Part shown: positions 1-48,698 of the stretch, in pieces
Numbering within the stretch: position 1 is the stretch's first letter
Layout of the letters: every line of letters starts with the position of its first letter
Assembly: GCA_018268415.1 (NCBI GenBank)
Contig: JAFDWO010000028.1
Location: forward strand, 1-48,698
Direction of reading: 5' to 3'
DNA from: Actinomycetota bacterium
Lineage (GTDB): Bacteria; Actinomycetota; Thermoleophilia; Solirubrobacterales; 70-9
Length of the DNA stretch: 48,698 bases
The notes under the pieces: generated by a model
The model's input: the letters and a program-made list of their open reading frames with translations, nothing else
Database searches by the model: none
Told to the model about the DNA's origin: nothing
Translations under genes and position numbers: made by a program

Positions 1-17
1 CGCAGGGGAAAGGGATG

Positions 18-69
18 CGGCCGTCTCGTCCACGGCCCTGGCAGGCTGTGGCCGTGGCCGAGACGGCCG
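18..69. repeat. Long inverted repeat (hairpin) with a 12-nt loop
   Basis: The arms 18-28 and 59-69 are perfect complements. After one unpaired base on each side the inner arms 30-37 and 50-57 pair again. The loop 38-49 reads CTGGCAGGCTGT. This loop is the exact reverse complement of the loop of the hairpin at 605-664, although the stems differ in sequence. Its function is unknown; it could be a transcription terminator, or a structured element recognised through its loop. Confidence 0.75.
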
Positions 70-152
70 GGGGTGCGGGGAGCGGGCGGGGGAAGCACGG
101 AAGGCCCCCGCGGGAGGATGCGGGCGAGTGAGGCGGATCCCTCACGGGTCTC

Positions 153-239
153 CCACGGATCCCCCCGATCCCGGCGTCCGGGGGCCGGAAGGTGCCACGG
201 ATCCCCCCCCCGATCCCGGCCCCGGGGGGCCGGAGAGTG
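153..239. repeat. Imperfect tandem duplication, unit about 43 bp
   Basis: Copy 1 (153-194) and copy 2 (195-239) both begin CCACGGATCCCCCC, continue with GATCCCGG and end with GGCCGGA followed by a GTG-containing tail. Copy 2 has a longer C-run. This looks like a replication-slippage or duplication product in noncoding DNA. Confidence 0.7.
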
Positions 240-337
240 CGACCGTTCCGTCACGGGACCGTCACCGAAGAGGGACCTTGTCACGGAGACGTAGGGAACG
301 CCACGCTCCCTTCAGTGTTGTCCAACGCTCACGGACA

Positions 338-383
338 CGTTCCGTACTTTGACCCTGCCATGGCAGGGTCAAAGTACGGAACG
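338..383. repeat. Perfect 46-bp palindrome
   Basis: Bases 338-360 are the exact reverse complement of 361-383, with no spacer. The centre reads CTGCCATGGCAG. Such a perfect cruciform-capable palindrome is rare in bacterial DNA by chance. It shares a central ATG with the hairpins at 779-823, 23042-23087 and 37561-37606, while the arms differ. It may act as a terminator or as a dispersed intergenic palindrome; no gene abuts it. Confidence 0.85.
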
Positions 384-604
384 CGTTCCCGGGCCCTCTT
401 CTCCGGCCCGGAAAGGGACCGAAGGTTGCGGAAAGGGTGACGTTACCGGCGTCTTCGTGACCGATCGGGGCGGGGTGTGGCCCCTCCCGCACGGACCCGT
501 CACGGAAGTCCGACCTCCCCAGTCCCTGTGTCGTCTTTTTCACGACCTTCCCCCGTCCCTGCGTCTTCCCCTGTCCCTGTGCCCGTCTTCCCCACGACCC
601 CTCC

Positions 605-664
605 CGTCCCGGGCGCCTCATGGCGCTCACAGCCTGCCAGGAGCGCCGTGAGGCGCCCGGGACG
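605..664. repeat. Long hairpin whose loop complements that of hairpin 18-69
   Basis: The outer arms 605-620 and 649-664 pair perfectly, one T/G mismatch follows, and the inner arms 622-628 and 641-647 pair. The loop 629-640 is ACAGCCTGCCAG, the full reverse complement of the loop at 38-49. Read on the minus strand, the two elements therefore have the same loop on different stems. Confidence 0.8.
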
Positions 665-778
665 CAACTCGGACGGGTGTGGGGGTCGGGGTCGGGCCGC
701 CACGCGCCTCCCGCGCCGCGACCCGGACGGCCGCGGGGGCCACAAACCACACCCGTCCCTTCCTCGACGGCCCCGCCT

Positions 779-823
779 TCCGCTGTTCCTTATGCGCCTA
801 TGAGGCGCATAAGGAACAGCGGA
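779..823. repeat. Hairpin with 21-bp perfect arms and ATG loop
   Basis: Bases 779-799 are the reverse complement of 803-823, and the 3-nt spacer is ATG (800-802). The arms contain the relatively AT-rich string TGTTCCTTATGCGCC, which stands out from its surroundings. The sequence could form a strong stem in RNA or a cruciform in DNA. No adjacent coding sequence explains it. Confidence 0.85.
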
Positions 824-981
824 GCGATCCCGGGGATGCGCGGCGGCCCGGGGCCGCGCGCATCTCGGACGGTCGGGGTGACCGGGTCGCGCCGCACCTC
901 GGACGGCCGCAAAGGCCAGGCCCGTCCCGCCCCTCGGCCGGCCACCCCGGCCGGAATCGCACCGCACCGCACCCCGCGGCG

Positions 982-1051
982 CAACCCGGACGGCCACTTC
1001 GGCCTCGAACCCCCACCAACCCGGACGGCCACTTCGGCCTCGAACCCCCAC
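982..1051. repeat. Perfect 35-bp tandem direct repeat, two copies
   Basis: Bases 982-1016 and 1017-1051 are identical (unit begins CAACCCGGACGGCCACTTC). Looser relatives of the CGGACGGCC core lie upstream at about 724, 866 and 900, so the array may be an eroded longer repeat. There is no spacer between the units, so this is not CRISPR. Confidence 0.85.
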
Positions 1052-1072
1052 CGTCCCGGTGTCCCACCGTCC

Positions 1073-1114
1073 CGGTCGTCCTAACGTCCGGTAGCCGGGC
1101 CAAAAGGGCGACCG
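1073..1114. terminator. Probable terminator of the MFS gene; dispersed element
   Basis: The outer arms CGGTCG (1073-1078) and CGACCG (1109-1114) enclose an inner CCGG/CCGG stem. The right half (1096-1118) matches 25309-25330 with one substitution and one single-base indel, so the same element lies at two gene ends in this window. It is downstream of the MFS gene that ends at 1215 on the minus strand, which suggests a factor-independent terminator without a T-run. Confidence 0.45.
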
Positions 1115-1214
1115 CGGGAGTTGGGACCGGGACGCACTTCGGCCGGCGGCACCGCTCCGAATAGCACCCGCCCTCGCACCGCCCCGCCCGACCACCTACT
1201 TCACTGGCCGCACC

Positions 1215-2726
1215 TCACTGTCCCGCCCGCACCTCGGCCTCCCCGTCGATCAGGCCGGCGCTTGCCAGCTCGGCGTCGTCGCGCCAGGTCGCGAGCTCCT
1301 GTGCGTCGGCCGGGTGCGTCGCCCGTGCCTCGCGCGGGGCCAGGAGCACCGCGACCAGGGTCGCGAAGACGGCGATCCCGGCGCCGGCCCAGAGGGAGGT
1401 CGTGTAGCCGTCCACCCCTGGGAAGCTCGACCCGGCCACCGCGTGGGAGGCGAGGATCGAGGCGACCAGGGCGCTGCCGGCGGAGAAGCCGATCGAGCGG
1501 ACCACCTGGTAGAAGCCCATCGCGCTGCCCAGCTCCCGCTGCGGGACGGAGCGGGAGATCAGGCCCGGGATCGCGGCGAAGGTGAAGCCGAAGCCGATGC
1601 CGAGCAGGGCCATCATCACGCACGCCTGCCAGAGGGCGCCGTGGACGAGGGCGAAGAAGACGCCGGCCGCGGTGATCGCCAGGCCGCCGATGCCGAGCGC
1701 CGCCCGGAAGCCGGAGCGGCGCAGCGTGGCGGTCATCAGGCGGCTGCCGAGGAGGCTGGTGATCGAGAACGGCACCAGGCAGAGGCCCGCGATCAGGGTC
1801 GAGGCGCCGAAGCCGAAGCCCTCCGCGCTCGGCGTCTGGACGAACTCGGTGATGACGGTGAGGAACATGTACATCGCGACGCCGAGGAGGCCTGCCGAGA
1901 CATCGGCGCCGAGGACGGCGCGGTGGCGGAGCTGGGTGAGGTCGACGAGCGGTTCGGGGATGCGCAGCTGGTGTCGGATCCAGAGCATCAGGGTGACCGC
2001 GGCGACGGCGAAGCAGCCGACGGTCGCGGCCGAGGTCCAGCCCCATTCGTGCCCCTGGCCGATGCCGACCATCAGCGCGACCACCGCGATGCTGCCGAGC
2101 GCGGCGCCGGCGACGTCGAGGTTGACTGCGGGCCCATCGCGGTTCGACGGGATCTCCAGGTAGGCGGCGACCAGCGCGGCGGCGCTCAGGATCGCGCCGA
2201 AGAAGAAGGCGGCGTGGAGGTTCAGCTGCTCCGCGATCAGGCCGCTGATCGGGTACCCGGCGCCGAGTCCGGTGGCGCCACTGACCGAGAGCAAGGCGAT
2301 GGTACGGCGGGCGTGCTCGCCCGCGAGGTGGTCGCGCGCAGCGGCCATCGCGATCGGCGCGAGCCCCAGGCCGATGCCCTGCATCACCCGCCCGACGACC
2401 AGCACCGGCAGGGAGCCGGCGAGGCCGGCGACGACGCCGCCCGCGGTGACGATCAAGAGCGCTCCCAGGATCGACCGCCGCCGGTGGCGCCCGTCGCCGA
2501 GCCGTCCGAGCACCGGCGCCGCGATCGCCCCCGCGATCAGCGCCGCCGTGAGCGACCACTGGGCGTTCGGCAGCGAGACGTCGAGGTCCTTGGCGACGTC
2601 CGGCAACAACGGCGCCCCGAGGCTGCTGATGATCGATACCACCAGCGTGATGCCGACCAGCACCGCGACGAACGGGCGGCCGACGGCATCGTCTCGGAGC
2701 GTGGAGGAGGACGGCGAGGCAGGCAC
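1215..2726 (-). CDS. MFS drug exporter, DHA2 (EmrB/QacA-like) family
   Basis: This 503-residue integral membrane protein probably uses the proton gradient to export toxic or amphipathic compounds. The sequence shows a string of hydrophobic segments consistent with the 14-helix DHA2 layout, starting with VAVLVGITLVVSIISSLG. A loop GRLGDGRHRRR near residue 75 matches MFS motif A, and a glycine-rich helix GATGLGAGYPISG near residue 150 resembles the antiporter motif C. The length is usual for DHA2. The start is GTG (2724-2726); a weak Shine-Dalgarno leaves the exact start open. Only 10 bp upstream lies a perfect palindrome (2737-2755), so a repressor probably controls it. No regulator gene is adjacent. 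The substrate cannot be deduced. Confidence 0.88.
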   Translation of the reverse strand: MPASPSSSTLRDDAVGRPFVAVLVGITLVVSIISSLGAPLLPDVAKDLDVSLPNAQWSLTAALIAGAIAAPVLGRLGDGRHRRRSILGALLIVTAGGVVAGLAGSLPVLVVGRVMQGIGLGLAPIAMAAARDHLAGEHARRTIALLSVSGATGLGAGYPISGLIAEQLNLHAAFFFGAILSAAALVAAYLEIPSNRDGPAVNLDVAGAALGSIAVVALMVGIGQGHEWGWTSAATVGCFAVAAVTLMLWIRHQLRIPEPLVDLTQLRHRAVLGADVSAGLLGVAMYMFLTVITEFVQTPSAEGFGFGASTLIAGLCLVPFSITSLLGSRLMTATLRRSGFRAALGIGGLAITAAGVFFALVHGALWQACVMMALLGIGFGFTFAAIPGLISRSVPQRELGSAMGFYQVVRSIGFSAGSALVASILASHAVAGSSFPGVDGYTTSLWAGAGIAVFATLVAVLLAPREARATHPADAQELATWRDDAELASAGLIDGEAEVRAGQ

Positions 2727-2736
2727 TCCGAACGAT

Positions 2737-2755
2737 TATATTGGAAACCAATATA
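2737..2755. promoter_or_regulatory. Palindromic operator before the MFS gene
   Basis: TATATTGG, a 3-base spacer AAA, and CCAATATA form a perfect inverted repeat in otherwise GC-rich DNA. It lies 10 bp upstream of the GTG start of the exporter. Size and spacing fit a dimeric TetR-, MarR- or PadR-type repressor site that overlaps the promoter. The cognate regulator is not in the window. Confidence 0.65.
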
Positions 2756-2812
2756 TACGCCAAGCGGGGGCTAGGAGGCCGGAATCGGGGGATCCGTGGG
2801 ACGCGCGTCGAC

Positions 2813-2835
2813 TTTCCGTTGCTGTGCAACGGAAA
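2813..2835. terminator. Hairpin downstream of the secreted-protein gene
   Basis: TTTCCGTTG (2813-2821) and CAACGGAAA (2827-2835) pair perfectly around the 5-nt loop CTGTG. It lies between the end of the minus-strand gene at 2909 and the start of the exporter at 2726. It probably ends transcription of the former, though there is no T-run. Confidence 0.45.
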
Positions 2836-2908
2836 CTAAACACGGAGCTTCTTGAGCGATGGGAAAGGCCGGGATCCGTGGCGCCCCGTGCCTTCCGGCC
2901 GCCGTCCC

Positions 2909-3328
2909 CTAGCCGCAGCTACCGGTGCTGCCGTTGGCGTAGAGGCCGACCACGTGCAGGTCGGCGAGGACGCGCTCCGGGGCCTTCTTGCGCCACTTGG
3001 AGCACAGTTCGATGCCGCCGCCCTGGATGGCGACGACGTGGAAGTGGGTCGAGCGCTTGGTCGGGCGCTTCAGCAGGGCGGCGGAGAAGCCGTCGACGGT
3101 CACGTCCGCCCAGGCGTAGTGGGGGTCGCGGGTGGAGACGCGGGCGCCGTGGAATCGGCACGACGAGCCGGGCGGGCCGTGTCCGTGGCAGGCGCGCAAT
3201 GCGGCGCGCTTGATCGCCTTGGCCTCGGGCGCGGTCGGTTGGCGGGCGGCGTCGGCCGGTCCGAGGCTCGCGGCGAGCATCGCGACGATGGTCGTCGCCC
3301 CGAGCGCTGCCTTCAGCTTCCTCCCCAT
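2909..3328 (-). CDS. Small secreted protein of unknown function
   Basis: I do not recognise the family. The product (about 139 residues) begins with a signal peptide: positively charged MGRKLK, a hydrophobic stretch ALGATTIVAMLAASLG and a likely cleavage site after ADA near residue 27. The mature part holds four cysteines (in RACHG, SSCRF, ELCSK and the C-terminal GSCG), which suggests two disulfides in an extracytoplasmic protein. The start may be ATG (3326-3328) or the GTG one codon earlier. There is no Shine-Dalgarno, but a TAAAAT hexamer (3338-3343, minus strand) sits 9 bases upstream, so the mRNA may be leaderless. That promoter would overlap the stop of the sigma-factor gene upstream. 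Confidence 0.75.
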   Translation of the reverse strand: MGRKLKAALGATTIVAMLAASLGPADAARQPTAPEAKAIKRAALRACHGHGPPGSSCRFHGARVSTRDPHYAWADVTVDGFSAALLKRPTKRSTHFHVVAIQGGGIELCSKWRKKAPERVLADLHVVGLYANGSTGSCG

Positions 3329-3340
3329 CACTACTTAATT

Positions 3341-4390
3341 TTACAGAGACGCGCCGATCACCGGATCCGCCTCCTCCAGGCGCTCCGGCAGGCCGAACGA
3401 GGCGAAGAGGTTCGGCATGAAGGGGGCGAGGAAGTTGTGGATGCCGGTGACGGTCGGGGCGCCACCGCCCGGGCCCGCCGAGATCTCCAGCAGCGTCACC
3501 GACCAGGGGAGCCAGGTGCCGGACTCGCGGTCCGGTTTGTAGCCGGCGTAGGCGGGGACGCCGTTGGCGGAGACGGGGATCAGCTTCGAGCCGCGGCAGG
3601 CGGCGCCCGGGCCGAGCATGAACGCGCCGGCGTCTGCGGGGCCGCGGACCCAGAGGGGGAGCGGGGGCATGTCGAAGACGACGTCGTAACGGAGCAGGGC
3701 GACGATGCGGTCGATGTCGTACTCGGCGAAGGCGTCGAGGTACTGCTCGAGGAGCCGCTGCTCGTCCTCGGTCGAGGGGCGGGCCGGGGCGTCGGAGTCG
3801 GCGAGGTCGAGCTCCTCGAGGGTGGCGCGGGCGCGCTGCAGGGCGCTGTTGACCGAGGCCACCGAGGTCTCCAGCACGTCGGCGACCTCCTTGGCGCTCC
3901 AGCGGAGCACCTCGCGCAGGACGAGGACGACGCGCTGGCGGGCCGGCAGGTGCTGGAGGGCGGCGACGAAGGCGAGGCGAAGGGTGTCGCGCTCGGCGGC
4001 CTGGGCCTCCGGGTCGGCGCCGGGGTCGGCGACCTGTCCGGTCGCGATCGGGAGGACCCAGGCGGTCTCCGGCAGCGGCGCGCCGACGGGGGTCTCGGCG
4101 GTGCCGGAGTCGGCGAGGTCGACCGGCCGGGCGCGGCGCTTGCGGGCGTCGATCTGGTCGAGGCAGACGTTGGTGGCGATGGTGAAGAGCCAGGACTTGA
4201 GCGCCGCGGGCTCAGCCAGGGTGTCGGAGCGCCGCCAGGCGCGCAGCAGGGTCTCCTGGGTCGCGTCCTCGGCCTCGAACCCGCTGCCGAGCATCCGGTA
4301 GCAGTAACCGGTCAGTCGCGGGCGCAGCCGCTCCATCTCGCCCTCGAGGACGAGGCTCCCGCCCGATCGCTCAGCTCCGGATCCAGCCAC
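3341..4390 (-). CDS. ECF RNA polymerase sigma factor with SnoaL-like C-terminal domain
   Basis: The product directs RNA polymerase to a dedicated promoter set. Residues about 15-90 form sigma region 2 (RLTGYCYRMLGSGFEAEDATQETLLRAWR...LKSWLFTIATNVCLD). Residues about 130-190 form region 4 (ALQHLPARQRVVLVLREVLRWSAKEVADVLETSVASVNSALQRARATL), with its helix-turn-helix. Residues about 205-340 look like a SnoaL/NTF2-fold extension, as in SigG/SigJ-like ECF groups, where the tail regulates activity in place of an anti-sigma factor. The 349-residue length fits this subgroup rather than a short ECF factor. The GTG start (4388-4390) has a strong AAGGAGGG ribosome site. No anti-sigma gene is adjacent, which agrees with self-regulation. 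The target promoters are unknown. Confidence 0.88.
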   Translation of the reverse strand: MAGSGAERSGGSLVLEGEMERLRPRLTGYCYRMLGSGFEAEDATQETLLRAWRRSDTLAEPAALKSWLFTIATNVCLDQIDARKRRARPVDLADSGTAETPVGAPLPETAWVLPIATGQVADPGADPEAQAAERDTLRLAFVAALQHLPARQRVVLVLREVLRWSAKEVADVLETSVASVNSALQRARATLEELDLADSDAPARPSTEDEQRLLEQYLDAFAEYDIDRIVALLRYDVVFDMPPLPLWVRGPADAGAFMLGPGAACRGSKLIPVSANGVPAYAGYKPDRESGTWLPWSVTLLEISAGPGGGAPTVTGIHNFLAPFMPNLFASFGLPERLEEADPVIGASL

Positions 4391-4473
4391 CGTCCCTCCT
4401 TATAACGGACCCGCCCACCCGACTCGGGCGAGCGTTGTCAATCGGCACCGACCGTCTGACCCGCAGGAGCACG

Positions 4474-4493
4474 GCTCCACGTAGGTGTGGAGC
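4474..4493. terminator. Hairpin after the aldo/keto reductase
   Basis: GCTCCAC (4474-4480) and GTGGAGC (4487-4493) pair around a 6-nt loop, immediately downstream of the minus-strand stop codon at 4495-4497. It is a probable terminator for the reductase transcript. Confidence 0.5.
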
Positions 4494-4494
4494 T

Positions 4495-5469
<975 letters not shown>

Positions 5470-5509
5470 CAGGGCTTCCCCTCCGGTGGATTGCCGACGC
5501 TGGCGCATC

Positions 5510-5540
5510 GATTCCTCATAACTGTATTAAGCTTTATCCA
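5510..5540. promoter_or_regulatory. Probable divergent promoter region, AKR/HyuA
   Basis: This AT-rich patch in the 5470-5611 spacer contains TCATAACTGTATTAAGCTTT. The minus-strand reading GTTATGAG (5515-5522) resembles the GTTATGAT element at other promoters of the window, and TATTAA may serve as a -10 hexamer for the plus-strand operon. The assignment is tentative. Confidence 0.35.
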
Positions 5541-5611
5541 ACGGCGACGGGGAACGCCGCGCAAGGAGACATAAGGGTCGGCGCAGGCTCGCCGGGACAG
5601 GAAGGAGTCAC

Positions 5612-7660
5612 ATGTCATCGCGTATCGGGGTCGACGTCGGCGGGACCTTCACCGACCTCATCTTCTTCGACGAGAAGAGCGGCAGGGTGACGGTGGGGAA
5701 GGGGCCCTCCGACCCGACCGCGGTCGACGCGGCGGTGCGCGGCGTCGTGTCCTCGACGCTGGCGCCGGAGCGCGCCGCCGAGGCCCGGTACTTCCTGCAC
5801 GGCACGACGGTCGGCCTGAATGCCCTGCTCGAGCGCCGCGGCGCCAAGGTCGGGGTGCTGACCACCGAGGGCTTCCGCGACATCCTCGAGCAGGCCCGCG
5901 AGGAGCGCCTCGACGAGCGCGGCCCGCGGGTCTGGGACCACCTCTTCCGCACCCCGCCGCCGCTGGTCGACCGGCCACTACGGGTCGGCATCCCGGAGCG
6001 CGTGCTGCCCGACGGCAGCGTCGAGAAGGAGCTCGACGCCGACGCCGTCCGCGCCGCAGCGGCGGCCTTCGCGGCGGCGGGCGTCGAATGCGTCGCGATC
6101 GTCTTCATCAACTCCCACGCCGCCGCCGACCACGAGCTGGCCGCGGAGCGGATCCTGCGCGAGGCCGGCTTCGACGGCCCGGTCTCCCTCTCCCACCAGA
6201 TCACCGGCCAGTACCGCGAGTACGAGCGCACCTCGACCACGGTCATCGACGCCTACGTGCGGCCCGCCGTCTCCGGCTACCTCGAACGGCTGGAGTCGGG
6301 CCTGAAGGAGGAGAGCGTCGACGGCGAGTGCCTGATCACCACCTCGGCGGGCGGCTGCATCGCCTTCTCCGAGGCCCGCTCGCGGCCGTTCGAGACGGTG
6401 ATGTCGGGGCCGGTCGCGGGCGCGGTCGGCTCCGGCGTGCTCTGCCGCGAGCTCGGCCTGCCGCTGGCGGTGACCGCCGACGTCGGCGGCACCAGCTTCG
6501 ACACCTGCCTCCTGGTCGACGGCCGCGCGACGCTCAAATACGAGGGCGAAGTGGTCGGCATGCCGCTGCAGACCCCGTGGGTCGACGTGCGCTCGGTCGG
6601 CGCCGGCGGCGGCTCGATCGCCTACATCGAGAACGGCCTGCTGGCGGTCGGCCCGCGTAGCGCGGGCGCCGTCCCCGGCCCGGTCGCCTACGGCCGCGGC
6701 GGCACCGAGCCGACCGTCACCGACGCCGCCGTCACCCTCGGCATGCTCGCCCGGCCGACGCTGGCGAGCGGGCTGGAGCTGGACGTCGAGGGCGCCCGCC
6801 ACTCGCTCGAGCCGCTGAGCCGGGAGCTCGGCATCGACGTCGACCAGGTCGCCGTCGGCATCCTGCGGATCGCCGGCGCGAGCATGGCGGGCGCGATCCG
6901 CGCGGTCTCGATCGAGGTCGGCGAGGACCCCCGTGACGGTGCACTGATCGCCTACGGCGGCGCCGGTCCGCTCTTCTCCTCGCTGCTCGCCCGCGAGCTG
7001 CAGATCGGCACCGTCGTCGTCCCCAACCACGCGGGCAACTTCTCCGCCTGGGGCCTGCTGGAGCAGGACATGGTGCGCTCCGCCGCCCTGACCATCGTCG
7101 AGCCGCTCGACCGGGGCGGGCTCGCCCAGGCGGAGTCGACGCTCGCCGGGCTCTTCGCCCAGCTCGACGAGCGGGCCGCGACCAAGGTCGAGGGGGAGGT
7201 GGTCAAGGAGGCCGAGTTCGACCTGCGCTTCATCGGGCAGGAGTACTCGCTCGCGCTCGGGGTCGAGCTGGAGGACGGCAGGCTCACCGAGGCGCCGGCG
7301 GCGATCGCCGAGCGCTTCGGCGCCGCCTACGAGCGCAACTACGGGCACCGCTTCGACGTCGGCGTGACGATCGTCTCGGTGCGGGCGGTCGAGCGGACGC
7401 TGCTGCCGCGTCCCTCGAGCCAGGGCTTCGAGGCCGAGGCGGGCGCCGCGCGCTCCGGCGAGAAGGCCCGCGCCTACTCCTTCGTTACCGAGGATTGGCT
7501 CGACTTCGAGGTCATCGACCGGGAGGCGCTGCGCCCGGGCGAGGAGTTCCAGGGCCCGGCGATCGTCCTCGAGCCGACCACCACCTCCTACTTCGACGTC
7601 GGCGAGCGCGGCGTCGTCCACGCGACGGGAGCCCTCGTCGTGACCACCCCGTCCGCCTGA
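5612..7660 (+). CDS. Hydantoinase/oxoprolinase family protein, HyuA-type subunit (first copy)
   Basis: The ATP-binding subunit of a two-part enzyme of the hydantoinase A/5-oxoprolinase/acetone carboxylase family. Known members use ATP to open cyclic amides or to drive carboxylation. The N-terminal phosphate loop IGVDVGGTFTD lies at residues 5-15. The HGTTVGLNALLERRGAKVGVLTTEGFRD segment is typical of the HydantA N-terminal domain. A second nucleotide-binding motif, ADVGGTSFDTCLL, is near residue 290, followed by VRSVGAGGGSIAYI. The length of 682 residues is normal. ATG 5612 has GGAAGGAG upstream. The HyuB partner follows after 25 bp. Which reaction it performs cannot be told from sequence: N-methylhydantoinase, caprolactamase-like amide hydrolase and carboxylase are all possible. 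Confidence 0.9.
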   Translation: MSSRIGVDVGGTFTDLIFFDEKSGRVTVGKGPSDPTAVDAAVRGVVSSTLAPERAAEARYFLHGTTVGLNALLERRGAKVGVLTTEGFRDILEQAREERLDERGPRVWDHLFRTPPPLVDRPLRVGIPERVLPDGSVEKELDADAVRAAAAAFAAAGVECVAIVFINSHAAADHELAAERILREAGFDGPVSLSHQITGQYREYERTSTTVIDAYVRPAVSGYLERLESGLKEESVDGECLITTSAGGCIAFSEARSRPFETVMSGPVAGAVGSGVLCRELGLPLAVTADVGGTSFDTCLLVDGRATLKYEGEVVGMPLQTPWVDVRSVGAGGGSIAYIENGLLAVGPRSAGAVPGPVAYGRGGTEPTVTDAAVTLGMLARPTLASGLELDVEGARHSLEPLSRELGIDVDQVAVGILRIAGASMAGAIRAVSIEVGEDPRDGALIAYGGAGPLFSSLLARELQIGTVVVPNHAGNFSAWGLLEQDMVRSAALTIVEPLDRGGLAQAESTLAGLFAQLDERAATKVEGEVVKEAEFDLRFIGQEYSLALGVELEDGRLTEAPAAIAERFGAAYERNYGHRFDVGVTIVSVRAVERTLLPRPSSQGFEAEAGAARSGEKARAYSFVTEDWLDFEVIDREALRPGEEFQGPAIVLEPTTTSYFDVGERGVVHATGALVVTTPSA

Positions 7661-7685
7661 CGTCCGCCACCGCGAGGAGAAGACG

Positions 7686-9416
7686 ATGAGCACCGACACC
7701 CTGAACACCGACACCGCGACCGCCGGCGGGGCGGCGGGGGCCGGCCCCAAGGTCGACCCGGTCACCGCCTCGATCATCCGCCACGGCCTCGACGCCGCCG
7801 CCGACCAGATGCTGGTGACGCTGAAGCGCACCGCCTTCTCGCCGATCATCTACGAGGTGATGGACGGCGCCGGGGCGTTCTACGACCGGCAGTTCCGGAT
7901 GATCTCCCAGATGACCGCGCTGCCGATGTTCACCGGCAGCCTCGGCCTCGCGGTCGAGAGCGTGGTCAAGCACTACGAAGCAACCGGGGAGGGGATCCAG
8001 GAGGGTGACGTGCTGGTCGTCAACGACCCCTTCGTCACCGGCACGCACCAGTGGGACGTCGCGGTGATCGTGCCCGGCTTCCTCGACGGTGAGATCGTCG
8101 CCTATGCGGCGATCAAGGCCCACCACCTCGACGTCGCCGCGCTGGCACCGTTTGTCACCCAGTCGACCGACGTCTTCCAGGAGGGGATCATCTGGCCCGG
8201 GGTGAAGCTCTGGCGCGCGGGCAGGCGCGACGACGACCTCTACCGGCTGTTCACCCGCAATACGCGGCTGCCGGACTCCGCCGCCGGCGACATGAACGCC
8301 CAGGCGGGCGCCTGTCACACCGGCATGCGGGCGGTGCTGGAGCTGATCGGGCGTTACGGGCTCGAGCAGTTCGAGGCGGCGGTCGAGGTGATCCTCGACG
8401 CGGGCGAGGCGACGATGCGCGAAAAGCTCGCCGAGTTCCCGCAGGGGCGCTTCACCGGCACCGTGGTCCACGAGCACAACGGCTTCGAGGAGGTGATGAT
8501 CCCCTACGAGGTCGCGGTCGAGTTCGTCGACGACGGCATCGTGATCGACCTCACCGACGCGCCGGACCCGCAGCCCGGCCCGGTCAACGCGCCGGTGATC
8601 GGGGTCATCTCGGCGATCCGCTGCGCGATGATGGCGCTGGCGATCCAGGACGGCGGCCGCGCCAACGAGGGGTACTTCCGGCCGTTGCAGCTGCGCTCGC
8701 GGGAAGGCTCGATGATCGACGCGAAGAGTCCGGCGCCGGTGGCGCTGGCCAGCTACCCGCTCTACATCCTGATCGAGGGGCTGAACGAGGCGATCGCGAG
8801 CGCGATGCCCGACCGCCGCCCGGCGGGCTACGACATGGTCGTCACCCTGTTCATGTGGGGGCAGGACGAGAATGACCAGGTGTGGATCGACTCGGTCAAC
8901 ATCACCGGCGGCGCCCCGGCCGCGGCTCCCTACGGTGACGGCGGCGGGCCGCTGATGCCGATCGCCTGCAGCGGCGTGCGCGGGGTCTCCTGGGAGGTCT
9001 TCGAGGCGAAGACGCCGATGACGATCGAGTCGACCGAGTACGCGATCGACAGCCACGGGGTCGGCAAGCACCGCGGCGGGCCCGGCTGGACGGTGATGCT
9101 GCGCGCCGACCGCGAGATGGAACTGACGATCGTCAACGAGCGCTCCCAGGTGCCGCCGTTCGCGCTGGCGGGGGCCGAGAAGGGGCGCCGCAACGAGGTG
9201 CTGGTGCACCGGCCCGACGGCAGCGTCGAGGAGTACGCCAAGGTCACCGGCACCAAGCTGCCGGCGGGCTCGCGGATCGAGATGAAGTTGAGCGGCGGCG
9301 CCGGGGTCGGCCCGGCGGCGGAGCGAACGCCCGAGCAGGTGCGCGCCGACCTCGCCGCCGGTTATCTGAGCGAGGAGCGCGCGCGGGAGAAGTACCCGCA
9401 CGCGTTCGAGGGCTAG
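7686..9416 (+). CDS. Hydantoinase B/oxoprolinase family protein, HyuB-type subunit (first copy)
   Basis: This is the partner of the HyuA subunit just upstream. In the family the B subunit binds the substrate and, in carboxylases, the metal. Features include KVDPVTASIIRHGLDAAADQM at residues 20-40, GDVLVVNDPFVTGTHQWDV near 110-130 (the conserved NDP...GTH metal-site region) and HGVGKHRGGPGWT near residue 460. The 576-residue length matches ordinary HyuB and is about 100 residues shorter than the second HyuB at 20721. The ATG has GAGGAG seven bases upstream. Followed by a mini-ORF and an ABM protein, it forms the operon 5612-9785. Confidence 0.9.
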   Translation: MSTDTLNTDTATAGGAAGAGPKVDPVTASIIRHGLDAAADQMLVTLKRTAFSPIIYEVMDGAGAFYDRQFRMISQMTALPMFTGSLGLAVESVVKHYEATGEGIQEGDVLVVNDPFVTGTHQWDVAVIVPGFLDGEIVAYAAIKAHHLDVAALAPFVTQSTDVFQEGIIWPGVKLWRAGRRDDDLYRLFTRNTRLPDSAAGDMNAQAGACHTGMRAVLELIGRYGLEQFEAAVEVILDAGEATMREKLAEFPQGRFTGTVVHEHNGFEEVMIPYEVAVEFVDDGIVIDLTDAPDPQPGPVNAPVIGVISAIRCAMMALAIQDGGRANEGYFRPLQLRSREGSMIDAKSPAPVALASYPLYILIEGLNEAIASAMPDRRPAGYDMVVTLFMWGQDENDQVWIDSVNITGGAPAAAPYGDGGGPLMPIACSGVRGVSWEVFEAKTPMTIESTEYAIDSHGVGKHRGGPGWTVMLRADREMELTIVNERSQVPPFALAGAEKGRRNEVLVHRPDGSVEEYAKVTGTKLPAGSRIEMKLSGGAGVGPAAERTPEQVRADLAAGYLSEERAREKYPHAFEG

Positions 9417-9429
9417 GAGGGCCGGGACG

Positions 9430-9462
9430 ATGCAGACCCTCAACCCGATCGCGATCGCCTGA
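9430..9462 (+). CDS. Possible 10-residue leader ORF coupled to the ABM gene
   Basis: After a good ribosome site AGGAGGG (9415-9421) an ATG opens a 10-codon frame, MQTLNPIAIA, whose TGA overlaps the ATG of the next gene (TGATG). The ribosome site serves this mini-ORF better than the ABM start, so the ABM protein may be translated by termination-reinitiation. It could also be the remnant of a lost start. Confidence 0.4.
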   Translation: MQTLNPIAIA

Positions 9463-9785
9463 TGGCCGGCTACGACACCGTGATCATCGCCGAGGTCTGG
9501 GCCAAACCGGAGGAGGCCGACCACCTCGAGGAGGTCCTGCGCGAGCACACCGACCGCACCCTCGAAGAGCCCGGCGTCCTCCTCTTCGCCGTCCACCGCG
9601 ATCGCGAAGACCCGACCCACTTCGCCGTGATCGAGGCCTACGAGTCCTACGACGCCCTGGAAGTCCACCGCGGCACCGAGCGCTACCAGGCCCTGATGGC
9701 CTCCCTCCCGGCGATGATGGACCGCCGCGCCCGCATGGAGCTGGAGCCCCGCCCGGCGAAGGATCCACGCAGCACCGTGCTTTAG
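9462..9785 (+). CDS. Antibiotic biosynthesis monooxygenase (ABM) domain protein
   Basis: A small dimeric ferredoxin-like-fold protein of the YgiN/ABM type, 107 residues. Family members are cofactorless quinol or polycyclic-phenol oxygenases or non-enzymatic binding proteins. Visible family features are the N-terminal strand TVIIAEVWAKPEEADHLEEVL, the helix-strand region EEPGVLLFAVHRDREDPTHFAVIEAYES, and the helix DALEVHRGTERYQALMASL. The start overlaps the stop of a 10-codon mini-ORF and has no ribosome site of its own at the right spacing. It ends the first HyuAB operon. Its role there is unknown; a detoxifying or substrate-oxidising side function is an inference. Confidence 0.82.
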   Translation: MAGYDTVIIAEVWAKPEEADHLEEVLREHTDRTLEEPGVLLFAVHRDREDPTHFAVIEAYESYDALEVHRGTERYQALMASLPAMMDRRARMELEPRPAKDPRSTVL

Positions 9786-9812
9786 GGGGACCAGCCCCGT
9801 GGGATCGACCAG

Positions 9813-10952
9813 CTAGCTCCGCTGGAGCACGATCACGGAGCAGTTGCCGCCGGCGCCGAGGGCGTGGGTGAGGCCGGTGCGGGCGCCCTCTACCTGGCGG
9901 GCGCCGGCGCGGCCGCGGAGTTGGGTGACGACCTCGAAGACCTGGCCGAGGGCCGAGGCGCCGACCGGCTCGCCCTTGGAGAGGAGGCCGCCGGAGGGGT
10001 TGACCGGGATGCGGCCGCCGATCGTGGTGGCGCCGGATTCGACCAGGGGGCCGCCCTCGCCGGGCGCGCAGAGGCCGAGTTCCTCGGTGGCGATGATCTC
10101 GGTGCCGGCGTCGGTGTCCTGGAGCTCGATCACGTCGAGGTCGTCGGGGCCGAGACCCGCCTGCTCGTAGGCCTTCTGGGCGGCGCGGCGGGAGACCGGC
10201 ACGTCGGGCTCGATGGTCGAGTCGGTGGGCATGTGCTCGCCGATCGCCTGGCTGCGCATCGCCGTCGCCATCCCCTGGCCGACCACGCTGACGTCGCCGG
10301 GGCGCGCGTCGCCCGCCCGCAGGATCGCCGCCGCGGCGCCCTCGTCGGGCGTGCAGAGCATCAGCAGGCGCAGCGGGTCGACGACCATCCGGCTCGCCAG
10401 CACCTCCTCCGCCGAGATCTCCTTCTGGTACATCGCCCGCGGGTTGTGGACCGAGTGGCGGTGGTTCTTCTCCGCGACCAGGGCGAGCTGGCGCTCGGTG
10501 GTCCCGTACTCGTACATGTGGCGCTGGATCGCGTAAGCGAACTGGACCGGGTTGACGGCGTGCCCGATCGGCTCGCGCCAGGGCTCGAAGTAGTCCATCT
10601 TCATGAAGCCGCGCGGCATCTTCTCGATCCCCACCGCGGCGACCACGCCGTGCTCGCCCGAGGCGATCGCCTGGCGCGCGACGCTGACCGCGGCGCCGCC
10701 GGAGGAGCAGGCGTTCTCGACGTTGACGATCGGGATGCCGGTGCGGCCGATCGCGGTCGCGATCTTGTGTCCGGCGCCGGTTCCGGCGTACATGTGGGCG
10801 CAGAAGAGGGCGTCGACCTCGCCCCACGCGATGCCGGCGTCGGCAAGCGCCTCGCGCAGCGCCTCGACCCCCATCTCGATCGGCGACTTGTCGCCGAAGC
10901 GACCGAAGGGGTGCATGCCCACCCCGCTGACGACCGTCGGCTCCATGGCCAT
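9813..10952 (-). CDS. Thiolase-like acyl-CoA acetyltransferase / Ltp-type aldolase
   Basis: A thiolase-superfamily enzyme of the SCP-x/lipid-transfer-protein type, 379 residues. Cys82 in ENACSSGGAAV sits where thiolases carry the nucleophile. The C-terminal half has HALGAGGNCSVIVLQ instead of the classic CxGGGxG loop, as in the non-classical group. The DUF35 zinc-ribbon/OB protein is encoded just upstream with a 4-bp gap. In steroid-degrading actinobacteria the same pairing (Ltp2 with the DUF35 domain of ChsH2) makes a retro-aldolase that removes a side chain, so thiolytic or aldolytic cleavage of a CoA ester is the likely role. The ribosome site GAGGAG precedes ATG 10952; a second ATG lies two codons later. 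It is the last gene of the operon starting at 14898. Confidence 0.87.
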   Translation of the reverse strand: MAMEPTVVSGVGMHPFGRFGDKSPIEMGVEALREALADAGIAWGEVDALFCAHMYAGTGAGHKIATAIGRTGIPIVNVENACSSGGAAVSVARQAIASGEHGVVAAVGIEKMPRGFMKMDYFEPWREPIGHAVNPVQFAYAIQRHMYEYGTTERQLALVAEKNHRHSVHNPRAMYQKEISAEEVLASRMVVDPLRLLMLCTPDEGAAAAILRAGDARPGDVSVVGQGMATAMRSQAIGEHMPTDSTIEPDVPVSRRAAQKAYEQAGLGPDDLDVIELQDTDAGTEIIATEELGLCAPGEGGPLVESGATTIGGRIPVNPSGGLLSKGEPVGASALGQVFEVVTQLRGRAGARQVEGARTGLTHALGAGGNCSVIVLQRS

Positions 10953-10956
10953 GGCG

Positions 10957-11370
10957 TTACTCCTCTCCGATCCGGAAGCCGTAGGTCCGCAGCGCCGCGC
11001 CGTCCTCGCCCGCGAGGTCGAACAGCTCGAGCCGGCAGGGGGCGCTGATCCTCACCGCCGCGAGGTCCTCGGCGAGCAGCGTCGCGGCGACCCGCAGGCC
11101 GTCGCCGAGCTCGACCACCCCGAGCGCGTAGGGCACCTCGCCCGCGTAGCCGGGCGGCGGCGCGTGGACGATCGTGTAGGTGAAGACGCGGCCCTGGTCG
11201 GGAAGCGCGACCTCGCTCGCGCCCTCGTGCTGACAGCGGGCGCAGACGGCGAGCGCCGGGAAGCGCAGCGCGCCGCAGTTCTCGCAGCGGGCGCCGAGCA
11301 GGGCCGGCGGGTCCTCGCGGAAGAGGCCCTCGCGGACCGGCGTCGCGCCGCCCTGGGCGACCTCGCTCAC
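10957..11370 (-). CDS. DUF35 zinc-ribbon/OB-fold protein, thiolase partner
   Basis: This 137-residue acyl-CoA-associated protein has a rubredoxin-like zinc ribbon (Cys29, Cys32, Cys43, Cys46 in CENCG and CARCQ), followed by an OB-fold domain (about residues 60-130: GRVFTYTIVHAPPPGYAGEVPYALGVVEL). Known DUF35 proteins bind thiolase-like enzymes and are required for their activity or stability. The GTG start overlaps the stop of the acyl-CoA dehydrogenase gene (GTGA), and the thiolase follows after 4 bp, so the three are translationally coupled. Confidence 0.9.
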   Translation of the reverse strand: MSEVAQGGATPVREGLFREDPPALLGARCENCGALRFPALAVCARCQHEGASEVALPDQGRVFTYTIVHAPPPGYAGEVPYALGVVELGDGLRVAATLLAEDLAAVRISAPCRLELFDLAGEDGAALRTYGFRIGEE

Positions 11371-12476
11371 GTCGGCGCCCCGACTCGGCGCGCGGCGAGC
11401 CGCGCGCCGAGCGCGCGCTCGTGCTGGATCGCGTCGCCGAAGCGGCGCTCCGCGGCGAGCACCCGCCGCTGCAGCAGGTGGGCGTCGTGCTCCCAGGTGA
11501 AGGCGATGCCGCCGAAGACCTGCAGCGCCGCCTCGACCACGGCGCGGCTCGCGCGCGCCGACCAGGCCTTGGCGACGGCGACCGCCTCGGCGGCCTCGGC
11601 GTCGCCCTCGTCGAGGGCCGCCGCCGCGTAGAGGACCGAGGACCAGGCCGACTCGCGGTCGACGTGGGCGTCGGCCATCAGGTGCTTCAGCGCCTGGAAG
11701 CTGCCGATCGGGGCGCCGAACTGTTCGCGCTCGCGCGCGTACTCGATCGCCAGGTCGAGCGCCGCGCTCGCCGCGCCCACCCCTTCGGCGGCGGTGGCGA
11801 CCGCGCCGACCCGGAGCGCGCGCTCCACTGCGCCCGCATCGTCGCCGACCAGGGCGCGCGCGGCGGGGACGGTGACGCCACTCAGCTCGACCACGCGGCA
11901 GTCGGCGGCCGGGTCGAGAGCGTGGCCGTCGAGGAGCGTGACGCCGGCCGCCTCCGCCGGGACCAGCGCCCAGGCGGGCTCCCCGGCGTGCTCGGCGAGG
12001 ACGAGGAGGGCGTCGACCCGGGGGGCGGCCTGGACGCCGACCTTCACCCCGTCGAGGACGAGGTCGTCGCCGGCGGCGCGGAGCGTCGCCTCGACCCCGG
12101 CCAGGGTCCAGTCGGCACCCGCCTCGACCACGGCGAGGGCGGTCGCCGCCTCGCCCACGGCGACCCGCGCGGTCAGCTCGTCGTCACCCCCGATCGCCGC
12201 GGCGATTCGCGCCGCCACCGCGGTGTCGACCAGCGCCGTCGGCGCCGCCTGGGCGCCGCAGCGCTCGGCCAGCATGCACAGTCCCTGGACGCCGAAGCCA
12301 TCGTCCTCGAGGCCGACGGCGTACCAGCCGAGGTAGCCCAGCTGCTGGTCTAGGGTCGTCGCGTCGCCCTTCCCCTCGAGGAAGGCGCGGGCGAGGGAGA
12401 GCGGCGCCAGGTCGGCGAGCATCTCCCGCGCCACCGATTGGAGCTCGCGCTGGTCCTCGGAGATCGTCAGCTTCAT
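11367..12476 (-). CDS. Acyl-CoA dehydrogenase, short partner subunit (FadE28-like)
   Basis: An acyl-CoA dehydrogenase-fold protein of 369 residues. The N-terminal helical domain ([20 protein letters not shown]) and the C-terminal ending QVFGGIAFTWEHDAHLLQRR are clear. The middle beta domain is divergent and lacks the usual W/FSM-TEP-type FAD loop. This pattern fits the non-catalytic or half-site subunit of alpha2beta2 dehydrogenases such as ChsE1-ChsE2, described for steroid side chains. The fuller partner is the gene upstream, which it overlaps by 4 bp (ATGA). It likely acts in the cytosol on a bulky CoA ester. Confidence 0.87.
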   Translation of the reverse strand: MKLTISEDQRELQSVAREMLADLAPLSLARAFLEGKGDATTLDQQLGYLGWYAVGLEDDGFGVQGLCMLAERCGAQAAPTALVDTAVAARIAAAIGGDDELTARVAVGEAATALAVVEAGADWTLAGVEATLRAAGDDLVLDGVKVGVQAAPRVDALLVLAEHAGEPAWALVPAEAAGVTLLDGHALDPAADCRVVELSGVTVPAARALVGDDAGAVERALRVGAVATAAEGVGAASAALDLAIEYAREREQFGAPIGSFQALKHLMADAHVDRESAWSSVLYAAAALDEGDAEAAEAVAVAKAWSARASRAVVEAALQVFGGIAFTWEHDAHLLQRRVLAAERRFGDAIQHERALGARLAARRVGAPT

Positions 12477-13660
12477 CGCGCGCCCCGCGGCAGACCGAGG
12501 ATGCGCTCGGCGATGATGTTCTTCTGGATCTGGGCAGAGCCGCCGTAGACGGAGCCGGCACGGGCGTAGAGGTACACGTGCTGCCAGGCCTCCGGGTCGA
12601 CCCCCGCCGGGGCCCCGGCGCCGAGCGCGGCGTGGGCCCCGAGCGCGTCGAGCCCGGCCGCCGCCATCTCCTGCTCGACCCGGCCAAGGACCACCTTGTC
12701 GACCGAGCTCTCCAGGCCCGGGTGCCCGTCGGCGATCATCTGGCCGACGCTGCGCAGGCCCTGGTGCTTCAGCACCTCGAGGCCGATGTGGGCACGGGCG
12801 AGGGTCGCGCGCACGTCCTCGTCCTCCAGCGCCGGGCGGCCGCCGCGGCGGAGCGCGCGCGCTTCCTCGACCATGCCGTCGAGCAGCACCCGCAGCACCG
12901 CCTGGCGGCCGACGCCGTACCAGCCCCGCTCGTGAGAGAGGGTGTGCATCGCGATCGCCCAGCCGCCGTTCAGCTCGCCGAGCAGGTTCTCGGCCGGTAC
13001 CTCGACGGCGTCGAAGTAGACCTCGGAGAACTCGGCATCACCGGTCACCTGCACCAGCGGCCGGATCTCGATCCCTGCCGAGGACATGTCGACGAGGATG
13101 TAGGAGATGCCGCGGTGGGCGGGGGCGTTGGCGTCGGTGCGGGCGAGCACCGCGCACCATTGTGCGTGCTGCGCGTAAGAGGTCCAGATCTTGTGGCCGT
13201 CGATGACGAAGCCGCCGTCGTCGGTGATCCGCGCCTTGGTCCGCAGCGCGGCGAGGTCGGAGCCGGCGCCGACCTCGGAGAAACCCTGGCACCAGATGTC
13301 GGCGCCGGAGAGGATGCGGTCGAGGAAGCGCGCCTTCTGCGCGTCGGTGCCCTGCTCGACCAGCGAGGGGCCGACGACGTCGAGGCCGACGTTGCCGATC
13401 ACGATCGGCGCGCCCGCCCGGGCCATCTCGGCGTTGACGACGATCTGCTCGGTCAGCGAGGCGCCGCGGCCGCCGTAGGCCTCCGGCCAGGAGAGGCCGA
13501 CCAGCCCGGCCCCGTGAAGGCGGGCCTGCCAGGCGCGCAGGAACTCGACCTTGGCGTCGAAATCGTGCGGGATCTGGGCGGGGTCGGGGACGTTCGCCGC
13601 GAGGAAGGCGCGCGCCTCTTCGCGCAGCGCCAGCTCGCCGTCGTCGAGCGCCAGCTTCAT
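12473..13660 (-). CDS. Acyl-CoA dehydrogenase, main subunit (FadE29-like)
   Basis: A FAD flavoenzyme that introduces an alpha,beta double bond into an acyl-CoA. Visible features: [21 protein letters not shown] (FAD/substrate loop near residue 125-145), [21 protein letters not shown], the helix with HTLSHERG near residue 245, and the C-terminal family signature [21 protein letters not shown]. The length of 395 residues is normal. It overlaps the upstream dehydrogenase by ATGA and the downstream one likewise. I infer that it forms a heteromer with the protein encoded at 11367-12476. Confidence 0.9.
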
Positions 13661-14898
13661 CGGGGCGCCACCGCGTAGGTGGTGGCCGCATCACGGCTCG
13701 CCGCGACCTCGCGCCGGGCGACGGTCTCGCGGTGCACCTCGTCGGGGCCGTCGACGATGCGCAGGATGCGCGCGTGCGCGGTCAGCTCGGCGAGGATGAA
13801 GTCCTGGGTGACGCCCGCCGCGCCGAAGGCCTGCACGGCGTGGTCGACCACTCGCGAGGCGAGCTCGGCGGTGACCACCTTGATCGCCGAGATCTCGATC
13901 CGGGCGCCCTTCTTGCCGACCGTGTCCATCAGCCAGGCGGTCTTCAGGACGAGCAGGCGGGCCTGCTCGATCTCCATCCGTGCGTCGGCGATCCACTGGC
14001 GGATCACGCCCTTGTCGACCAGCGGCGAGCCGAAGGTGCTGCGGCCCTGGACCCGCTCGACCATCATCGCGAGGGCGCGCTCGGCGACGCCGATCGCCCG
14101 CATCGCGTGGTGGATGCGGCCCGGGCCGAGGCGCGCCTGGGCGATCGCGAAGCCCTCGCCCTCGCCGCCGAGGATGTAGGAGGCGGGGACCCGGGCGTCC
14201 TCGTAGACCACTTCGGCGTGCCCGCCGTGGGGGCCGTCGAGGTAGCCGAGCACGTGCATCGAGCGGCGGACGTCGACGCCCGGGGTGTCGACGGGGACGA
14301 GGATCATGCTCTGCTGTCGGTGGCGGTCGGCCTCGGGGTCGGTGACCCCCATCACGATCAGGAGCTCGCAGCGCGGCGACATCGCCCCGGAGGTGAACCA
14401 CTTGATCCCGTCGATCGCGTACTCGTCGCCGTCGCGGCGGATCCGGGTGGCGATGTTGGTCGCGTCGGAGGAGGCGACGTGGGGCTCGGTCATCGAGAAG
14501 GCCGAGCGGGTCCTGCCGTCCAGCAGCGGCGCCAGCCAGCGTTCCTTCTGCTCCGCGGTGCCGAACTGGGACAGCAGCTCCATATTGCCGGTGTCGGGCG
14601 CGGAGCAGTTGAAGACCTCGGGGGCGAGGAACGGGCTGCGGCCCATGATCTCGCAGAGCGGCGCGTACTGGAGGTTCGTCAGCCCGGCGCCGTTCTCGTC
14701 GGGGAGGAAGAGGTTCCACAGCCCCGCCTCGCGGGCCTGCGCCTTCAGCTCCTCCATGATCGGCGGCGTCGCCCAGGGATCGTCCCCCGCTGCGATCTGC
14801 TCCTCGAAGATGTGCTCTGCCGGGAGGATGCGCTCGGCGAAGAAACGCTCCACCTCCTCCCGCAGGCCCGCCGTCTGTACGTCAGGTGCGAAGTCCAC
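13657..14898 (-). CDS. Acyl-CoA dehydrogenase, ACAD10/11-like
   Basis: A third FAD-dependent acyl-CoA dehydrogenase, 413 residues, from a different subgroup than its neighbours. [39 protein letters not shown] (about residues 130-170) is the canonical FAD-binding middle domain. [43 protein letters not shown] is typical of ACAD10/11-type enzymes, which often work with an APH-fold kinase domain on 4-hydroxyacyl-CoA. That kinase-like gene is directly upstream (14956). The start is GTG (14896-14898). It is the first gene of the operon running to 9813 and has its own promoter at 14910-14937. Confidence 0.9.
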
Positions 14899-14909
14899 AG
14901 AAGAAAATA

Positions 14910-14937
14910 ATTATCATAAGGAACTCGACGGCGTCAA
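14910..14937 (-). promoter_or_regulatory. Promoter of the acyl-CoA dehydrogenase operon, with shared AT-rich element
   Basis: On the minus strand TTGACG (14937-14932), 16 bases, and GATAAT (14915-14910) give a good sigma-70-like promoter 11 bases before the GTG start. The -10 part overlaps TTATCATAA (14911-14919). That 9-mer recurs at 23741-23749 and 38383-38391, both of them promoter gaps. Confidence 0.6.
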
Positions 14938-14955
14938 AGTCAGGGCCGGCGGCCC

Positions 14956-15972
14956 CTACGCGAGCGTGGCGAGGGCGCGATCGAGGAGGCGTTCGATGCT
15001 CGGGCCGAGGGCCTCGTTCGCGGCGTCGACGTGACGGCCATCGAGGCTTCGCTTCCGGTTGTGCGCCTGGATCGCGGCGAGCTTGAAGCAGCCGAGGGCG
15101 AGGAACCAGGACGGGTCGCGGTCGGTCTGGTCGGTCACCTCGAGGTAGGCGGCGACCAGGTCGTCGGCGGTCGGGGTGCCGGGGACGTCACGGCCGAGGC
15201 CCGGGTAGTTGGCCGGGTCGGTGAAGGAGTAGAACCAGCCGAGGTCGACCAGGGGATCGCCGACACTCCAGATCTCCCAGTCGATCAGGCCCTGGGGCTC
15301 GGCGCCGACGAAGAGGATGTTGCCGAGGCGGAAGTCGCCGTGGACGATCGCGGGGCGGGCGGGCGCCGGTGGGGCGGCGGCGAGCATGAGGGCGGGCAGC
15401 TCGGTCGCCGCCGGGTGGTCGAACCGGGCGGCCTCCATCGTCCTGGTCCAGATCGCGAGCTCCGCGGCGGGGGTGCGCACCGGCTCGCCGGCGAGGCCGA
15501 TCGCCGCCGAATCGAGCGCGTGGAGGCGCGCGATCACGTCCAGCGCCGCCTGCCAGCGGGCGGCGATCAGCGCGCCGCTCTCCTCCGCCTGGGGCGGCTC
15601 GATCAGGGGCTCGGTTGCCACGCCCGGCAACAGGTCGGCGGCGTAGAAGGGAGGGTCGCCGTCGCCGCGCAGCCGCACCCCGGCCACCGGGACGCTGCCG
15701 TCGGCGCCCAGGGCTTCGACGACCCGCGCCTGGCGCAGGACGTCGTGGCGACCGCGGGCGGGGCGGCCGACCGGGGCGGACTTGACCACCAGGCGCCGCT
15801 CGCGCCTGTCGGCGTCCCGCAGGACCGCGAGGTGGGTGACGCCGGAGTGGCCGCCCGACATCCGCGAGAGCTCGATCAGCGCGGCCGCGCCGGCCGGGTC
15901 CCCCGCGGCCGCGCGCCCGAGGGCACCGCGGATCTGCTCGGCGAGCTCCGAATCGGCGGCTAACGAATTCAT
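14956..15972 (-). CDS. Phosphotransferase family protein (APH-like, FadE36 type)
   Basis: A kinase-fold protein of the aminoglycoside-phosphotransferase superfamily, here with a catabolic rather than resistance context. The Brenner-type catalytic loop IVHGDFRLGNILF and the metal-binding LIDWEIWSVGDPLVDLG are intact. Homologues adjacent to ACAD10/11-type dehydrogenases phosphorylate 4-hydroxyacyl-CoA so that the dehydrogenase partner can eliminate phosphate; that role is inferred here from the neighbour at 13657. Three possible ATG starts exist (15984, 15981, 15972) and none has a ribosome site. I prefer 15972 because CATGAT at 15985-15980 could be a -10 box for a leaderless mRNA. The 16-bp palindrome 15970-15985 covers the start region. 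Confidence 0.87.
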   Translation of the reverse strand: MNSLAADSELAEQIRGALGRAAAGDPAGAAALIELSRMSGGHSGVTHLAVLRDADRRERRLVVKSAPVGRPARGRHDVLRQARVVEALGADGSVPVAGVRLRGDGDPPFYAADLLPGVATEPLIEPPQAEESGALIAARWQAALDVIARLHALDSAAIGLAGEPVRTPAAELAIWTRTMEAARFDHPAATELPALMLAAAPPAPARPAIVHGDFRLGNILFVGAEPQGLIDWEIWSVGDPLVDLGWFYSFTDPANYPGLGRDVPGTPTADDLVAAYLEVTDQTDRDPSWFLALGCFKLAAIQAHNRKRSLDGRHVDAANEALGPSIERLLDRALATLA

Positions 15973-15985
15973 GATGACCATCATG
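15970..15985. promoter_or_regulatory. Palindrome over the kinase start codon, in the divergent gap
   Basis: CATGATG, AC, CATCATG form a perfect inverted repeat between the divergent kinase and SDR genes. Its core TGATGACCATCA (15972-15983) differs by one base from the perfect palindrome TGATGATCATCA at 16881-16892. The two sites flank the SDR gene and probably bind the same dimeric regulator. Confidence 0.55.
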
Positions 15986-16009
15986 CCAGTTTCGCGCTAG
16001 GCTGCCGGG

Positions 16010-16819
16010 ATGGAGAGATTCGAGGGACGGGTGGCGCTCGTCACGGGCGCCTCGAAGGGAATCGGCGCGGCAACGGCGGAGCGGCTGGCCCGCGAAGGCG
16101 CGAGCGTCGCGGTCAACGCGCGCAACGAGGACGCCCTGCGCGAGCTCACCGACCGGCTCGCCGCCGCGGGGCTGGCCGTGCATCCGGTGGCGGGCAGCGT
16201 CACCCGGCCGGAGGGGCCCGAGGCGCTGGTCGCGGCGACGGTCGAGCGCTTCGGCAAGATCGACGTCGTCGTCAGCGCGGTCGGCGTCAACACCACCTAC
16301 GGACCGCTGCTCGAGACCGAGCGCGAGGCCTTCCTGGCGACGATGGAGCGGAACACCTGGCCGCTCGTCGCGCTGGCCCAGGCGGCCGTCGCCCACGGGC
16401 TCGGCGAGGGCGGCGCGATCGTCGCCGTCTCGACCATCGGCAGCCACTCGATCCAGCCGCTGGTCGCCCCCTACTGCGCCAGCAAGGCGGCGCTCGACCT
16501 GCTGGTCCGCACGCTTGCCCGTGAGCTCGGCCCGCGCGGCATCCGCGTCAACGCGGTGGCTCCCGGGCTGGTCGAAACCGACATGTCGCAGATCCTCTGG
16601 GAAGGCGACCAGGCGACCGCGGAGGCGGAGCTGCTGCCGCTCGGGCGGCTCGGGAAGCCCGCCGACATCGCCGCCGCGATCGCCTGGCTGGCCTCGCCGG
16701 ATGCCGGGTGGACGACCGGCCAGATCGTCGACGTCGACGGTGGTCGCACCCAGATCGGCGACGAGCCGGCGCACCTGATCGGTGCCCACCGCGGCTCGCC
16801 GACTCCAGCGAACGACTGA
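16010..16819 (+). CDS. SDR family oxidoreductase
   Basis: A classical short-chain dehydrogenase/reductase of 269 residues that oxidises or reduces a hydroxyl/keto group with NAD(P). The Rossmann motif TGASKGIG lies at residues 12-19, the NAG-like SAVG near 90, and the catalytic Ser-Tyr-Lys set in VSTIGSHSIQPLVAPYCASKAA; the C-terminal VDVDGG is typical. ATG 16010 has no clear ribosome site, so the mRNA may be leaderless or the start imprecise. It diverges from the kinase gene across a 37-bp gap that holds a palindrome. In this cluster a 3-hydroxyacyl-CoA or cyclic alcohol substrate is likely (inference). Confidence 0.88.
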   Translation: MERFEGRVALVTGASKGIGAATAERLAREGASVAVNARNEDALRELTDRLAAAGLAVHPVAGSVTRPEGPEALVAATVERFGKIDVVVSAVGVNTTYGPLLETEREAFLATMERNTWPLVALAQAAVAHGLGEGGAIVAVSTIGSHSIQPLVAPYCASKAALDLLVRTLARELGPRGIRVNAVAPGLVETDMSQILWEGDQATAEAELLPLGRLGKPADIAAAIAWLASPDAGWTTGQIVDVDGGRTQIGDEPAHLIGAHRGSPTPAND

Positions 16820-16853
16820 GCTGCCGGGCGGGGGTGATGGGGTCCGCGACCAG

Positions 16854-16892
16854 TTAACATCGCCTTTCAGGGAATCGTTATGATGATCATCA
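16854..16892 (+). promoter_or_regulatory. Promoter and palindromic operator of the flavoprotein-HyuAB operon
   Basis: TTAACA (16854-16859) and TATGAT (16879-16884) could be -35 and -10 elements, though the 19-bp spacer is long. The -10 overlaps TGATGATCATCA (16881-16892), a perfect palindrome that is nearly identical to the one at 15972-15983, and CGTTATGAT, which recurs at 38386-38394 on the minus strand. Confidence 0.5.
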
Positions 16893-16961
16893 GCAGGTGG
16901 TTGGAACCGCTGCCGCGGCCGCGAAACCGCCGCTGACGTTGGGAACGGGAAGGAGCTTCAG

Positions 16962-18623
16962 ATGGAGAACGGTGCGCATAGCCCCGTGGTGGGCAGCGGC
17001 GACGTCAACTTCGACCGCGAGACGGACGTGGTCGTCGTCGGCTCCGGCGCGGCCGGCCTCTCGGCCGCCCTCGCCGCCCTCGCCGACGGCGCCACGGTGA
17101 TCCTGCTGGAGAAGTCGGCGACGCTCGGCGGCACCACCCGCAAGTCCTCGGCGTTCGCCTGGTACCCCAACCATTTCGGCCTCCAGGTCGACGGCTACGT
17201 CGACGAGAAGGACGACGCGTTGCGCTACATGGCGCGCCTCTCCCAGCCTGACGCCTACGACCCGGCCGGCCCCACCCTCGGCCTCGAGCCCTGGCGCTAC
17301 GAGCTGCTCGACGCCTTCTACGAGAACGCCGCCGTCGCTGCCGAGGCGCTGCACGAAGCCGACGTCGAGTCGATCCACCTCACCGAGATGTCGGATTATT
17401 TCGCCGAGCTGCCCGAGAACAAGACCCCGCGCGGCCGCACGCTGCGCCCCAGGACCCGCGACGGCGAGCCCGGCACCGGGGTCGAGTTCGTCGAGCAGGG
17501 CGCCGAGGCGGTCGCGGCGCGCGGCGGCGAGATCCTCACCGAGCACGCGGTCGAGAGCGTCGTCACCGACGACGACGGCCGCGTCGTGGGCGTCCTCGCC
17601 CGCACGCCCCAGGGGCTGGTGGCGATCGGCGCCCGCGGCGGCGTCGTCTTCGGCTCCGGCGGCTTCGCCCAGAACCAGCACCGCCTCGCCGACCACATGG
17701 CGGCGCCGATCATCGGCACCTGTGCGGCGATCGGCAACACCGGCGATTTCCTCGACATCGCCGAAGCTCTGGGCGCCCCGCTGCGCAACATGACCTACCC
17801 CTGGATGACGCTGCTCCCGCTGGAGTGGGCGCTCGACCACGACCCCGAGGTGAAGAGCCTCTTTCACCCACCCGGCGACAGCATGCTCTTCGTCAACGGC
17901 GCCGGCCGGCGGACGATGAACGAGAAGGGGCCCTACAACGAGATGGCCCAGATGTTCCAGCGCTGGGACCCGCGCGGCGCCCGCTATCCGGAGCTCTTCC
18001 AGTTCATGGTCTGGGACCAGGGCACCCAGGACCTCCACTCCAACGAGCGGCCCGCCAACCCGATCCGCCCGACCGGCCACCCGGCCCCGCACGTGGTCAA
18101 GGGCGACACCCTCGACGATCTCGCCGCGGCGCTGACCCAACGCGTCGCCGAGCTCGCCGACCACGTGCCCGGTCTATATATAGAGGCGGATTTCGGCGCC
18201 AACCTGAAGGCGGCGGTCGAGCGCTTCAACGACGGCGCCCGCCAGGGCCGCGATCTCGACTTCGAACGCGGCGAGTCGGCGATCGAAGTCTTCTTCAACG
18301 AGATGTTCACCGGCGGCATCCGCGACGAGCGCAACCCGCTGATGTTCCCGCTGCGCGACGAGGGGCCGTACTACGCGACGATCATCGTCCCCGCCGCCCT
18401 CGACACCAAGGGCGGCCCGCCGATCGACCGCGACTCGCGCGTCCTGCGCGCCGACGGCACCCCGATCCCCGGCCTCTTCGGGGCGGGCAACTGCGTCGCC
18501 TCACCCGCCGGCAAGGCCTACTGGGCCGCCGGCGGCACGGTGGGGCCGGCGGTCGTCTTCGGCTACCTGGCCGGTCGCACGGCAGCGGCCGCCGTTCCAG
18601 CTCAACCCGGCGCCGCGGCGTGA
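16962..18623 (+). CDS. FAD-dependent oxidoreductase, KstD/fumarate-reductase flavoprotein type (first copy)
   Basis: A flavoprotein of the FAD_binding_2 family, 553 residues. The family includes 3-ketosteroid delta-1-dehydrogenase, fumarate reductase and urocanate reductase. The dinucleotide fold is DVVVVGSGAAGLSAALAALADGATVILLEK (Gly27, Gly29, Gly32, with the acidic end of strand 2). LGGTTRKSSAFAWYPN follows as in KstD-type enzymes. A C-terminal FAD contact is GLFGAGNCVASPAGKAYWAAGGTVGPAVVFGYLAG. It could desaturate a cyclic ketone or reduce an enoate; the choice cannot be made here. AAGGAG precedes the ATG. It is the first gene of the operon with HyuA, HyuB and a zinc ribbon. Confidence 0.88.
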   Translation: MENGAHSPVVGSGDVNFDRETDVVVVGSGAAGLSAALAALADGATVILLEKSATLGGTTRKSSAFAWYPNHFGLQVDGYVDEKDDALRYMARLSQPDAYDPAGPTLGLEPWRYELLDAFYENAAVAAEALHEADVESIHLTEMSDYFAELPENKTPRGRTLRPRTRDGEPGTGVEFVEQGAEAVAARGGEILTEHAVESVVTDDDGRVVGVLARTPQGLVAIGARGGVVFGSGGFAQNQHRLADHMAAPIIGTCAAIGNTGDFLDIAEALGAPLRNMTYPWMTLLPLEWALDHDPEVKSLFHPPGDSMLFVNGAGRRTMNEKGPYNEMAQMFQRWDPRGARYPELFQFMVWDQGTQDLHSNERPANPIRPTGHPAPHVVKGDTLDDLAAALTQRVAELADHVPGLYIEADFGANLKAAVERFNDGARQGRDLDFERGESAIEVFFNEMFTGGIRDERNPLMFPLRDEGPYYATIIVPAALDTKGGPPIDRDSRVLRADGTPIPGLFGAGNCVASPAGKAYWAAGGTVGPAVVFGYLAGRTAAAAVPAQPGAAA

Positions 18624-18654
18624 CCCGGCTGCCCAGACAACGGAGGAGAGTGGC

Positions 18655-20718
18655 GTGACGGTTCGAGTCGGAATCGACGTAGGAGGGACCTTCACCGACG
18701 CGGTGCGGATCGACGACGAGACCGGGGAGATCACCCGGGCCAAGGTCCTGACCACCGCCCACGATCAGTCGGAGGGGACGATGGCCGCGCTGCAGCGGCT
18801 GGTCGACGATCCCGCCGACGTCGGTGCCTTCCACCACGGCTACACGGTGGGGCTGAACGCGGCGCTCACCCGGACCGGCGCGCGCACCGGAATGCTGGTC
18901 ACCGCCGGGCACCGCGACACGATGGATCACGGCCGCGTCTGGCGTCCCTTCGACGAGAACCTCTACGACCCGTCCTGGCGCCGCCCCCACCAGGAGCGGC
19001 CGATGGTCGAACGGCGCCTGCGCCGCGAGGTGCCGGAGCGGATGCGCGAGAACGGCGAGGTGCTGCTGGAGCTCGACGAGGAGGCGACCCGGGAAGAGCT
19101 CGAGTTCCTCAAGCGCGAAGGGGTCGAGGCGGTCGGCGTCTGCCTGATCAACGCCTACGAGCACCCCGCCCACGAGAAGCGGGTCCGCGAGATCGTCGCC
19201 GAAGTCCTGCCCGACGCCTACGTCCAGACCTCCGACATCTGGCCGCTGGCGCGCGAGTTCGAGCGCACCTTCGTCGTCGCCCTCGACGCCTACACGGGCC
19301 CGCCGGTCGTCCGTTACCTGGAGCGGCTGGAGAAGCGGCTCGAGGAGGCGGGCTTCGACTCCCGGGTGGAGATCATGCAGATGGACGGCGGTCTGCGCAC
19401 CAGTCCGTCGGTCCGCCAGGCGCCCGTCTACACGCTGCAGTCCGGCCCGGTCGCCGGCCTGCTCGGTGCCGAGGGCTACTCGCGCGAGCTGCTCGACGGC
19501 CGCAACCTCGTCTGCCTCGACATCGGCGGCACCAGCTCCGACCTCGGGGTGATCATCGACGGCGCCGCCGAGGTGACCAACGAGTGGGAACTCGAACACG
19601 CGATCCCGCTCGCGATCACCACCCTCGACGTGCGCTCGATCGGCGCCGGGGGCGGCAGCATCATCGGCCTCGACGAGGTCGGCTCGCTCAAGGTCGGCCC
19701 CGAATCGGCGGGCTCCGAACCGGGCCCCGCCTGTTACGGCCGCGGCGGCACCCGCCCGGCGATGACCGACGCCTACGTGGCGATGGGCTTGTTGCAGCCC
19801 GACCTCTTCCTCGGCGGCGAGATGAAGCTCGATCGCGAGGCGGCGTTGGCCGCGCTCGGCACGGTCGCCGAGCCGCTGAAGATGGACCCGATCGAGCTCG
19901 CCCAGGGCGCCTACTCGATCGCCAACGTGACGATCGCCGCGGCGCTCGCCCGGATGACCACCCACCGCGGGTACGACCCGCGCGAGTTCTCGCTGCTCGG
20001 CTACGGCGCGGCGGGGCCGGTGCACGCGGTCGCCGTCGCCCGCGAGCTCGGCATCGACGAGGTCGTCATCCCCTACTTCCCGGGTGGCTTCTCCGCCTAC
20101 GGGATGGTCGCCAGCCGCTCGCGGGTCGAGTACTCGGAGGCGACGATGAGCTCGCTGGAGGGGCTCGGCGCCGAGGCGCTGAACGAGGCGCTCCGCCGCC
20201 AGGCCGCCCGTTGTCGCGAGGACCTGCTGGCGCAGGGCGTCCCGGAGGGGGAGATCGCGATCGAGTGCGCCTACTACGGCATGTACACCGGGCAGGGGGA
20301 AGACAACCGCCTGCCGCTCCCGGGCCTCGACCTCACCGACGAGGACATCCCGCGGATCGTCGAGGACTTCCACGCCTTCTACGACCGCCGCTTCGGCTAC
20401 CGGGCGCCGGAGATCCCGATCTTCGTCTCCTCGGTCTCGGCCGTCGGGTACGGCAGGCAGCGCCCGATGACGCTCCCGTCGACCGCCGCCGAGAACGGTG
20501 ACGGCAGCGGGGTCGAGCGGGCGGTGATCATGCGCGAGACGCTCCACGTCGACGGCGGCTCGCACCCCGACAGCGCTTTCTACGACCGCAACCTCCTACG
20601 CGACGGGGACGAGGTGCAGGGCCCCGCGATCATCGACGACCACCTCGGGACGATCGTCGTCAACCCCGGCGCCACCGCCCGGGTGGTCAGCCACGGCACT
20701 CTCAGGATCGAGGTCTGA
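18655..20718 (+). CDS. Hydantoinase/oxoprolinase family protein, HyuA/acetone-carboxylase-beta type (second copy)
   Basis: The ATP-using subunit of the second HyuAB complex, 687 residues. VGIDVGGTFTD is at residues 5-15 and LDIGGTSSDLGVI near residue 290. The segment HGYTVGLNAALTRTGARTGMLVTAGHRDTMDHGR differs from ordinary HyuA (HGTTV...ALLERRG), and the region WRRPHQERPMVERRLRREVPERM resembles acetone/acetophenone carboxylase beta subunits; that resemblance is from memory of the family. The start is GTG with GGAGGAG seven bases upstream. HyuB follows after 2 bp and a small zinc-ribbon protein after that, which matches the three-part plan of acetone carboxylase. ATP-dependent carboxylation of a ketone or a related activation is a reasonable hypothesis. 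Confidence 0.9.
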   Translation: MTVRVGIDVGGTFTDAVRIDDETGEITRAKVLTTAHDQSEGTMAALQRLVDDPADVGAFHHGYTVGLNAALTRTGARTGMLVTAGHRDTMDHGRVWRPFDENLYDPSWRRPHQERPMVERRLRREVPERMRENGEVLLELDEEATREELEFLKREGVEAVGVCLINAYEHPAHEKRVREIVAEVLPDAYVQTSDIWPLAREFERTFVVALDAYTGPPVVRYLERLEKRLEEAGFDSRVEIMQMDGGLRTSPSVRQAPVYTLQSGPVAGLLGAEGYSRELLDGRNLVCLDIGGTSSDLGVIIDGAAEVTNEWELEHAIPLAITTLDVRSIGAGGGSIIGLDEVGSLKVGPESAGSEPGPACYGRGGTRPAMTDAYVAMGLLQPDLFLGGEMKLDREAALAALGTVAEPLKMDPIELAQGAYSIANVTIAAALARMTTHRGYDPREFSLLGYGAAGPVHAVAVARELGIDEVVIPYFPGGFSAYGMVASRSRVEYSEATMSSLEGLGAEALNEALRRQAARCREDLLAQGVPEGEIAIECAYYGMYTGQGEDNRLPLPGLDLTDEDIPRIVEDFHAFYDRRFGYRAPEIPIFVSSVSAVGYGRQRPMTLPSTAAENGDGSGVERAVIMRETLHVDGGSHPDSAFYDRNLLRDGDEVQGPAIIDDHLGTIVVNPGATARVVSHGTLRIEV

Positions 20719-20720
20719 AC

Positions 20721-22748
20721 ATGGACAAGAACCAGTTCTTCATGACGGCGGAGGACGTGCAGGCCGACTACGGCGTCGACCTGATCACCGCCGAGACGCT
20801 GCGCAACGGGTTCATCGAGGCGACCCGTCACATGCACGGGACGCTGCTACGCAGCTCCTTCTCCAACATCATCCGCGACGGGATGGACTTCGGCGTCTGC
20901 GTCCACCTGGTCAACGACGACGGCACCACCGACATGGTCGCGATCACCGAGGGCTGCACCCAGTTCGCCTTCACCCACCAGCACATGACGAACATGGTGC
21001 TCGACGAGTACGGGCTGGAGAACCTCGGCCAGGGCGACACGGTGATCTGCAATGACGAGTGGCGCGGCGGCATCCACTTCGGCGACCTCAACCTGTTCCG
21101 GGTGATCCACGACGCCGACGGGAAGCCCGCCTTCGTCGTCTCCGACGCCGCCCACGTCTTCGACATCGGCGGCCCGGTGGCGGGCGGCTTCAACACCGCC
21201 GCCGAATCGATGTACGAGGAGGGGCTGCGGATCTCGCCGACCCTGATCACCTCGCGCGACAAGCCGGTCCGCTCGATGTTCAACCTGCTGCTGGAGAACA
21301 CCCGCAGCCCGCTGCACATGCTGGGCGACGTGCGGGCGCTGCTCGGCACCCTGCGGGCGGGCGAGGACCGGGTGCGGGCGCTGATCGACCGCTATGGCAT
21401 CGAGACGGTCAAGGGCTCCGCCCGCTACGCGCTCGGCCTCTCGGAGCGGCGTATGCGCCAGGCCCTCCTCAACACCCCCGACGGCGATTACTCGGATGAG
21501 ATCTTCCTCGACGACGACGGGCTCTCCACCGACCCGCTGAAGATCAAGGTCGAGGTGCGGATCCGCGGCGCCGAGGCGGAGATCGACTTCTCCGGCACCG
21601 ACCCGCAGTCGCTCGGCTCGGTCAAGACCGGCTGGCAGGAGGCGGCCCGCGCGGTGGTCGGCCCGAAGGTCGTGCTCGACCCGCGCCACCCGATGAACGG
21701 CGGCGCCATGCGGCCCTTTCAGGTGCTGATGCCGCCGGGCTCGATGGTTCTCTCGCTGCCGCCCGCCTCGCAGTCCAACCACGTCGAGCAGGGGGCGAAG
21801 ATCGCCCGCCTGATGACCCGGGTGATGTCGCAGGCGTTCCCCGAGCACGCGGTCGCCGACGACTCCGGCACCAGCGGGTGCGTGATCATGGGCGGCGTCG
21901 ACAGCCGCCCCGGCCTCGAGGGCACCCCCTACGGCGGCGTGCTGCTGATGGGCGGCGCCTGGGGGGCGACCGAGACCTCCGACGGGATCAGCTTCTGCCA
22001 GTCCTCGCTCTTCAACTGTCGCTCGATGATCATCGAGTACAGCGAGAAGGCGATGCCGGTGGTGATCTGGGAGCACGGCGTGCTGGTCGACGCGGCCGGC
22101 GCCGGCGAGTACCGCGGTGGCTTCGCCGCCTCCTATACCTACGAGGCGCTCGCCGACGCGTTCATCACGCCGATCATGGACTCCTCCAAGTTCCCGGCCG
22201 GCGGCCTCGCCGGCGGCGGTCCGGCCTCGATGTCCTTCGCCGCCCTGGTCCGCAAGGACGACCGCGGCCAGGTCCACTCGTTCAAGGGACTCCTGCCCCT
22301 GGAGCGGATGACGCCGCTCTTCGGCGCCTACGACGACGAGGGCGTGCCCGACCAGGTCGACGGCACCTGGGGCAACGGCACGCTGCTGCAGACCTCGAAG
22401 CCGACCGCCTACGTGCTGAAGGCGGGGGAACTGATGCGCGTCTTCTCCGCCTCCGGGGGCGGCTACGGCGATCCGCTGAAGCGCCCCGCCGAGACGGTCC
22501 TCTACGACGTCCGCAACGACTTCACCACGGTCGCGCAGGCGGCGGAGATCTACGGGGTAAAGATCGACCCCGACCGGCTCACCCTCGACGAGGCGGCCAC
22601 GGCGTCCCTGCGCGAGCGCCTTGCCGCCGAGCGCGGCGAGGGCTACGAGCCGGCCCTGGCGCACCCGCGCGAGTGGCCGCGCACGCAGGCGGAATTCGAA
22701 GCGATGCGGAAGCGGGCGCTCGGCGCCCCGACCGCGGTGGAGGTCTAG
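20721..22748 (+). CDS. Hydantoinase B/acetone carboxylase alpha-like subunit (second copy)
   Basis: The large partner subunit, 675 residues, with an N-terminal extension and a longer C-terminus than the first HyuB copy. Family features: GDTVICNDEWRGGIHFGDLNLF near residue 100-120 (the ND...GGIH metal-site region), FSGTDPQ near 290, a VWEHG-like VIWEHGVLVDAAGAGEYRGGFA near 450, and the C-terminal FSASGGGYGDPLKRPAETVLYDV that is typical of HyuB/AcxB chains. It sits between HyuA (2-bp gap) and the zinc-ribbon protein (3-bp gap), so the three are co-translated and probably form one complex. Confidence 0.9.
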   Translation: MDKNQFFMTAEDVQADYGVDLITAETLRNGFIEATRHMHGTLLRSSFSNIIRDGMDFGVCVHLVNDDGTTDMVAITEGCTQFAFTHQHMTNMVLDEYGLENLGQGDTVICNDEWRGGIHFGDLNLFRVIHDADGKPAFVVSDAAHVFDIGGPVAGGFNTAAESMYEEGLRISPTLITSRDKPVRSMFNLLLENTRSPLHMLGDVRALLGTLRAGEDRVRALIDRYGIETVKGSARYALGLSERRMRQALLNTPDGDYSDEIFLDDDGLSTDPLKIKVEVRIRGAEAEIDFSGTDPQSLGSVKTGWQEAARAVVGPKVVLDPRHPMNGGAMRPFQVLMPPGSMVLSLPPASQSNHVEQGAKIARLMTRVMSQAFPEHAVADDSGTSGCVIMGGVDSRPGLEGTPYGGVLLMGGAWGATETSDGISFCQSSLFNCRSMIIEYSEKAMPVVIWEHGVLVDAAGAGEYRGGFAASYTYEALADAFITPIMDSSKFPAGGLAGGGPASMSFAALVRKDDRGQVHSFKGLLPLERMTPLFGAYDDEGVPDQVDGTWGNGTLLQTSKPTAYVLKAGELMRVFSASGGGYGDPLKRPAETVLYDVRNDFTTVAQAAEIYGVKIDPDRLTLDEAATASLRERLAAERGEGYEPALAHPREWPRTQAEFEAMRKRALGAPTAVEV

Positions 22749-22751
22749 ACG

Positions 22752-23024
22752 ATGGGCATCAACGACCGCATGATCTTCCTCACCCCGGGGAAGGACGAGA
22801 TGTACGTGACCAAGACCCCGGTCGAGGGTCGAACCTGCCCCGAGTGCGGCTCCGACGACATCGCCCGCTACCCGATCGGCTGGGTCCGCGGCCCGCGCAT
22901 GGTGGTCAAGTGCCAGCGCTGCTATCACTCCCTCGAGGTCCAGCGCCCGGCGGTCGAGGACAACTGGCCCCCCTTCCGCGCCGCGACCTACGACTGGGAC
23001 GCCTCGCCGGCGGAGGGTGGTTGA
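22752..23024 (+). CDS. Small zinc-ribbon protein, probable third subunit of the HyuAB complex
   Basis: A 90-residue protein with two CxxC knuckles (Cys29/Cys32 in CPECG and Cys54/Cys57 in CQRCYH), so a zinc ribbon is likely. I do not recognise a named family. Acetone carboxylase has a small zinc-binding gamma subunit encoded beside alpha and beta; position and motif suggest an analogous role here, though this protein is shorter. The ATG follows the HyuB stop by 3 bp. Its stop is followed by a strong hairpin at 23042-23087. Confidence 0.8.
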   Translation: MGINDRMIFLTPGKDEMYVTKTPVEGRTCPECGSDDIARYPIGWVRGPRMVVKCQRCYHSLEVQRPAVEDNWPPFRAATYDWDASPAEGG

Positions 23025-23041
23025 GGGACTGATCCGGCGCT

Positions 23042-23087
23042 CGCTCGCTGAGTTGAGGGCACTATGGCGCCCTCAACTCAGCGAGCG
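23042..23087. terminator. Bidirectional hairpin, dispersed palindrome copy
   Basis: Two perfect 19-base arms (23042-23060 and 23069-23087) surround the loop ACTATGGC. The left arm CGCTCGCTGAGTTGAGGGC recurs without change at 37561-37579. The element lies between convergent genes, and its right arm contains the stop codon of the minus-strand gene (23078-23080). It probably ends transcription from both sides. Confidence 0.75.
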
Positions 23088-23680
23088 TCGGCAGGCCCGG
23101 GGCGGGGGAAGCGCCCGTAGTAGTCCCGCCAGGAGTCGAGCGTCTCCGGGAAGCCGGCGGCGACCGCCTCCTCGCCGGAGCGGACGCGGAGGTCGGACTC
23201 CATGACCGCGGCGAATTCGCGGGGGTCCATGAAGTAGAAGAAGGAGAGGCGGCGGGATTTGAAGCGCCACCGGCCGTCGGCCTCGCGGAGGTACTCGTCG
23301 TCGTAACGGATCGCTGACATCGCGGCGACGCCGAAGCGGGACATCTCGGCGTGCAGGCCTACCTGGCCGGTGGCCCGGTCGGGGTCGGCGGGGTCGATGA
23401 AGATGCGGTGGTCGTGGCCCCAGTGGAGGCTCGGGCCGAGGACGCGCCAGCGGTCCTGGTACATCTCGACCACGGCATCGCGGCCGACCGAGGAGAGCGC
23501 GCCGTCGTGGGAGCTGACCTCGGCGTCGGCGGTGAAGAGGTCCGGCGCGTTGTCGATTTCGCGGTTGTCCATCACCGCGTTGTAGCGGCAGACCAGCTCC
23601 CGGATCGCCTCGCGATCCTCGAGTGCCCGCAGCCGCTTCTCCATCGCCGCGAGCGTCGCTCCGGGATCCGCTTCCGCCAT
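23078..23680 (-). CDS. Nuclear transport factor 2 (SnoaL-like) family protein
   Basis: A small alpha+beta-barrel protein of 200 residues from the SnoaL_4 group. The N-terminal helix ALEDREAIRELVCRYNAVMDNREIDNAPDLFTADAEVS and the C-terminal strand pattern YDDEYLREADGRWRFKSRRLSFFYF are typical. Members act as isomerases, dehydratases, cyclases or ligand-binding proteins in catabolic and polyketide clusters. I chose ATG 23680 because GAGGAGGACGAG precedes it; a longer frame to 23734 has no ribosome site. It diverges from the aldehyde dehydrogenase across the shared element 23735-23758. Its stop lies inside a terminator palindrome. Confidence 0.85.
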   Translation of the reverse strand: MAEADPGATLAAMEKRLRALEDREAIRELVCRYNAVMDNREIDNAPDLFTADAEVSSHDGALSSVGRDAVVEMYQDRWRVLGPSLHWGHDHRIFIDPADPDRATGQVGLHAEMSRFGVAAMSAIRYDDEYLREADGRWRFKSRRLSFFYFMDPREFAAVMESDLRVRSGEEAVAAGFPETLDSWRDYYGRFPRPGPADAR

Positions 23681-23734
23681 CTCGTCCTCCTCGCCTTGTC
23701 CCGTTCCCGAGGGGTTCCCGGGATCTCTACCCAA

Positions 23735-23758
23735 CCGTTGTTATCATAAGCATAGTTT
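23735..23758. promoter_or_regulatory. Divergent promoter/operator, shared element
   Basis: The 24 bases aligned with 26628-26651 agree at 18 positions (here TTGTTATCATAAGCATAG, there TTGTTATAGTTAGCATGG). Both lie between divergent genes. On the plus strand TATCAT (23742-23747) would place transcription start near the TTG codon at 23757; on the minus strand the same bases read TATGAT for the NTF2 gene. Confidence 0.6.
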
Positions 23759-25283
23759 GCCCACAGCGGAGACCGATTATCAGCTCGGCGCGGGCGCCCT
23801 CGCGCTGATCCGCGAGCGCCGCTGCTACGTCGACGGTGCCCGCGAGGAGGGCGCGGGCGCGACGATCGTCAAGGTCAACCCGACCTCGGGGACCGAGCTC
23901 GGCCGCTTCGCCGCCGCCGACGCGGCCCAGGTCGAGCGCGCCGTCGGCGCCGCCCGCCGCGCCTTCGACTCCGGGCCCTGGCGGGAGTACGACGGCGCCC
24001 GTCGCGGCGCGATCCTGCACCGGCTCGTCGACCTGATGGAGGCGAACCTTGATGCCCTGGTGGAGATCGTCGGCGCCGAGGTCGGCTCGCCGGTCTCCCT
24101 GGCGGTGCCCCTGCAGCTCGAAGGTGCGCTGTTCAACCTGCGTTGGTTCGCCGACGCGGCGCCGCTCGGGCCGGACGGCTGGTACGAACGCGGCACCACC
24201 GTGGACGCGCCGAGCGGCGGCACCCACCCGGGCCTGACCAGCCACGGCGTGATCGTGCGCGAGCCGGCCGGCGTGGCCGCCGCGATCACCGCCTACAACT
24301 TCCCCTACAACCTGCTCGGCTGGAAGCTCGGCGCGGCGCTCGCGGCCGGTTGCACCGTCGTCCTCCAGCCCTCGGCCCGGGCGACGATCTCGACCCTGGC
24401 GCTGTGGAGCCTGATCGAGCAGCTGGAGCTGCCGCCGGGCGTCGTCAACCTGGTGCTCGGCGAGGCCGAGGTGGGCCAGGCGCTGACCGGCGACCCGCGC
24501 GTCGACCTCGTCTCCTTCACCGGCTCCGAGGCGGTCGGATCGCGGATCATGGTGCAGGCCGCGCCGACGATCAAGAAGGTGATCCTCGAGCTCGGCGGCA
24601 AGTCGCCGAACATCCTTCTGCCGGGGACCGACGTCGAGGCGGCGATCGCGCCGAGCATGCTGCGGCTGATCACCAACGCGGGCCAACGCTGCGGCGCCAC
24701 CTCGCGGATGCTCGTGCCGCGCGCCGACTACGCACGCTTCTGCGCCGCCGCCGCCGAGTTCCTCGACCAGGTCGCGGTCGGCGATCCGCGTGACCCGGCC
24801 ACCGTGGTCGGCCCGCTGGTCGACAAGGCCCACCTCGAGTTCGTCGCGGGCCACGTCGAGCGGGCGCTGGCCGGCGGGGCGGAGATCGTCGCCGGCGGTG
24901 GTGCGCCCCCGGCCGAGTTCCCCGACGGCGCCTTTATGCGCCCGGCGCTGCTCGGGTCGCTCACCAATGCGGACGCCTTCGCCCAGGAAGAGCAGTTCGG
25001 CCCGGTCGGCTCGGTGCTCCCCTACGACGACGTCGAGGAGGCGATCGCGATCGCCAACGACTCGCTCTACGGCCTCAACGCGAACGTCTTCGGCCCGCTC
25101 CCCGACGCGCTTGCCGTCGCCCGCCGGATCCGCTCCGGCAACGTGACGATCAACGGCGGCGGCCGGATCCGCCCGGAGGCCCCGTGGGGCGGTTATGGCC
25201 GCAGCGGCATCGGCCGCGAGTCCGGCGACGAGGGCTTCCGCGAATACTTCGAGGTCAAGCACATCCAGTGGCCGCTCACCTGA
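23757..25283 (+). CDS. Aldehyde dehydrogenase (first copy)
   Basis: An NAD(P)-dependent aldehyde dehydrogenase of 508 residues. The nucleophile is Cys312 in GQRCGATSRM, the general base lies in LELGGKSPNI, and the oxyanion Asn in TAYNFPYNLLGWK; the cofactor loop is FTGSEAVG. The C-terminal region RPEAPWGGYGRSGIGRESGDEGFREYFEVKHIQW is typical. The only upstream start codon is TTG at 23757. A TATCAT box ends 9 bases before it, so translation may start on a leaderless mRNA; this is unusual and the start is less sure than the rest. It probably oxidises an aldehyde intermediate of the pathway. Confidence 0.9.
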   Translation: MPTAETDYQLGAGALALIRERRCYVDGAREEGAGATIVKVNPTSGTELGRFAAADAAQVERAVGAARRAFDSGPWREYDGARRGAILHRLVDLMEANLDALVEIVGAEVGSPVSLAVPLQLEGALFNLRWFADAAPLGPDGWYERGTTVDAPSGGTHPGLTSHGVIVREPAGVAAAITAYNFPYNLLGWKLGAALAAGCTVVLQPSARATISTLALWSLIEQLELPPGVVNLVLGEAEVGQALTGDPRVDLVSFTGSEAVGSRIMVQAAPTIKKVILELGGKSPNILLPGTDVEAAIAPSMLRLITNAGQRCGATSRMLVPRADYARFCAAAAEFLDQVAVGDPRDPATVVGPLVDKAHLEFVAGHVERALAGGAEIVAGGGAPPAEFPDGAFMRPALLGSLTNADAFAQEEQFGPVGSVLPYDDVEEAIAIANDSLYGLNANVFGPLPDALAVARRIRSGNVTINGGGRIRPEAPWGGYGRSGIGRESGDEGFREYFEVKHIQWPLT

Positions 25284-25284
25284 G

Positions 25285-25328
25285 CGCGGTCGACCCAAGG
25301 CCCGGCGGCGGGCCAAAGGACGACCGCG
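25285..25328. terminator. Bidirectional two-stem terminator between convergent genes
   Basis: CGCGGTCG (25285-25292) pairs with CGACCGCG (25321-25328), and inside it GGCCCG (25299-25304) pairs with CGGGCC (25309-25314). It separates the aldehyde dehydrogenase from the convergent CoA-transferase. Bases 25309-25330 are nearly repeated at 1096-1118, downstream of the MFS gene. Confidence 0.65.
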
Positions 25329-25336
25329 GGGGAGGG

Positions 25337-26566
25337 TTACTCCGGGGTGGAGGGCTCGGCGGCCTTCACCGCGCCGCCCTTGCGGGCGATCCCGGCGGCG
25401 ATGAACTCGGCCACCTCGTCGTCGTCGTAGCCGGCCTCGCGCAGGATCTCCTCGGTGTGTTCGCCGAGCAGCGGCGGCGGGGTGGTGATCTCACCCGGGG
25501 TCTCCGACATCTGGATAACCGGCCCCATCTGCGGGATCTCGCCCAGGGTCGGGTGCTCGACCGACTGGATCAGCCCGGCCTCGACCACCTGCGGGTGGTT
25601 GAGGATCTCGGAGAAGGTGTAGACGGGGGAGAAGAGGACGTTGCGCTCGCCGAACAGCGGCGCCCATTCGTCGTTGGTCCGCTTGCGCATCTCCACCTGG
25701 ATCGTCTCGCGCAGCTCGTGGCGCCCGGCGACCCGCTGAGGGTTGGACTCGTAGCGCGGGTCCCGGCCCAGCTCCGGCAGGCCGATCACCTCGCAGAACG
25801 GGCCCCAGCCGTCGTTGCCGCCCCAGACCCCGGCGACCGCATAACCGTCGGCCGTCTCGAAGGCCTCGTAGGGCATGACGATGCTGTGGGCGCTGCCGAA
25901 CCGTTGTGGGTCCTCGCCGGTCGTCCAGTGCGAGGCGAGGCGGGTGGTGAGGCTGGACATCAGCCCGTAGAGCATCGAGATGTCGACCTTCTGCCCCCGG
26001 CCGGTGCGCTCGCGGGCGAGCAGGCCGTAGAGGACCGCCTGGATGCCGAGCATCGCGCCGGTGAAGTCGGCGATCGGGACGCCGACCAGCGACGGGCCGC
26101 GGTCGGGCTCGCCGGTCACCGACATCACCCCGGCGGCCGCCTGGATCACCGGGTCGGTCCCCGGTTTGGAGATCAGCGGGCCGGTCGGGCCGAAGGCCGA
26201 GATCGAGACGTGGATCAGCCGCGGGTTCTCCGCCGCGAGGCGCTCGTAACCGATCCCGATCCGGTCGGCCTGCCCCGGCTTGTAGTTCTCGATCAGCACG
26301 TCGGCCTCGCGCGCCAGGCGTTGCACGGCCTCCTTGCCCTTCTCGCTGCGCAGGTCGAGCGCGATCGAGCGCTTGCCGCGGTTCCAGATCAGGAAGAGCG
26401 CGCTCTCGTCGCCGATGAAGTCGACCCCCGTGCGGCGCGACGGATCCCCTTCCAGCGACTCGACCTTGATCACGTCGGCGCCGTAGTCGCCGAGGCCGAG
26501 CGTCGCGTACGGCCCGGCCATGTGGCGGGTGAAATCGAGAACTTTTATTCCGTCTAGGGGTCGCAT
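25337..26566 (-). CDS. CaiB/BaiF family CoA-transferase (first copy)
   Basis: A family III CoA-transferase that moves CoA between carboxylic acids. MRPLDGIKVLDFTRHMAGPYATLGLGDYGADVIKVE is the family's N-terminus; WNRGKRSIALDL follows. The aspartate nucleophile is Asp167 in VGVPIADFTG, and GRGQKVDISMLYGLMSSL is the usual next motif. I start at ATG 26566, where AAAGGA lies upstream and the family N-terminus begins; a GTG 13 codons earlier is possible. The length of 409 residues is normal. It diverges from the amidohydrolase operon and likely activates a pathway acid as its CoA ester. Confidence 0.9.
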   Translation of the reverse strand: MRPLDGIKVLDFTRHMAGPYATLGLGDYGADVIKVESLEGDPSRRTGVDFIGDESALFLIWNRGKRSIALDLRSEKGKEAVQRLAREADVLIENYKPGQADRIGIGYERLAAENPRLIHVSISAFGPTGPLISKPGTDPVIQAAAGVMSVTGEPDRGPSLVGVPIADFTGAMLGIQAVLYGLLARERTGRGQKVDISMLYGLMSSLTTRLASHWTTGEDPQRFGSAHSIVMPYEAFETADGYAVAGVWGGNDGWGPFCEVIGLPELGRDPRYESNPQRVAGRHELRETIQVEMRKRTNDEWAPLFGERNVLFSPVYTFSEILNHPQVVEAGLIQSVEHPTLGEIPQMGPVIQMSETPGEITTPPPLLGEHTEEILREAGYDDDEVAEFIAAGIARKGGAVKAAEPSTPE

Positions 26567-26627
26567 AGGTCCTTTTCCGGCTAGTTGCGGGCCTGTGGAA
26601 TCCACGCTCTCCCCGCAAGTGGCATTA

Positions 26628-26651
26628 CCATTGTTATAGTTAGCATGGATT
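26628..26651. promoter_or_regulatory. Divergent promoter/operator, shared element
   Basis: This is the partner of the site at 23735-23758 (18 of 24 bases the same). Plus strand: TATAGT (26635-26640) is a good -10 box for the amidohydrolase operon. Minus strand: TATAAC serves the CoA-transferase, and the reading ATGCTAACTATAAC links it to the GCTAAC sites at 30531 and 40012. Confidence 0.6.
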
Positions 26652-26657
26652 ACGGAG

Positions 26658-26681
26658 GCTGTCCACGCGGGACCGGACAGC
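26658..26681. promoter_or_regulatory. 5' leader hairpin of the amidohydrolase operon
   Basis: GCTGTCC (26658-26664) and GGACAGC (26675-26681) pair around a 10-nt loop in the leader, between the shared promoter element and the GAGGAGG ribosome site. It may only protect or fold the mRNA; no riboswitch class is recognised. Confidence 0.35.
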
Positions 26682-26703
26682 GCGACACGAGGAGGACGTG
26701 TAG

Positions 26704-27837
26704 ATGAATCCGACGACGATCGAGCGCGACCAGGGCGCGATGACGGCCGAGGCCGAACGCCTGCCGGCGCTGATCGACTGCGATGTCCACCCGATCGTCG
26801 CCGACGTCAGCGTGCTGCGGCCGAACATGTCGGCGCGCGCCGCCCGCCGCGCCTTCGGCGCCGACGTGCCGGTCTACTCACGCGATCCGAACCGGATCCC
26901 GCACCCCTCCAGCGGCCTGCGCCTCGACGCCAAGACCCCGTCAGGTGGCCCGCCCGGGTCCGATCCACAGTTCGCCCTGGAACAGTGGATCGACCCCTGC
27001 GCCATCGCCGCCGCGGTGCTGGTCCCGGTGCAGGCAGGCCTGGTCATCCCCTGGGGCGACGAGGCGGCGGGCTCGGAGTTCCTCGCCGCCTTCAACACCC
27101 ACCTGCTGGAGGAGTGGACCGGGCTCGACTCGCGTTATCGTTCGGTGATCTCGATCTCCCCCTACGACGCCCGCGGCGCGGTCGCCGAGATCGAGCGCCT
27201 GGCCGGCGTCGAGGGCATCTGCGGGATCTTCATCCCGCACGGCGCGGTCGCCCTCGGCCGCAGCCAGATGTTCCCCATCTACGAGGCCGCCGAGCACCAC
27301 GGCCTGCCGATCATCCTGCACCCGACCGGGGCGGAGGCCAACTTCGCCGAGGCGCCGCGGATCGCCGGCGGCTCCCCCGACACCTACCCGGAGCGGCACG
27401 CGATGCTCGCCCAGCCGGGCCAGCAGATCTTCACCAGCATGATCTTCGGCGGCGCCTTCGACCGCTTCCCCGGCCTGAAGCTCTGTCTGGTCGAGTACGG
27501 GGTCACCTGGGCGGCGCCGCTGCTGTGGCGGATGGACCGCGCCTACGAACAGGGCGACGGCGAGCTTTCGGGCCTGCGGCGCAAGCCGACCGATTACCTC
27601 GCCGACAACATCCGCTTCACCACGCAGCCGCTGGACGAGCCGCCGGAGCGGGAGATGCTGTGGAAGATGCTCGACCTGATGCAGGCCGAGCGGACCCTGA
27701 TGTTCAGCTCCGACTACCCCCACTGGGACACCGACGACCCGACCACGATCCTCACCTCGCGGCTGCCGGAGCGGCTGCGCGCGCGGGTCGCCCACGACAA
27801 CGCGGTCGAGTGCTTCGGCGATCGGCTGGGGCTGTGA
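26704..27837 (+). CDS. Amidohydrolase family protein, ACMSD-like (first copy)
   Basis: A TIM-barrel metal enzyme of the Amidohydrolase_2 family (377 residues), which holds nonoxidative decarboxylases such as ACMSD and gamma-resorcylate decarboxylase, and also C-C or lactone hydrolases. LIDCDVHPIV near residue 24 is the first metal motif. LPIILHPTGAEAN near residue 200 supplies a His, and MFSSDYPHWDTDDP near residue 338 the conserved late Asp. The ribosome site GAGGAGG lies 6 bases before the ATG. It is coupled to the Rieske gene by a GTGA overlap, and a second, diverged amidohydrolase follows the Rieske gene. The substrate is unknown. Confidence 0.88.
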   Translation: MNPTTIERDQGAMTAEAERLPALIDCDVHPIVADVSVLRPNMSARAARRAFGADVPVYSRDPNRIPHPSSGLRLDAKTPSGGPPGSDPQFALEQWIDPCAIAAAVLVPVQAGLVIPWGDEAAGSEFLAAFNTHLLEEWTGLDSRYRSVISISPYDARGAVAEIERLAGVEGICGIFIPHGAVALGRSQMFPIYEAAEHHGLPIILHPTGAEANFAEAPRIAGGSPDTYPERHAMLAQPGQQIFTSMIFGGAFDRFPGLKLCLVEYGVTWAAPLLWRMDRAYEQGDGELSGLRRKPTDYLADNIRFTTQPLDEPPEREMLWKMLDLMQAERTLMFSSDYPHWDTDDPTTILTSRLPERLRARVAHDNAVECFGDRLGL

Positions 27838-28259
27838 GCGCGGGCGCGACCTCGACCGCCGCGCGGGGCCGCCCGCTCGTCCGCCACTACGTCGGCACCG
27901 TCGAGGAGTTCGAGCCCGACCGCTTCCGCACCTTCGAGATCGAGGGCCGGCCGGTCGGCGTCGTCCGCACCGCCGCCGGCTTCTTCGCCTGCCGCAACCG
28001 CTGTCCGCACCAGGGCGCCGACATCTGCGCCGGCGCCGTCTCGGTCGGCACGATGGTCCCGTCGCAGCCGATGCAGTACGTCTACTCGGCCGATCGTTGC
28101 ATCGTCGCCTGCCCCTGGCACCGCTGGGAGTTCGACCTGCGTGATGGCGAGGGCATCCAGGGGATCACCAAGAAGCGGCTGGTCACCTACGCGGTCGAGG
28201 TCGACGAGGACGGCAGGGTCGCGGTGCTGATGCGCGGCCGCAAGGGGGCGGGATCGTGA
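27834..28259 (+). CDS. Rieske [2Fe-2S] protein
   Basis: A stand-alone Rieske-type iron-sulfur protein of 141 residues, probably a soluble electron carrier. The ligand pairs are Cys57-Pro-His59 (NRCPHQGADIC) and Cys93-Pro-Trp-His96 (ACPWHRWEF). Between them lie 33 residues, with an inserted GAVSVGTMVPSQPMQYVYSA segment, about twice the spacing usual for ferredoxin- and dioxygenase-type Rieske domains. The GTG start overlaps the stop of the upstream amidohydrolase and its own stop overlaps the GTG of the next one. No oxygenase large subunit is adjacent, so its redox partner is unclear. Confidence 0.87.
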   Translation: MSAGATSTAARGRPLVRHYVGTVEEFEPDRFRTFEIEGRPVGVVRTAAGFFACRNRCPHQGADICAGAVSVGTMVPSQPMQYVYSADRCIVACPWHRWEFDLRDGEGIQGITKKRLVTYAVEVDEDGRVAVLMRGRKGAGS

Positions 28260-29290
28260 AGGGCGTGATCGATTGTGAGCGGCACATCCTGCTGACCTCG
28301 CTCGACCAGGTGACAGCGCGGCTCGACCCCGCCTGGGTGACGCGGATGACCGAGAGCGAATTCCGCCTGCCGCCCGCCGGCCCGCACGCCGGGGTACAGG
28401 TGGAGGGGGCGCCGGTGGTCGGCGGGACGGACCCGGCCGAGGTCGCCGCGTCGCTTGATCCCGACGACGGCGAGGTCGTCCTGATCCCGGCCCAGGGGAT
28501 CGTCACCTCGGGCTGGCTCAACATCGCCACCGCGACGACCTTCGTGCGCGCGGTCAACGACCACGTGGTCGCCGAGTGGCTGCACGCCGACCCGCGCTTC
28601 CGCTTCGCGATCGTCGTCGCGCCCCACGATCCCGGCCAGGCGGCGGCGGAGATCCGCCGGCTCGGCGACAACCCGGCGGCCGCCGCGGTCTGCATGCCGC
28701 TGATGGCGATCAACATGGGCCAGGTCCACTACCACCCGATCTACGAGGCGGCCGCGGAGCTCGGCCTGCCGGTGATGGTCCACCCGGGCGGCAGCGAGGG
28801 CAACGTGGTCGGCCCGCCGGTGCTCGGCGGGGTCGGGCCACGTACGCCGGAGGAGACCTTCTCGCTCTTGCCGCAGGTCGCCCAGGCCAACCTTTCGAGC
28901 CTGCTCTTCGACGGCATCTTCAGCCGCTTCCCCGACCTACAGGTGATCTTCGCCGGCTTCGGCTTCGCCTGGGCGCCGCCGGTCCTCTGGCGGGCCGACA
29001 CCGAGTGGCGCGGCCTGCGGGTCGAGGTGCCCTGGGTCGCCGACCCGCCCTCCACCTACGCCGCCGAGCACGTGAAGCTCGTAGTCGACGCGGCCGCCGA
29101 ACTCCACCCGGAATTCTCTTCGGTCGCCGCGATGTTGCCGGAGGGGATGCTGCTCTACGGCTCCGACGCTCCATATGATGATCAGGGAGTCCGCGGCAGG
29201 CTGGAAGGGCTTCCACCCGAGGTCGCCGAGCGCCTGCTGCGGGACAACGCGAAGAGCTGTCTACGTCTGGGGAGCCTCGATCGGGGGTAG
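28256..29290 (+). CDS. Amidohydrolase family protein, ACMSD-like (second copy)
   Basis: A second Amidohydrolase_2 protein (344 residues) that is only distantly similar to the first. The N-terminal metal motif is weakened: VIDCERHIL, with Glu and Arg where DxDxH is usual, so the HxH-type site may be lost or changed. LPVMVHPGGSEGN near residue 170 and LLYGSDAPYDD near residue 300 are conserved. It may form a heteromer with the upstream copy, one chain being structural; this is inference. The GTG start overlaps the Rieske stop (GTGA). The operon ends here; the regulator gene follows after 35 bp. Confidence 0.83.
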   Translation: MKGVIDCERHILLTSLDQVTARLDPAWVTRMTESEFRLPPAGPHAGVQVEGAPVVGGTDPAEVAASLDPDDGEVVLIPAQGIVTSGWLNIATATTFVRAVNDHVVAEWLHADPRFRFAIVVAPHDPGQAAAEIRRLGDNPAAAAVCMPLMAINMGQVHYHPIYEAAAELGLPVMVHPGGSEGNVVGPPVLGGVGPRTPEETFSLLPQVAQANLSSLLFDGIFSRFPDLQVIFAGFGFAWAPPVLWRADTEWRGLRVEVPWVADPPSTYAAEHVKLVVDAAAELHPEFSSVAAMLPEGMLLYGSDAPYDDQGVRGRLEGLPPEVAERLLRDNAKSCLRLGSLDRG

Positions 29291-29303
29291 TTTCCTTCCG
29301 ATC

Positions 29304-29328
29304 ATTAGGTTTAAATGGTTAGTGCATG
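29304..29328 (+). promoter_or_regulatory. Start-codon operator of the FadR-type regulator
   Basis: TTAAATGGTTAG (29311-29322) lies 3 bp before the ATG. Its reverse complement CTAACCATTTAA agrees at 11 of 12 bases with CTAACCATCTAA at 40018-40029. There is no ribosome site; TTTAAA (29310-29315) could be the -10 box of a leaderless mRNA. It suggests autoregulation. Confidence 0.5.
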
Positions 29329-30087
29329 AGTCCACAAAGCAGGGGAGCCAAGACCGCGTTGCGCGAACGTCGGCCGCGTACCGAGAAGGTCGCCTCGGTC
29401 GTCGCCCGGGAGATCGTGCGCGAAATCATCGACCGTGATCTGCCGCCGGGCGCCCCGCTCGCCCCCGAGGCGGACATGCTGGAGAACTTCGGTGTCAGCC
29501 GCGCGTCGCTGCGCGAGGCGCTGCGCATCCTCGAGACCCAGGGCCTGATCACGATCCGGCCCGGCCCCGGCGGCGGCCCCTCGGTCGCCGAAATGGACAG
29601 CCGTGACTTCGGCCGCATGGCGACGCTCTTCTACCAGGTGATGCGGGCCAAACTCGGTGACGTGATCGAGGCGCGGCTGGCGCTCGAGCCGGTGATGGCG
29701 CGGCTGGCCGCGACCCGTCGCGACCCGAGCATGAACGAGGAGCTGCGCGAGTCGATGAAAGCGCACTACGGGGAGATGTCGGAGGAGGAGTGGCGCGACG
29801 TCACCGACAACTTCCATGGGCTGATCTGCTCGATGTCGGGGAACCCGCTGCTCGACATCCTCGCCCGCTCGCTGAAGGACATCTACACGGCGCGCGTCTC
29901 GGGGCTCGTCTTCCCGGAGGAGAAACACGACAACGTGCGCAAAACGCACGAGAAAATCGTGAAAGCGATCGAGAAAGGCGACGGCCAGACCGCGCAGAAG
30001 CTGATGCACGATCACATGGCCAACTACGCCGATTACTTCAGCGCCCGGTACCCGGGCCTGATGGACGAGCTCGTCGACTGGGGTTAG
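29326..30087 (+). CDS. GntR family transcriptional regulator, FadR (FCD) subfamily
   Basis: A 253-residue dimeric repressor or activator. Residues about 17-85 form the winged helix-turn-helix (EIVREIIDRDLPPGAPLAPEADMLENFGVSRASLREALRILETQGLITIRPG). The FCD effector domain occupies the rest, with typical helices and metal/ligand histidines in NFHGLICSMSGNPLL, THEKIVKAI and LMHDHMANY. Ligands of the family are often acids or acyl-CoAs. It is the only DNA-binding regulator gene inside the catabolic region, and a shared AT-rich element lies over its own start, so it is the best candidate for controlling the surrounding operons. Lys is often AAA near the C-terminus, unlike the neighbours. Confidence 0.92.
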   Translation: MSPQSRGAKTALRERRPRTEKVASVVAREIVREIIDRDLPPGAPLAPEADMLENFGVSRASLREALRILETQGLITIRPGPGGGPSVAEMDSRDFGRMATLFYQVMRAKLGDVIEARLALEPVMARLAATRRDPSMNEELRESMKAHYGEMSEEEWRDVTDNFHGLICSMSGNPLLDILARSLKDIYTARVSGLVFPEEKHDNVRKTHEKIVKAIEKGDGQTAQKLMHDHMANYADYFSARYPGLMDELVDWG

Positions 30088-30092
30088 CGCCG

Positions 30093-30482
30093 ATGGCGGG
30101 CGACCTCGATCGAGCCGAGGTCGGCCGCGAGCTGCGCGAGCGGGCGCAGGGCGAGATGGCGCCGCGGCTGCAGGAGGCGCTCGGCTCGCTCGACCCGGAG
30201 CTCGCCGAGATCGCCGACGACTTCATCTTCGGCCGCCTCTGGAGCGGCGAGGGCATCGCCTTCGAGGAGCGGATGCTGGTGGCGATCACCGCGCTCGCGG
30301 CGGGCGACCACCAGGAGCAGCTGCGCAACTACCTCCATGGTGCCCTGCAGGAAGGCATCCCGGCGGAGAAGCTCCACGAGGCGCTGAAGATGCTGGTCGT
30401 CTATTGCGGCTTCCCCACCGCCCTGCACGCGCTGGCGACCTTCGCCAAGGTCCGCGCCGCCCACGAGAAGCGCCAGGGCTGA
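30093..30482 (+). CDS. Carboxymuconolactone decarboxylase (CMD) family protein
   Basis: A small all-helical protein of 129 residues from the AhpD/CMD fold. The conserved core is FEERMLVAITALAAGDHQEQLRNYLHGALQEGIPAEKLHEALKMLVVYCGFPTALHALATF. There is one Cys in VVYCGFP and no CxxC pair, so an AhpD-like peroxidase role is unlikely. Real CMD activity (protocatechuate branch) cannot be assumed either. The ATG lies 5 bp after the regulator's stop, so it is probably co-transcribed with it. Confidence 0.83.
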   Translation: MAGDLDRAEVGRELRERAQGEMAPRLQEALGSLDPELAEIADDFIFGRLWSGEGIAFEERMLVAITALAAGDHQEQLRNYLHGALQEGIPAEKLHEALKMLVVYCGFPTALHALATFAKVRAAHEKRQG

Positions 30483-30530
30483 ACCGCTCCGGCGGATGGT
30501 CCGCGGTGGGTTTAACCCGCCCGCGACACA

Positions 30531-30545
30531 ATCCTGCTAAACATC
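30531..30545 (+). promoter_or_regulatory. Shared element before the second aldehyde dehydrogenase operon
   Basis: ATCCTGCTAAACATC matches ATCCTGCTAACCATC at 40012-40026 at 14 of 15 bases. It lies 63 bp upstream of the first start codon of the operon (30594), in an intergenic gap. It is a probable operator or promoter part. Confidence 0.5.
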
Positions 30546-30593
30546 ACCCTGAATTGGGAACCGGCCGGCGCGCGCCGGCGGAAGGGAGCGCGG

Positions 30594-30653
30594 ATGAGAT
30601 TCACCGACGGGTTGCTCGCCTACGTGGTCGACGGCGGCAGGAGCCTGGTCTGA
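30594..30653 (+). CDS. Possible 19-residue leader ORF coupled to the aldehyde dehydrogenase
   Basis: An ATG behind GAAGGGAG opens MRFTDGLLAYVVDGGRSLV, and its TGA overlaps the ATG of the aldehyde dehydrogenase (TGATG). The layout copies the mini-ORF before the ABM gene at 9430-9462. The aldehyde dehydrogenase has no ribosome site of its own, so coupling is plausible. I do not recognise the peptide. Confidence 0.4.
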   Translation: MRFTDGLLAYVVDGGRSLV

Positions 30654-32149
30654 TGGCGACCGCGCTCCGCACCGAGGAGGAGCCGCGCCGCTACGACCTA
30701 CCGATCGGCGGCGCGGAGGTGGTCGCGAGCGGCGGCGAGCGCGAGTCGATCGACCCGGCCACCGGCCGCCCTTGGGCGACCGTCGGCGAGGCGGATGCCG
30801 GCGACGTCGACCGCGCGGTGGGGGCGGCCCGCGCGGCGCTGCAGGGTCCCTGGGCCGAGTACACCCCGCGCGAACGGGGCCGACTGCTGCGCCGCCTCGC
30901 CGACGAGATCGAGGCCGACGCGGCCCGGCTGGTCGGGGTCGAGGTCCGCGACAACGGGAAAACCGTGACCGAGGTCGGCGCCCAGTACCGGATCGTGCCG
31001 GAGTGGTACCGGTTCTTCGCCGAGATGGCGGACAAGGTCGACGGCACCGTCCTGCCGCGCGAGCGTCCCGACACCCTCGCCTACACGCTGGTCGAACCGG
31101 TCGGCGTGGTCGGCGCGATCACCCCCTGGAACTCGCCCGGCCTGCAGGTCGCGTTCAAGGCCGCCCCGGCGCTGGCGGCCGGCAACACGATGGTGCTGAA
31201 GCCCTCCGAGCACACGCCGGTCGCCACCCTGGAGACGGCGCGCCTGTTCGAGAAGGCGGGCATCCCGCCGGGCGTCTTCAACGTCGTCACCGGCGGCGCC
31301 GAGGCGGGCGCGGCGTTGAGCGGCCACCCCGATGTCGACCTCGTCGTCTTCACCGGCAGCGACGCGGTCGGCCGCAAGGTCGGCTCCGCGGCCGGCGCCG
31401 CGCTGGCCGACGCGGTGCTCGAGCTGGGCGGCAAGTCACCGCAGCTGCTCTTCGGCGATGCCGATCTCGACCAGGCGGTGATCGGCATCTTCGCCGGCAT
31501 CTGTTGTGCCTCCGGGCAGACCTGCATCGCGGGCTCGCGCGCCTTCGTCCACGAGTCGGTATACGACGAGGTCGCCGAACGGCTGGTCAGGCGCTTCGGC
31601 GAGGTGCGCCTCGGCGACCCGCTCGATGCCGCCACCGAGGTTGGCCCGATCGCCTTCGAGGCGCATCTCGAATCGATCATGGGACGGACCGAGCGGGCAG
31701 TCGGGGCGGGCGGCACGCTGCTCACCGGCGGCACCCGCGGCAACGTCGACGGCCTGCCCGATGGTCTCTTCTTCGAGCCGACAATCATCGCCGACGTCGA
31801 CAACGAGATGGAGCTGATGCGCGACGAGGTGTTCGGGCCGGTCCTCGGGCTGACCCGGTTCGCCGACGAGGAGGAAGGGGTGGCGCTTGCCAACGACAGC
31901 CGCTTCGGTCTCGGCGCCGGGGTCTGGACGGCGGATCTGAACCGCGCCCACCGGTTGACCGCGCGGCTCGAGGCGGGGACGATCTACGTCAACAACTATC
32001 GCCTCGCCTCGGCGCAGACGCCGCTCGCCGGGTTTAAGGACTCCGGCGTCGGCTTCGAGAACGGCAAGGAGTCGATGCGCCACTTCACCCGGCAGAAGAC
32101 GGTCTGGCTCGACTACACCGGCAGGGTCAAGGATCCCTTCACGACGTGA
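30653..32149 (+). CDS. Aldehyde dehydrogenase (second copy)
   Basis: An NAD(P)-dependent aldehyde dehydrogenase of 498 residues. Cys291 in SGQTCIAGSR is the nucleophile, VLELGGKSPQLLF holds the Glu base, and AITPWNSPGLQVAFKAAPALAAGN the Asn and cofactor region; FTGSDAVG is the cofactor loop. The C-terminal GFKDSGVGFENGKESMRHFTRQKTVWLDY is typical. I use ATG 30653 because the domain begins there; the open frame extends further upstream without a ribosome site. It is the first full gene of the operon to 37570 and overlaps the next gene by GTGA. It differs clearly from the copy at 23757, so the two likely serve different aldehydes. Confidence 0.92.
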   Translation: MATALRTEEEPRRYDLPIGGAEVVASGGERESIDPATGRPWATVGEADAGDVDRAVGAARAALQGPWAEYTPRERGRLLRRLADEIEADAARLVGVEVRDNGKTVTEVGAQYRIVPEWYRFFAEMADKVDGTVLPRERPDTLAYTLVEPVGVVGAITPWNSPGLQVAFKAAPALAAGNTMVLKPSEHTPVATLETARLFEKAGIPPGVFNVVTGGAEAGAALSGHPDVDLVVFTGSDAVGRKVGSAAGAALADAVLELGGKSPQLLFGDADLDQAVIGIFAGICCASGQTCIAGSRAFVHESVYDEVAERLVRRFGEVRLGDPLDAATEVGPIAFEAHLESIMGRTERAVGAGGTLLTGGTRGNVDGLPDGLFFEPTIIADVDNEMELMRDEVFGPVLGLTRFADEEEGVALANDSRFGLGAGVWTADLNRAHRLTARLEAGTIYVNNYRLASAQTPLAGFKDSGVGFENGKESMRHFTRQKTVWLDYTGRVKDPFTT

Positions 32150-33489
32150 GCGCGGCCGGCCCCGACCTCGACTTCCTCGTCCTCGGCGCCGGCATGGCCG
32201 GCATGTCGGCGGCGGCCCGGGCGGCGCAGGCGGGGGCCCGCGTGGCGGTGGTCGAGCGCGCCCCGGAGCCGGGCGGCTCCGCGGTCTTCGCCGAGTTCAT
32301 CTGGACGGCGCCGAGCGTCACGGTGATGCGGGAGGTCAACCCCGAAGGCGACCCGGCGCTGGCGCGCGCGGCGGTCGAGGGTTTCGCTCCGGCGATCGAC
32401 TGGGTCCGCTCGCTCGGGGTGACGGTGGGTGAACCGGTCGAGCTGCTCGGCTACGGGGTCGGCCACCAGACCGACATGGCGGCGCTCTTCCGCGCCTACC
32501 GGGCGGCGGTCGAAGGAGCGGGCGGGGTGATCCTCACCGAGGCCGAGCCGCTGCGCCTGCTGGTCGAGGACGGTGCGGTGCGGGGGGCGGAGGTCCGCCT
32601 CGCGGGCGGCGAGGCGCGCGAGCTGCGGGCGCCCGCGACCCTGTTGGCGACCGGCGGTTACGCCGGCGACCGGGAGCTGCGCGCCCGCCATATCCACCCC
32701 AACGCCGCCGACCTGCCGCTGCGCGCGAACCGGTACTCGGCCGGCGCCGGGCTGCGGCTCGGCGAGGAAGCGGGGGCCGCCTTCGGCCTCGAGGACGCCT
32801 GCTTCTACGGCCACCTGATGGCCCGCGGCCTGGCCATGCCCGACGGCAGCGAGATCGCGGTCAACACCTTCTTCCACTCCGAGCACGGTGTCCTCGTCAA
32901 CCTGGAGGGCGAGCGCTTCCACGACGAGACGGTGGGCGACCAGCTGAACGCGATCGCCCTGGTCGAGCAGCCCGAGGCCCGTGCCCTCCTGATCACCGAC
33001 CGGCGCGTCCACGACGAGTGGATGCTGAGGCCCTACGTCAAGGGGCTCGAGCCGGTCGACAAGTTCCAGCTCGCCTACCGCCGTGGAGCCCGCTGCGCGA
33101 CGGCCGCGGACCTCGACGAATTCGAGGCGCTGCCGCCCGAGTGGGGCTATCCCGGCGCGAAGGTGCGCGAGGCGCTGGTCGAGTTCAACCGCCGGTGCGA
33201 GGCGGGTGACCCGCTGCCCACCCGCGTCCGTGACGCGCAGCCCCTGGTCGACCCGCCCTACTACGTGGTCGAGGTGACCACCGGGATCACCTTCACGATG
33301 GGTGGCGTGCGGACCGACGCCGACGCGCGTGCCCTCGACGCCGCTGGGGCGCCGATCCCCGGCCTCCTCGCCGCCGGCGCCGACGCGGGCGGCCTCTACA
33401 AGCGTGCCTACGCGGGCGGTCTCGCCCCCGCCCTGGTGTTCGGAATGCGCGCGGCGGAAACGGCCGTCGCCGCCAACGGAGGAGGGTGA
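32146..33489 (+). CDS. FAD-dependent oxidoreductase, fumarate-reductase/KstD type (second copy)
   Basis: A FAD_binding_2 family flavoprotein of 447 residues, about 100 shorter than the other two copies in the window. FLVLGAGMAGMSAAARAAQAGARVAVVERAPEPGGSAVFA forms the dinucleotide fold (Gly14, Gly16, Gly19). The C-terminal FAD contact is IPGLLAAGADAGGLYKRAYAGGLAPALVFGMRAAE, and the substrate-side strand is TTGITFTMGGVRTD. The GTG start overlaps the aldehyde dehydrogenase stop. It probably performs a dehydrogenation or an enoate reduction in the same route as the surrounding CoA-transferases. Confidence 0.88.
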   Translation: MSAAGPDLDFLVLGAGMAGMSAAARAAQAGARVAVVERAPEPGGSAVFAEFIWTAPSVTVMREVNPEGDPALARAAVEGFAPAIDWVRSLGVTVGEPVELLGYGVGHQTDMAALFRAYRAAVEGAGGVILTEAEPLRLLVEDGAVRGAEVRLAGGEARELRAPATLLATGGYAGDRELRARHIHPNAADLPLRANRYSAGAGLRLGEEAGAAFGLEDACFYGHLMARGLAMPDGSEIAVNTFFHSEHGVLVNLEGERFHDETVGDQLNAIALVEQPEARALLITDRRVHDEWMLRPYVKGLEPVDKFQLAYRRGARCATAADLDEFEALPPEWGYPGAKVREALVEFNRRCEAGDPLPTRVRDAQPLVDPPYYVVEVTTGITFTMGGVRTDADARALDAAGAPIPGLLAAGADAGGLYKRAYAGGLAPALVFGMRAAETAVAANGGG

Positions 33490-33490
33490 G

Positions 33491-34327
33491 ATGAGCATCG
33501 ACACCGGCGACGCCAGGGGCCTCGATACCGCGGGCGCGGCGGGCGATCCGCTCGCCCCCCGCGTCGCCGATTTCTACGCCGCGTTCGCCGCCGGCGACGC
33601 CGCCGCCGCAGCCGCCGCGTTTGCCGTCGACGGGCTCTACGCCTTCCCCTCCAACCCCGACGACGAGACCGACCCGCGGGCGCTCGGCGAAGGGGACGGG
33701 CTCGCCGCGGCGATCGCCGCCGACCCTACCTTCGGCGCCCCGCACCGGATCCGCGTCGCCGCCCACGAGGGCGGCGAGTGCCTGCTGGAGGGCTGGGTCC
33801 TGGGCGCGGGTGGCGAGCCGTCCCACAGCTTCGTCGCCGCCTGCCGGCTCGACGAGGCGGGCGCGATCCGCCGCTGCATCACCTTCCGCTGTGCCCCGAC
33901 CGAGGATGCCGCCGGCACCGACATCGAGGACCCCGGAGTCGACGCCGCCGAGCAGATCGGCCGGTACTTCCACGAGCTTGAGCTGGGCGACATGGAGGCT
34001 GCCATGCAGTGCTTCACCGAGGACTGCCTCTACGCCCACCCGCCCTACGGCAAGGGTCTGCCGCGGGTCGAGTTCCGTGGTCACGCGGAGCTGAAGGCCG
34101 GCCTCGACCACCGCGGCACCCAGCCGAAACGCCACTTCGTCCCGGTCTCGATCCAGCGTGGCCCGCACCTGCTCTTCGAAGGGCACGTCTGGGTCGACGG
34201 GACCGAGGACGGGCGCACCGAGTCGTTCATGTCGAGCGCCTCGCTGGCGCCGGACGGGCGGGTGCGGCGCTATCTCGCCTACGTCTGCGAGCCGATGGTG
34301 GCGCCCCCGGTGACGGGTCGAGCATGA
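33491..34327 (+). CDS. Tandem SnoaL/NTF2-fold protein
   Basis: A 278-residue protein with two NTF2-like domains. The first is at about residues 22-130 (PRVADFYAAFAAGDAAAAAAAFAVDGLYAFP...RCITFRCAP). The second is at about 150-270 (EQIGRYFHELELGDMEAAMQCFTEDCLYAHPPY...VRRYLAYVCEP). The family lets small hydrophobic molecules bind in the barrel; enzyme roles include isomerisation and hydration. The duplication may build an internal pseudo-dimer. The ATG follows the flavoprotein stop by one base, with GGAGGGTGAG before it, and its stop overlaps the next start (ATGA). Confidence 0.83.
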   Translation: MSIDTGDARGLDTAGAAGDPLAPRVADFYAAFAAGDAAAAAAAFAVDGLYAFPSNPDDETDPRALGEGDGLAAAIAADPTFGAPHRIRVAAHEGGECLLEGWVLGAGGEPSHSFVAACRLDEAGAIRRCITFRCAPTEDAAGTDIEDPGVDAAEQIGRYFHELELGDMEAAMQCFTEDCLYAHPPYGKGLPRVEFRGHAELKAGLDHRGTQPKRHFVPVSIQRGPHLLFEGHVWVDGTEDGRTESFMSSASLAPDGRVRRYLAYVCEPMVAPPVTGRA

Positions 34328-35481
34328 GCGGGACGCTGGCCGGGCTGCGGGTGATCGACGCGGCAACCAACATCGCCGGGCCGTGGGCGGGCTCGATCCT
34401 CGCCGACCTCGGCGCCGAGGTGATCAAGGTGGAGCCGCTGAAGGGAGACATGATGCGGGCCTACCCGCCGTTCGTCGACGGCGTCCAGACCCAGTACGCG
34501 GCGGTCAACCACGACAAGCGTTACCTGGCGCTCGACCTCCGCGAGGAGCGCGGCCGCGCGGTCCTCCACCGTTGCCTCGGCGGTTGTGACGTGCTGATCC
34601 AGAACCTGCGCCCGGGCCACGAGGCCAAGCTCGGGCTCGACGCGGCCGCCTGTCACGCCGCCAACCCGCGCCTCGTCCACGCCTCGATCGCCGCCTTCCA
34701 CCCCGCCGACGGCGATCGGCCCGGGTACGACCTGCTGGTCCAGGGCGAGTCCGGGCTGATGGACCAGACGGGCGAGCCGGACATGCCGCCCTCGCGGGTC
34801 GGCGCGGCCGCGATCGACTATGCGAGCGGCCTCTGGCTGGCGCTCGGGATCCTCGCCGAGCTGCAGGGGGAGCGCGAGCGGGCGACGGTGCGGGTTTCGA
34901 TGCTGGACGTCGCCGGCGGCCTGCTGAACGAGAAGGTCAGCGCCTTCCTGGCGACCGGGGTCGCGCCGCGGCGGCTCGGCTCGCGGACCGCGACGACGAC
35001 TCCGCACGGCGCCTTCCCGACCGCCGACGGCCACATCGTCATCGGCGCCGCCACCGACCACGCTTTCGCCCGGCTCGCCGAGGTGCTCGGCCCGCCGCTC
35101 GACGAGGAGCGCTTCGCCGACCAGGCGGGGCGGCTGGAGAACCGTGATGAGCTGGAGGCGGCGGTCGCCGCGGGCCTCGCCGGCCGGGGGACCGAGCACT
35201 GGCTCGCGGTCCTGGGCGAGGCCGGGGTGCCGGTCGGCCGGGTCGCCGACCTGGCGTCGATGACCGCGCGCCACCGGGCCGCCAGCCGCACCGGCTTCCG
35301 GGCGGTCGAGGGGGTCGACGGCCTCGAGGTGATGGCGCCGGCGTTCAGCTTCGGCGAGCGCGAATGGGGGCCGCTGCCGCCCCCGGGCGAGGTCGGCGCC
35401 GACTCGGCCGCGGTGCTTGCCGACCTCGGTCTCGGCGCCGCGGAGATCGCCGCGCTGCGTGAGCAGGGGCTGATCAGATGA
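34324..35481 (+). CDS. CaiB/BaiF family CoA-transferase (second copy)
   Basis: A family III CoA-transferase of 385 residues. LAGLRVIDAATNIAGPWAGSILADLGAEVIKVEPLKGD is the N-terminal family motif. NHDKRYLALDL follows. The catalytic aspartate is Asp165 in GAAAIDYASGLW, and RATVRVSMLDVAGGLL the next signature. It overlaps the SnoaL gene upstream and the next CoA-transferase downstream, each by 4 bp. Two adjacent, diverged CoA-transferases may act on different acids or form a heterodimer, as in some benzylsuccinate-type systems (inference). Confidence 0.91.
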   Translation: MSGTLAGLRVIDAATNIAGPWAGSILADLGAEVIKVEPLKGDMMRAYPPFVDGVQTQYAAVNHDKRYLALDLREERGRAVLHRCLGGCDVLIQNLRPGHEAKLGLDAAACHAANPRLVHASIAAFHPADGDRPGYDLLVQGESGLMDQTGEPDMPPSRVGAAAIDYASGLWLALGILAELQGERERATVRVSMLDVAGGLLNEKVSAFLATGVAPRRLGSRTATTTPHGAFPTADGHIVIGAATDHAFARLAEVLGPPLDEERFADQAGRLENRDELEAAVAAGLAGRGTEHWLAVLGEAGVPVGRVADLASMTARHRAASRTGFRAVEGVDGLEVMAPAFSFGEREWGPLPPPGEVGADSAAVLADLGLGAAEIAALREQGLIR

Positions 35482-36626
35482 GCGGCGCGCCGCCGCTGGC
35501 GGGCAGGCGGATCGTCGACTTCAGCCTTTACCTGCCGGGGCCCTACGCGACCCGCCTGCTCGCCGACCTCGGCGCCGAGGTGATCAAGGTCGAGCCGCTG
35601 CGGGGCGACCCGATGCGCGAGTTCCTGCCCGGCATCTACGAGTTCGTCAACCGGGGCAAGGCGGTGGTGCGGGTCGACCTCAAGCGAGAGGAGGGCCGGG
35701 CCGCGGTCGACCGGCTGGTGGCGAGCGCCGACGCGGTACTGGAGGGCTTCCGGCCCGGCGTCGCCGCGCGGCTCGGGATCGGGTACGAGCGCTGCGCCGA
35801 GTTGGCCGGGGACCTCGTCTACTGCTCGCTCTCCGGCTACGGGCAGAGCGGGCCGGAGCGCGATCACCCCGGTCACGACATCGGTTACGAGGCGAGCGGC
35901 GGCGGCTATGCGGGGGTGCTGGCGATCGGCGATCCGCCCGCGCCGCCGCACCTCGCCGCGGGCGATCTCAGCGCCGCGATGTTCGTCGCCCTCACCCTCT
36001 CGGCGACGCTCGCCGGGCGGGCCGCGGGCGCCGGAGCGACCCGGGTCGACGTCTCGATGCTGGAGTCCCTGACCCACCTCGCGGCGACCCGCTGGGGCCG
36101 TTACCTGCGCGACCGGGTCGAGCCGCAGCTCTCCGACCTCGGCTCCTACGCGCCCGGCAACGGCTTCTACGCCACCGCCGACGACCGCTGGGTCGCGCTG
36201 GCCGCGGTCGAGGACAAGTTCTGGGACGGGCTCTGCGGGGCGCTCGACCGCGCCGACCTTTCCGCCCCGCCCTACGACACCCACGCCGGCCGGATGGAGA
36301 GCCGGGCGGTTCTGCGCGAGGCGCTTGCCGCCGAGCTCGGCGGCCGTGAGGCCGCCGGCCTGGTGGCGACGCTGAAGGCGGCCGACGTACCGGTCAACGT
36401 GGTCGCCACCGCGGCCGAGGTGGTGGCCGATCCGCACCTGCGCGAGCGGGGCCTGATCCGCGAGCTGGAGGACGGGCTCCACCTCGACTTCCCGGTGCTG
36501 ATCGACGGTAGGCGGGGGAGCGCCGGCGATGCGCTGCCCGACCCGGCGCTCGACGGGCCGCGGGTGCTGGGCGAGGTCGGCGTCGACGTCGAGGCGCTGC
36601 GCGCGTCGGGGGCGCTGGGCGGATGA
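35478..36626 (+). CDS. CaiB/BaiF family CoA-transferase (third copy)
   Basis: Another family III CoA-transferase, 382 residues. RRIVDFSLYLPGPYATRLLADLGAEVIKVEPLRGDPMREF is at the N-terminus, NRGKAVVRVDLKREEGR follows, and the aspartate nucleophile is Asp163 in LAAGDLSAAMF. The characteristic VDVSMLESLTHLA comes next. The short linker and C-terminal domain are complete. It overlaps both neighbours by ATGA, so its translation is tied to the preceding transferase and to the flavin enzyme that follows. Confidence 0.91.
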   Translation: MSGAPPLAGRRIVDFSLYLPGPYATRLLADLGAEVIKVEPLRGDPMREFLPGIYEFVNRGKAVVRVDLKREEGRAAVDRLVASADAVLEGFRPGVAARLGIGYERCAELAGDLVYCSLSGYGQSGPERDHPGHDIGYEASGGGYAGVLAIGDPPAPPHLAAGDLSAAMFVALTLSATLAGRAAGAGATRVDVSMLESLTHLAATRWGRYLRDRVEPQLSDLGSYAPGNGFYATADDRWVALAAVEDKFWDGLCGALDRADLSAPPYDTHAGRMESRAVLREALAAELGGREAAGLVATLKAADVPVNVVATAAEVVADPHLRERGLIRELEDGLHLDFPVLIDGRRGSAGDALPDPALDGPRVLGEVGVDVEALRASGALGG

Positions 36627-37570
36627 ACGCGGAGCGCCCCTTCGGGCGCGGCTCGGTCTCGCTCGGCCTGCACGTCTACGACGAGCACGACGGGGCCCGG
36701 CAGGCGGGGACGATCGTGGCCCAGGCCCGGGCCGCCGAGGCGGCGGGCTTCAGCGGCGTCACCTTCCCCGAGCACCACGGTGGCTTCCCCGGCTACATGG
36801 GGCTTCCCGGTCTCGCCGCCAACTGGGTGCTCGGGGCGACCGAGCGGATCTGGGCCGCGCCGGCACCCTACCTGCTGAACCTGCGCAACGTCCACCTCGC
36901 CGCCGAGGAGCTGGCGTGGTCGAACGCCCGCTTCCCCGGTCGCTTCGGCGTCGCTCTGGCGCCGGGATACGCGCGGAGCGACTTCGACCTGCTCGGGGTC
37001 GAGTTCGAGGGCAAAGCACAGCGCTTCGAGGAGCACCTGGAAGAGCTGCTGCCGACGCTGGAGGCGCGGGGCGACGGCGCCGCCAACCCGGCGTTCCGTT
37101 TCTGGGCCGAGCACCCGGCGCCGATCGTCGGCGCGGTCAACACCAAGGTCGGCGTACGGCGCGCCGCCCGGTTCGGCATGAGCATCTTCTTCCCCGGCGG
37201 CGAGACCCGCGAGCGGATGCGCGAGCTGATCAGCGTCTACCGCGAAGCCGGGGGAGAGGGCACGGTCAGCAAGGTCCGGCCGATGTGGCTGGGAGAGGCG
37301 CCCGCGGGAGCGATCGAGGCGCGCGAGGCGATGTACGCGGCGGCCGCGGTCAAAGGCTCCAAACAGTCGACCGGCTTCCGCGAGCCCTTCCTCCACGGCG
37401 ACCCCGACCACGTCACCGCCGAGCTCCTCGCCGACGTCGAGGAGATCGGCCTCGACGGCCTCAACCTCCGCTTCCACCTCGAGGGCGGCACCCACGAGTG
37501 GGTCTGCGAGCAGATCGCCGCCTTCGGCGGCCAGGTCCTCCCCCCGGTCCAAGCCGCCCTCGCTCGCTGA
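36623..37570 (+). CDS. LLM class flavin-dependent oxidoreductase
   Basis: A luciferase-like TIM-barrel enzyme (315 residues) that uses FMNH2 or F420H2. Features are RGSVSLGLHVYDEHDG, GFSGVTFPEHHGGFPGYMG (the TxEHH-like entry region), APAPYLLNLRNVHLAAEELAWSNARFPGRFGVALAPGY (typical of the family), and a C-terminal DHVTAELLADVEEIGLDGLNLRFH. Whether it is a monooxygenase or an F420-dependent dehydrogenase cannot be decided. It ends the operon that began at 30653; its stop lies inside the palindrome at 37561-37606. Confidence 0.89.
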   Translation: MNAERPFGRGSVSLGLHVYDEHDGARQAGTIVAQARAAEAAGFSGVTFPEHHGGFPGYMGLPGLAANWVLGATERIWAAPAPYLLNLRNVHLAAEELAWSNARFPGRFGVALAPGYARSDFDLLGVEFEGKAQRFEEHLEELLPTLEARGDGAANPAFRFWAEHPAPIVGAVNTKVGVRRAARFGMSIFFPGGETRERMRELISVYREAGGEGTVSKVRPMWLGEAPAGAIEAREAMYAAAAVKGSKQSTGFREPFLHGDPDHVTAELLADVEEIGLDGLNLRFHLEGGTHEWVCEQIAAFGGQVLPPVQAALAR

Positions 37571-37606
37571 GTTGAGGGCGCCATGACGCCCCGAACTCAG
37601 CGAGCG
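37561..37606. terminator. Bidirectional hairpin, second copy of the dispersed palindrome
   Basis: The arms 37561-37573 and 37594-37606 pair perfectly, two mismatches follow, then GGGCG (37576-37580) pairs with CGCCC (37587-37591) around CCATGA. The left 19 bases are identical to the left arm at 23042-23060. It again lies at a convergent junction and covers a stop codon (37568-37570). Confidence 0.75.
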
Positions 37607-37622
37607 TCCGACGGCCCGTCGC

Positions 37623-38372
37623 CTACGCGAGCCAGCCGCCGTCGACGGTGATCGTGGCGCCGCTCACGTAGGAGGCCTCGTCGGAGGCGAGGAAGAGGAC
37701 CAGGCGGGCGACCTCCTCGGGGCGGCCGGGGCGGCCGAGGGGGATCCCGGTGACGTGCTCGGCGGTGACGTCGTCGTCGAGGTTGTCGCCCATCGGGGTG
37801 GCGATGAGGCCGGGGCAGATGACGTTGGCGCGGACCCCGGCGGCGCCGTAGGTGCGCGCGGTGGCACGGGTGAGGCCGACGACGGCGTGCTTGGCGGCGA
37901 CGTAGGCGGCGTGGCCGAGCATCGCGCCGACCCCGAGCACCGAGGAGACGTTGACGATCGCGCCGCCGCCCGCGGCGACCATGCCGGGGATCAGGTGGCG
38001 CATGCCGAGGAAGACGCCGCGCTGGTCGATCCCGGTGACCCGCTCCCACTCAGCGTCGTCGACCTCGAGCAGCGGCTCGCGGCTGGTGACGCCGGCGTTG
38101 CCGACCAGGATCGTCGGCGCGCCGTAGTGCTCCGCCGCGAACGCGACCGCGGTCTCCCAGTCGGCGACCGAGGCGACGTCGAGGTGTAGGTAGGCGGCCT
38201 CGCCGCCCGCCGCGCGGATCCGCCCGGCCGTCGCCTCGCCGTCGGTGTCGAGGACGTCGGCGAGCAGCACCCGCGCCCCTTCGGCGGCCAGCAACTCGGC
38301 GTGGGCGGCGCCCTGTCCGCGGCTCGCGCCGGTGACCAGGGCCACCCGGCCTGCGACCCGTTCCTGGCTCAT
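37623..38372 (-). CDS. SDR family oxidoreductase (second SDR)
   Basis: A classical SDR of 249 residues with all hallmarks: TGASRGQGAAHAELLAAEGARVLLADV (Rossmann motif and an acidic end of strand 2, which favours NAD over NADP), NAGVTSREPLLEV, IVNVSSVLGVGAMLGHAAYVAAKHAVVGLTR (Ser, Tyr, Lys) and VDGGWLA at the end. The ATG has no ribosome site, and a TATGAT box (38391-38386, minus strand) lies 13 bases before it, so the leader is very short or absent. It diverges from the ABC transporter genes. A secondary alcohol or 3-hydroxyacyl-CoA substrate is likely. Confidence 0.92.
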   Translation of the reverse strand: MSQERVAGRVALVTGASRGQGAAHAELLAAEGARVLLADVLDTDGEATAGRIRAAGGEAAYLHLDVASVADWETAVAFAAEHYGAPTILVGNAGVTSREPLLEVDDAEWERVTGIDQRGVFLGMRHLIPGMVAAGGGAIVNVSSVLGVGAMLGHAAYVAAKHAVVGLTRATARTYGAAGVRANVICPGLIATPMGDNLDDDVTAEHVTGIPLGRPGRPEEVARLVLFLASDEASYVSGATITVDGGWLA

Positions 38373-38382
38373 TTCCGTATCT

Positions 38383-38401
38383 TTATCATAACGATTATGA
38401 T
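38383..38401. promoter_or_regulatory. Overlapping divergent promoters with shared AT-rich element
   Basis: TTATCATAA (38383-38391) and TATGAT (38396-38401) lie between the SDR and the ABC ATPase. The minus-strand reading TATGAT (38391-38386) serves the SDR; the plus-strand TATGAT, with TTTCCG at 38372-38377 as a poor -35, serves the transporter. The 9-mer is the same as at 14911 and 23741. Confidence 0.6.
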
Positions 38402-38455
38402 TTTCGGATTGGCGCGCCGGGACCGCGCCTGGGACCGAAACGGGAGGAGATGAAT

Positions 38456-40012
38456 GTGCACCCGAGCGAACGAATGCGAGGCACGAGCCTGATGCCGCTA
38501 CTCGAGATCCGCGAGATGTCCAAGACCTTCCCCGGCACCCGGGCGCTCGACCACGTCGACCTCGACATCGCCGCCGGCGAGGTCCACGCCCTGGTCGGCC
38601 AGAACGGCTCCGGCAAGTCGACCTTGATCAAGGTCCTCGCCGGCTTCCACGAGCCCGATCCGGGGACCCTCGTGCGCGTCGACGGGGAGGAGGTGGAGCT
38701 CGCCGATCCGGCCGCCTCGCGCGCCGCCGGCTTCCGCTTCGTGCACCAGGACCTGGCCCTGGTCGACGACCTCTCGGTGGTTGAGAACCTCGCCCTCGGG
38801 CGGGGCTTCCAGACCGGCGCGATGGGCCGTATCCGCTGGCGTGACGAGCGCCGCGCGGCGCAGGAGATGCTCGACTCGCTCGGCTTCGACTTCGACGTGC
38901 GCAAACCGCTCGGCACCCTTGCCGCCGCCGAGCGGACCGGCGTGGCGATCGCCCGGGCGATGTGGAACTGGGAAGACGGGGCGCGCATCCTCGTCCTCGA
39001 CGAGCCGACGGCGACGCTGCCGATGGCCGAGGTCGAGACCCTCTTCCGCACCGTGCGGCGGGTGCGCGAGCGCGGCCTCGGTGTGATCTACGTGTCCCAC
39101 CGCCTCGACGAGGTGTTCTCGATCGGCGATCGGATCTCGATCCTGCGCGACGGGCGCAAGGTCGGCACCTACAAGACCGCCGACCTCGACGAGGACAAGC
39201 TGATCGCGCTGATGGTCGGCGAGGCGGTCACCCGTGTCGCGGGGGCGAAGGCGGCGCCGGGCGGCGCCACGGTCCTCGCGGTCGAGGGCCTCTGCGGCAC
39301 GGTCCTCTGCGATCTCAGCTTCGAGGCGAAGGCCGGCCAGGTGCTCGGCTTCGCCGGGCTGACCGGGTCGGGCCGCGAGGAGCTGCTGCCGCTGATCTTC
39401 GGCGCCGGGGAACGGCTCGGCACGGTCGCCGTCGACGGGCGCAAGGTGAAGGCGGCGCGACCGGAGTCGGCGATCGCCGCCGGCATCGCGCTGATCCCCT
39501 CGGATCGCCTCCACCAGGGCGGCGTCTTCGACATGTCGGTGACCCAGAACCTCACCCTCACCGACCCCGGCCGGCTGACCGGCCCGGCGAAGGAGATCCG
39601 GCGCGGGCGCGAGCGCAGCGAGGTGCGCGACTGGATCGGGCGCCTCGACGTGCGGCCGAGCAACCCCGACCTACCGCTGGCGGCGCTCTCCGGCGGCAAC
39701 CAGCAGAAGATCGTGATCGCCAAGTGGCTGCGGATGAGCCCGCGGGTGCTGCTGCTCGACGAGCCGACCCAGGGGGTCGACGTCGGCGCCAAGGCGATGA
39801 TCCACGCGCTGGTCCGCGAAGCCGCGGCGGCGGGCGCCGCGGTGGTGGTCGCCTCCGGCGACGACGAGGAGATCTGCGACATCTGCGATCAGGTCTACGT
39901 GCTGCGCGACGGCGCGATCGTCGGCGAGCTCACCCAGGAGCAGATGTCGATCGACGAGGTCGGCCGGATGCAGCTCGTCGGGCGCGGCAACGGCCACGCC
40001 CCGGTCGCCTAA
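38456..40012 (+). CDS. CUT2-type ABC transporter ATP-binding protein (RbsA-like, duplicated)
   Basis: A fused double ATPase of about 518 residues that energises import through the permease encoded next. The first half has Walker A GQNGSGKST (near residue 50), a degenerate signature (TLAAAERTGVAIARAM) and Walker B ILVLDEPTATLP. The second half has an imperfect Walker A (GLTGSGREEL), the signature LSGGNQQKIVIAKWL and VLLLDEPTQGVDVGAK; this unequal pattern is typical of RbsA/MglA. GGGAGGAG at 38442-38449 directly abuts ATG 38450 but is well spaced for GTG 38456, which I use; a later ATG at 38492 would begin at MPLLEIREM. The substrate is probably not ribose here, given the catabolic context. Confidence 0.9.
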   Translation: MHPSERMRGTSLMPLLEIREMSKTFPGTRALDHVDLDIAAGEVHALVGQNGSGKSTLIKVLAGFHEPDPGTLVRVDGEEVELADPAASRAAGFRFVHQDLALVDDLSVVENLALGRGFQTGAMGRIRWRDERRAAQEMLDSLGFDFDVRKPLGTLAAAERTGVAIARAMWNWEDGARILVLDEPTATLPMAEVETLFRTVRRVRERGLGVIYVSHRLDEVFSIGDRISILRDGRKVGTYKTADLDEDKLIALMVGEAVTRVAGAKAAPGGATVLAVEGLCGTVLCDLSFEAKAGQVLGFAGLTGSGREELLPLIFGAGERLGTVAVDGRKVKAARPESAIAAGIALIPSDRLHQGGVFDMSVTQNLTLTDPGRLTGPAKEIRRGRERSEVRDWIGRLDVRPSNPDLPLAALSGGNQQKIVIAKWLRMSPRVLLLDEPTQGVDVGAKAMIHALVREAAAAGAAVVVASGDDEEICDICDQVYVLRDGAIVGELTQEQMSIDEVGRMQLVGRGNGHAPVA

Positions 40013-40048
40013 TCCTGCTAACCATCTAATTCCTTGCGATGATCACAA
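40012..40048 (+). promoter_or_regulatory. Two shared elements before the ABC permease
   Basis: ATCCTGCTAACCATC (40012-40026) repeats the element at 30531-30545, and TTGCGATGATCAC (40034-40046) resembles TTGCGATTATCGTC at 43751-43764. They occupy the 98-bp gap after the ATPase gene, so the permease, NTF2 and EthD genes may have their own promoter. A 22-codon frame (40039-40107) ends in GAGGAGGAG-TAA over the permease ribosome site and is probably fortuitous. Confidence 0.45.
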
Positions 40049-40110
40049 TGAGCGTGTACGGTGTCCGGGTCGTGCGACACCCCTGGGAAGGGCCGGAGGA
40101 GGAGTAACCG

Positions 40111-41262
40111 ATGGAGATCAAGAGTCGGCGCAAAGTTGAGGACGCATCGGCGGCACCCGCCGGCGCGGCGTCGGGGAATGCAAACGCGACCCTCCCCGCC
40201 TCCTCGGGGCGCCACGAGGTCCCGCTCGCCCGCCGCATCCTCGCCGGCCTCGGCCCGCGGCGGATCAGCGCGGTCTACCTCTTCATCCTCTTCGTCGTCG
40301 TCTTCTCGCTGATCAACCCGAACACGTTCCTCACCTCGGCGACCTTCCGCCTGGTCTTCAGCGAAGGCGTCGTCACCTGCCTGCTGGCGCTCGCCTTCCT
40401 CATCCCGCTCGCCGCCAATGCCTACGACCTCTCGATCGGCAACCTGATGGCGCTGTCGCTCGGCCTCTGCGTCTGGCTCAACCTGCACACCGGCCTGCCC
40501 GCCTCGGTGGCGGCGATCCTGGCGATCCTCGCCTGCACCGCGACGGGTGCCTTCAGCGGCTTCGTCATCGTCAAGCTGCGCGTCAACTCCTTCATCGCGA
40601 CGCTCGGTACCAGCCAGATCCTGCTCGCCCTGGTCCTGCTCCTCTCCGGCAACTCGCAGCTGATCGCCGAATTCCCCGACTCCTACAAGAAGCTCGGGAT
40701 CGACCAGGTGGCGGGTATCCCGATCGTCGTCTTCTACCTGCTCGGGGTCAGCATCCTGCTCTGGTTCGTGCTCGAGCACACGCCGATCGGCCGTTACCTC
40801 TTCGCCACCGGCGGCAACGAGCAGGCGGCCCGCCTCACCGGCGTGCGCACCGACCGCGTCGTCTGGGGATCGCTGATCGCCTCCGGCGCGATCTGCGGCC
40901 TGGCCGGCGTCGTCTACTCGATGCGCACCGGAATCTTCTCCGCCACCACCGGCCCGGGCTACCTCTTCCCGGCGGTCGCCGCGGTCTTCCTCGGCGCCTC
41001 GCAGTTCCAGCAGCGGCCCAACGTCTGGGGGACGCTGATCGCCTACTTCGCCCTTGCCTTCGGCATCCAGGGCCTGGCGCTCAGCTCGACCTCAGGGGCC
41101 GTCTGGAGCCAGCCGCTGTTCGAGGGCGTGGCCTTGATCGTCGCCGTCTCGCTCGCGAGCCGGCCGATCGTCGCCAGGTTGAGGGAGGCCCGGGCCGATA
41201 AAGACCTCGATGCGATCGAGGCCGACCCGGGCCCCGCCAAGGCGCCCGCCGGCTCCGGATGA
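40111..41262 (+). CDS. ABC transporter permease, RbsC-like
   Basis: The membrane subunit of the CUT2-type importer, 383 residues. After a hydrophilic N-terminus of about 50 residues come several hydrophobic segments (VYLFILFVVVFSLINPNTFL, VVTCLLALAFLIPLAANAYDLSIGNLMAL, VAAILAILACTATGAFSGFVIVKL and others). The segment LAANAYDLSIGNLMAL matches the family's substrate-path helix, and GGNEQAARLTGVRTDRVVWGSLIASG is the conserved cytoplasmic loop that contacts the ATPase. The C-terminal tail is charged. The ribosome site GGAGGAGGAG lies 8 bases upstream. The usual one-permease homodimer is assumed. Confidence 0.92.
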   Translation: MEIKSRRKVEDASAAPAGAASGNANATLPASSGRHEVPLARRILAGLGPRRISAVYLFILFVVVFSLINPNTFLTSATFRLVFSEGVVTCLLALAFLIPLAANAYDLSIGNLMALSLGLCVWLNLHTGLPASVAAILAILACTATGAFSGFVIVKLRVNSFIATLGTSQILLALVLLLSGNSQLIAEFPDSYKKLGIDQVAGIPIVVFYLLGVSILLWFVLEHTPIGRYLFATGGNEQAARLTGVRTDRVVWGSLIASGAICGLAGVVYSMRTGIFSATTGPGYLFPAVAAVFLGASQFQQRPNVWGTLIAYFALAFGIQGLALSSTSGAVWSQPLFEGVALIVAVSLASRPIVARLREARADKDLDAIEADPGPAKAPAGSG

Positions 41263-41840
41263 GCGATGACCTGAGGGCCGAGGTGGATGCCCTCCTCGCG
41301 CGCGTCCGGCAACTGGAGGACCGCGAGGAGATCGCCCGGGTGATCTGGAACTACTCGTTCCTGCTCGACACCGGGCAGTGGAACGAGGTCCCGGCGGCGG
41401 TCTACTCGGAGGACGGCATGGACGTCCACTCCGAGGACACCGACCCGCCGATGATCACCGAGGGACGTACCGCGATGCGTGACTTCTTCCGGTACACGAT
41501 GCCTCACTTCGACGGTACCCAACACTTCACCGGTCCGTCGATGATCGACCTCGACGGTGACACCGCGAAGGCGCGTACCTACCTCTTCGCCTCGCACTGG
41601 ATGAAGACCGGTAAGGGCACCGGCCCGGTGCGCCCTGCCGACTGCATCATGGCTTTGGCGTACGACGACGAGCTGGTGCGCACCGCGGCGGGCTGGCGGG
41701 TGAGCAAGCGCCGCCTCCACGCGTTCGGCCCCGGCAGCAGCCTCGCGGTCGGCTTCATGCCCGACTTCTGCATGCCGGCCGTGGGCGGCAACCTCTACGG
41801 CGCGCCGCGCCAAGCCGACGAAGAAGCCGACCGAACCTGA
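41259..41840 (+). CDS. Nuclear transport factor 2 (SnoaL-like) family protein
   Basis: A SnoaL_4-type protein of 193 residues. The N-terminal helix VRQLEDREEIARVIWNYSFLLDTGQWNEVPAAVYSEDGMDVHSED resembles that of the protein at 23078, so both may belong to the same subfamily. MALAYDDELVRTAAGWRVSKRRLHAF is the usual C-terminal strand pair. It overlaps the permease gene by ATGA, an unusual pairing of a soluble catabolic protein with a transporter; perhaps it acts on the imported compound. Confidence 0.85.
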   Translation: MSDDLRAEVDALLARVRQLEDREEIARVIWNYSFLLDTGQWNEVPAAVYSEDGMDVHSEDTDPPMITEGRTAMRDFFRYTMPHFDGTQHFTGPSMIDLDGDTAKARTYLFASHWMKTGKGTGPVRPADCIMALAYDDELVRTAAGWRVSKRRLHAFGPGSSLAVGFMPDFCMPAVGGNLYGAPRQADEEADRT

Positions 41841-41850
41841 GAGGAGAACG

Positions 41851-42543
41851 ATGGTCAAGTTGATCGCCCTGCTGGTGAAGCGGGAGGGACTGACCGATGT
41901 CGAGTTCCATCGCCACTGGCGTTATAACCACGGCCCGCTGGCGGCGAAGATCACGTCGATGGAGGCGTACTGCCAGTGTCACCTGGTGCCGCGCCCGCCC
42001 GCCGACCTATCGATCGCCGACACCTTCGGCGGCACCGCCGAAGTGTGGTGGGAGGACCTGGACGCCGCCGCCCGCCTCGCGACCGACCCGGAGTACACCG
42101 AGCACGCCGAGCCCGACGAGCCCCTCTTCATCGACATGGACCGGATGATCTTCATGACCGTGAAGGAGCAGGAGGTGCTCGGCTCACGCCCGGCGAAGGC
42201 CGACGGGGGGCTGAAGGTGATCCACCTGGTGACCCGCGCCGAGGGCACCGACCCGGACGAGTTCCGCGCCCGGTTCGAGGCCGCCGACGAGGCCGCCGCG
42301 GCGGCCGAGCTGAAGATGTCGCGCTTCGTCCGCACCTGCTGCGTGCCCGAGGCCTACACCGTCAAACCCCCGGCGTTCGACGCCACCCGGGAGATGTGGT
42401 GGCCCGACGAATGGGCCTTCGCCGCCGCCCGCGAGAACGCCGCCGAGGCCTGGCAAAGCCTGGTCGAGACGCCCTTCGCCGACGCGTCGCGTAGCCACTT
42501 CCTGGTGACGATCGAGAACCGGGTGGTGTGGTTCGGCCAGTAG
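41851..42543 (+). CDS. EthD domain-containing protein, tandem
   Basis: A 230-residue protein of the dimeric alpha-beta barrel fold. The first EthD-like domain (residues 1-110: VKLIALLVKREGLTDVEFHRHWRYNHGPLAAKI...YCQCHLV) has the family's FHxHWxxxHGPL signature. A second, weaker domain (about 120-230: LKVIHLVTRAEGTDPDEFRARFEAADEAAAAA) lacks the HW...H residues. EthD itself is needed for cytochrome P450 ether cleavage, but most members have no proven reaction. GAGAGGAG precedes the ATG. It is the last gene of the transporter operon. Confidence 0.86.
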   Translation: MVKLIALLVKREGLTDVEFHRHWRYNHGPLAAKITSMEAYCQCHLVPRPPADLSIADTFGGTAEVWWEDLDAAARLATDPEYTEHAEPDEPLFIDMDRMIFMTVKEQEVLGSRPAKADGGLKVIHLVTRAEGTDPDEFRARFEAADEAAAAAELKMSRFVRTCCVPEAYTVKPPAFDATREMWWPDEWAFAAARENAAEAWQSLVETPFADASRSHFLVTIENRVVWFGQ

Positions 42544-42559
42544 GCCCGGCGGCGGCTCC

Positions 42560-43687
42560 TCAGGCGGCGGCCGGGTCGAGGACCGCCTTGATCTCCGCGA
42601 AGGAGGCCATGCGCCGCAGCGCTGTGGTCGCCTCGGCGAGGCCGTAGGTGTCGCCGAGGAGCAGGTCCCAGTCGAAGCGATCGGTGTGCAGTCGCAGGAA
42701 CTCGAGCGCGTGGTAGTAGGAGTCGATCGAGGCGCCGAGGCTGCCGAAGATGGCGAGGTTCTTCTGCGTGATGCGCTGGGCGAGCAGCGGCTGCTCGGGG
42801 CCGCCGAGGCTGCCGGCGATCACGTAACGGCCGTTGGCGGCGACCATGTCGATTCCCTCGACCACCGCACCAGGGCCGCCGGAGAACTCGCCGACCACGG
42901 TGGCGCCGCGGCCCTCGGTCTCCTCTTTCACCCGCGCGACCCGCTCCTCGCGGCTCGGGTGCTCGTCGATCGAGATCGTCACGTCGGCGCCCCAGGCGCG
43001 CGCCACCTCGAGCCGCGCCGCGGGCGCACCGACGACGATCAGCCTGCGGGGGCTGTGGCTCGCCGCCACGGCGGTGGCGAAGAGGCCGACCGGCCCGGCG
43101 CCCTGGATCACGACCGTGTCGGTGAAGTCGATGCCGCCGAGCCGGCCGAGCGCCGGGATCGCCGTCCGCAGGGCGCAGCTCGCCGCCGCGGCCAGGGCGC
43201 TGTCGACCTCGTCGGGCACGCGCAGCCGGCCGGAGCGCGGCCAGACGTAGGAGTACTCGCCGAAGCCACCGTGGAAGTGGGGCTCCCTGGTCGCCGGGAT
43301 CAGGAAGCCGATGGTCCGGTGTGCGCACAGCGACGGGTTGCGTTCGACCGAGCACTGGTAGCAGTGGTTGCAGGGCTCGTGCTCCCAGACGACCCGGTCG
43401 CCCGTGCGCAGCGGCCGGTCGATCGAGTCGACCTCGGCGCCCGCGCCGAAGGCGACCACCCGGCCGACGATCTCGTGGCCGAGGATGACCGGCGGCTCGA
43501 TGCCGAAGTCGGCGGCGAAGGCGCCGTCCCAGACGTGCACGTCGGAGCCGCAGATCGTCGTCTTGTCGACCGCGACCAGGAGCGCCCCGGGCGGCGGTGC
43601 CAGGACCGGGAGCTCCTGGATCTCGAGGGGCTCGTTCCAGGCGGTGACGACCGCCGCGCGGCCAGATTCAGGCAGCTTCGGACTCAC
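42560..43687 (-). CDS. Zinc-dependent alcohol dehydrogenase (MDR family)
   Basis: A medium-chain dehydrogenase/reductase of 375 residues. The catalytic zinc ligands are Cys46 (TICGSDVH) and His71 with Glu72 (GHEIVGRV). The structural zinc loop is Cys106, Cys109, Cys112 and Cys121 (EPCNHCYQC...LC). The cofactor motif is VIQGAGPVGLFATAVA. The GTG start has AAGGAG seven bases upstream. The gene interrupts the transporter cluster on the opposite strand, converging on the EthD gene (16-bp gap) and diverging from the binding-protein gene. It probably oxidises an alcohol to the aldehyde used by one of the aldehyde dehydrogenases. Confidence 0.92.
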   Translation of the reverse strand: MSPKLPESGRAAVVTAWNEPLEIQELPVLAPPPGALLVAVDKTTICGSDVHVWDGAFAADFGIEPPVILGHEIVGRVVAFGAGAEVDSIDRPLRTGDRVVWEHEPCNHCYQCSVERNPSLCAHRTIGFLIPATREPHFHGGFGEYSYVWPRSGRLRVPDEVDSALAAAASCALRTAIPALGRLGGIDFTDTVVIQGAGPVGLFATAVAASHSPRRLIVVGAPAARLEVARAWGADVTISIDEHPSREERVARVKEETEGRGATVVGEFSGGPGAVVEGIDMVAANGRYVIAGSLGGPEQPLLAQRITQKNLAIFGSLGASIDSYYHALEFLRLHTDRFDWDLLLGDTYGLAEATTALRRMASFAEIKAVLDPAAA

Positions 43688-43750
43688 TCTGTCTCTCCTT
43701 TACCAGTCGGTGCTTGCGCCCGCCATCAAAAAGATAATTCATCAGAACAA

Positions 43751-43779
43751 TTGCGATTATCGTCAGGAGCGTCTATATT
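43751..43779 (+). promoter_or_regulatory. Promoter of the substrate-binding protein gene
   Basis: TTGCGA (43751-43756), 17 bases, and TATATT (43774-43779) make a well-spaced sigma-70-like promoter about 100 bp before the lipoprotein start. The -35 part lies in TTGCGATTATCGTC, a relative of the element at 40034. Confidence 0.6.
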
Positions 43780-43882
43780 CGGCCCGGGGATGGTCGCCGC
43801 CCTGAGTGGCGGCCGCGGGAGACGCCCAATCCGATGGGTTCCAGGTGGGACTCGGCAACGTCTGAGGAGGAGAAAGAAATCG

Positions 43883-45076
43883 ATGGGGAAGTTGGCGAAT
43901 TGGAGGCTGTTGGTTGCGCTGATGGCGATCGTCGCCGCGGGACTGTTGGTCACGGCCTGCGGGGGAGGGTCGAGCAGCTCGACTGAATCGACCACGGCGG
44001 CCGCCGAAGAAGAAGGCGAAGGCGCGACCGAAGACGCTGCGTCCACCGAAGGCGAAGCAGCGGGTGCGGAAATCGTCCCGGCCCCGCCGACGGAACCGAT
44101 CAACGAGTTTCCGGTGACCGAGCCGATCAAGGAAAAGCCGCCGGCGAAGCAGAACGTGATCTGGCTCGCCTGCTCCTTGCCGAGCTGCCAGGGTGACCTC
44201 AGCCTGGGTTACAAGAACGCGGCGGCCGCGCTCGGCTGGGGCTTCGAACAGATCAACTACAACCCGCTGAAGGCAGCCGAAGGCGTGCAGACCGCGCTGA
44301 ACAAGAATCCTGACTCGATCTTCATCACCGGGATCCCGCCGGCGGCGTTCGAAGCCCAGGCGAAGGAAGCGATCAAGAAGGAAATCCCGATCTTCTCGGG
44401 CTTCGACCTGACCGCGCCCGAACCGACCAAAAACGGGATCTATTACCAGTACCTCAATGCGAACGGTTACGGCAACGAGGCGAAGAAGATGTCCGACTGG
44501 GTGATCAACGACTCGGCCGGGAAAGCCCACGTGCTGACCGTGGTGGTCGAAGAATATCCGATCCTCGTGTCCGAGGTGGAATCGATCGAAGCTGCGTACA
44601 GTGAAGGTTGCCCCGAATGTACGTTGGAAAAACTCGCCGTCACGGTGGAAGACGTGGAAGGTGGGAAAGTGCCGGCGAAAGTCGCCGCCTACATCCAGTC
44701 GCATCCGGAAATCAACTACATCCAGTTCACTTTCGGTGACCTTCTGCCTGGTGTCGAAGCGGCGCTGCAGTCGGCCGGGATCGAAGGGGTCAAGTTCACC
44801 GGGGTGCAGTCGAACCCGACGATCGTGAAGGAAATCACCGAAGGCAAGGTCGCCGCCTGGACGGCCCAGCCCCAGCAGTTCCAGGGCTGGATCTCCACCG
44901 ACGCGGCGATTCGCGTCGCCCAGGGCCTCCCGCTCACCGGGTACGAGAAATCGGGCGAAATCCCGACCTGGGTCATCGACTCCAAGCCGGCCGCCGAACA
45001 GGTCCTCAAGGAAGGCGGCGAATGGCCGGGACCGGCCGGGTTCGAGGAAAAGTTCGAAAAGCTCTGGGGCCTCTAG
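43883..45076 (+). CDS. ABC transporter substrate-binding lipoprotein (Peripla_BP_4 type)
   Basis: The extracellular binding protein of the CUT2-type importer, 397 residues. It has a lipoprotein signal peptide (NWRLLVALMAIVAAGLLVTAC) with the lipobox ending at Cys26, then an acidic, low-complexity linker (about residues 30-65, rich in Glu, Ala, Thr). A two-lobed binding fold starts at NVIWLACSLPSCQGDLSLGYKNAAAALGW; VQTALNKNPDSIFITGIPP is the family's usual repeat. I use ATG 43883 because the signal peptide begins there; the frame is open further upstream. Glu is written mostly GAA here, whereas neighbours use GAG, a sign of selection for high expression or of a different history. A strong terminator follows. 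Confidence 0.91.
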   Translation: MGKLANWRLLVALMAIVAAGLLVTACGGGSSSSTESTTAAAEEEGEGATEDAASTEGEAAGAEIVPAPPTEPINEFPVTEPIKEKPPAKQNVIWLACSLPSCQGDLSLGYKNAAAALGWGFEQINYNPLKAAEGVQTALNKNPDSIFITGIPPAAFEAQAKEAIKKEIPIFSGFDLTAPEPTKNGIYYQYLNANGYGNEAKKMSDWVINDSAGKAHVLTVVVEEYPILVSEVESIEAAYSEGCPECTLEKLAVTVEDVEGGKVPAKVAAYIQSHPEINYIQFTFGDLLPGVEAALQSAGIEGVKFTGVQSNPTIVKEITEGKVAAWTAQPQQFQGWISTDAAIRVAQGLPLTGYEKSGEIPTWVIDSKPAAEQVLKEGGEWPGPAGFEEKFEKLWGL

Positions 45077-45137
45077 GCCGCCAGAAACCGGCCGGCGGAG
45101 CCGTCGCGGCATCCGTCGTCCGGCCCCCAACGCGAAC

Positions 45138-45170
45138 CGAGGAGCGGATGTCGGCGACATCCGCTCCTCG
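45138..45170 (+). terminator. Factor-independent terminator
   Basis: The 15-base arms 45138-45152 and 45156-45170 are perfect complements around the loop GGC, and the T-rich TTCGTTTCC follows. It is the best classical terminator of the window and ends the binding-protein mRNA. Confidence 0.8.
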
Positions 45171-45186
45171 TTCGTTTCCGTCCTTA

Positions 45187-45209
45187 CAATTTCTCACTAT
45201 GATTAGACC
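45187..45209 (+). promoter_or_regulatory. Promoter of the last operon, shared element
   Basis: CTCACTATGATTAGACC contains TATGAT (45198-45203) as a -10 box. Read on the minus strand it is TCTAATCATAGT, alignable with the GCTAACTATAAC element of 26628-26651. TTTCCG at 45175-45180 occupies the -35 position with 17-bp spacing, as it does (18 bp) at 38372. Confidence 0.5.
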
Positions 45210-45236
45210 GATTTGAATTCGGGAGAGGGAGTAGAC

Positions 45237-46874
45237 ATGACGCGCGCCGCAAGCTCAGAAGATCCGGTCATCGTCGTCGGGGCGGGCCTCTCGGGCCTCG
45301 CCACCGCGATCGGCGTCGCCGAGAACGGCCGCCGGGCGGTCGTCCTCGAGGCCGACGAGCTGGTCGGCGGGGCCGCCGCCTACTCGGGCGGCCAGGTCTG
45401 GATCGGCGCCAACCACATCGCCGAGGCGGAAGGGTTGGGCGACGACCCGGCGCGGGTCGAGGCCTATGTGCGCGGCATCGCCCACCACGACCCCGAGCTG
45501 CTCGACGAGGAAGCGATGCTCCGCTGGCTCGGCACGATGGTCGCGGCGGCGCGCTACTGGGAAGAGGTCGGCGCGATCGAGTGGACCGTCATCCCGGGCC
45601 TCACCGATTACCACTCGGAGGCGGAAGGAGCCTTCGGCGTCGGGCGCTATCTCACCAACCGGCCGATCGACGGCCGCGAGCTCGGCGAGTGGCAGGCGAA
45701 ACTGCGCCGCAGCCCGCACTTCCCGGTCGGCGTCTCCTATGACCGGATCGCCGCGGTCGGGCGCCGCCAGGCCTCGCTGGAGCAGGAGGACGACGGCACT
45801 GATCCGCTTACCTTCGGTACCGGCGTCGTCGCGATGTTCCTGCGCAAGGCGATCGCCGAGGACCGGGTCGAGATCCTCCCCGGCCACCGCGTGGTCGAGC
45901 TGCTGCAGGATGACGACGGCGCCGTCGCCGGCGCGGTCGCCGAGACGTCCGGCGGCCGGGTCGAGTTCCACGGTCCGGTCGTGCTGGCGACGAGCTCCTA
46001 CGACTGGAACCAGGACCTGGTCGAAGAGCTACTCGGGATCGACGCCGAGAACTTCGGCAGCGTCGCGCCGAAATCGATCCGCGGCGATGGCATCGCACTC
46101 GCCCGCAGCGTCGGCGGTGACATTGGTCGCATCCCCGGCACGCGGGTGCCGATGCTCCCCGGCTGGCCCGCCGACAACGAGCCCGGCTTCACCTACGGGC
46201 CGGAGTACGCGCTCCCGGGCGCGATCATCGTCGACGAGGCTGGCAAGCGCTTCTGTGACGACTCGTACTACATCTCGTTGATCGAGCGGGCGCTCGATCC
46301 GGAGGACCCGCACCTGCCCTGCTTCATGGTCTTCGACGAGCGCCACCACCGCACCTACGGGCTCGGCACCACGCCTCCCGGTGGCGAGTACGACCGCGGC
46401 CTGGTCTCCAGCGCCGACACGCTCGCGGAGCTGGGGGAGAAGCTGGGGATCGACGGCGCGCAGCTGGAGCGGACCGTGGCCCGCTTCAACGAGCACGCCG
46501 ACGATGGCGAGGACCCCGATTTCGGCCGCGGCAGCGTGCCCTTCGTTCGCACTTACGCCGGCGATCCGTCGCACAAGCCCAACGCGCTGCTCGGCTCGCT
46601 CTCGGAGGGCCCCTTCCACGGCATGCGCCTGCACATCGTCGGCACCGGGATCGGCTCCAGCGGTGTCCACATCGACGGCGACGGGCACGTCCTCGACGGT
46701 GACGGTGCCGTGATCGACGGCCTCTACGCGGTCGGGGCCTGCGCCGCGCTGCTCTCGTCGGGCACCGGCTACAACAGCGGCTTCGCGCTGGGGCGCGGGC
46801 TCACCCTCGCCTACCTCGCCGCGCACGAGCTGGCCGGGTCGCCGATCGCCCCCACGCCGTCGCCCGCCGGCTGA
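45237..46874 (+). CDS. FAD-dependent oxidoreductase, KstD-like (third copy)
   Basis: A FAD_binding_2 family flavoprotein of 545 residues. VIVVGAGLSGLATAIGVAENGRRAVVLEADELVGGAAAYSGGQVWIGAN is the dinucleotide fold (Gly15, Gly17, Gly20) with the KstD-type GGxxAxSGG-W loop. Near the C-terminus GLYAVGACAALLSSGTGYNSGFALGRGLTLAYLAAHEL forms the FAD contact, with SGTGYNSG typical of 3-ketosteroid dehydrogenase-like enzymes. I start at ATG 45237 with GGGAGAGGGAG upstream; a TTG eight codons earlier is less likely. It heads an operon with a CoA-transferase and a thiolase. Confidence 0.89.
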   Translation: MTRAASSEDPVIVVGAGLSGLATAIGVAENGRRAVVLEADELVGGAAAYSGGQVWIGANHIAEAEGLGDDPARVEAYVRGIAHHDPELLDEEAMLRWLGTMVAAARYWEEVGAIEWTVIPGLTDYHSEAEGAFGVGRYLTNRPIDGRELGEWQAKLRRSPHFPVGVSYDRIAAVGRRQASLEQEDDGTDPLTFGTGVVAMFLRKAIAEDRVEILPGHRVVELLQDDDGAVAGAVAETSGGRVEFHGPVVLATSSYDWNQDLVEELLGIDAENFGSVAPKSIRGDGIALARSVGGDIGRIPGTRVPMLPGWPADNEPGFTYGPEYALPGAIIVDEAGKRFCDDSYYISLIERALDPEDPHLPCFMVFDERHHRTYGLGTTPPGGEYDRGLVSSADTLAELGEKLGIDGAQLERTVARFNEHADDGEDPDFGRGSVPFVRTYAGDPSHKPNALLGSLSEGPFHGMRLHIVGTGIGSSGVHIDGDGHVLDGDGAVIDGLYAVGACAALLSSGTGYNSGFALGRGLTLAYLAAHELAGSPIAPTPSPAG

Positions 46875-46883
46875 GGGGCAGCC

Positions 46884-48095
46884 GTGTCGTCCGCAGAGCC
46901 CTCGTTTCGCGTCGTCGATTTCTCCACCCACCTCTCCGGGCCGCTGTCCACCCACCTGCTCACCGAGTTGGGGGCAGACGTGGTGAAGGTCGAGCACCAT
47001 CGGGTCGGTGACGGCAACCGCTGGGACGGGGAGCTGATCGAGGGCGTCGGGGTCTTTCACCTGGCGCTCAACTCGGGTGCCCGCTCGCTTGCCGTCAACA
47101 GCCACTCGCCCGACTGGCCGAAGGTGATCGAGGCGGCGGCGAAGTGGGCCGACGTGGTCGTGGTCGGCACCCGGCCCGCCGACGCGAAGCGCCGCGGCAT
47201 GGACTTCGAGACGATGAAGGCGGCCAACCCGGACCTCATCTACGTCGCCGTCTCCGGCTTCGGCGACCGCGGGCCGTGGCGCGACTACACCGCCCACGGG
47301 CAGACGATCGACACCTTCGCCGGGCTGGTGGCGATCGAAGACGGCGAGGTCCAGCCGCGCACCCGCAGCGGCTTCCGCAGCACCGGCACGGTCGCCGCCT
47401 CGCTCTTCGCCGCGCTCGGGGCGCTGGCGGCGCTGCACCGGCGTGATGCCGGCTACGGGAAAGCGCAGTACGTCAGCGTCTCCCTCTGGCAGTCGGCGAT
47501 GTGGTGGAGCTGGCGTGACCTGACCACGCTTGCCAACGTCGGCCACCGCTGGCTCGAGTACGGCGACCTCGGCTCGCGTTACAGCCTCTACAAGACCAAG
47601 GACGACCGGGTGCTGCTGCTGGCGCCGGCCGAGCGCCACTTCTGGCTCAAGTTCTGCGATGTCCTCGACCTGCCCGATTCCTACCGTGATTTCGGCGACT
47701 GGTCGGGGGGGATGTGTCACGGCAAAGGGCCCGATTTCGACCACGAGCGAGTGAAGATCGCCGAGATCATCGCCACGCGGACCCTCGACGAGTGGGTGCC
47801 GGAGCTGGAAGCGATCGAGGTCCCGTTCGCCCCGCTGCTGACGCTCGACGAGGCGATGGAAAGCGAGCACGCCGCGGTCAACGGCCTCCTGCGGGCGACC
47901 AGCGTCGGCGGCAAGGAGATGCGGATCGCGGCGACCCCGGTCCGCTTCGCCGACGACGACCAGCCCGAGGGCCGGCTCGGCCCGCTGTCGCCGCCGCCGG
48001 AGCTGGGCGAGCACAGCGAGGAGGTCCTCGCCGAGCTCGGGCTGGCGCCCGAGGTGACCGCCGACTCGGTGCGCAGCGAGCCGGCGCGCGACTGA
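46884..48095 (+). CDS. CaiB/BaiF-family CoA-transferase homologue lacking the usual nucleophile (fourth copy)
   Basis: A 403-residue member of the family III CoA-transferase fold. VVDFSTHLSGPLSTHLLTELGADVVKVEHHRVGDGNRWD is the N-terminal domain, and YGKAQYVSVSLWQSAMWWSW the later family motif. The segment expected to carry the catalytic aspartate reads FRSTGTVAASLFAAL, so Thr169 stands where the third copy in this window has Asp163 (AAGDLSAAMFVAL). The protein may be an inactive partner, use another residue, or have a changed reaction. The GTG start has GGGGCAG upstream. The last residues of the family, LGEHSEEVLAELGL, are intact. Confidence 0.87.
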   Translation: MSSAEPSFRVVDFSTHLSGPLSTHLLTELGADVVKVEHHRVGDGNRWDGELIEGVGVFHLALNSGARSLAVNSHSPDWPKVIEAAAKWADVVVVGTRPADAKRRGMDFETMKAANPDLIYVAVSGFGDRGPWRDYTAHGQTIDTFAGLVAIEDGEVQPRTRSGFRSTGTVAASLFAALGALAALHRRDAGYGKAQYVSVSLWQSAMWWSWRDLTTLANVGHRWLEYGDLGSRYSLYKTKDDRVLLLAPAERHFWLKFCDVLDLPDSYRDFGDWSGGMCHGKGPDFDHERVKIAEIIATRTLDEWVPELEAIEVPFAPLLTLDEAMESEHAAVNGLLRATSVGGKEMRIAATPVRFADDDQPEGRLGPLSPPPELGEHSEEVLAELGLAPEVTADSVRSEPARD

Positions 48096-48120
48096 ACCTG
48101 TCAAGAGAACGGAGGGTCCG

Positions 48121-48698
48121 ATGAACGACGAACGCAAGCTCGGCGGCCGCGAGGCGGTCATCGTGGAGGCGGTCCGTACCCCGATCGGCCGCGGCCACCC
48201 CGAGAAGGGCTACTACCGCGACCTCCACCCCTCCAACCTGCTGGCGCGGACCTACGCCGAGCTGATCTCCCGCGCGGGCATCGACCCCGCCGAGGTCGGC
48301 GACGTGCTCTGCGGCTGCGCCCAACAGCTCGGCCCCCAGCAGCTGAACATCGGCCGCAATGCCTGGCTCGAGGCGGGCCTCCCGGCAGAGGTCCCGGCGA
48401 CCACGATCGACCGCCAGTGTGGCTCCGCCCAGCAGGCGGTCAACTTCGCCGCGGCGCTGATCGGGACCGGTGCCCACGACGTGGTCGTCGCGGGTGGGGT
48501 GGAGTCGATGAGCCACGTCTCGTTCGCCGACGGCTTCGAGGTGATGGCCGAGCATGGTCAGGCCTTCTCCCCCGAGCTCCTGGAGCGCTACGACCTGGTC
48601 AACCAGGGCATCTCCGCCGAGCTGATCGCCGAGCGCTGGGAGATCCCCCGCCGCGAGCTCGACGAGCTCGGCCTGCGCTCCCAGCAGCTGGCGAGACG
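48121..48698 (+). CDS. Thiolase family protein, partial (cut by the window edge)
   Basis: The first 192 codons of a classical thiolase, open to the right edge. VIVEAVRTPIGRG is the N-terminal strand and loop, Cys100 in TIDRQCGSAQQAVNFAA the acyl-accepting nucleophile, and VVAGGVESMSHV the next conserved motif. The family cleaves or forms 3-ketoacyl-CoA; FadA5/FadA6-type steroid thiolases look alike at this end. The ATG has ACGGAGGG before it and lies 25 bp after the CoA-transferase stop, so it belongs to the operon starting at 45237. It is unlike the SCP-x-type thiolase at 9813, so the region has two thiolase types. Confidence 0.9.
   Translation, partial: MNDERKLGGREAVIVEAVRTPIGRGHPEKGYYRDLHPSNLLARTYAELISRAGIDPAEVGDVLCGCAQQLGPQQLNIGRNAWLEAGLPAEVPATTIDRQCGSAQQAVNFAAALIGTGAHDVVVAGGVESMSHVSFADGFEVMAEHGQAFSPELLERYDLVNQGISAELIAERWEIPRRELDELGLRSQQLAR

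Follow-up and report, generated by a model that had tools for sequence, protein, structure and literature searches.

The question raised by this locus is whether the short AT-rich, partly palindromic element that recurs in its promoter gaps is simply a -10 box, or whether it is an operator that ties the catabolic genes of the window (i.e. the whole stretch of 48,698 nucleotides analysed here) into one regulon, and if so which regulator reads it. The answer proposed here, which we regard as probable, is that AT-rich operators overlapping the promoter boxes are read by the regulator encoded at 29326, which would act as a ligand-released repressor.

The shared element in the window promoters is real. 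The exact 9-mer TTATCATAA occurs, just as the initial annotation had it, at 14911, 23741 and 38383, each time inside a gap, against a mean expectation of 0.00 from shuffles (n = 100), and these three copies are among only four in the whole 4.74 Mb genome, three of the four being on the window's contig. For the fourth copy (contig C120) the joint matrix finds no site, and no relative of the 29326 regulator was found on that contig. Among the looser relatives proposed, that at 16878 is TTATGATGA as described, while the other two are present but at slightly different coordinates (TTATAGTTA lies at 26634-26642, 26628 being the start of CCATTGTTAT, and ACTATGATTAG lies at 45196-45206). Exact ATAANNNTTAT is found at three places in the genome, all on contigs C81 and C10; allowing one mismatch it is not commoner than its reversed control over the whole genome (35 against 38 per strand), 11 of the 35 falling on C81 and C10. 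The pattern CTAANCAT, which was picked post hoc, after looking, has 11 copies in the genome, four of them in the window. As a separate matter, a GCTAAC/ACATC form was also found where it had been reported, at 30531 and 40012, with ATCCTGCTAA-N-CATC matching exactly only there; ATCCTGCTAANCATC is unique to the same two places, the 30531 copy gains no support from the palindromic matrix, and this element is retained as a candidate.

Motif discovery over the window gaps, which had been suggested as a check, shows a palindromic motif common to the 18 promoter gaps, markedly stronger than anything shared within the control sets. For a 9-bp palindrome the shared-motif likelihood is 35.9, whereas the best of 40 mixed control sets reaches 16.8, and the unedited gaps agree with this (34.2, the best of 10 contiguous control sets reaching 17.8; these sets were taken from seven contigs, and three pairs of them share 9 gaps). 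The editing consisted of removing two automatic gaps (28095 and 42544) and adding two (43670-43880 and 30460-30620) by hand, because of erroneous gene calls at these places; the rule used for calling genes was a simple one based on codon-position GC, and it misplaces some starts. Edited gaps were used for the 40-control-set likelihood, Mann-Whitney tests, column shuffles, homologue-gap test and 241-control scores, and the 18 automatic gaps for the TATGAT and TANNNT counts, the contiguous-control likelihood and the gap-pair identities. The first 20 kb of C10 counted as background for AT-rich density, TATGAT/TANNNT gaps, the 40-set likelihood and Mann-Whitney tests, C10 being excluded from the background of the column shuffles, homologue-gap test, mismatch counts, 241-control scores and gap-pair identities. 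Three hand-picked stretches of L125 belong to the homologue set for the column shuffles and 241-control scores, and are absent from the Mann-Whitney and homologue-gap tests.

Using matrices trained on homologue loci, none of 100 column shuffles scores as high on the window gaps for four of the five matrices, and one of 100 does so for the fifth. Whole score distributions are unshifted (Mann-Whitney p 0.18 to 0.66); the enrichment is confined to the strong-site tail. It had been claimed that most promoters carry the element, and this holds in part: depending on the matrix, 11, 10 or 6 of the 18 gaps exceed the 97th percentile of controls, leaving 7, 8 or 12 below it. The matrices come from a home-made EM procedure with random starts, and runs differ, the 17-bp asymmetric matrix accepting 12 of 18 gaps in one run (relative to 146 control gaps) and 10 of 18 in another (relative to 241). 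The joint matrix reads attATaAt.aTtATaat, and the AT-N periodicity leaves a 3-bp ambiguity in its register. The sites do not all conform to a longer perfect palindrome, and a search for spaced double sites found nothing. In the genome sample the motif is concentrated in the window contig and near homologues of the FCD regulator, and is not equally frequent at the other promoters sampled. The individual sites are collected in Table 1.

Table 1 Candidate operator sites and associated genes in the window. Fractions with denominator 241 are control gaps scoring as high as the site.
Position	Strand	Feature	Score or evidence	Context
2726..2742	.	Candidate CTCCGAACGATTATATT, start of MFS gene 1215-2726 (-)	1/241	Outside span of initial annotation
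5506..5522	.	Weak candidate CATCGATTCCTCATAAC, divergent aldo-keto reductase (-)/hydantoinase-like (+) gap	7/241 palindromic, 5/241 asymmetric (nearby site)	Outside span of initial annotation
14901..14920	-	Operator-like site with TTATCATAA	0/241 (homologue-trained 17-bp palindrome)	Overlaps -10 TATGAT (14918-14913, -) of acyl-CoA dehydrogenase gene 13657-14898
15971..15987	.	Palindromic ATGATGACCATCATGCC, divergent APH-family (-)/SDR (+) gap	1/241	Overlaps possible starts of 14956-15984
16874..16896	+	Site around GTTATGATGATCATCAG	0/241 palindromic, 1/241 asymmetric	Overlaps TATGAT (16879-16884) of KstD-like flavoprotein gene 16962-18623
23737..23759	.	Site with TTATCATAA, divergent SnoaL (-)/aldehyde dehydrogenase (+)	3/241; exact 9-mer	-10 TATGAT on - strand (23748-23743)
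26624..26646	.	ATTACCATTGTTATAGTTAGCAT, CoA-transferase III (-)/amidohydrolase (+) gap	1/241	
29295..29311	+	Weak candidate site, regulator's own promoter	11/241	
29326..30087	+	GntR/FCD (FadR-subfamily) regulator, 253 aa	PF07729 E 1.7e-23, PF00392 E 4.8e-13	
30531..30554	.	Candidate ATCCTGCTAAACATC..., upstream of aldehyde dehydrogenase gene	0/241 asymmetric, 7/241 palindromic	
38376..38401	.	Best site, ATCATAACGATTATGAT (38385-38401), divergent SDR (-)/ABC ATPase (+)	0/241 palindromic, 1/241 asymmetric	Arms hold TATGAT on both strands (38390-38385, -; 38396-38401, +); one of the three exact ATAANNNTTAT places
38450..45076	+	Sugar-type ABC importer parts	Pfam	ATPase 38450-40012, permease 40111-41262, binding protein 43877-45076
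40012..40049	.	ATCCTGCTAACCATC (40012-40026) and palindrome-like CTTGCGATGATCACAAT (40033-40049), upstream of ABC permease gene 40111-41262	40033 site: 1/241 palindromic but 14/241 asymmetric (nearby site)	CTTGCGATGATCACAAT overlaps possible -35, TTGCGA (40034-40039)
43741..43766	.	Site in divergent alcohol dehydrogenase (-)/sugar-type binding protein (+) gap	2/241 palindromic, 9/241 asymmetric; genes by Pfam	
45189..45209	+	Candidate CACTATGATTAGACC	1/241 asymmetric, 11/241 palindromic	Overlaps -10 TATGAT (45198-45203) of KstD-like gene 45213-46874

The first alternative to be weighed is that the element is just a strong -10 box, TATGAT, and no operator at all, TTATSATAA being a -10 box on both strands and the core of a bidirectional promoter. 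The hexamer does lie where a -10 box should: the six copies in Table 1 precede called starts by 14 to 83 bp, and 20 of the 33 copies outside the window fall in the range from 6 bp inside to 106 bp ahead of a gene start called on their own strand. Moreover, three of the four genomic 9-mers sit between divergent genes, and by arithmetic opposed -10 boxes offset as in TTATSATAA would give starts about 18 bp apart, which, according to PMC12825309, is the commonest start-site spacing at bidirectional promoters. However, we consider this reading rather unlikely, as the hexamer is not equally frequent at unrelated promoters: seven of its 40 genome copies are in the window (binomial 1.7e-7), and of the window gaps 5 of 18 contain it, compared with 3 of 155 others (p 3e-4), while generic TANNNT hardly differs (11 of 18 against 79 of 155). 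In addition, T precedes TATGAT in 5 of 7 window copies as against 5 of 33 outside, and AA follows it in 3 of 7 as against 1 of 33 (both counted by eye and then tested), the longer, 17-bp palindromic form of the motif turns up again in other genomes near homologues of the regulator, and the 14911 copy lies outside any divergent gap. The initial annotation had argued that a -10 box explains the hexamer but not its flanks; the flanks beyond the hexamer do agree, but the argument then used, a match of 18 of 24 bases between 23735 and 26628, though correctly counted, is at chance level and was rejected as evidence (3 of 153 window gap pairs reach it, and each of 20 control sets holds 1 to 16 such pairs). 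Its further suggestion, that an operator may overlap the -10 box, fits the anatomy at 14911, 16878, 23741, 38383 and 45198.

As to which protein might read such an operator, the 29326 product is the sole one-component HTH regulator among the window proteins scanned. It clears the Pfam thresholds for PF00392 (49 bits, cut-off 27) and PF07729 (83.9 bits, cut-off 24.3), and its GntR winged helix and FCD domain place it in the FadR subfamily; its closest homologue is in G369 (58%). At the NCBIfam cut-offs, which are of equivalog or subfamily level, it is not identifiable as NanR (96.2 bits, cut-off 260), GlcC (78.7, 301), PdhR (72.9, 330), LldR (65.6, 311) or FadR itself (44.2, 189). The conserved histidines of the putative FCD metal site are present as H164, H208 and H230, and all of the aligned sequences (15 of 15) keep them. 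A related site had been placed at the regulator's own start (29311), but the one found there is weak, and autoregulation is weakly supported.

Cross-genome tests support a link between the motif and this regulator. The window-trained 17-bp palindrome picks out 16 of 68 gaps near homologues, whereas of 95 control gaps from these genomes it picks out 2 (Fisher 1.8e-5); p is 0.003, 5.5e-4 and 3.2e-4 for the other three matrices. The homologue loci are not all independent, since some are related to each other. With up to two mismatches, ATAATNATTAT is found five times in the window (at three places), seven times in C10 (42 kb), the contig that carries the closest paralogue, and 25 times in 211 kb around homologues (at 11 of 12 loci, several copies overlapping one another), compared with once in 459 kb of own-genome controls (which do contain other FCD regulators, with 14 matches better than 1e-7), once in 300 kb of other-genome controls and once in 390 kb of further own-genome stretches. 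In the reverse direction, of the C10-trained matrices the one of width 11 alone transfers convincingly to the window: out of 100 column shuffles, 4 do as well as the 15-bp palindromic matrix, 6 as well as the 17-bp palindromic one and 33 as well as the 17-bp asymmetric one, while the 13-bp matrix is not this palindrome. The homologue-trained 13-bp matrix scored in background gaps too (4 of 100 shuffles as high). A pattern search of nine homologue genomes was neutral to negative, in that exact ATAAYNRTTAT occurs at eight places, none of them in the fetched stretches with such a regulator and two of them MarR-MFS loci. By computation, then, the element is present, rare in the genome, clustered on the contig and recurrent near homologues of the regulator.

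These same comparisons bear on a second alternative, namely that the operator is indeed common but belongs to another regulator encoded elsewhere, of MarR, LysR or Fur type, the FCD gene being a neighbour with no role. Sites resembling ATAATNATTAT also occur at the MarR-MFS loci of G312 and G268, C10 encodes a LysR protein (19961-20863) and has sites that fit a T-N11-A box, and the element's core resembles Fur boxes. Against this, no relatives of the LysR or MarR query proteins were found in the window, and LysR is present at 0 and MarR at 2 of the 12 homologue loci, as against 12 of 12 for the FCD homologue (by which, it must be remembered, the loci were chosen); in its own genome, the confinement of exact ATAANNNTTAT to C81 and C10 makes it a poor fit for a global Fur-type regulon. 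Altogether this alternative seems very unlikely. That the shared AT-rich promoters might have arisen without regulation, through duplicated genes or foreign DNA rich in AT, as the 24 AT-rich 30-bp stretches of the window and its duplicated gene types (e.g. CoA-transferases and hydantoinase-like pairs) could suggest, is extremely improbable, given that the density of such stretches (0.49 per kb) is ordinary (26 background stretches longer than 9 kb range from 0.11 to 1.45), that GC content is 66 to 75% throughout, that shuffling the columns of the matrices, which keeps their composition, greatly lowers their scores in the window and that flanking identity among gaps is no higher than in controls.

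Returning to the preferred reading of a repressor encoded at 29326, the operator would be an AT-rich palindrome of about 17 bp made up of repeated AT-N, with a core near ATAATNATTAT and its best copy at 38385, and the exact 9-mers would be strong half-sites of it. The FCD regulator would most likely read this operator; since the operator's copies coincide in part with -10 boxes (and with a possible -35 at 40033), the regulator would act most simply as a repressor, RNA polymerase being sterically excluded until the FCD domain takes up a pathway intermediate of carboxylate or CoA type. Here it is from sequence that we infer the binding, the sign of regulation and the ligand. The importer, whose span also holds SnoaL and EthD genes and, on the - strand, an alcohol dehydrogenase (42560-43687), would form one regulon with the catabolic operons. 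Because the palindrome is shared, rare elsewhere in the genome as sampled and recurrent near relatives of the regulator, the whole cluster can probably be switched as a unit, its operator being probably unusual for FadR-subfamily regulators. A catabolic supercluster of about 30 kb with its importer would thus become one testable regulon whose regulator and operator sites are named, and an operator is offered for a branch of the FCD family that departs from the published GT/AC consensus; such an operator could aid regulon prediction in high-GC genomes, where sites of this kind stand out sharply.

It remains to compare this system with known ones. Residue 49 of the regulator aligns with FadR Arg35 (HTH position 28 in our own numbering), where Arg prefers a G/C pair. 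It is Ala here and in G369, Ser in G391, Glu in the C10 paralogue and Arg or Lys in more distant homologues; as a discriminator this residue, correlated with G/C in the literature, is not clean, Ala occurring also in unrelated paralogues, and it was rejected. In a survey of the FadR subfamily (PMC4494728) the same combination is seen of FCD and GntR domains, AT-rich palindromic operators, sites in divergent gaps and catabolic targets, but the consensus there has conserved TKGT/ACMA boxes, whereas the joint matrix has no conserved GT/AC pair. Exceptions to the GT/AC operator are, according to the same survey, known within the subfamily, and a published precedent is BioR, whose operator is quoted there as TTATMKATAA: like the window motif it is an AT-rich TTAT...ATAA palindrome without GT/AC boxes, although it is even-centred (TTAT-MK-ATAA) where the window's TTAT-S-ATAA is odd-centred and lies within a longer palindrome, and it controls biotin genes rather than catabolic ones (the comparison being one of operator consensus only). 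One might speculate, and we do so only tentatively, that this FCD branch has abandoned the GT/AC code for a period-3 AT-N palindrome coinciding with the -10 box, such that the core of the (bi)directional promoter is itself the operator throughout the supercluster. Symmetric -10 bidirectional promoters, as described in PMC12825309, likewise have a palindromic -10 box shared by divergent genes, as at 23741 and 38383; unlike them, the window motif is extended and keeps company with homologues of the regulator.

When proteins encoded in the window, the whole of contig C81 (48,698 b, 66 to 75% GC) in a 4.74 Mb genome of 160 contigs, are scanned with Pfam and NCBIfam models, most prove to be catabolic: acyl-CoA dehydrogenases, a ChsH2-like OB-fold protein, CoA-transferases III, aldehyde dehydrogenases and SDRs, with further genes of hydantoinase-like (paired), amidohydrolase, SnoaL, EthD, Rieske and alcohol dehydrogenase types, KstD-like flavoproteins (scoring under the NCBIfam cut-offs) and an ABC importer of sugar type. 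Among the proteins scanned, a GntR/FCD protein is the sole one-component HTH regulator detected. There is also an ECF-type sigma factor, whose C-terminal part weakly matches SnoaL-like proteins, under the Pfam cut-off.

Motif discovery by EM in the 18 promoter-containing gaps of the window, the check suggested in the initial annotation, did indeed return a shared element, a 9-bp palindrome resembling TTATSATAA. Its log-likelihood was 35.9, against a mean of 12.7 and a maximum of 16.8 for 40 length-matched gap sets from other stretches of the same genome. On unedited automatic gaps it scored 34.2 (control maximum 17.8, from 10 sets of 18 consecutive gaps on seven long contigs), and against such consecutive-gap controls a 17-bp palindrome reached 62.2 versus 39.0 and an asymmetric 14-mer 70.9 versus 58.4.

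Features discussed in the text (positions on C81 unless another stretch is named)
Position	Strand	Feature	Setting or reading
1215-2726	-	MFS gene	
2737-2755		Perfect 8-3-8 inverted repeat TATATTGG-AAA-CCAATATA	Upstream of the MFS gene; looks like an operator different in kind from the studied motif
3341-4390		ECF-type sigma factor gene	Pfam
14911, 23741, 38383		TTATCATAA	Placed here by the initial annotation, and found
14911, 16878, 23741, 45198		Motif sites	Overlap TATGAT
29326-30087	+	GntR/FCD regulator gene	
30531-30545, 40012-40026		ATCCTGCTAANCATC, exact only here in the whole genome	Precede catabolic or transport genes; possibly a second element or variant half-site
38385-38401		Palindrome ATCATAACGATTATGAT	Both strands read TATGAT, directed towards the SDR and ABC ATPase genes
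38388		ATAANNNTTAT, exact	
40033-40049		Motif site	Overlaps TTGCGA
40034-40039		TTGCGA	17 bp before TACGGT (by eye); possible -35/-10 pair
45139-45169		Perfect long hairpin GAGGAGCGGATGTCG-G-CGACATCCGCTCCTC	Between binding-protein and KstD-like genes; terminator-like, and would set the 45213 unit apart from the importer
L035 10494-10629 (contig C120)		TTATCATAA, fourth genomic copy	Between divergent genes, one for a TPP enzyme
L184 9948, L185 9985		ATAATNATTAT-like palindromes	MarR-MFS loci of two other genomes of the order

A simpler alternative is that the element is a plain -10 box. The genome has 40 copies of the hexamer TATGAT, seven of them in the window (1% of its length), and the hexamer is often a -10, since 20 of the 33 outside copies, counted by hand, lie between 6 bp inside and 106 bp upstream of a same-strand called start. 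Yet TATGAT is present in 5/18 window gaps versus 3/155 gaps from other stretches; for the generic TANNNT the figures are 11/18 and 79/155. A related reading, that TTATSATAA at 23741 and 38383 marks a bidirectional promoter with a symmetric -10, could hold, and is compatible with an operator; such promoters are known (PMC12825309). The agreement of 18/24 bases between two sites, offered earlier as evidence against a mere -10, is no better than chance. The one further genomic copy of TTATCATAA, found by whole-genome search, is not a site by the joint matrix (attATaAt.aTtATaat); its contig also carries genes for methylmalonyl-CoA-mutase-type, MeaB and AMP-binding enzymes.

Matches to the regulator with E no higher than 1e-25 were found in 14 genomes besides its own, out of 399 of the class searched, the best (58% identical) being in G369, where the neighbourhood encodes a CoA-transferase III, an aldehyde dehydrogenase, a SnoaL protein, an enoyl-CoA hydratase and a sugar-type binding protein, types mostly common to the window. 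Twelve neighbourhoods were taken from nine of these genomes. With the cut-off at the 97th percentile of scores from 146 gaps of the own genome, the window-trained 17-bp palindrome was found in 16/68 neighbourhood gaps versus 2/95 same-genome control gaps (p 1.8e-5), and three other matrices gave 14/68 versus 5/95, 15/68 versus 4/95 and 11/68 versus 1/95. Conversely, with the cut-off at the 97th percentile of scores from 241 control gaps, matrices trained on the neighbourhoods alone found sites in 11/18 (17-bp palindrome), 10/18 (17-bp asymmetric) or 6/18 (11-bp palindrome) window gaps. The score of the true matrix was reached by none of 100 column-shuffled versions for four of the five matrices, and by one of 100 for the fifth; the 13-bp one also scored in background gaps (4/100 shuffles as high). 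A Mann-Whitney comparison over all gaps was not significant (p 0.18 to 0.66): the enrichment lies in the tail of strong sites only. Not every gap carries a site, and some units may be regulated otherwise. The site proposed at the regulator's own start is present but weak, 11/241 control gaps scoring as high.

Sites matching ATAATNATTAT with up to 2 mismatches number 25 in the 211 kb of the 12 neighbourhoods and five, at three places, in the window, versus one in 459 kb of own-genome controls and one in 300 kb of other-genome controls. Because the 459 kb contain other FCD regulators (14 matches better than 1e-7), the motif tracks this branch rather than FCD genes at large. Seven more lie on contig C10, which holds the regulator's closest paralogue (31%), adjoining ABC importer, P450 and extradiol-type dioxygenase genes. 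Both other exact genomic copies of ATAANNNTTAT are there, and 11 of its 35 one-mismatch places fall on C81 and C10, although genome-wide these are no commoner than for the reversed control (38). C10-trained matrices transfer clearly to the window only at width 11, and a LysR protein encoded on C10 is a rival reader of the C10 sites.

In the nine homologue genomes, exact ATAAYNRTTAT occurs at eight places. Two in G369, at a CoA-transferase III gene start and between EthD and AtuA genes, could be distal regulon members; G312 and G268 have one each at a MarR-MFS locus; and G393 has one in a 3.4 kb contig whose setting is not clear, plus three in two AT-rich contigs resembling contamination. No regulator of this branch is encoded on any of the stretches involved, which span 3.4 to 19.9 kb (HMM, E 1e-3). 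Given the two MarR loci, the core is not exclusive to FCD proteins, and another family seems to use it there.

A protein bound at sites overlapping -10 or -35 elements would block RNA polymerase, which suggests repression; and since carboxylic acids are among the effectors of the FadR subfamily (PMC4494728), a pathway intermediate might lift it.

As to known systems, the regulator falls far below the cut-offs of NCBIfam models of named FCD regulators, and the solved structures nearest to it in sequence are Rv0494 (9wfi) and 2di3, the latter being LldR according to PMC4494728. A literature search among open-access papers showed no study pairing this operator with a regulator of the FCD type. 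AlkR is reportedly a GntR/VanR repressor of alkane degradation (PMC12042122). Elsewhere in the genome, consecutive gaps of contig C60 (L176, L177, L039, L178), which carries other FCD regulators, share other palindromes,.G.TgaaC.GttcA.C. and AgaGGTCGACCGGt, possibly a second regulon of GT/AC type. The FadR-subfamily operator consensus has TKGT/ACMA boxes, with BioR (TTATMKATAA) a named exception (PMC4494728). The window motif departs from the consensus too, and partly resembles BioR's operator. The computational evidence supports a regulon whose operator is unusual, though it has a precedent.
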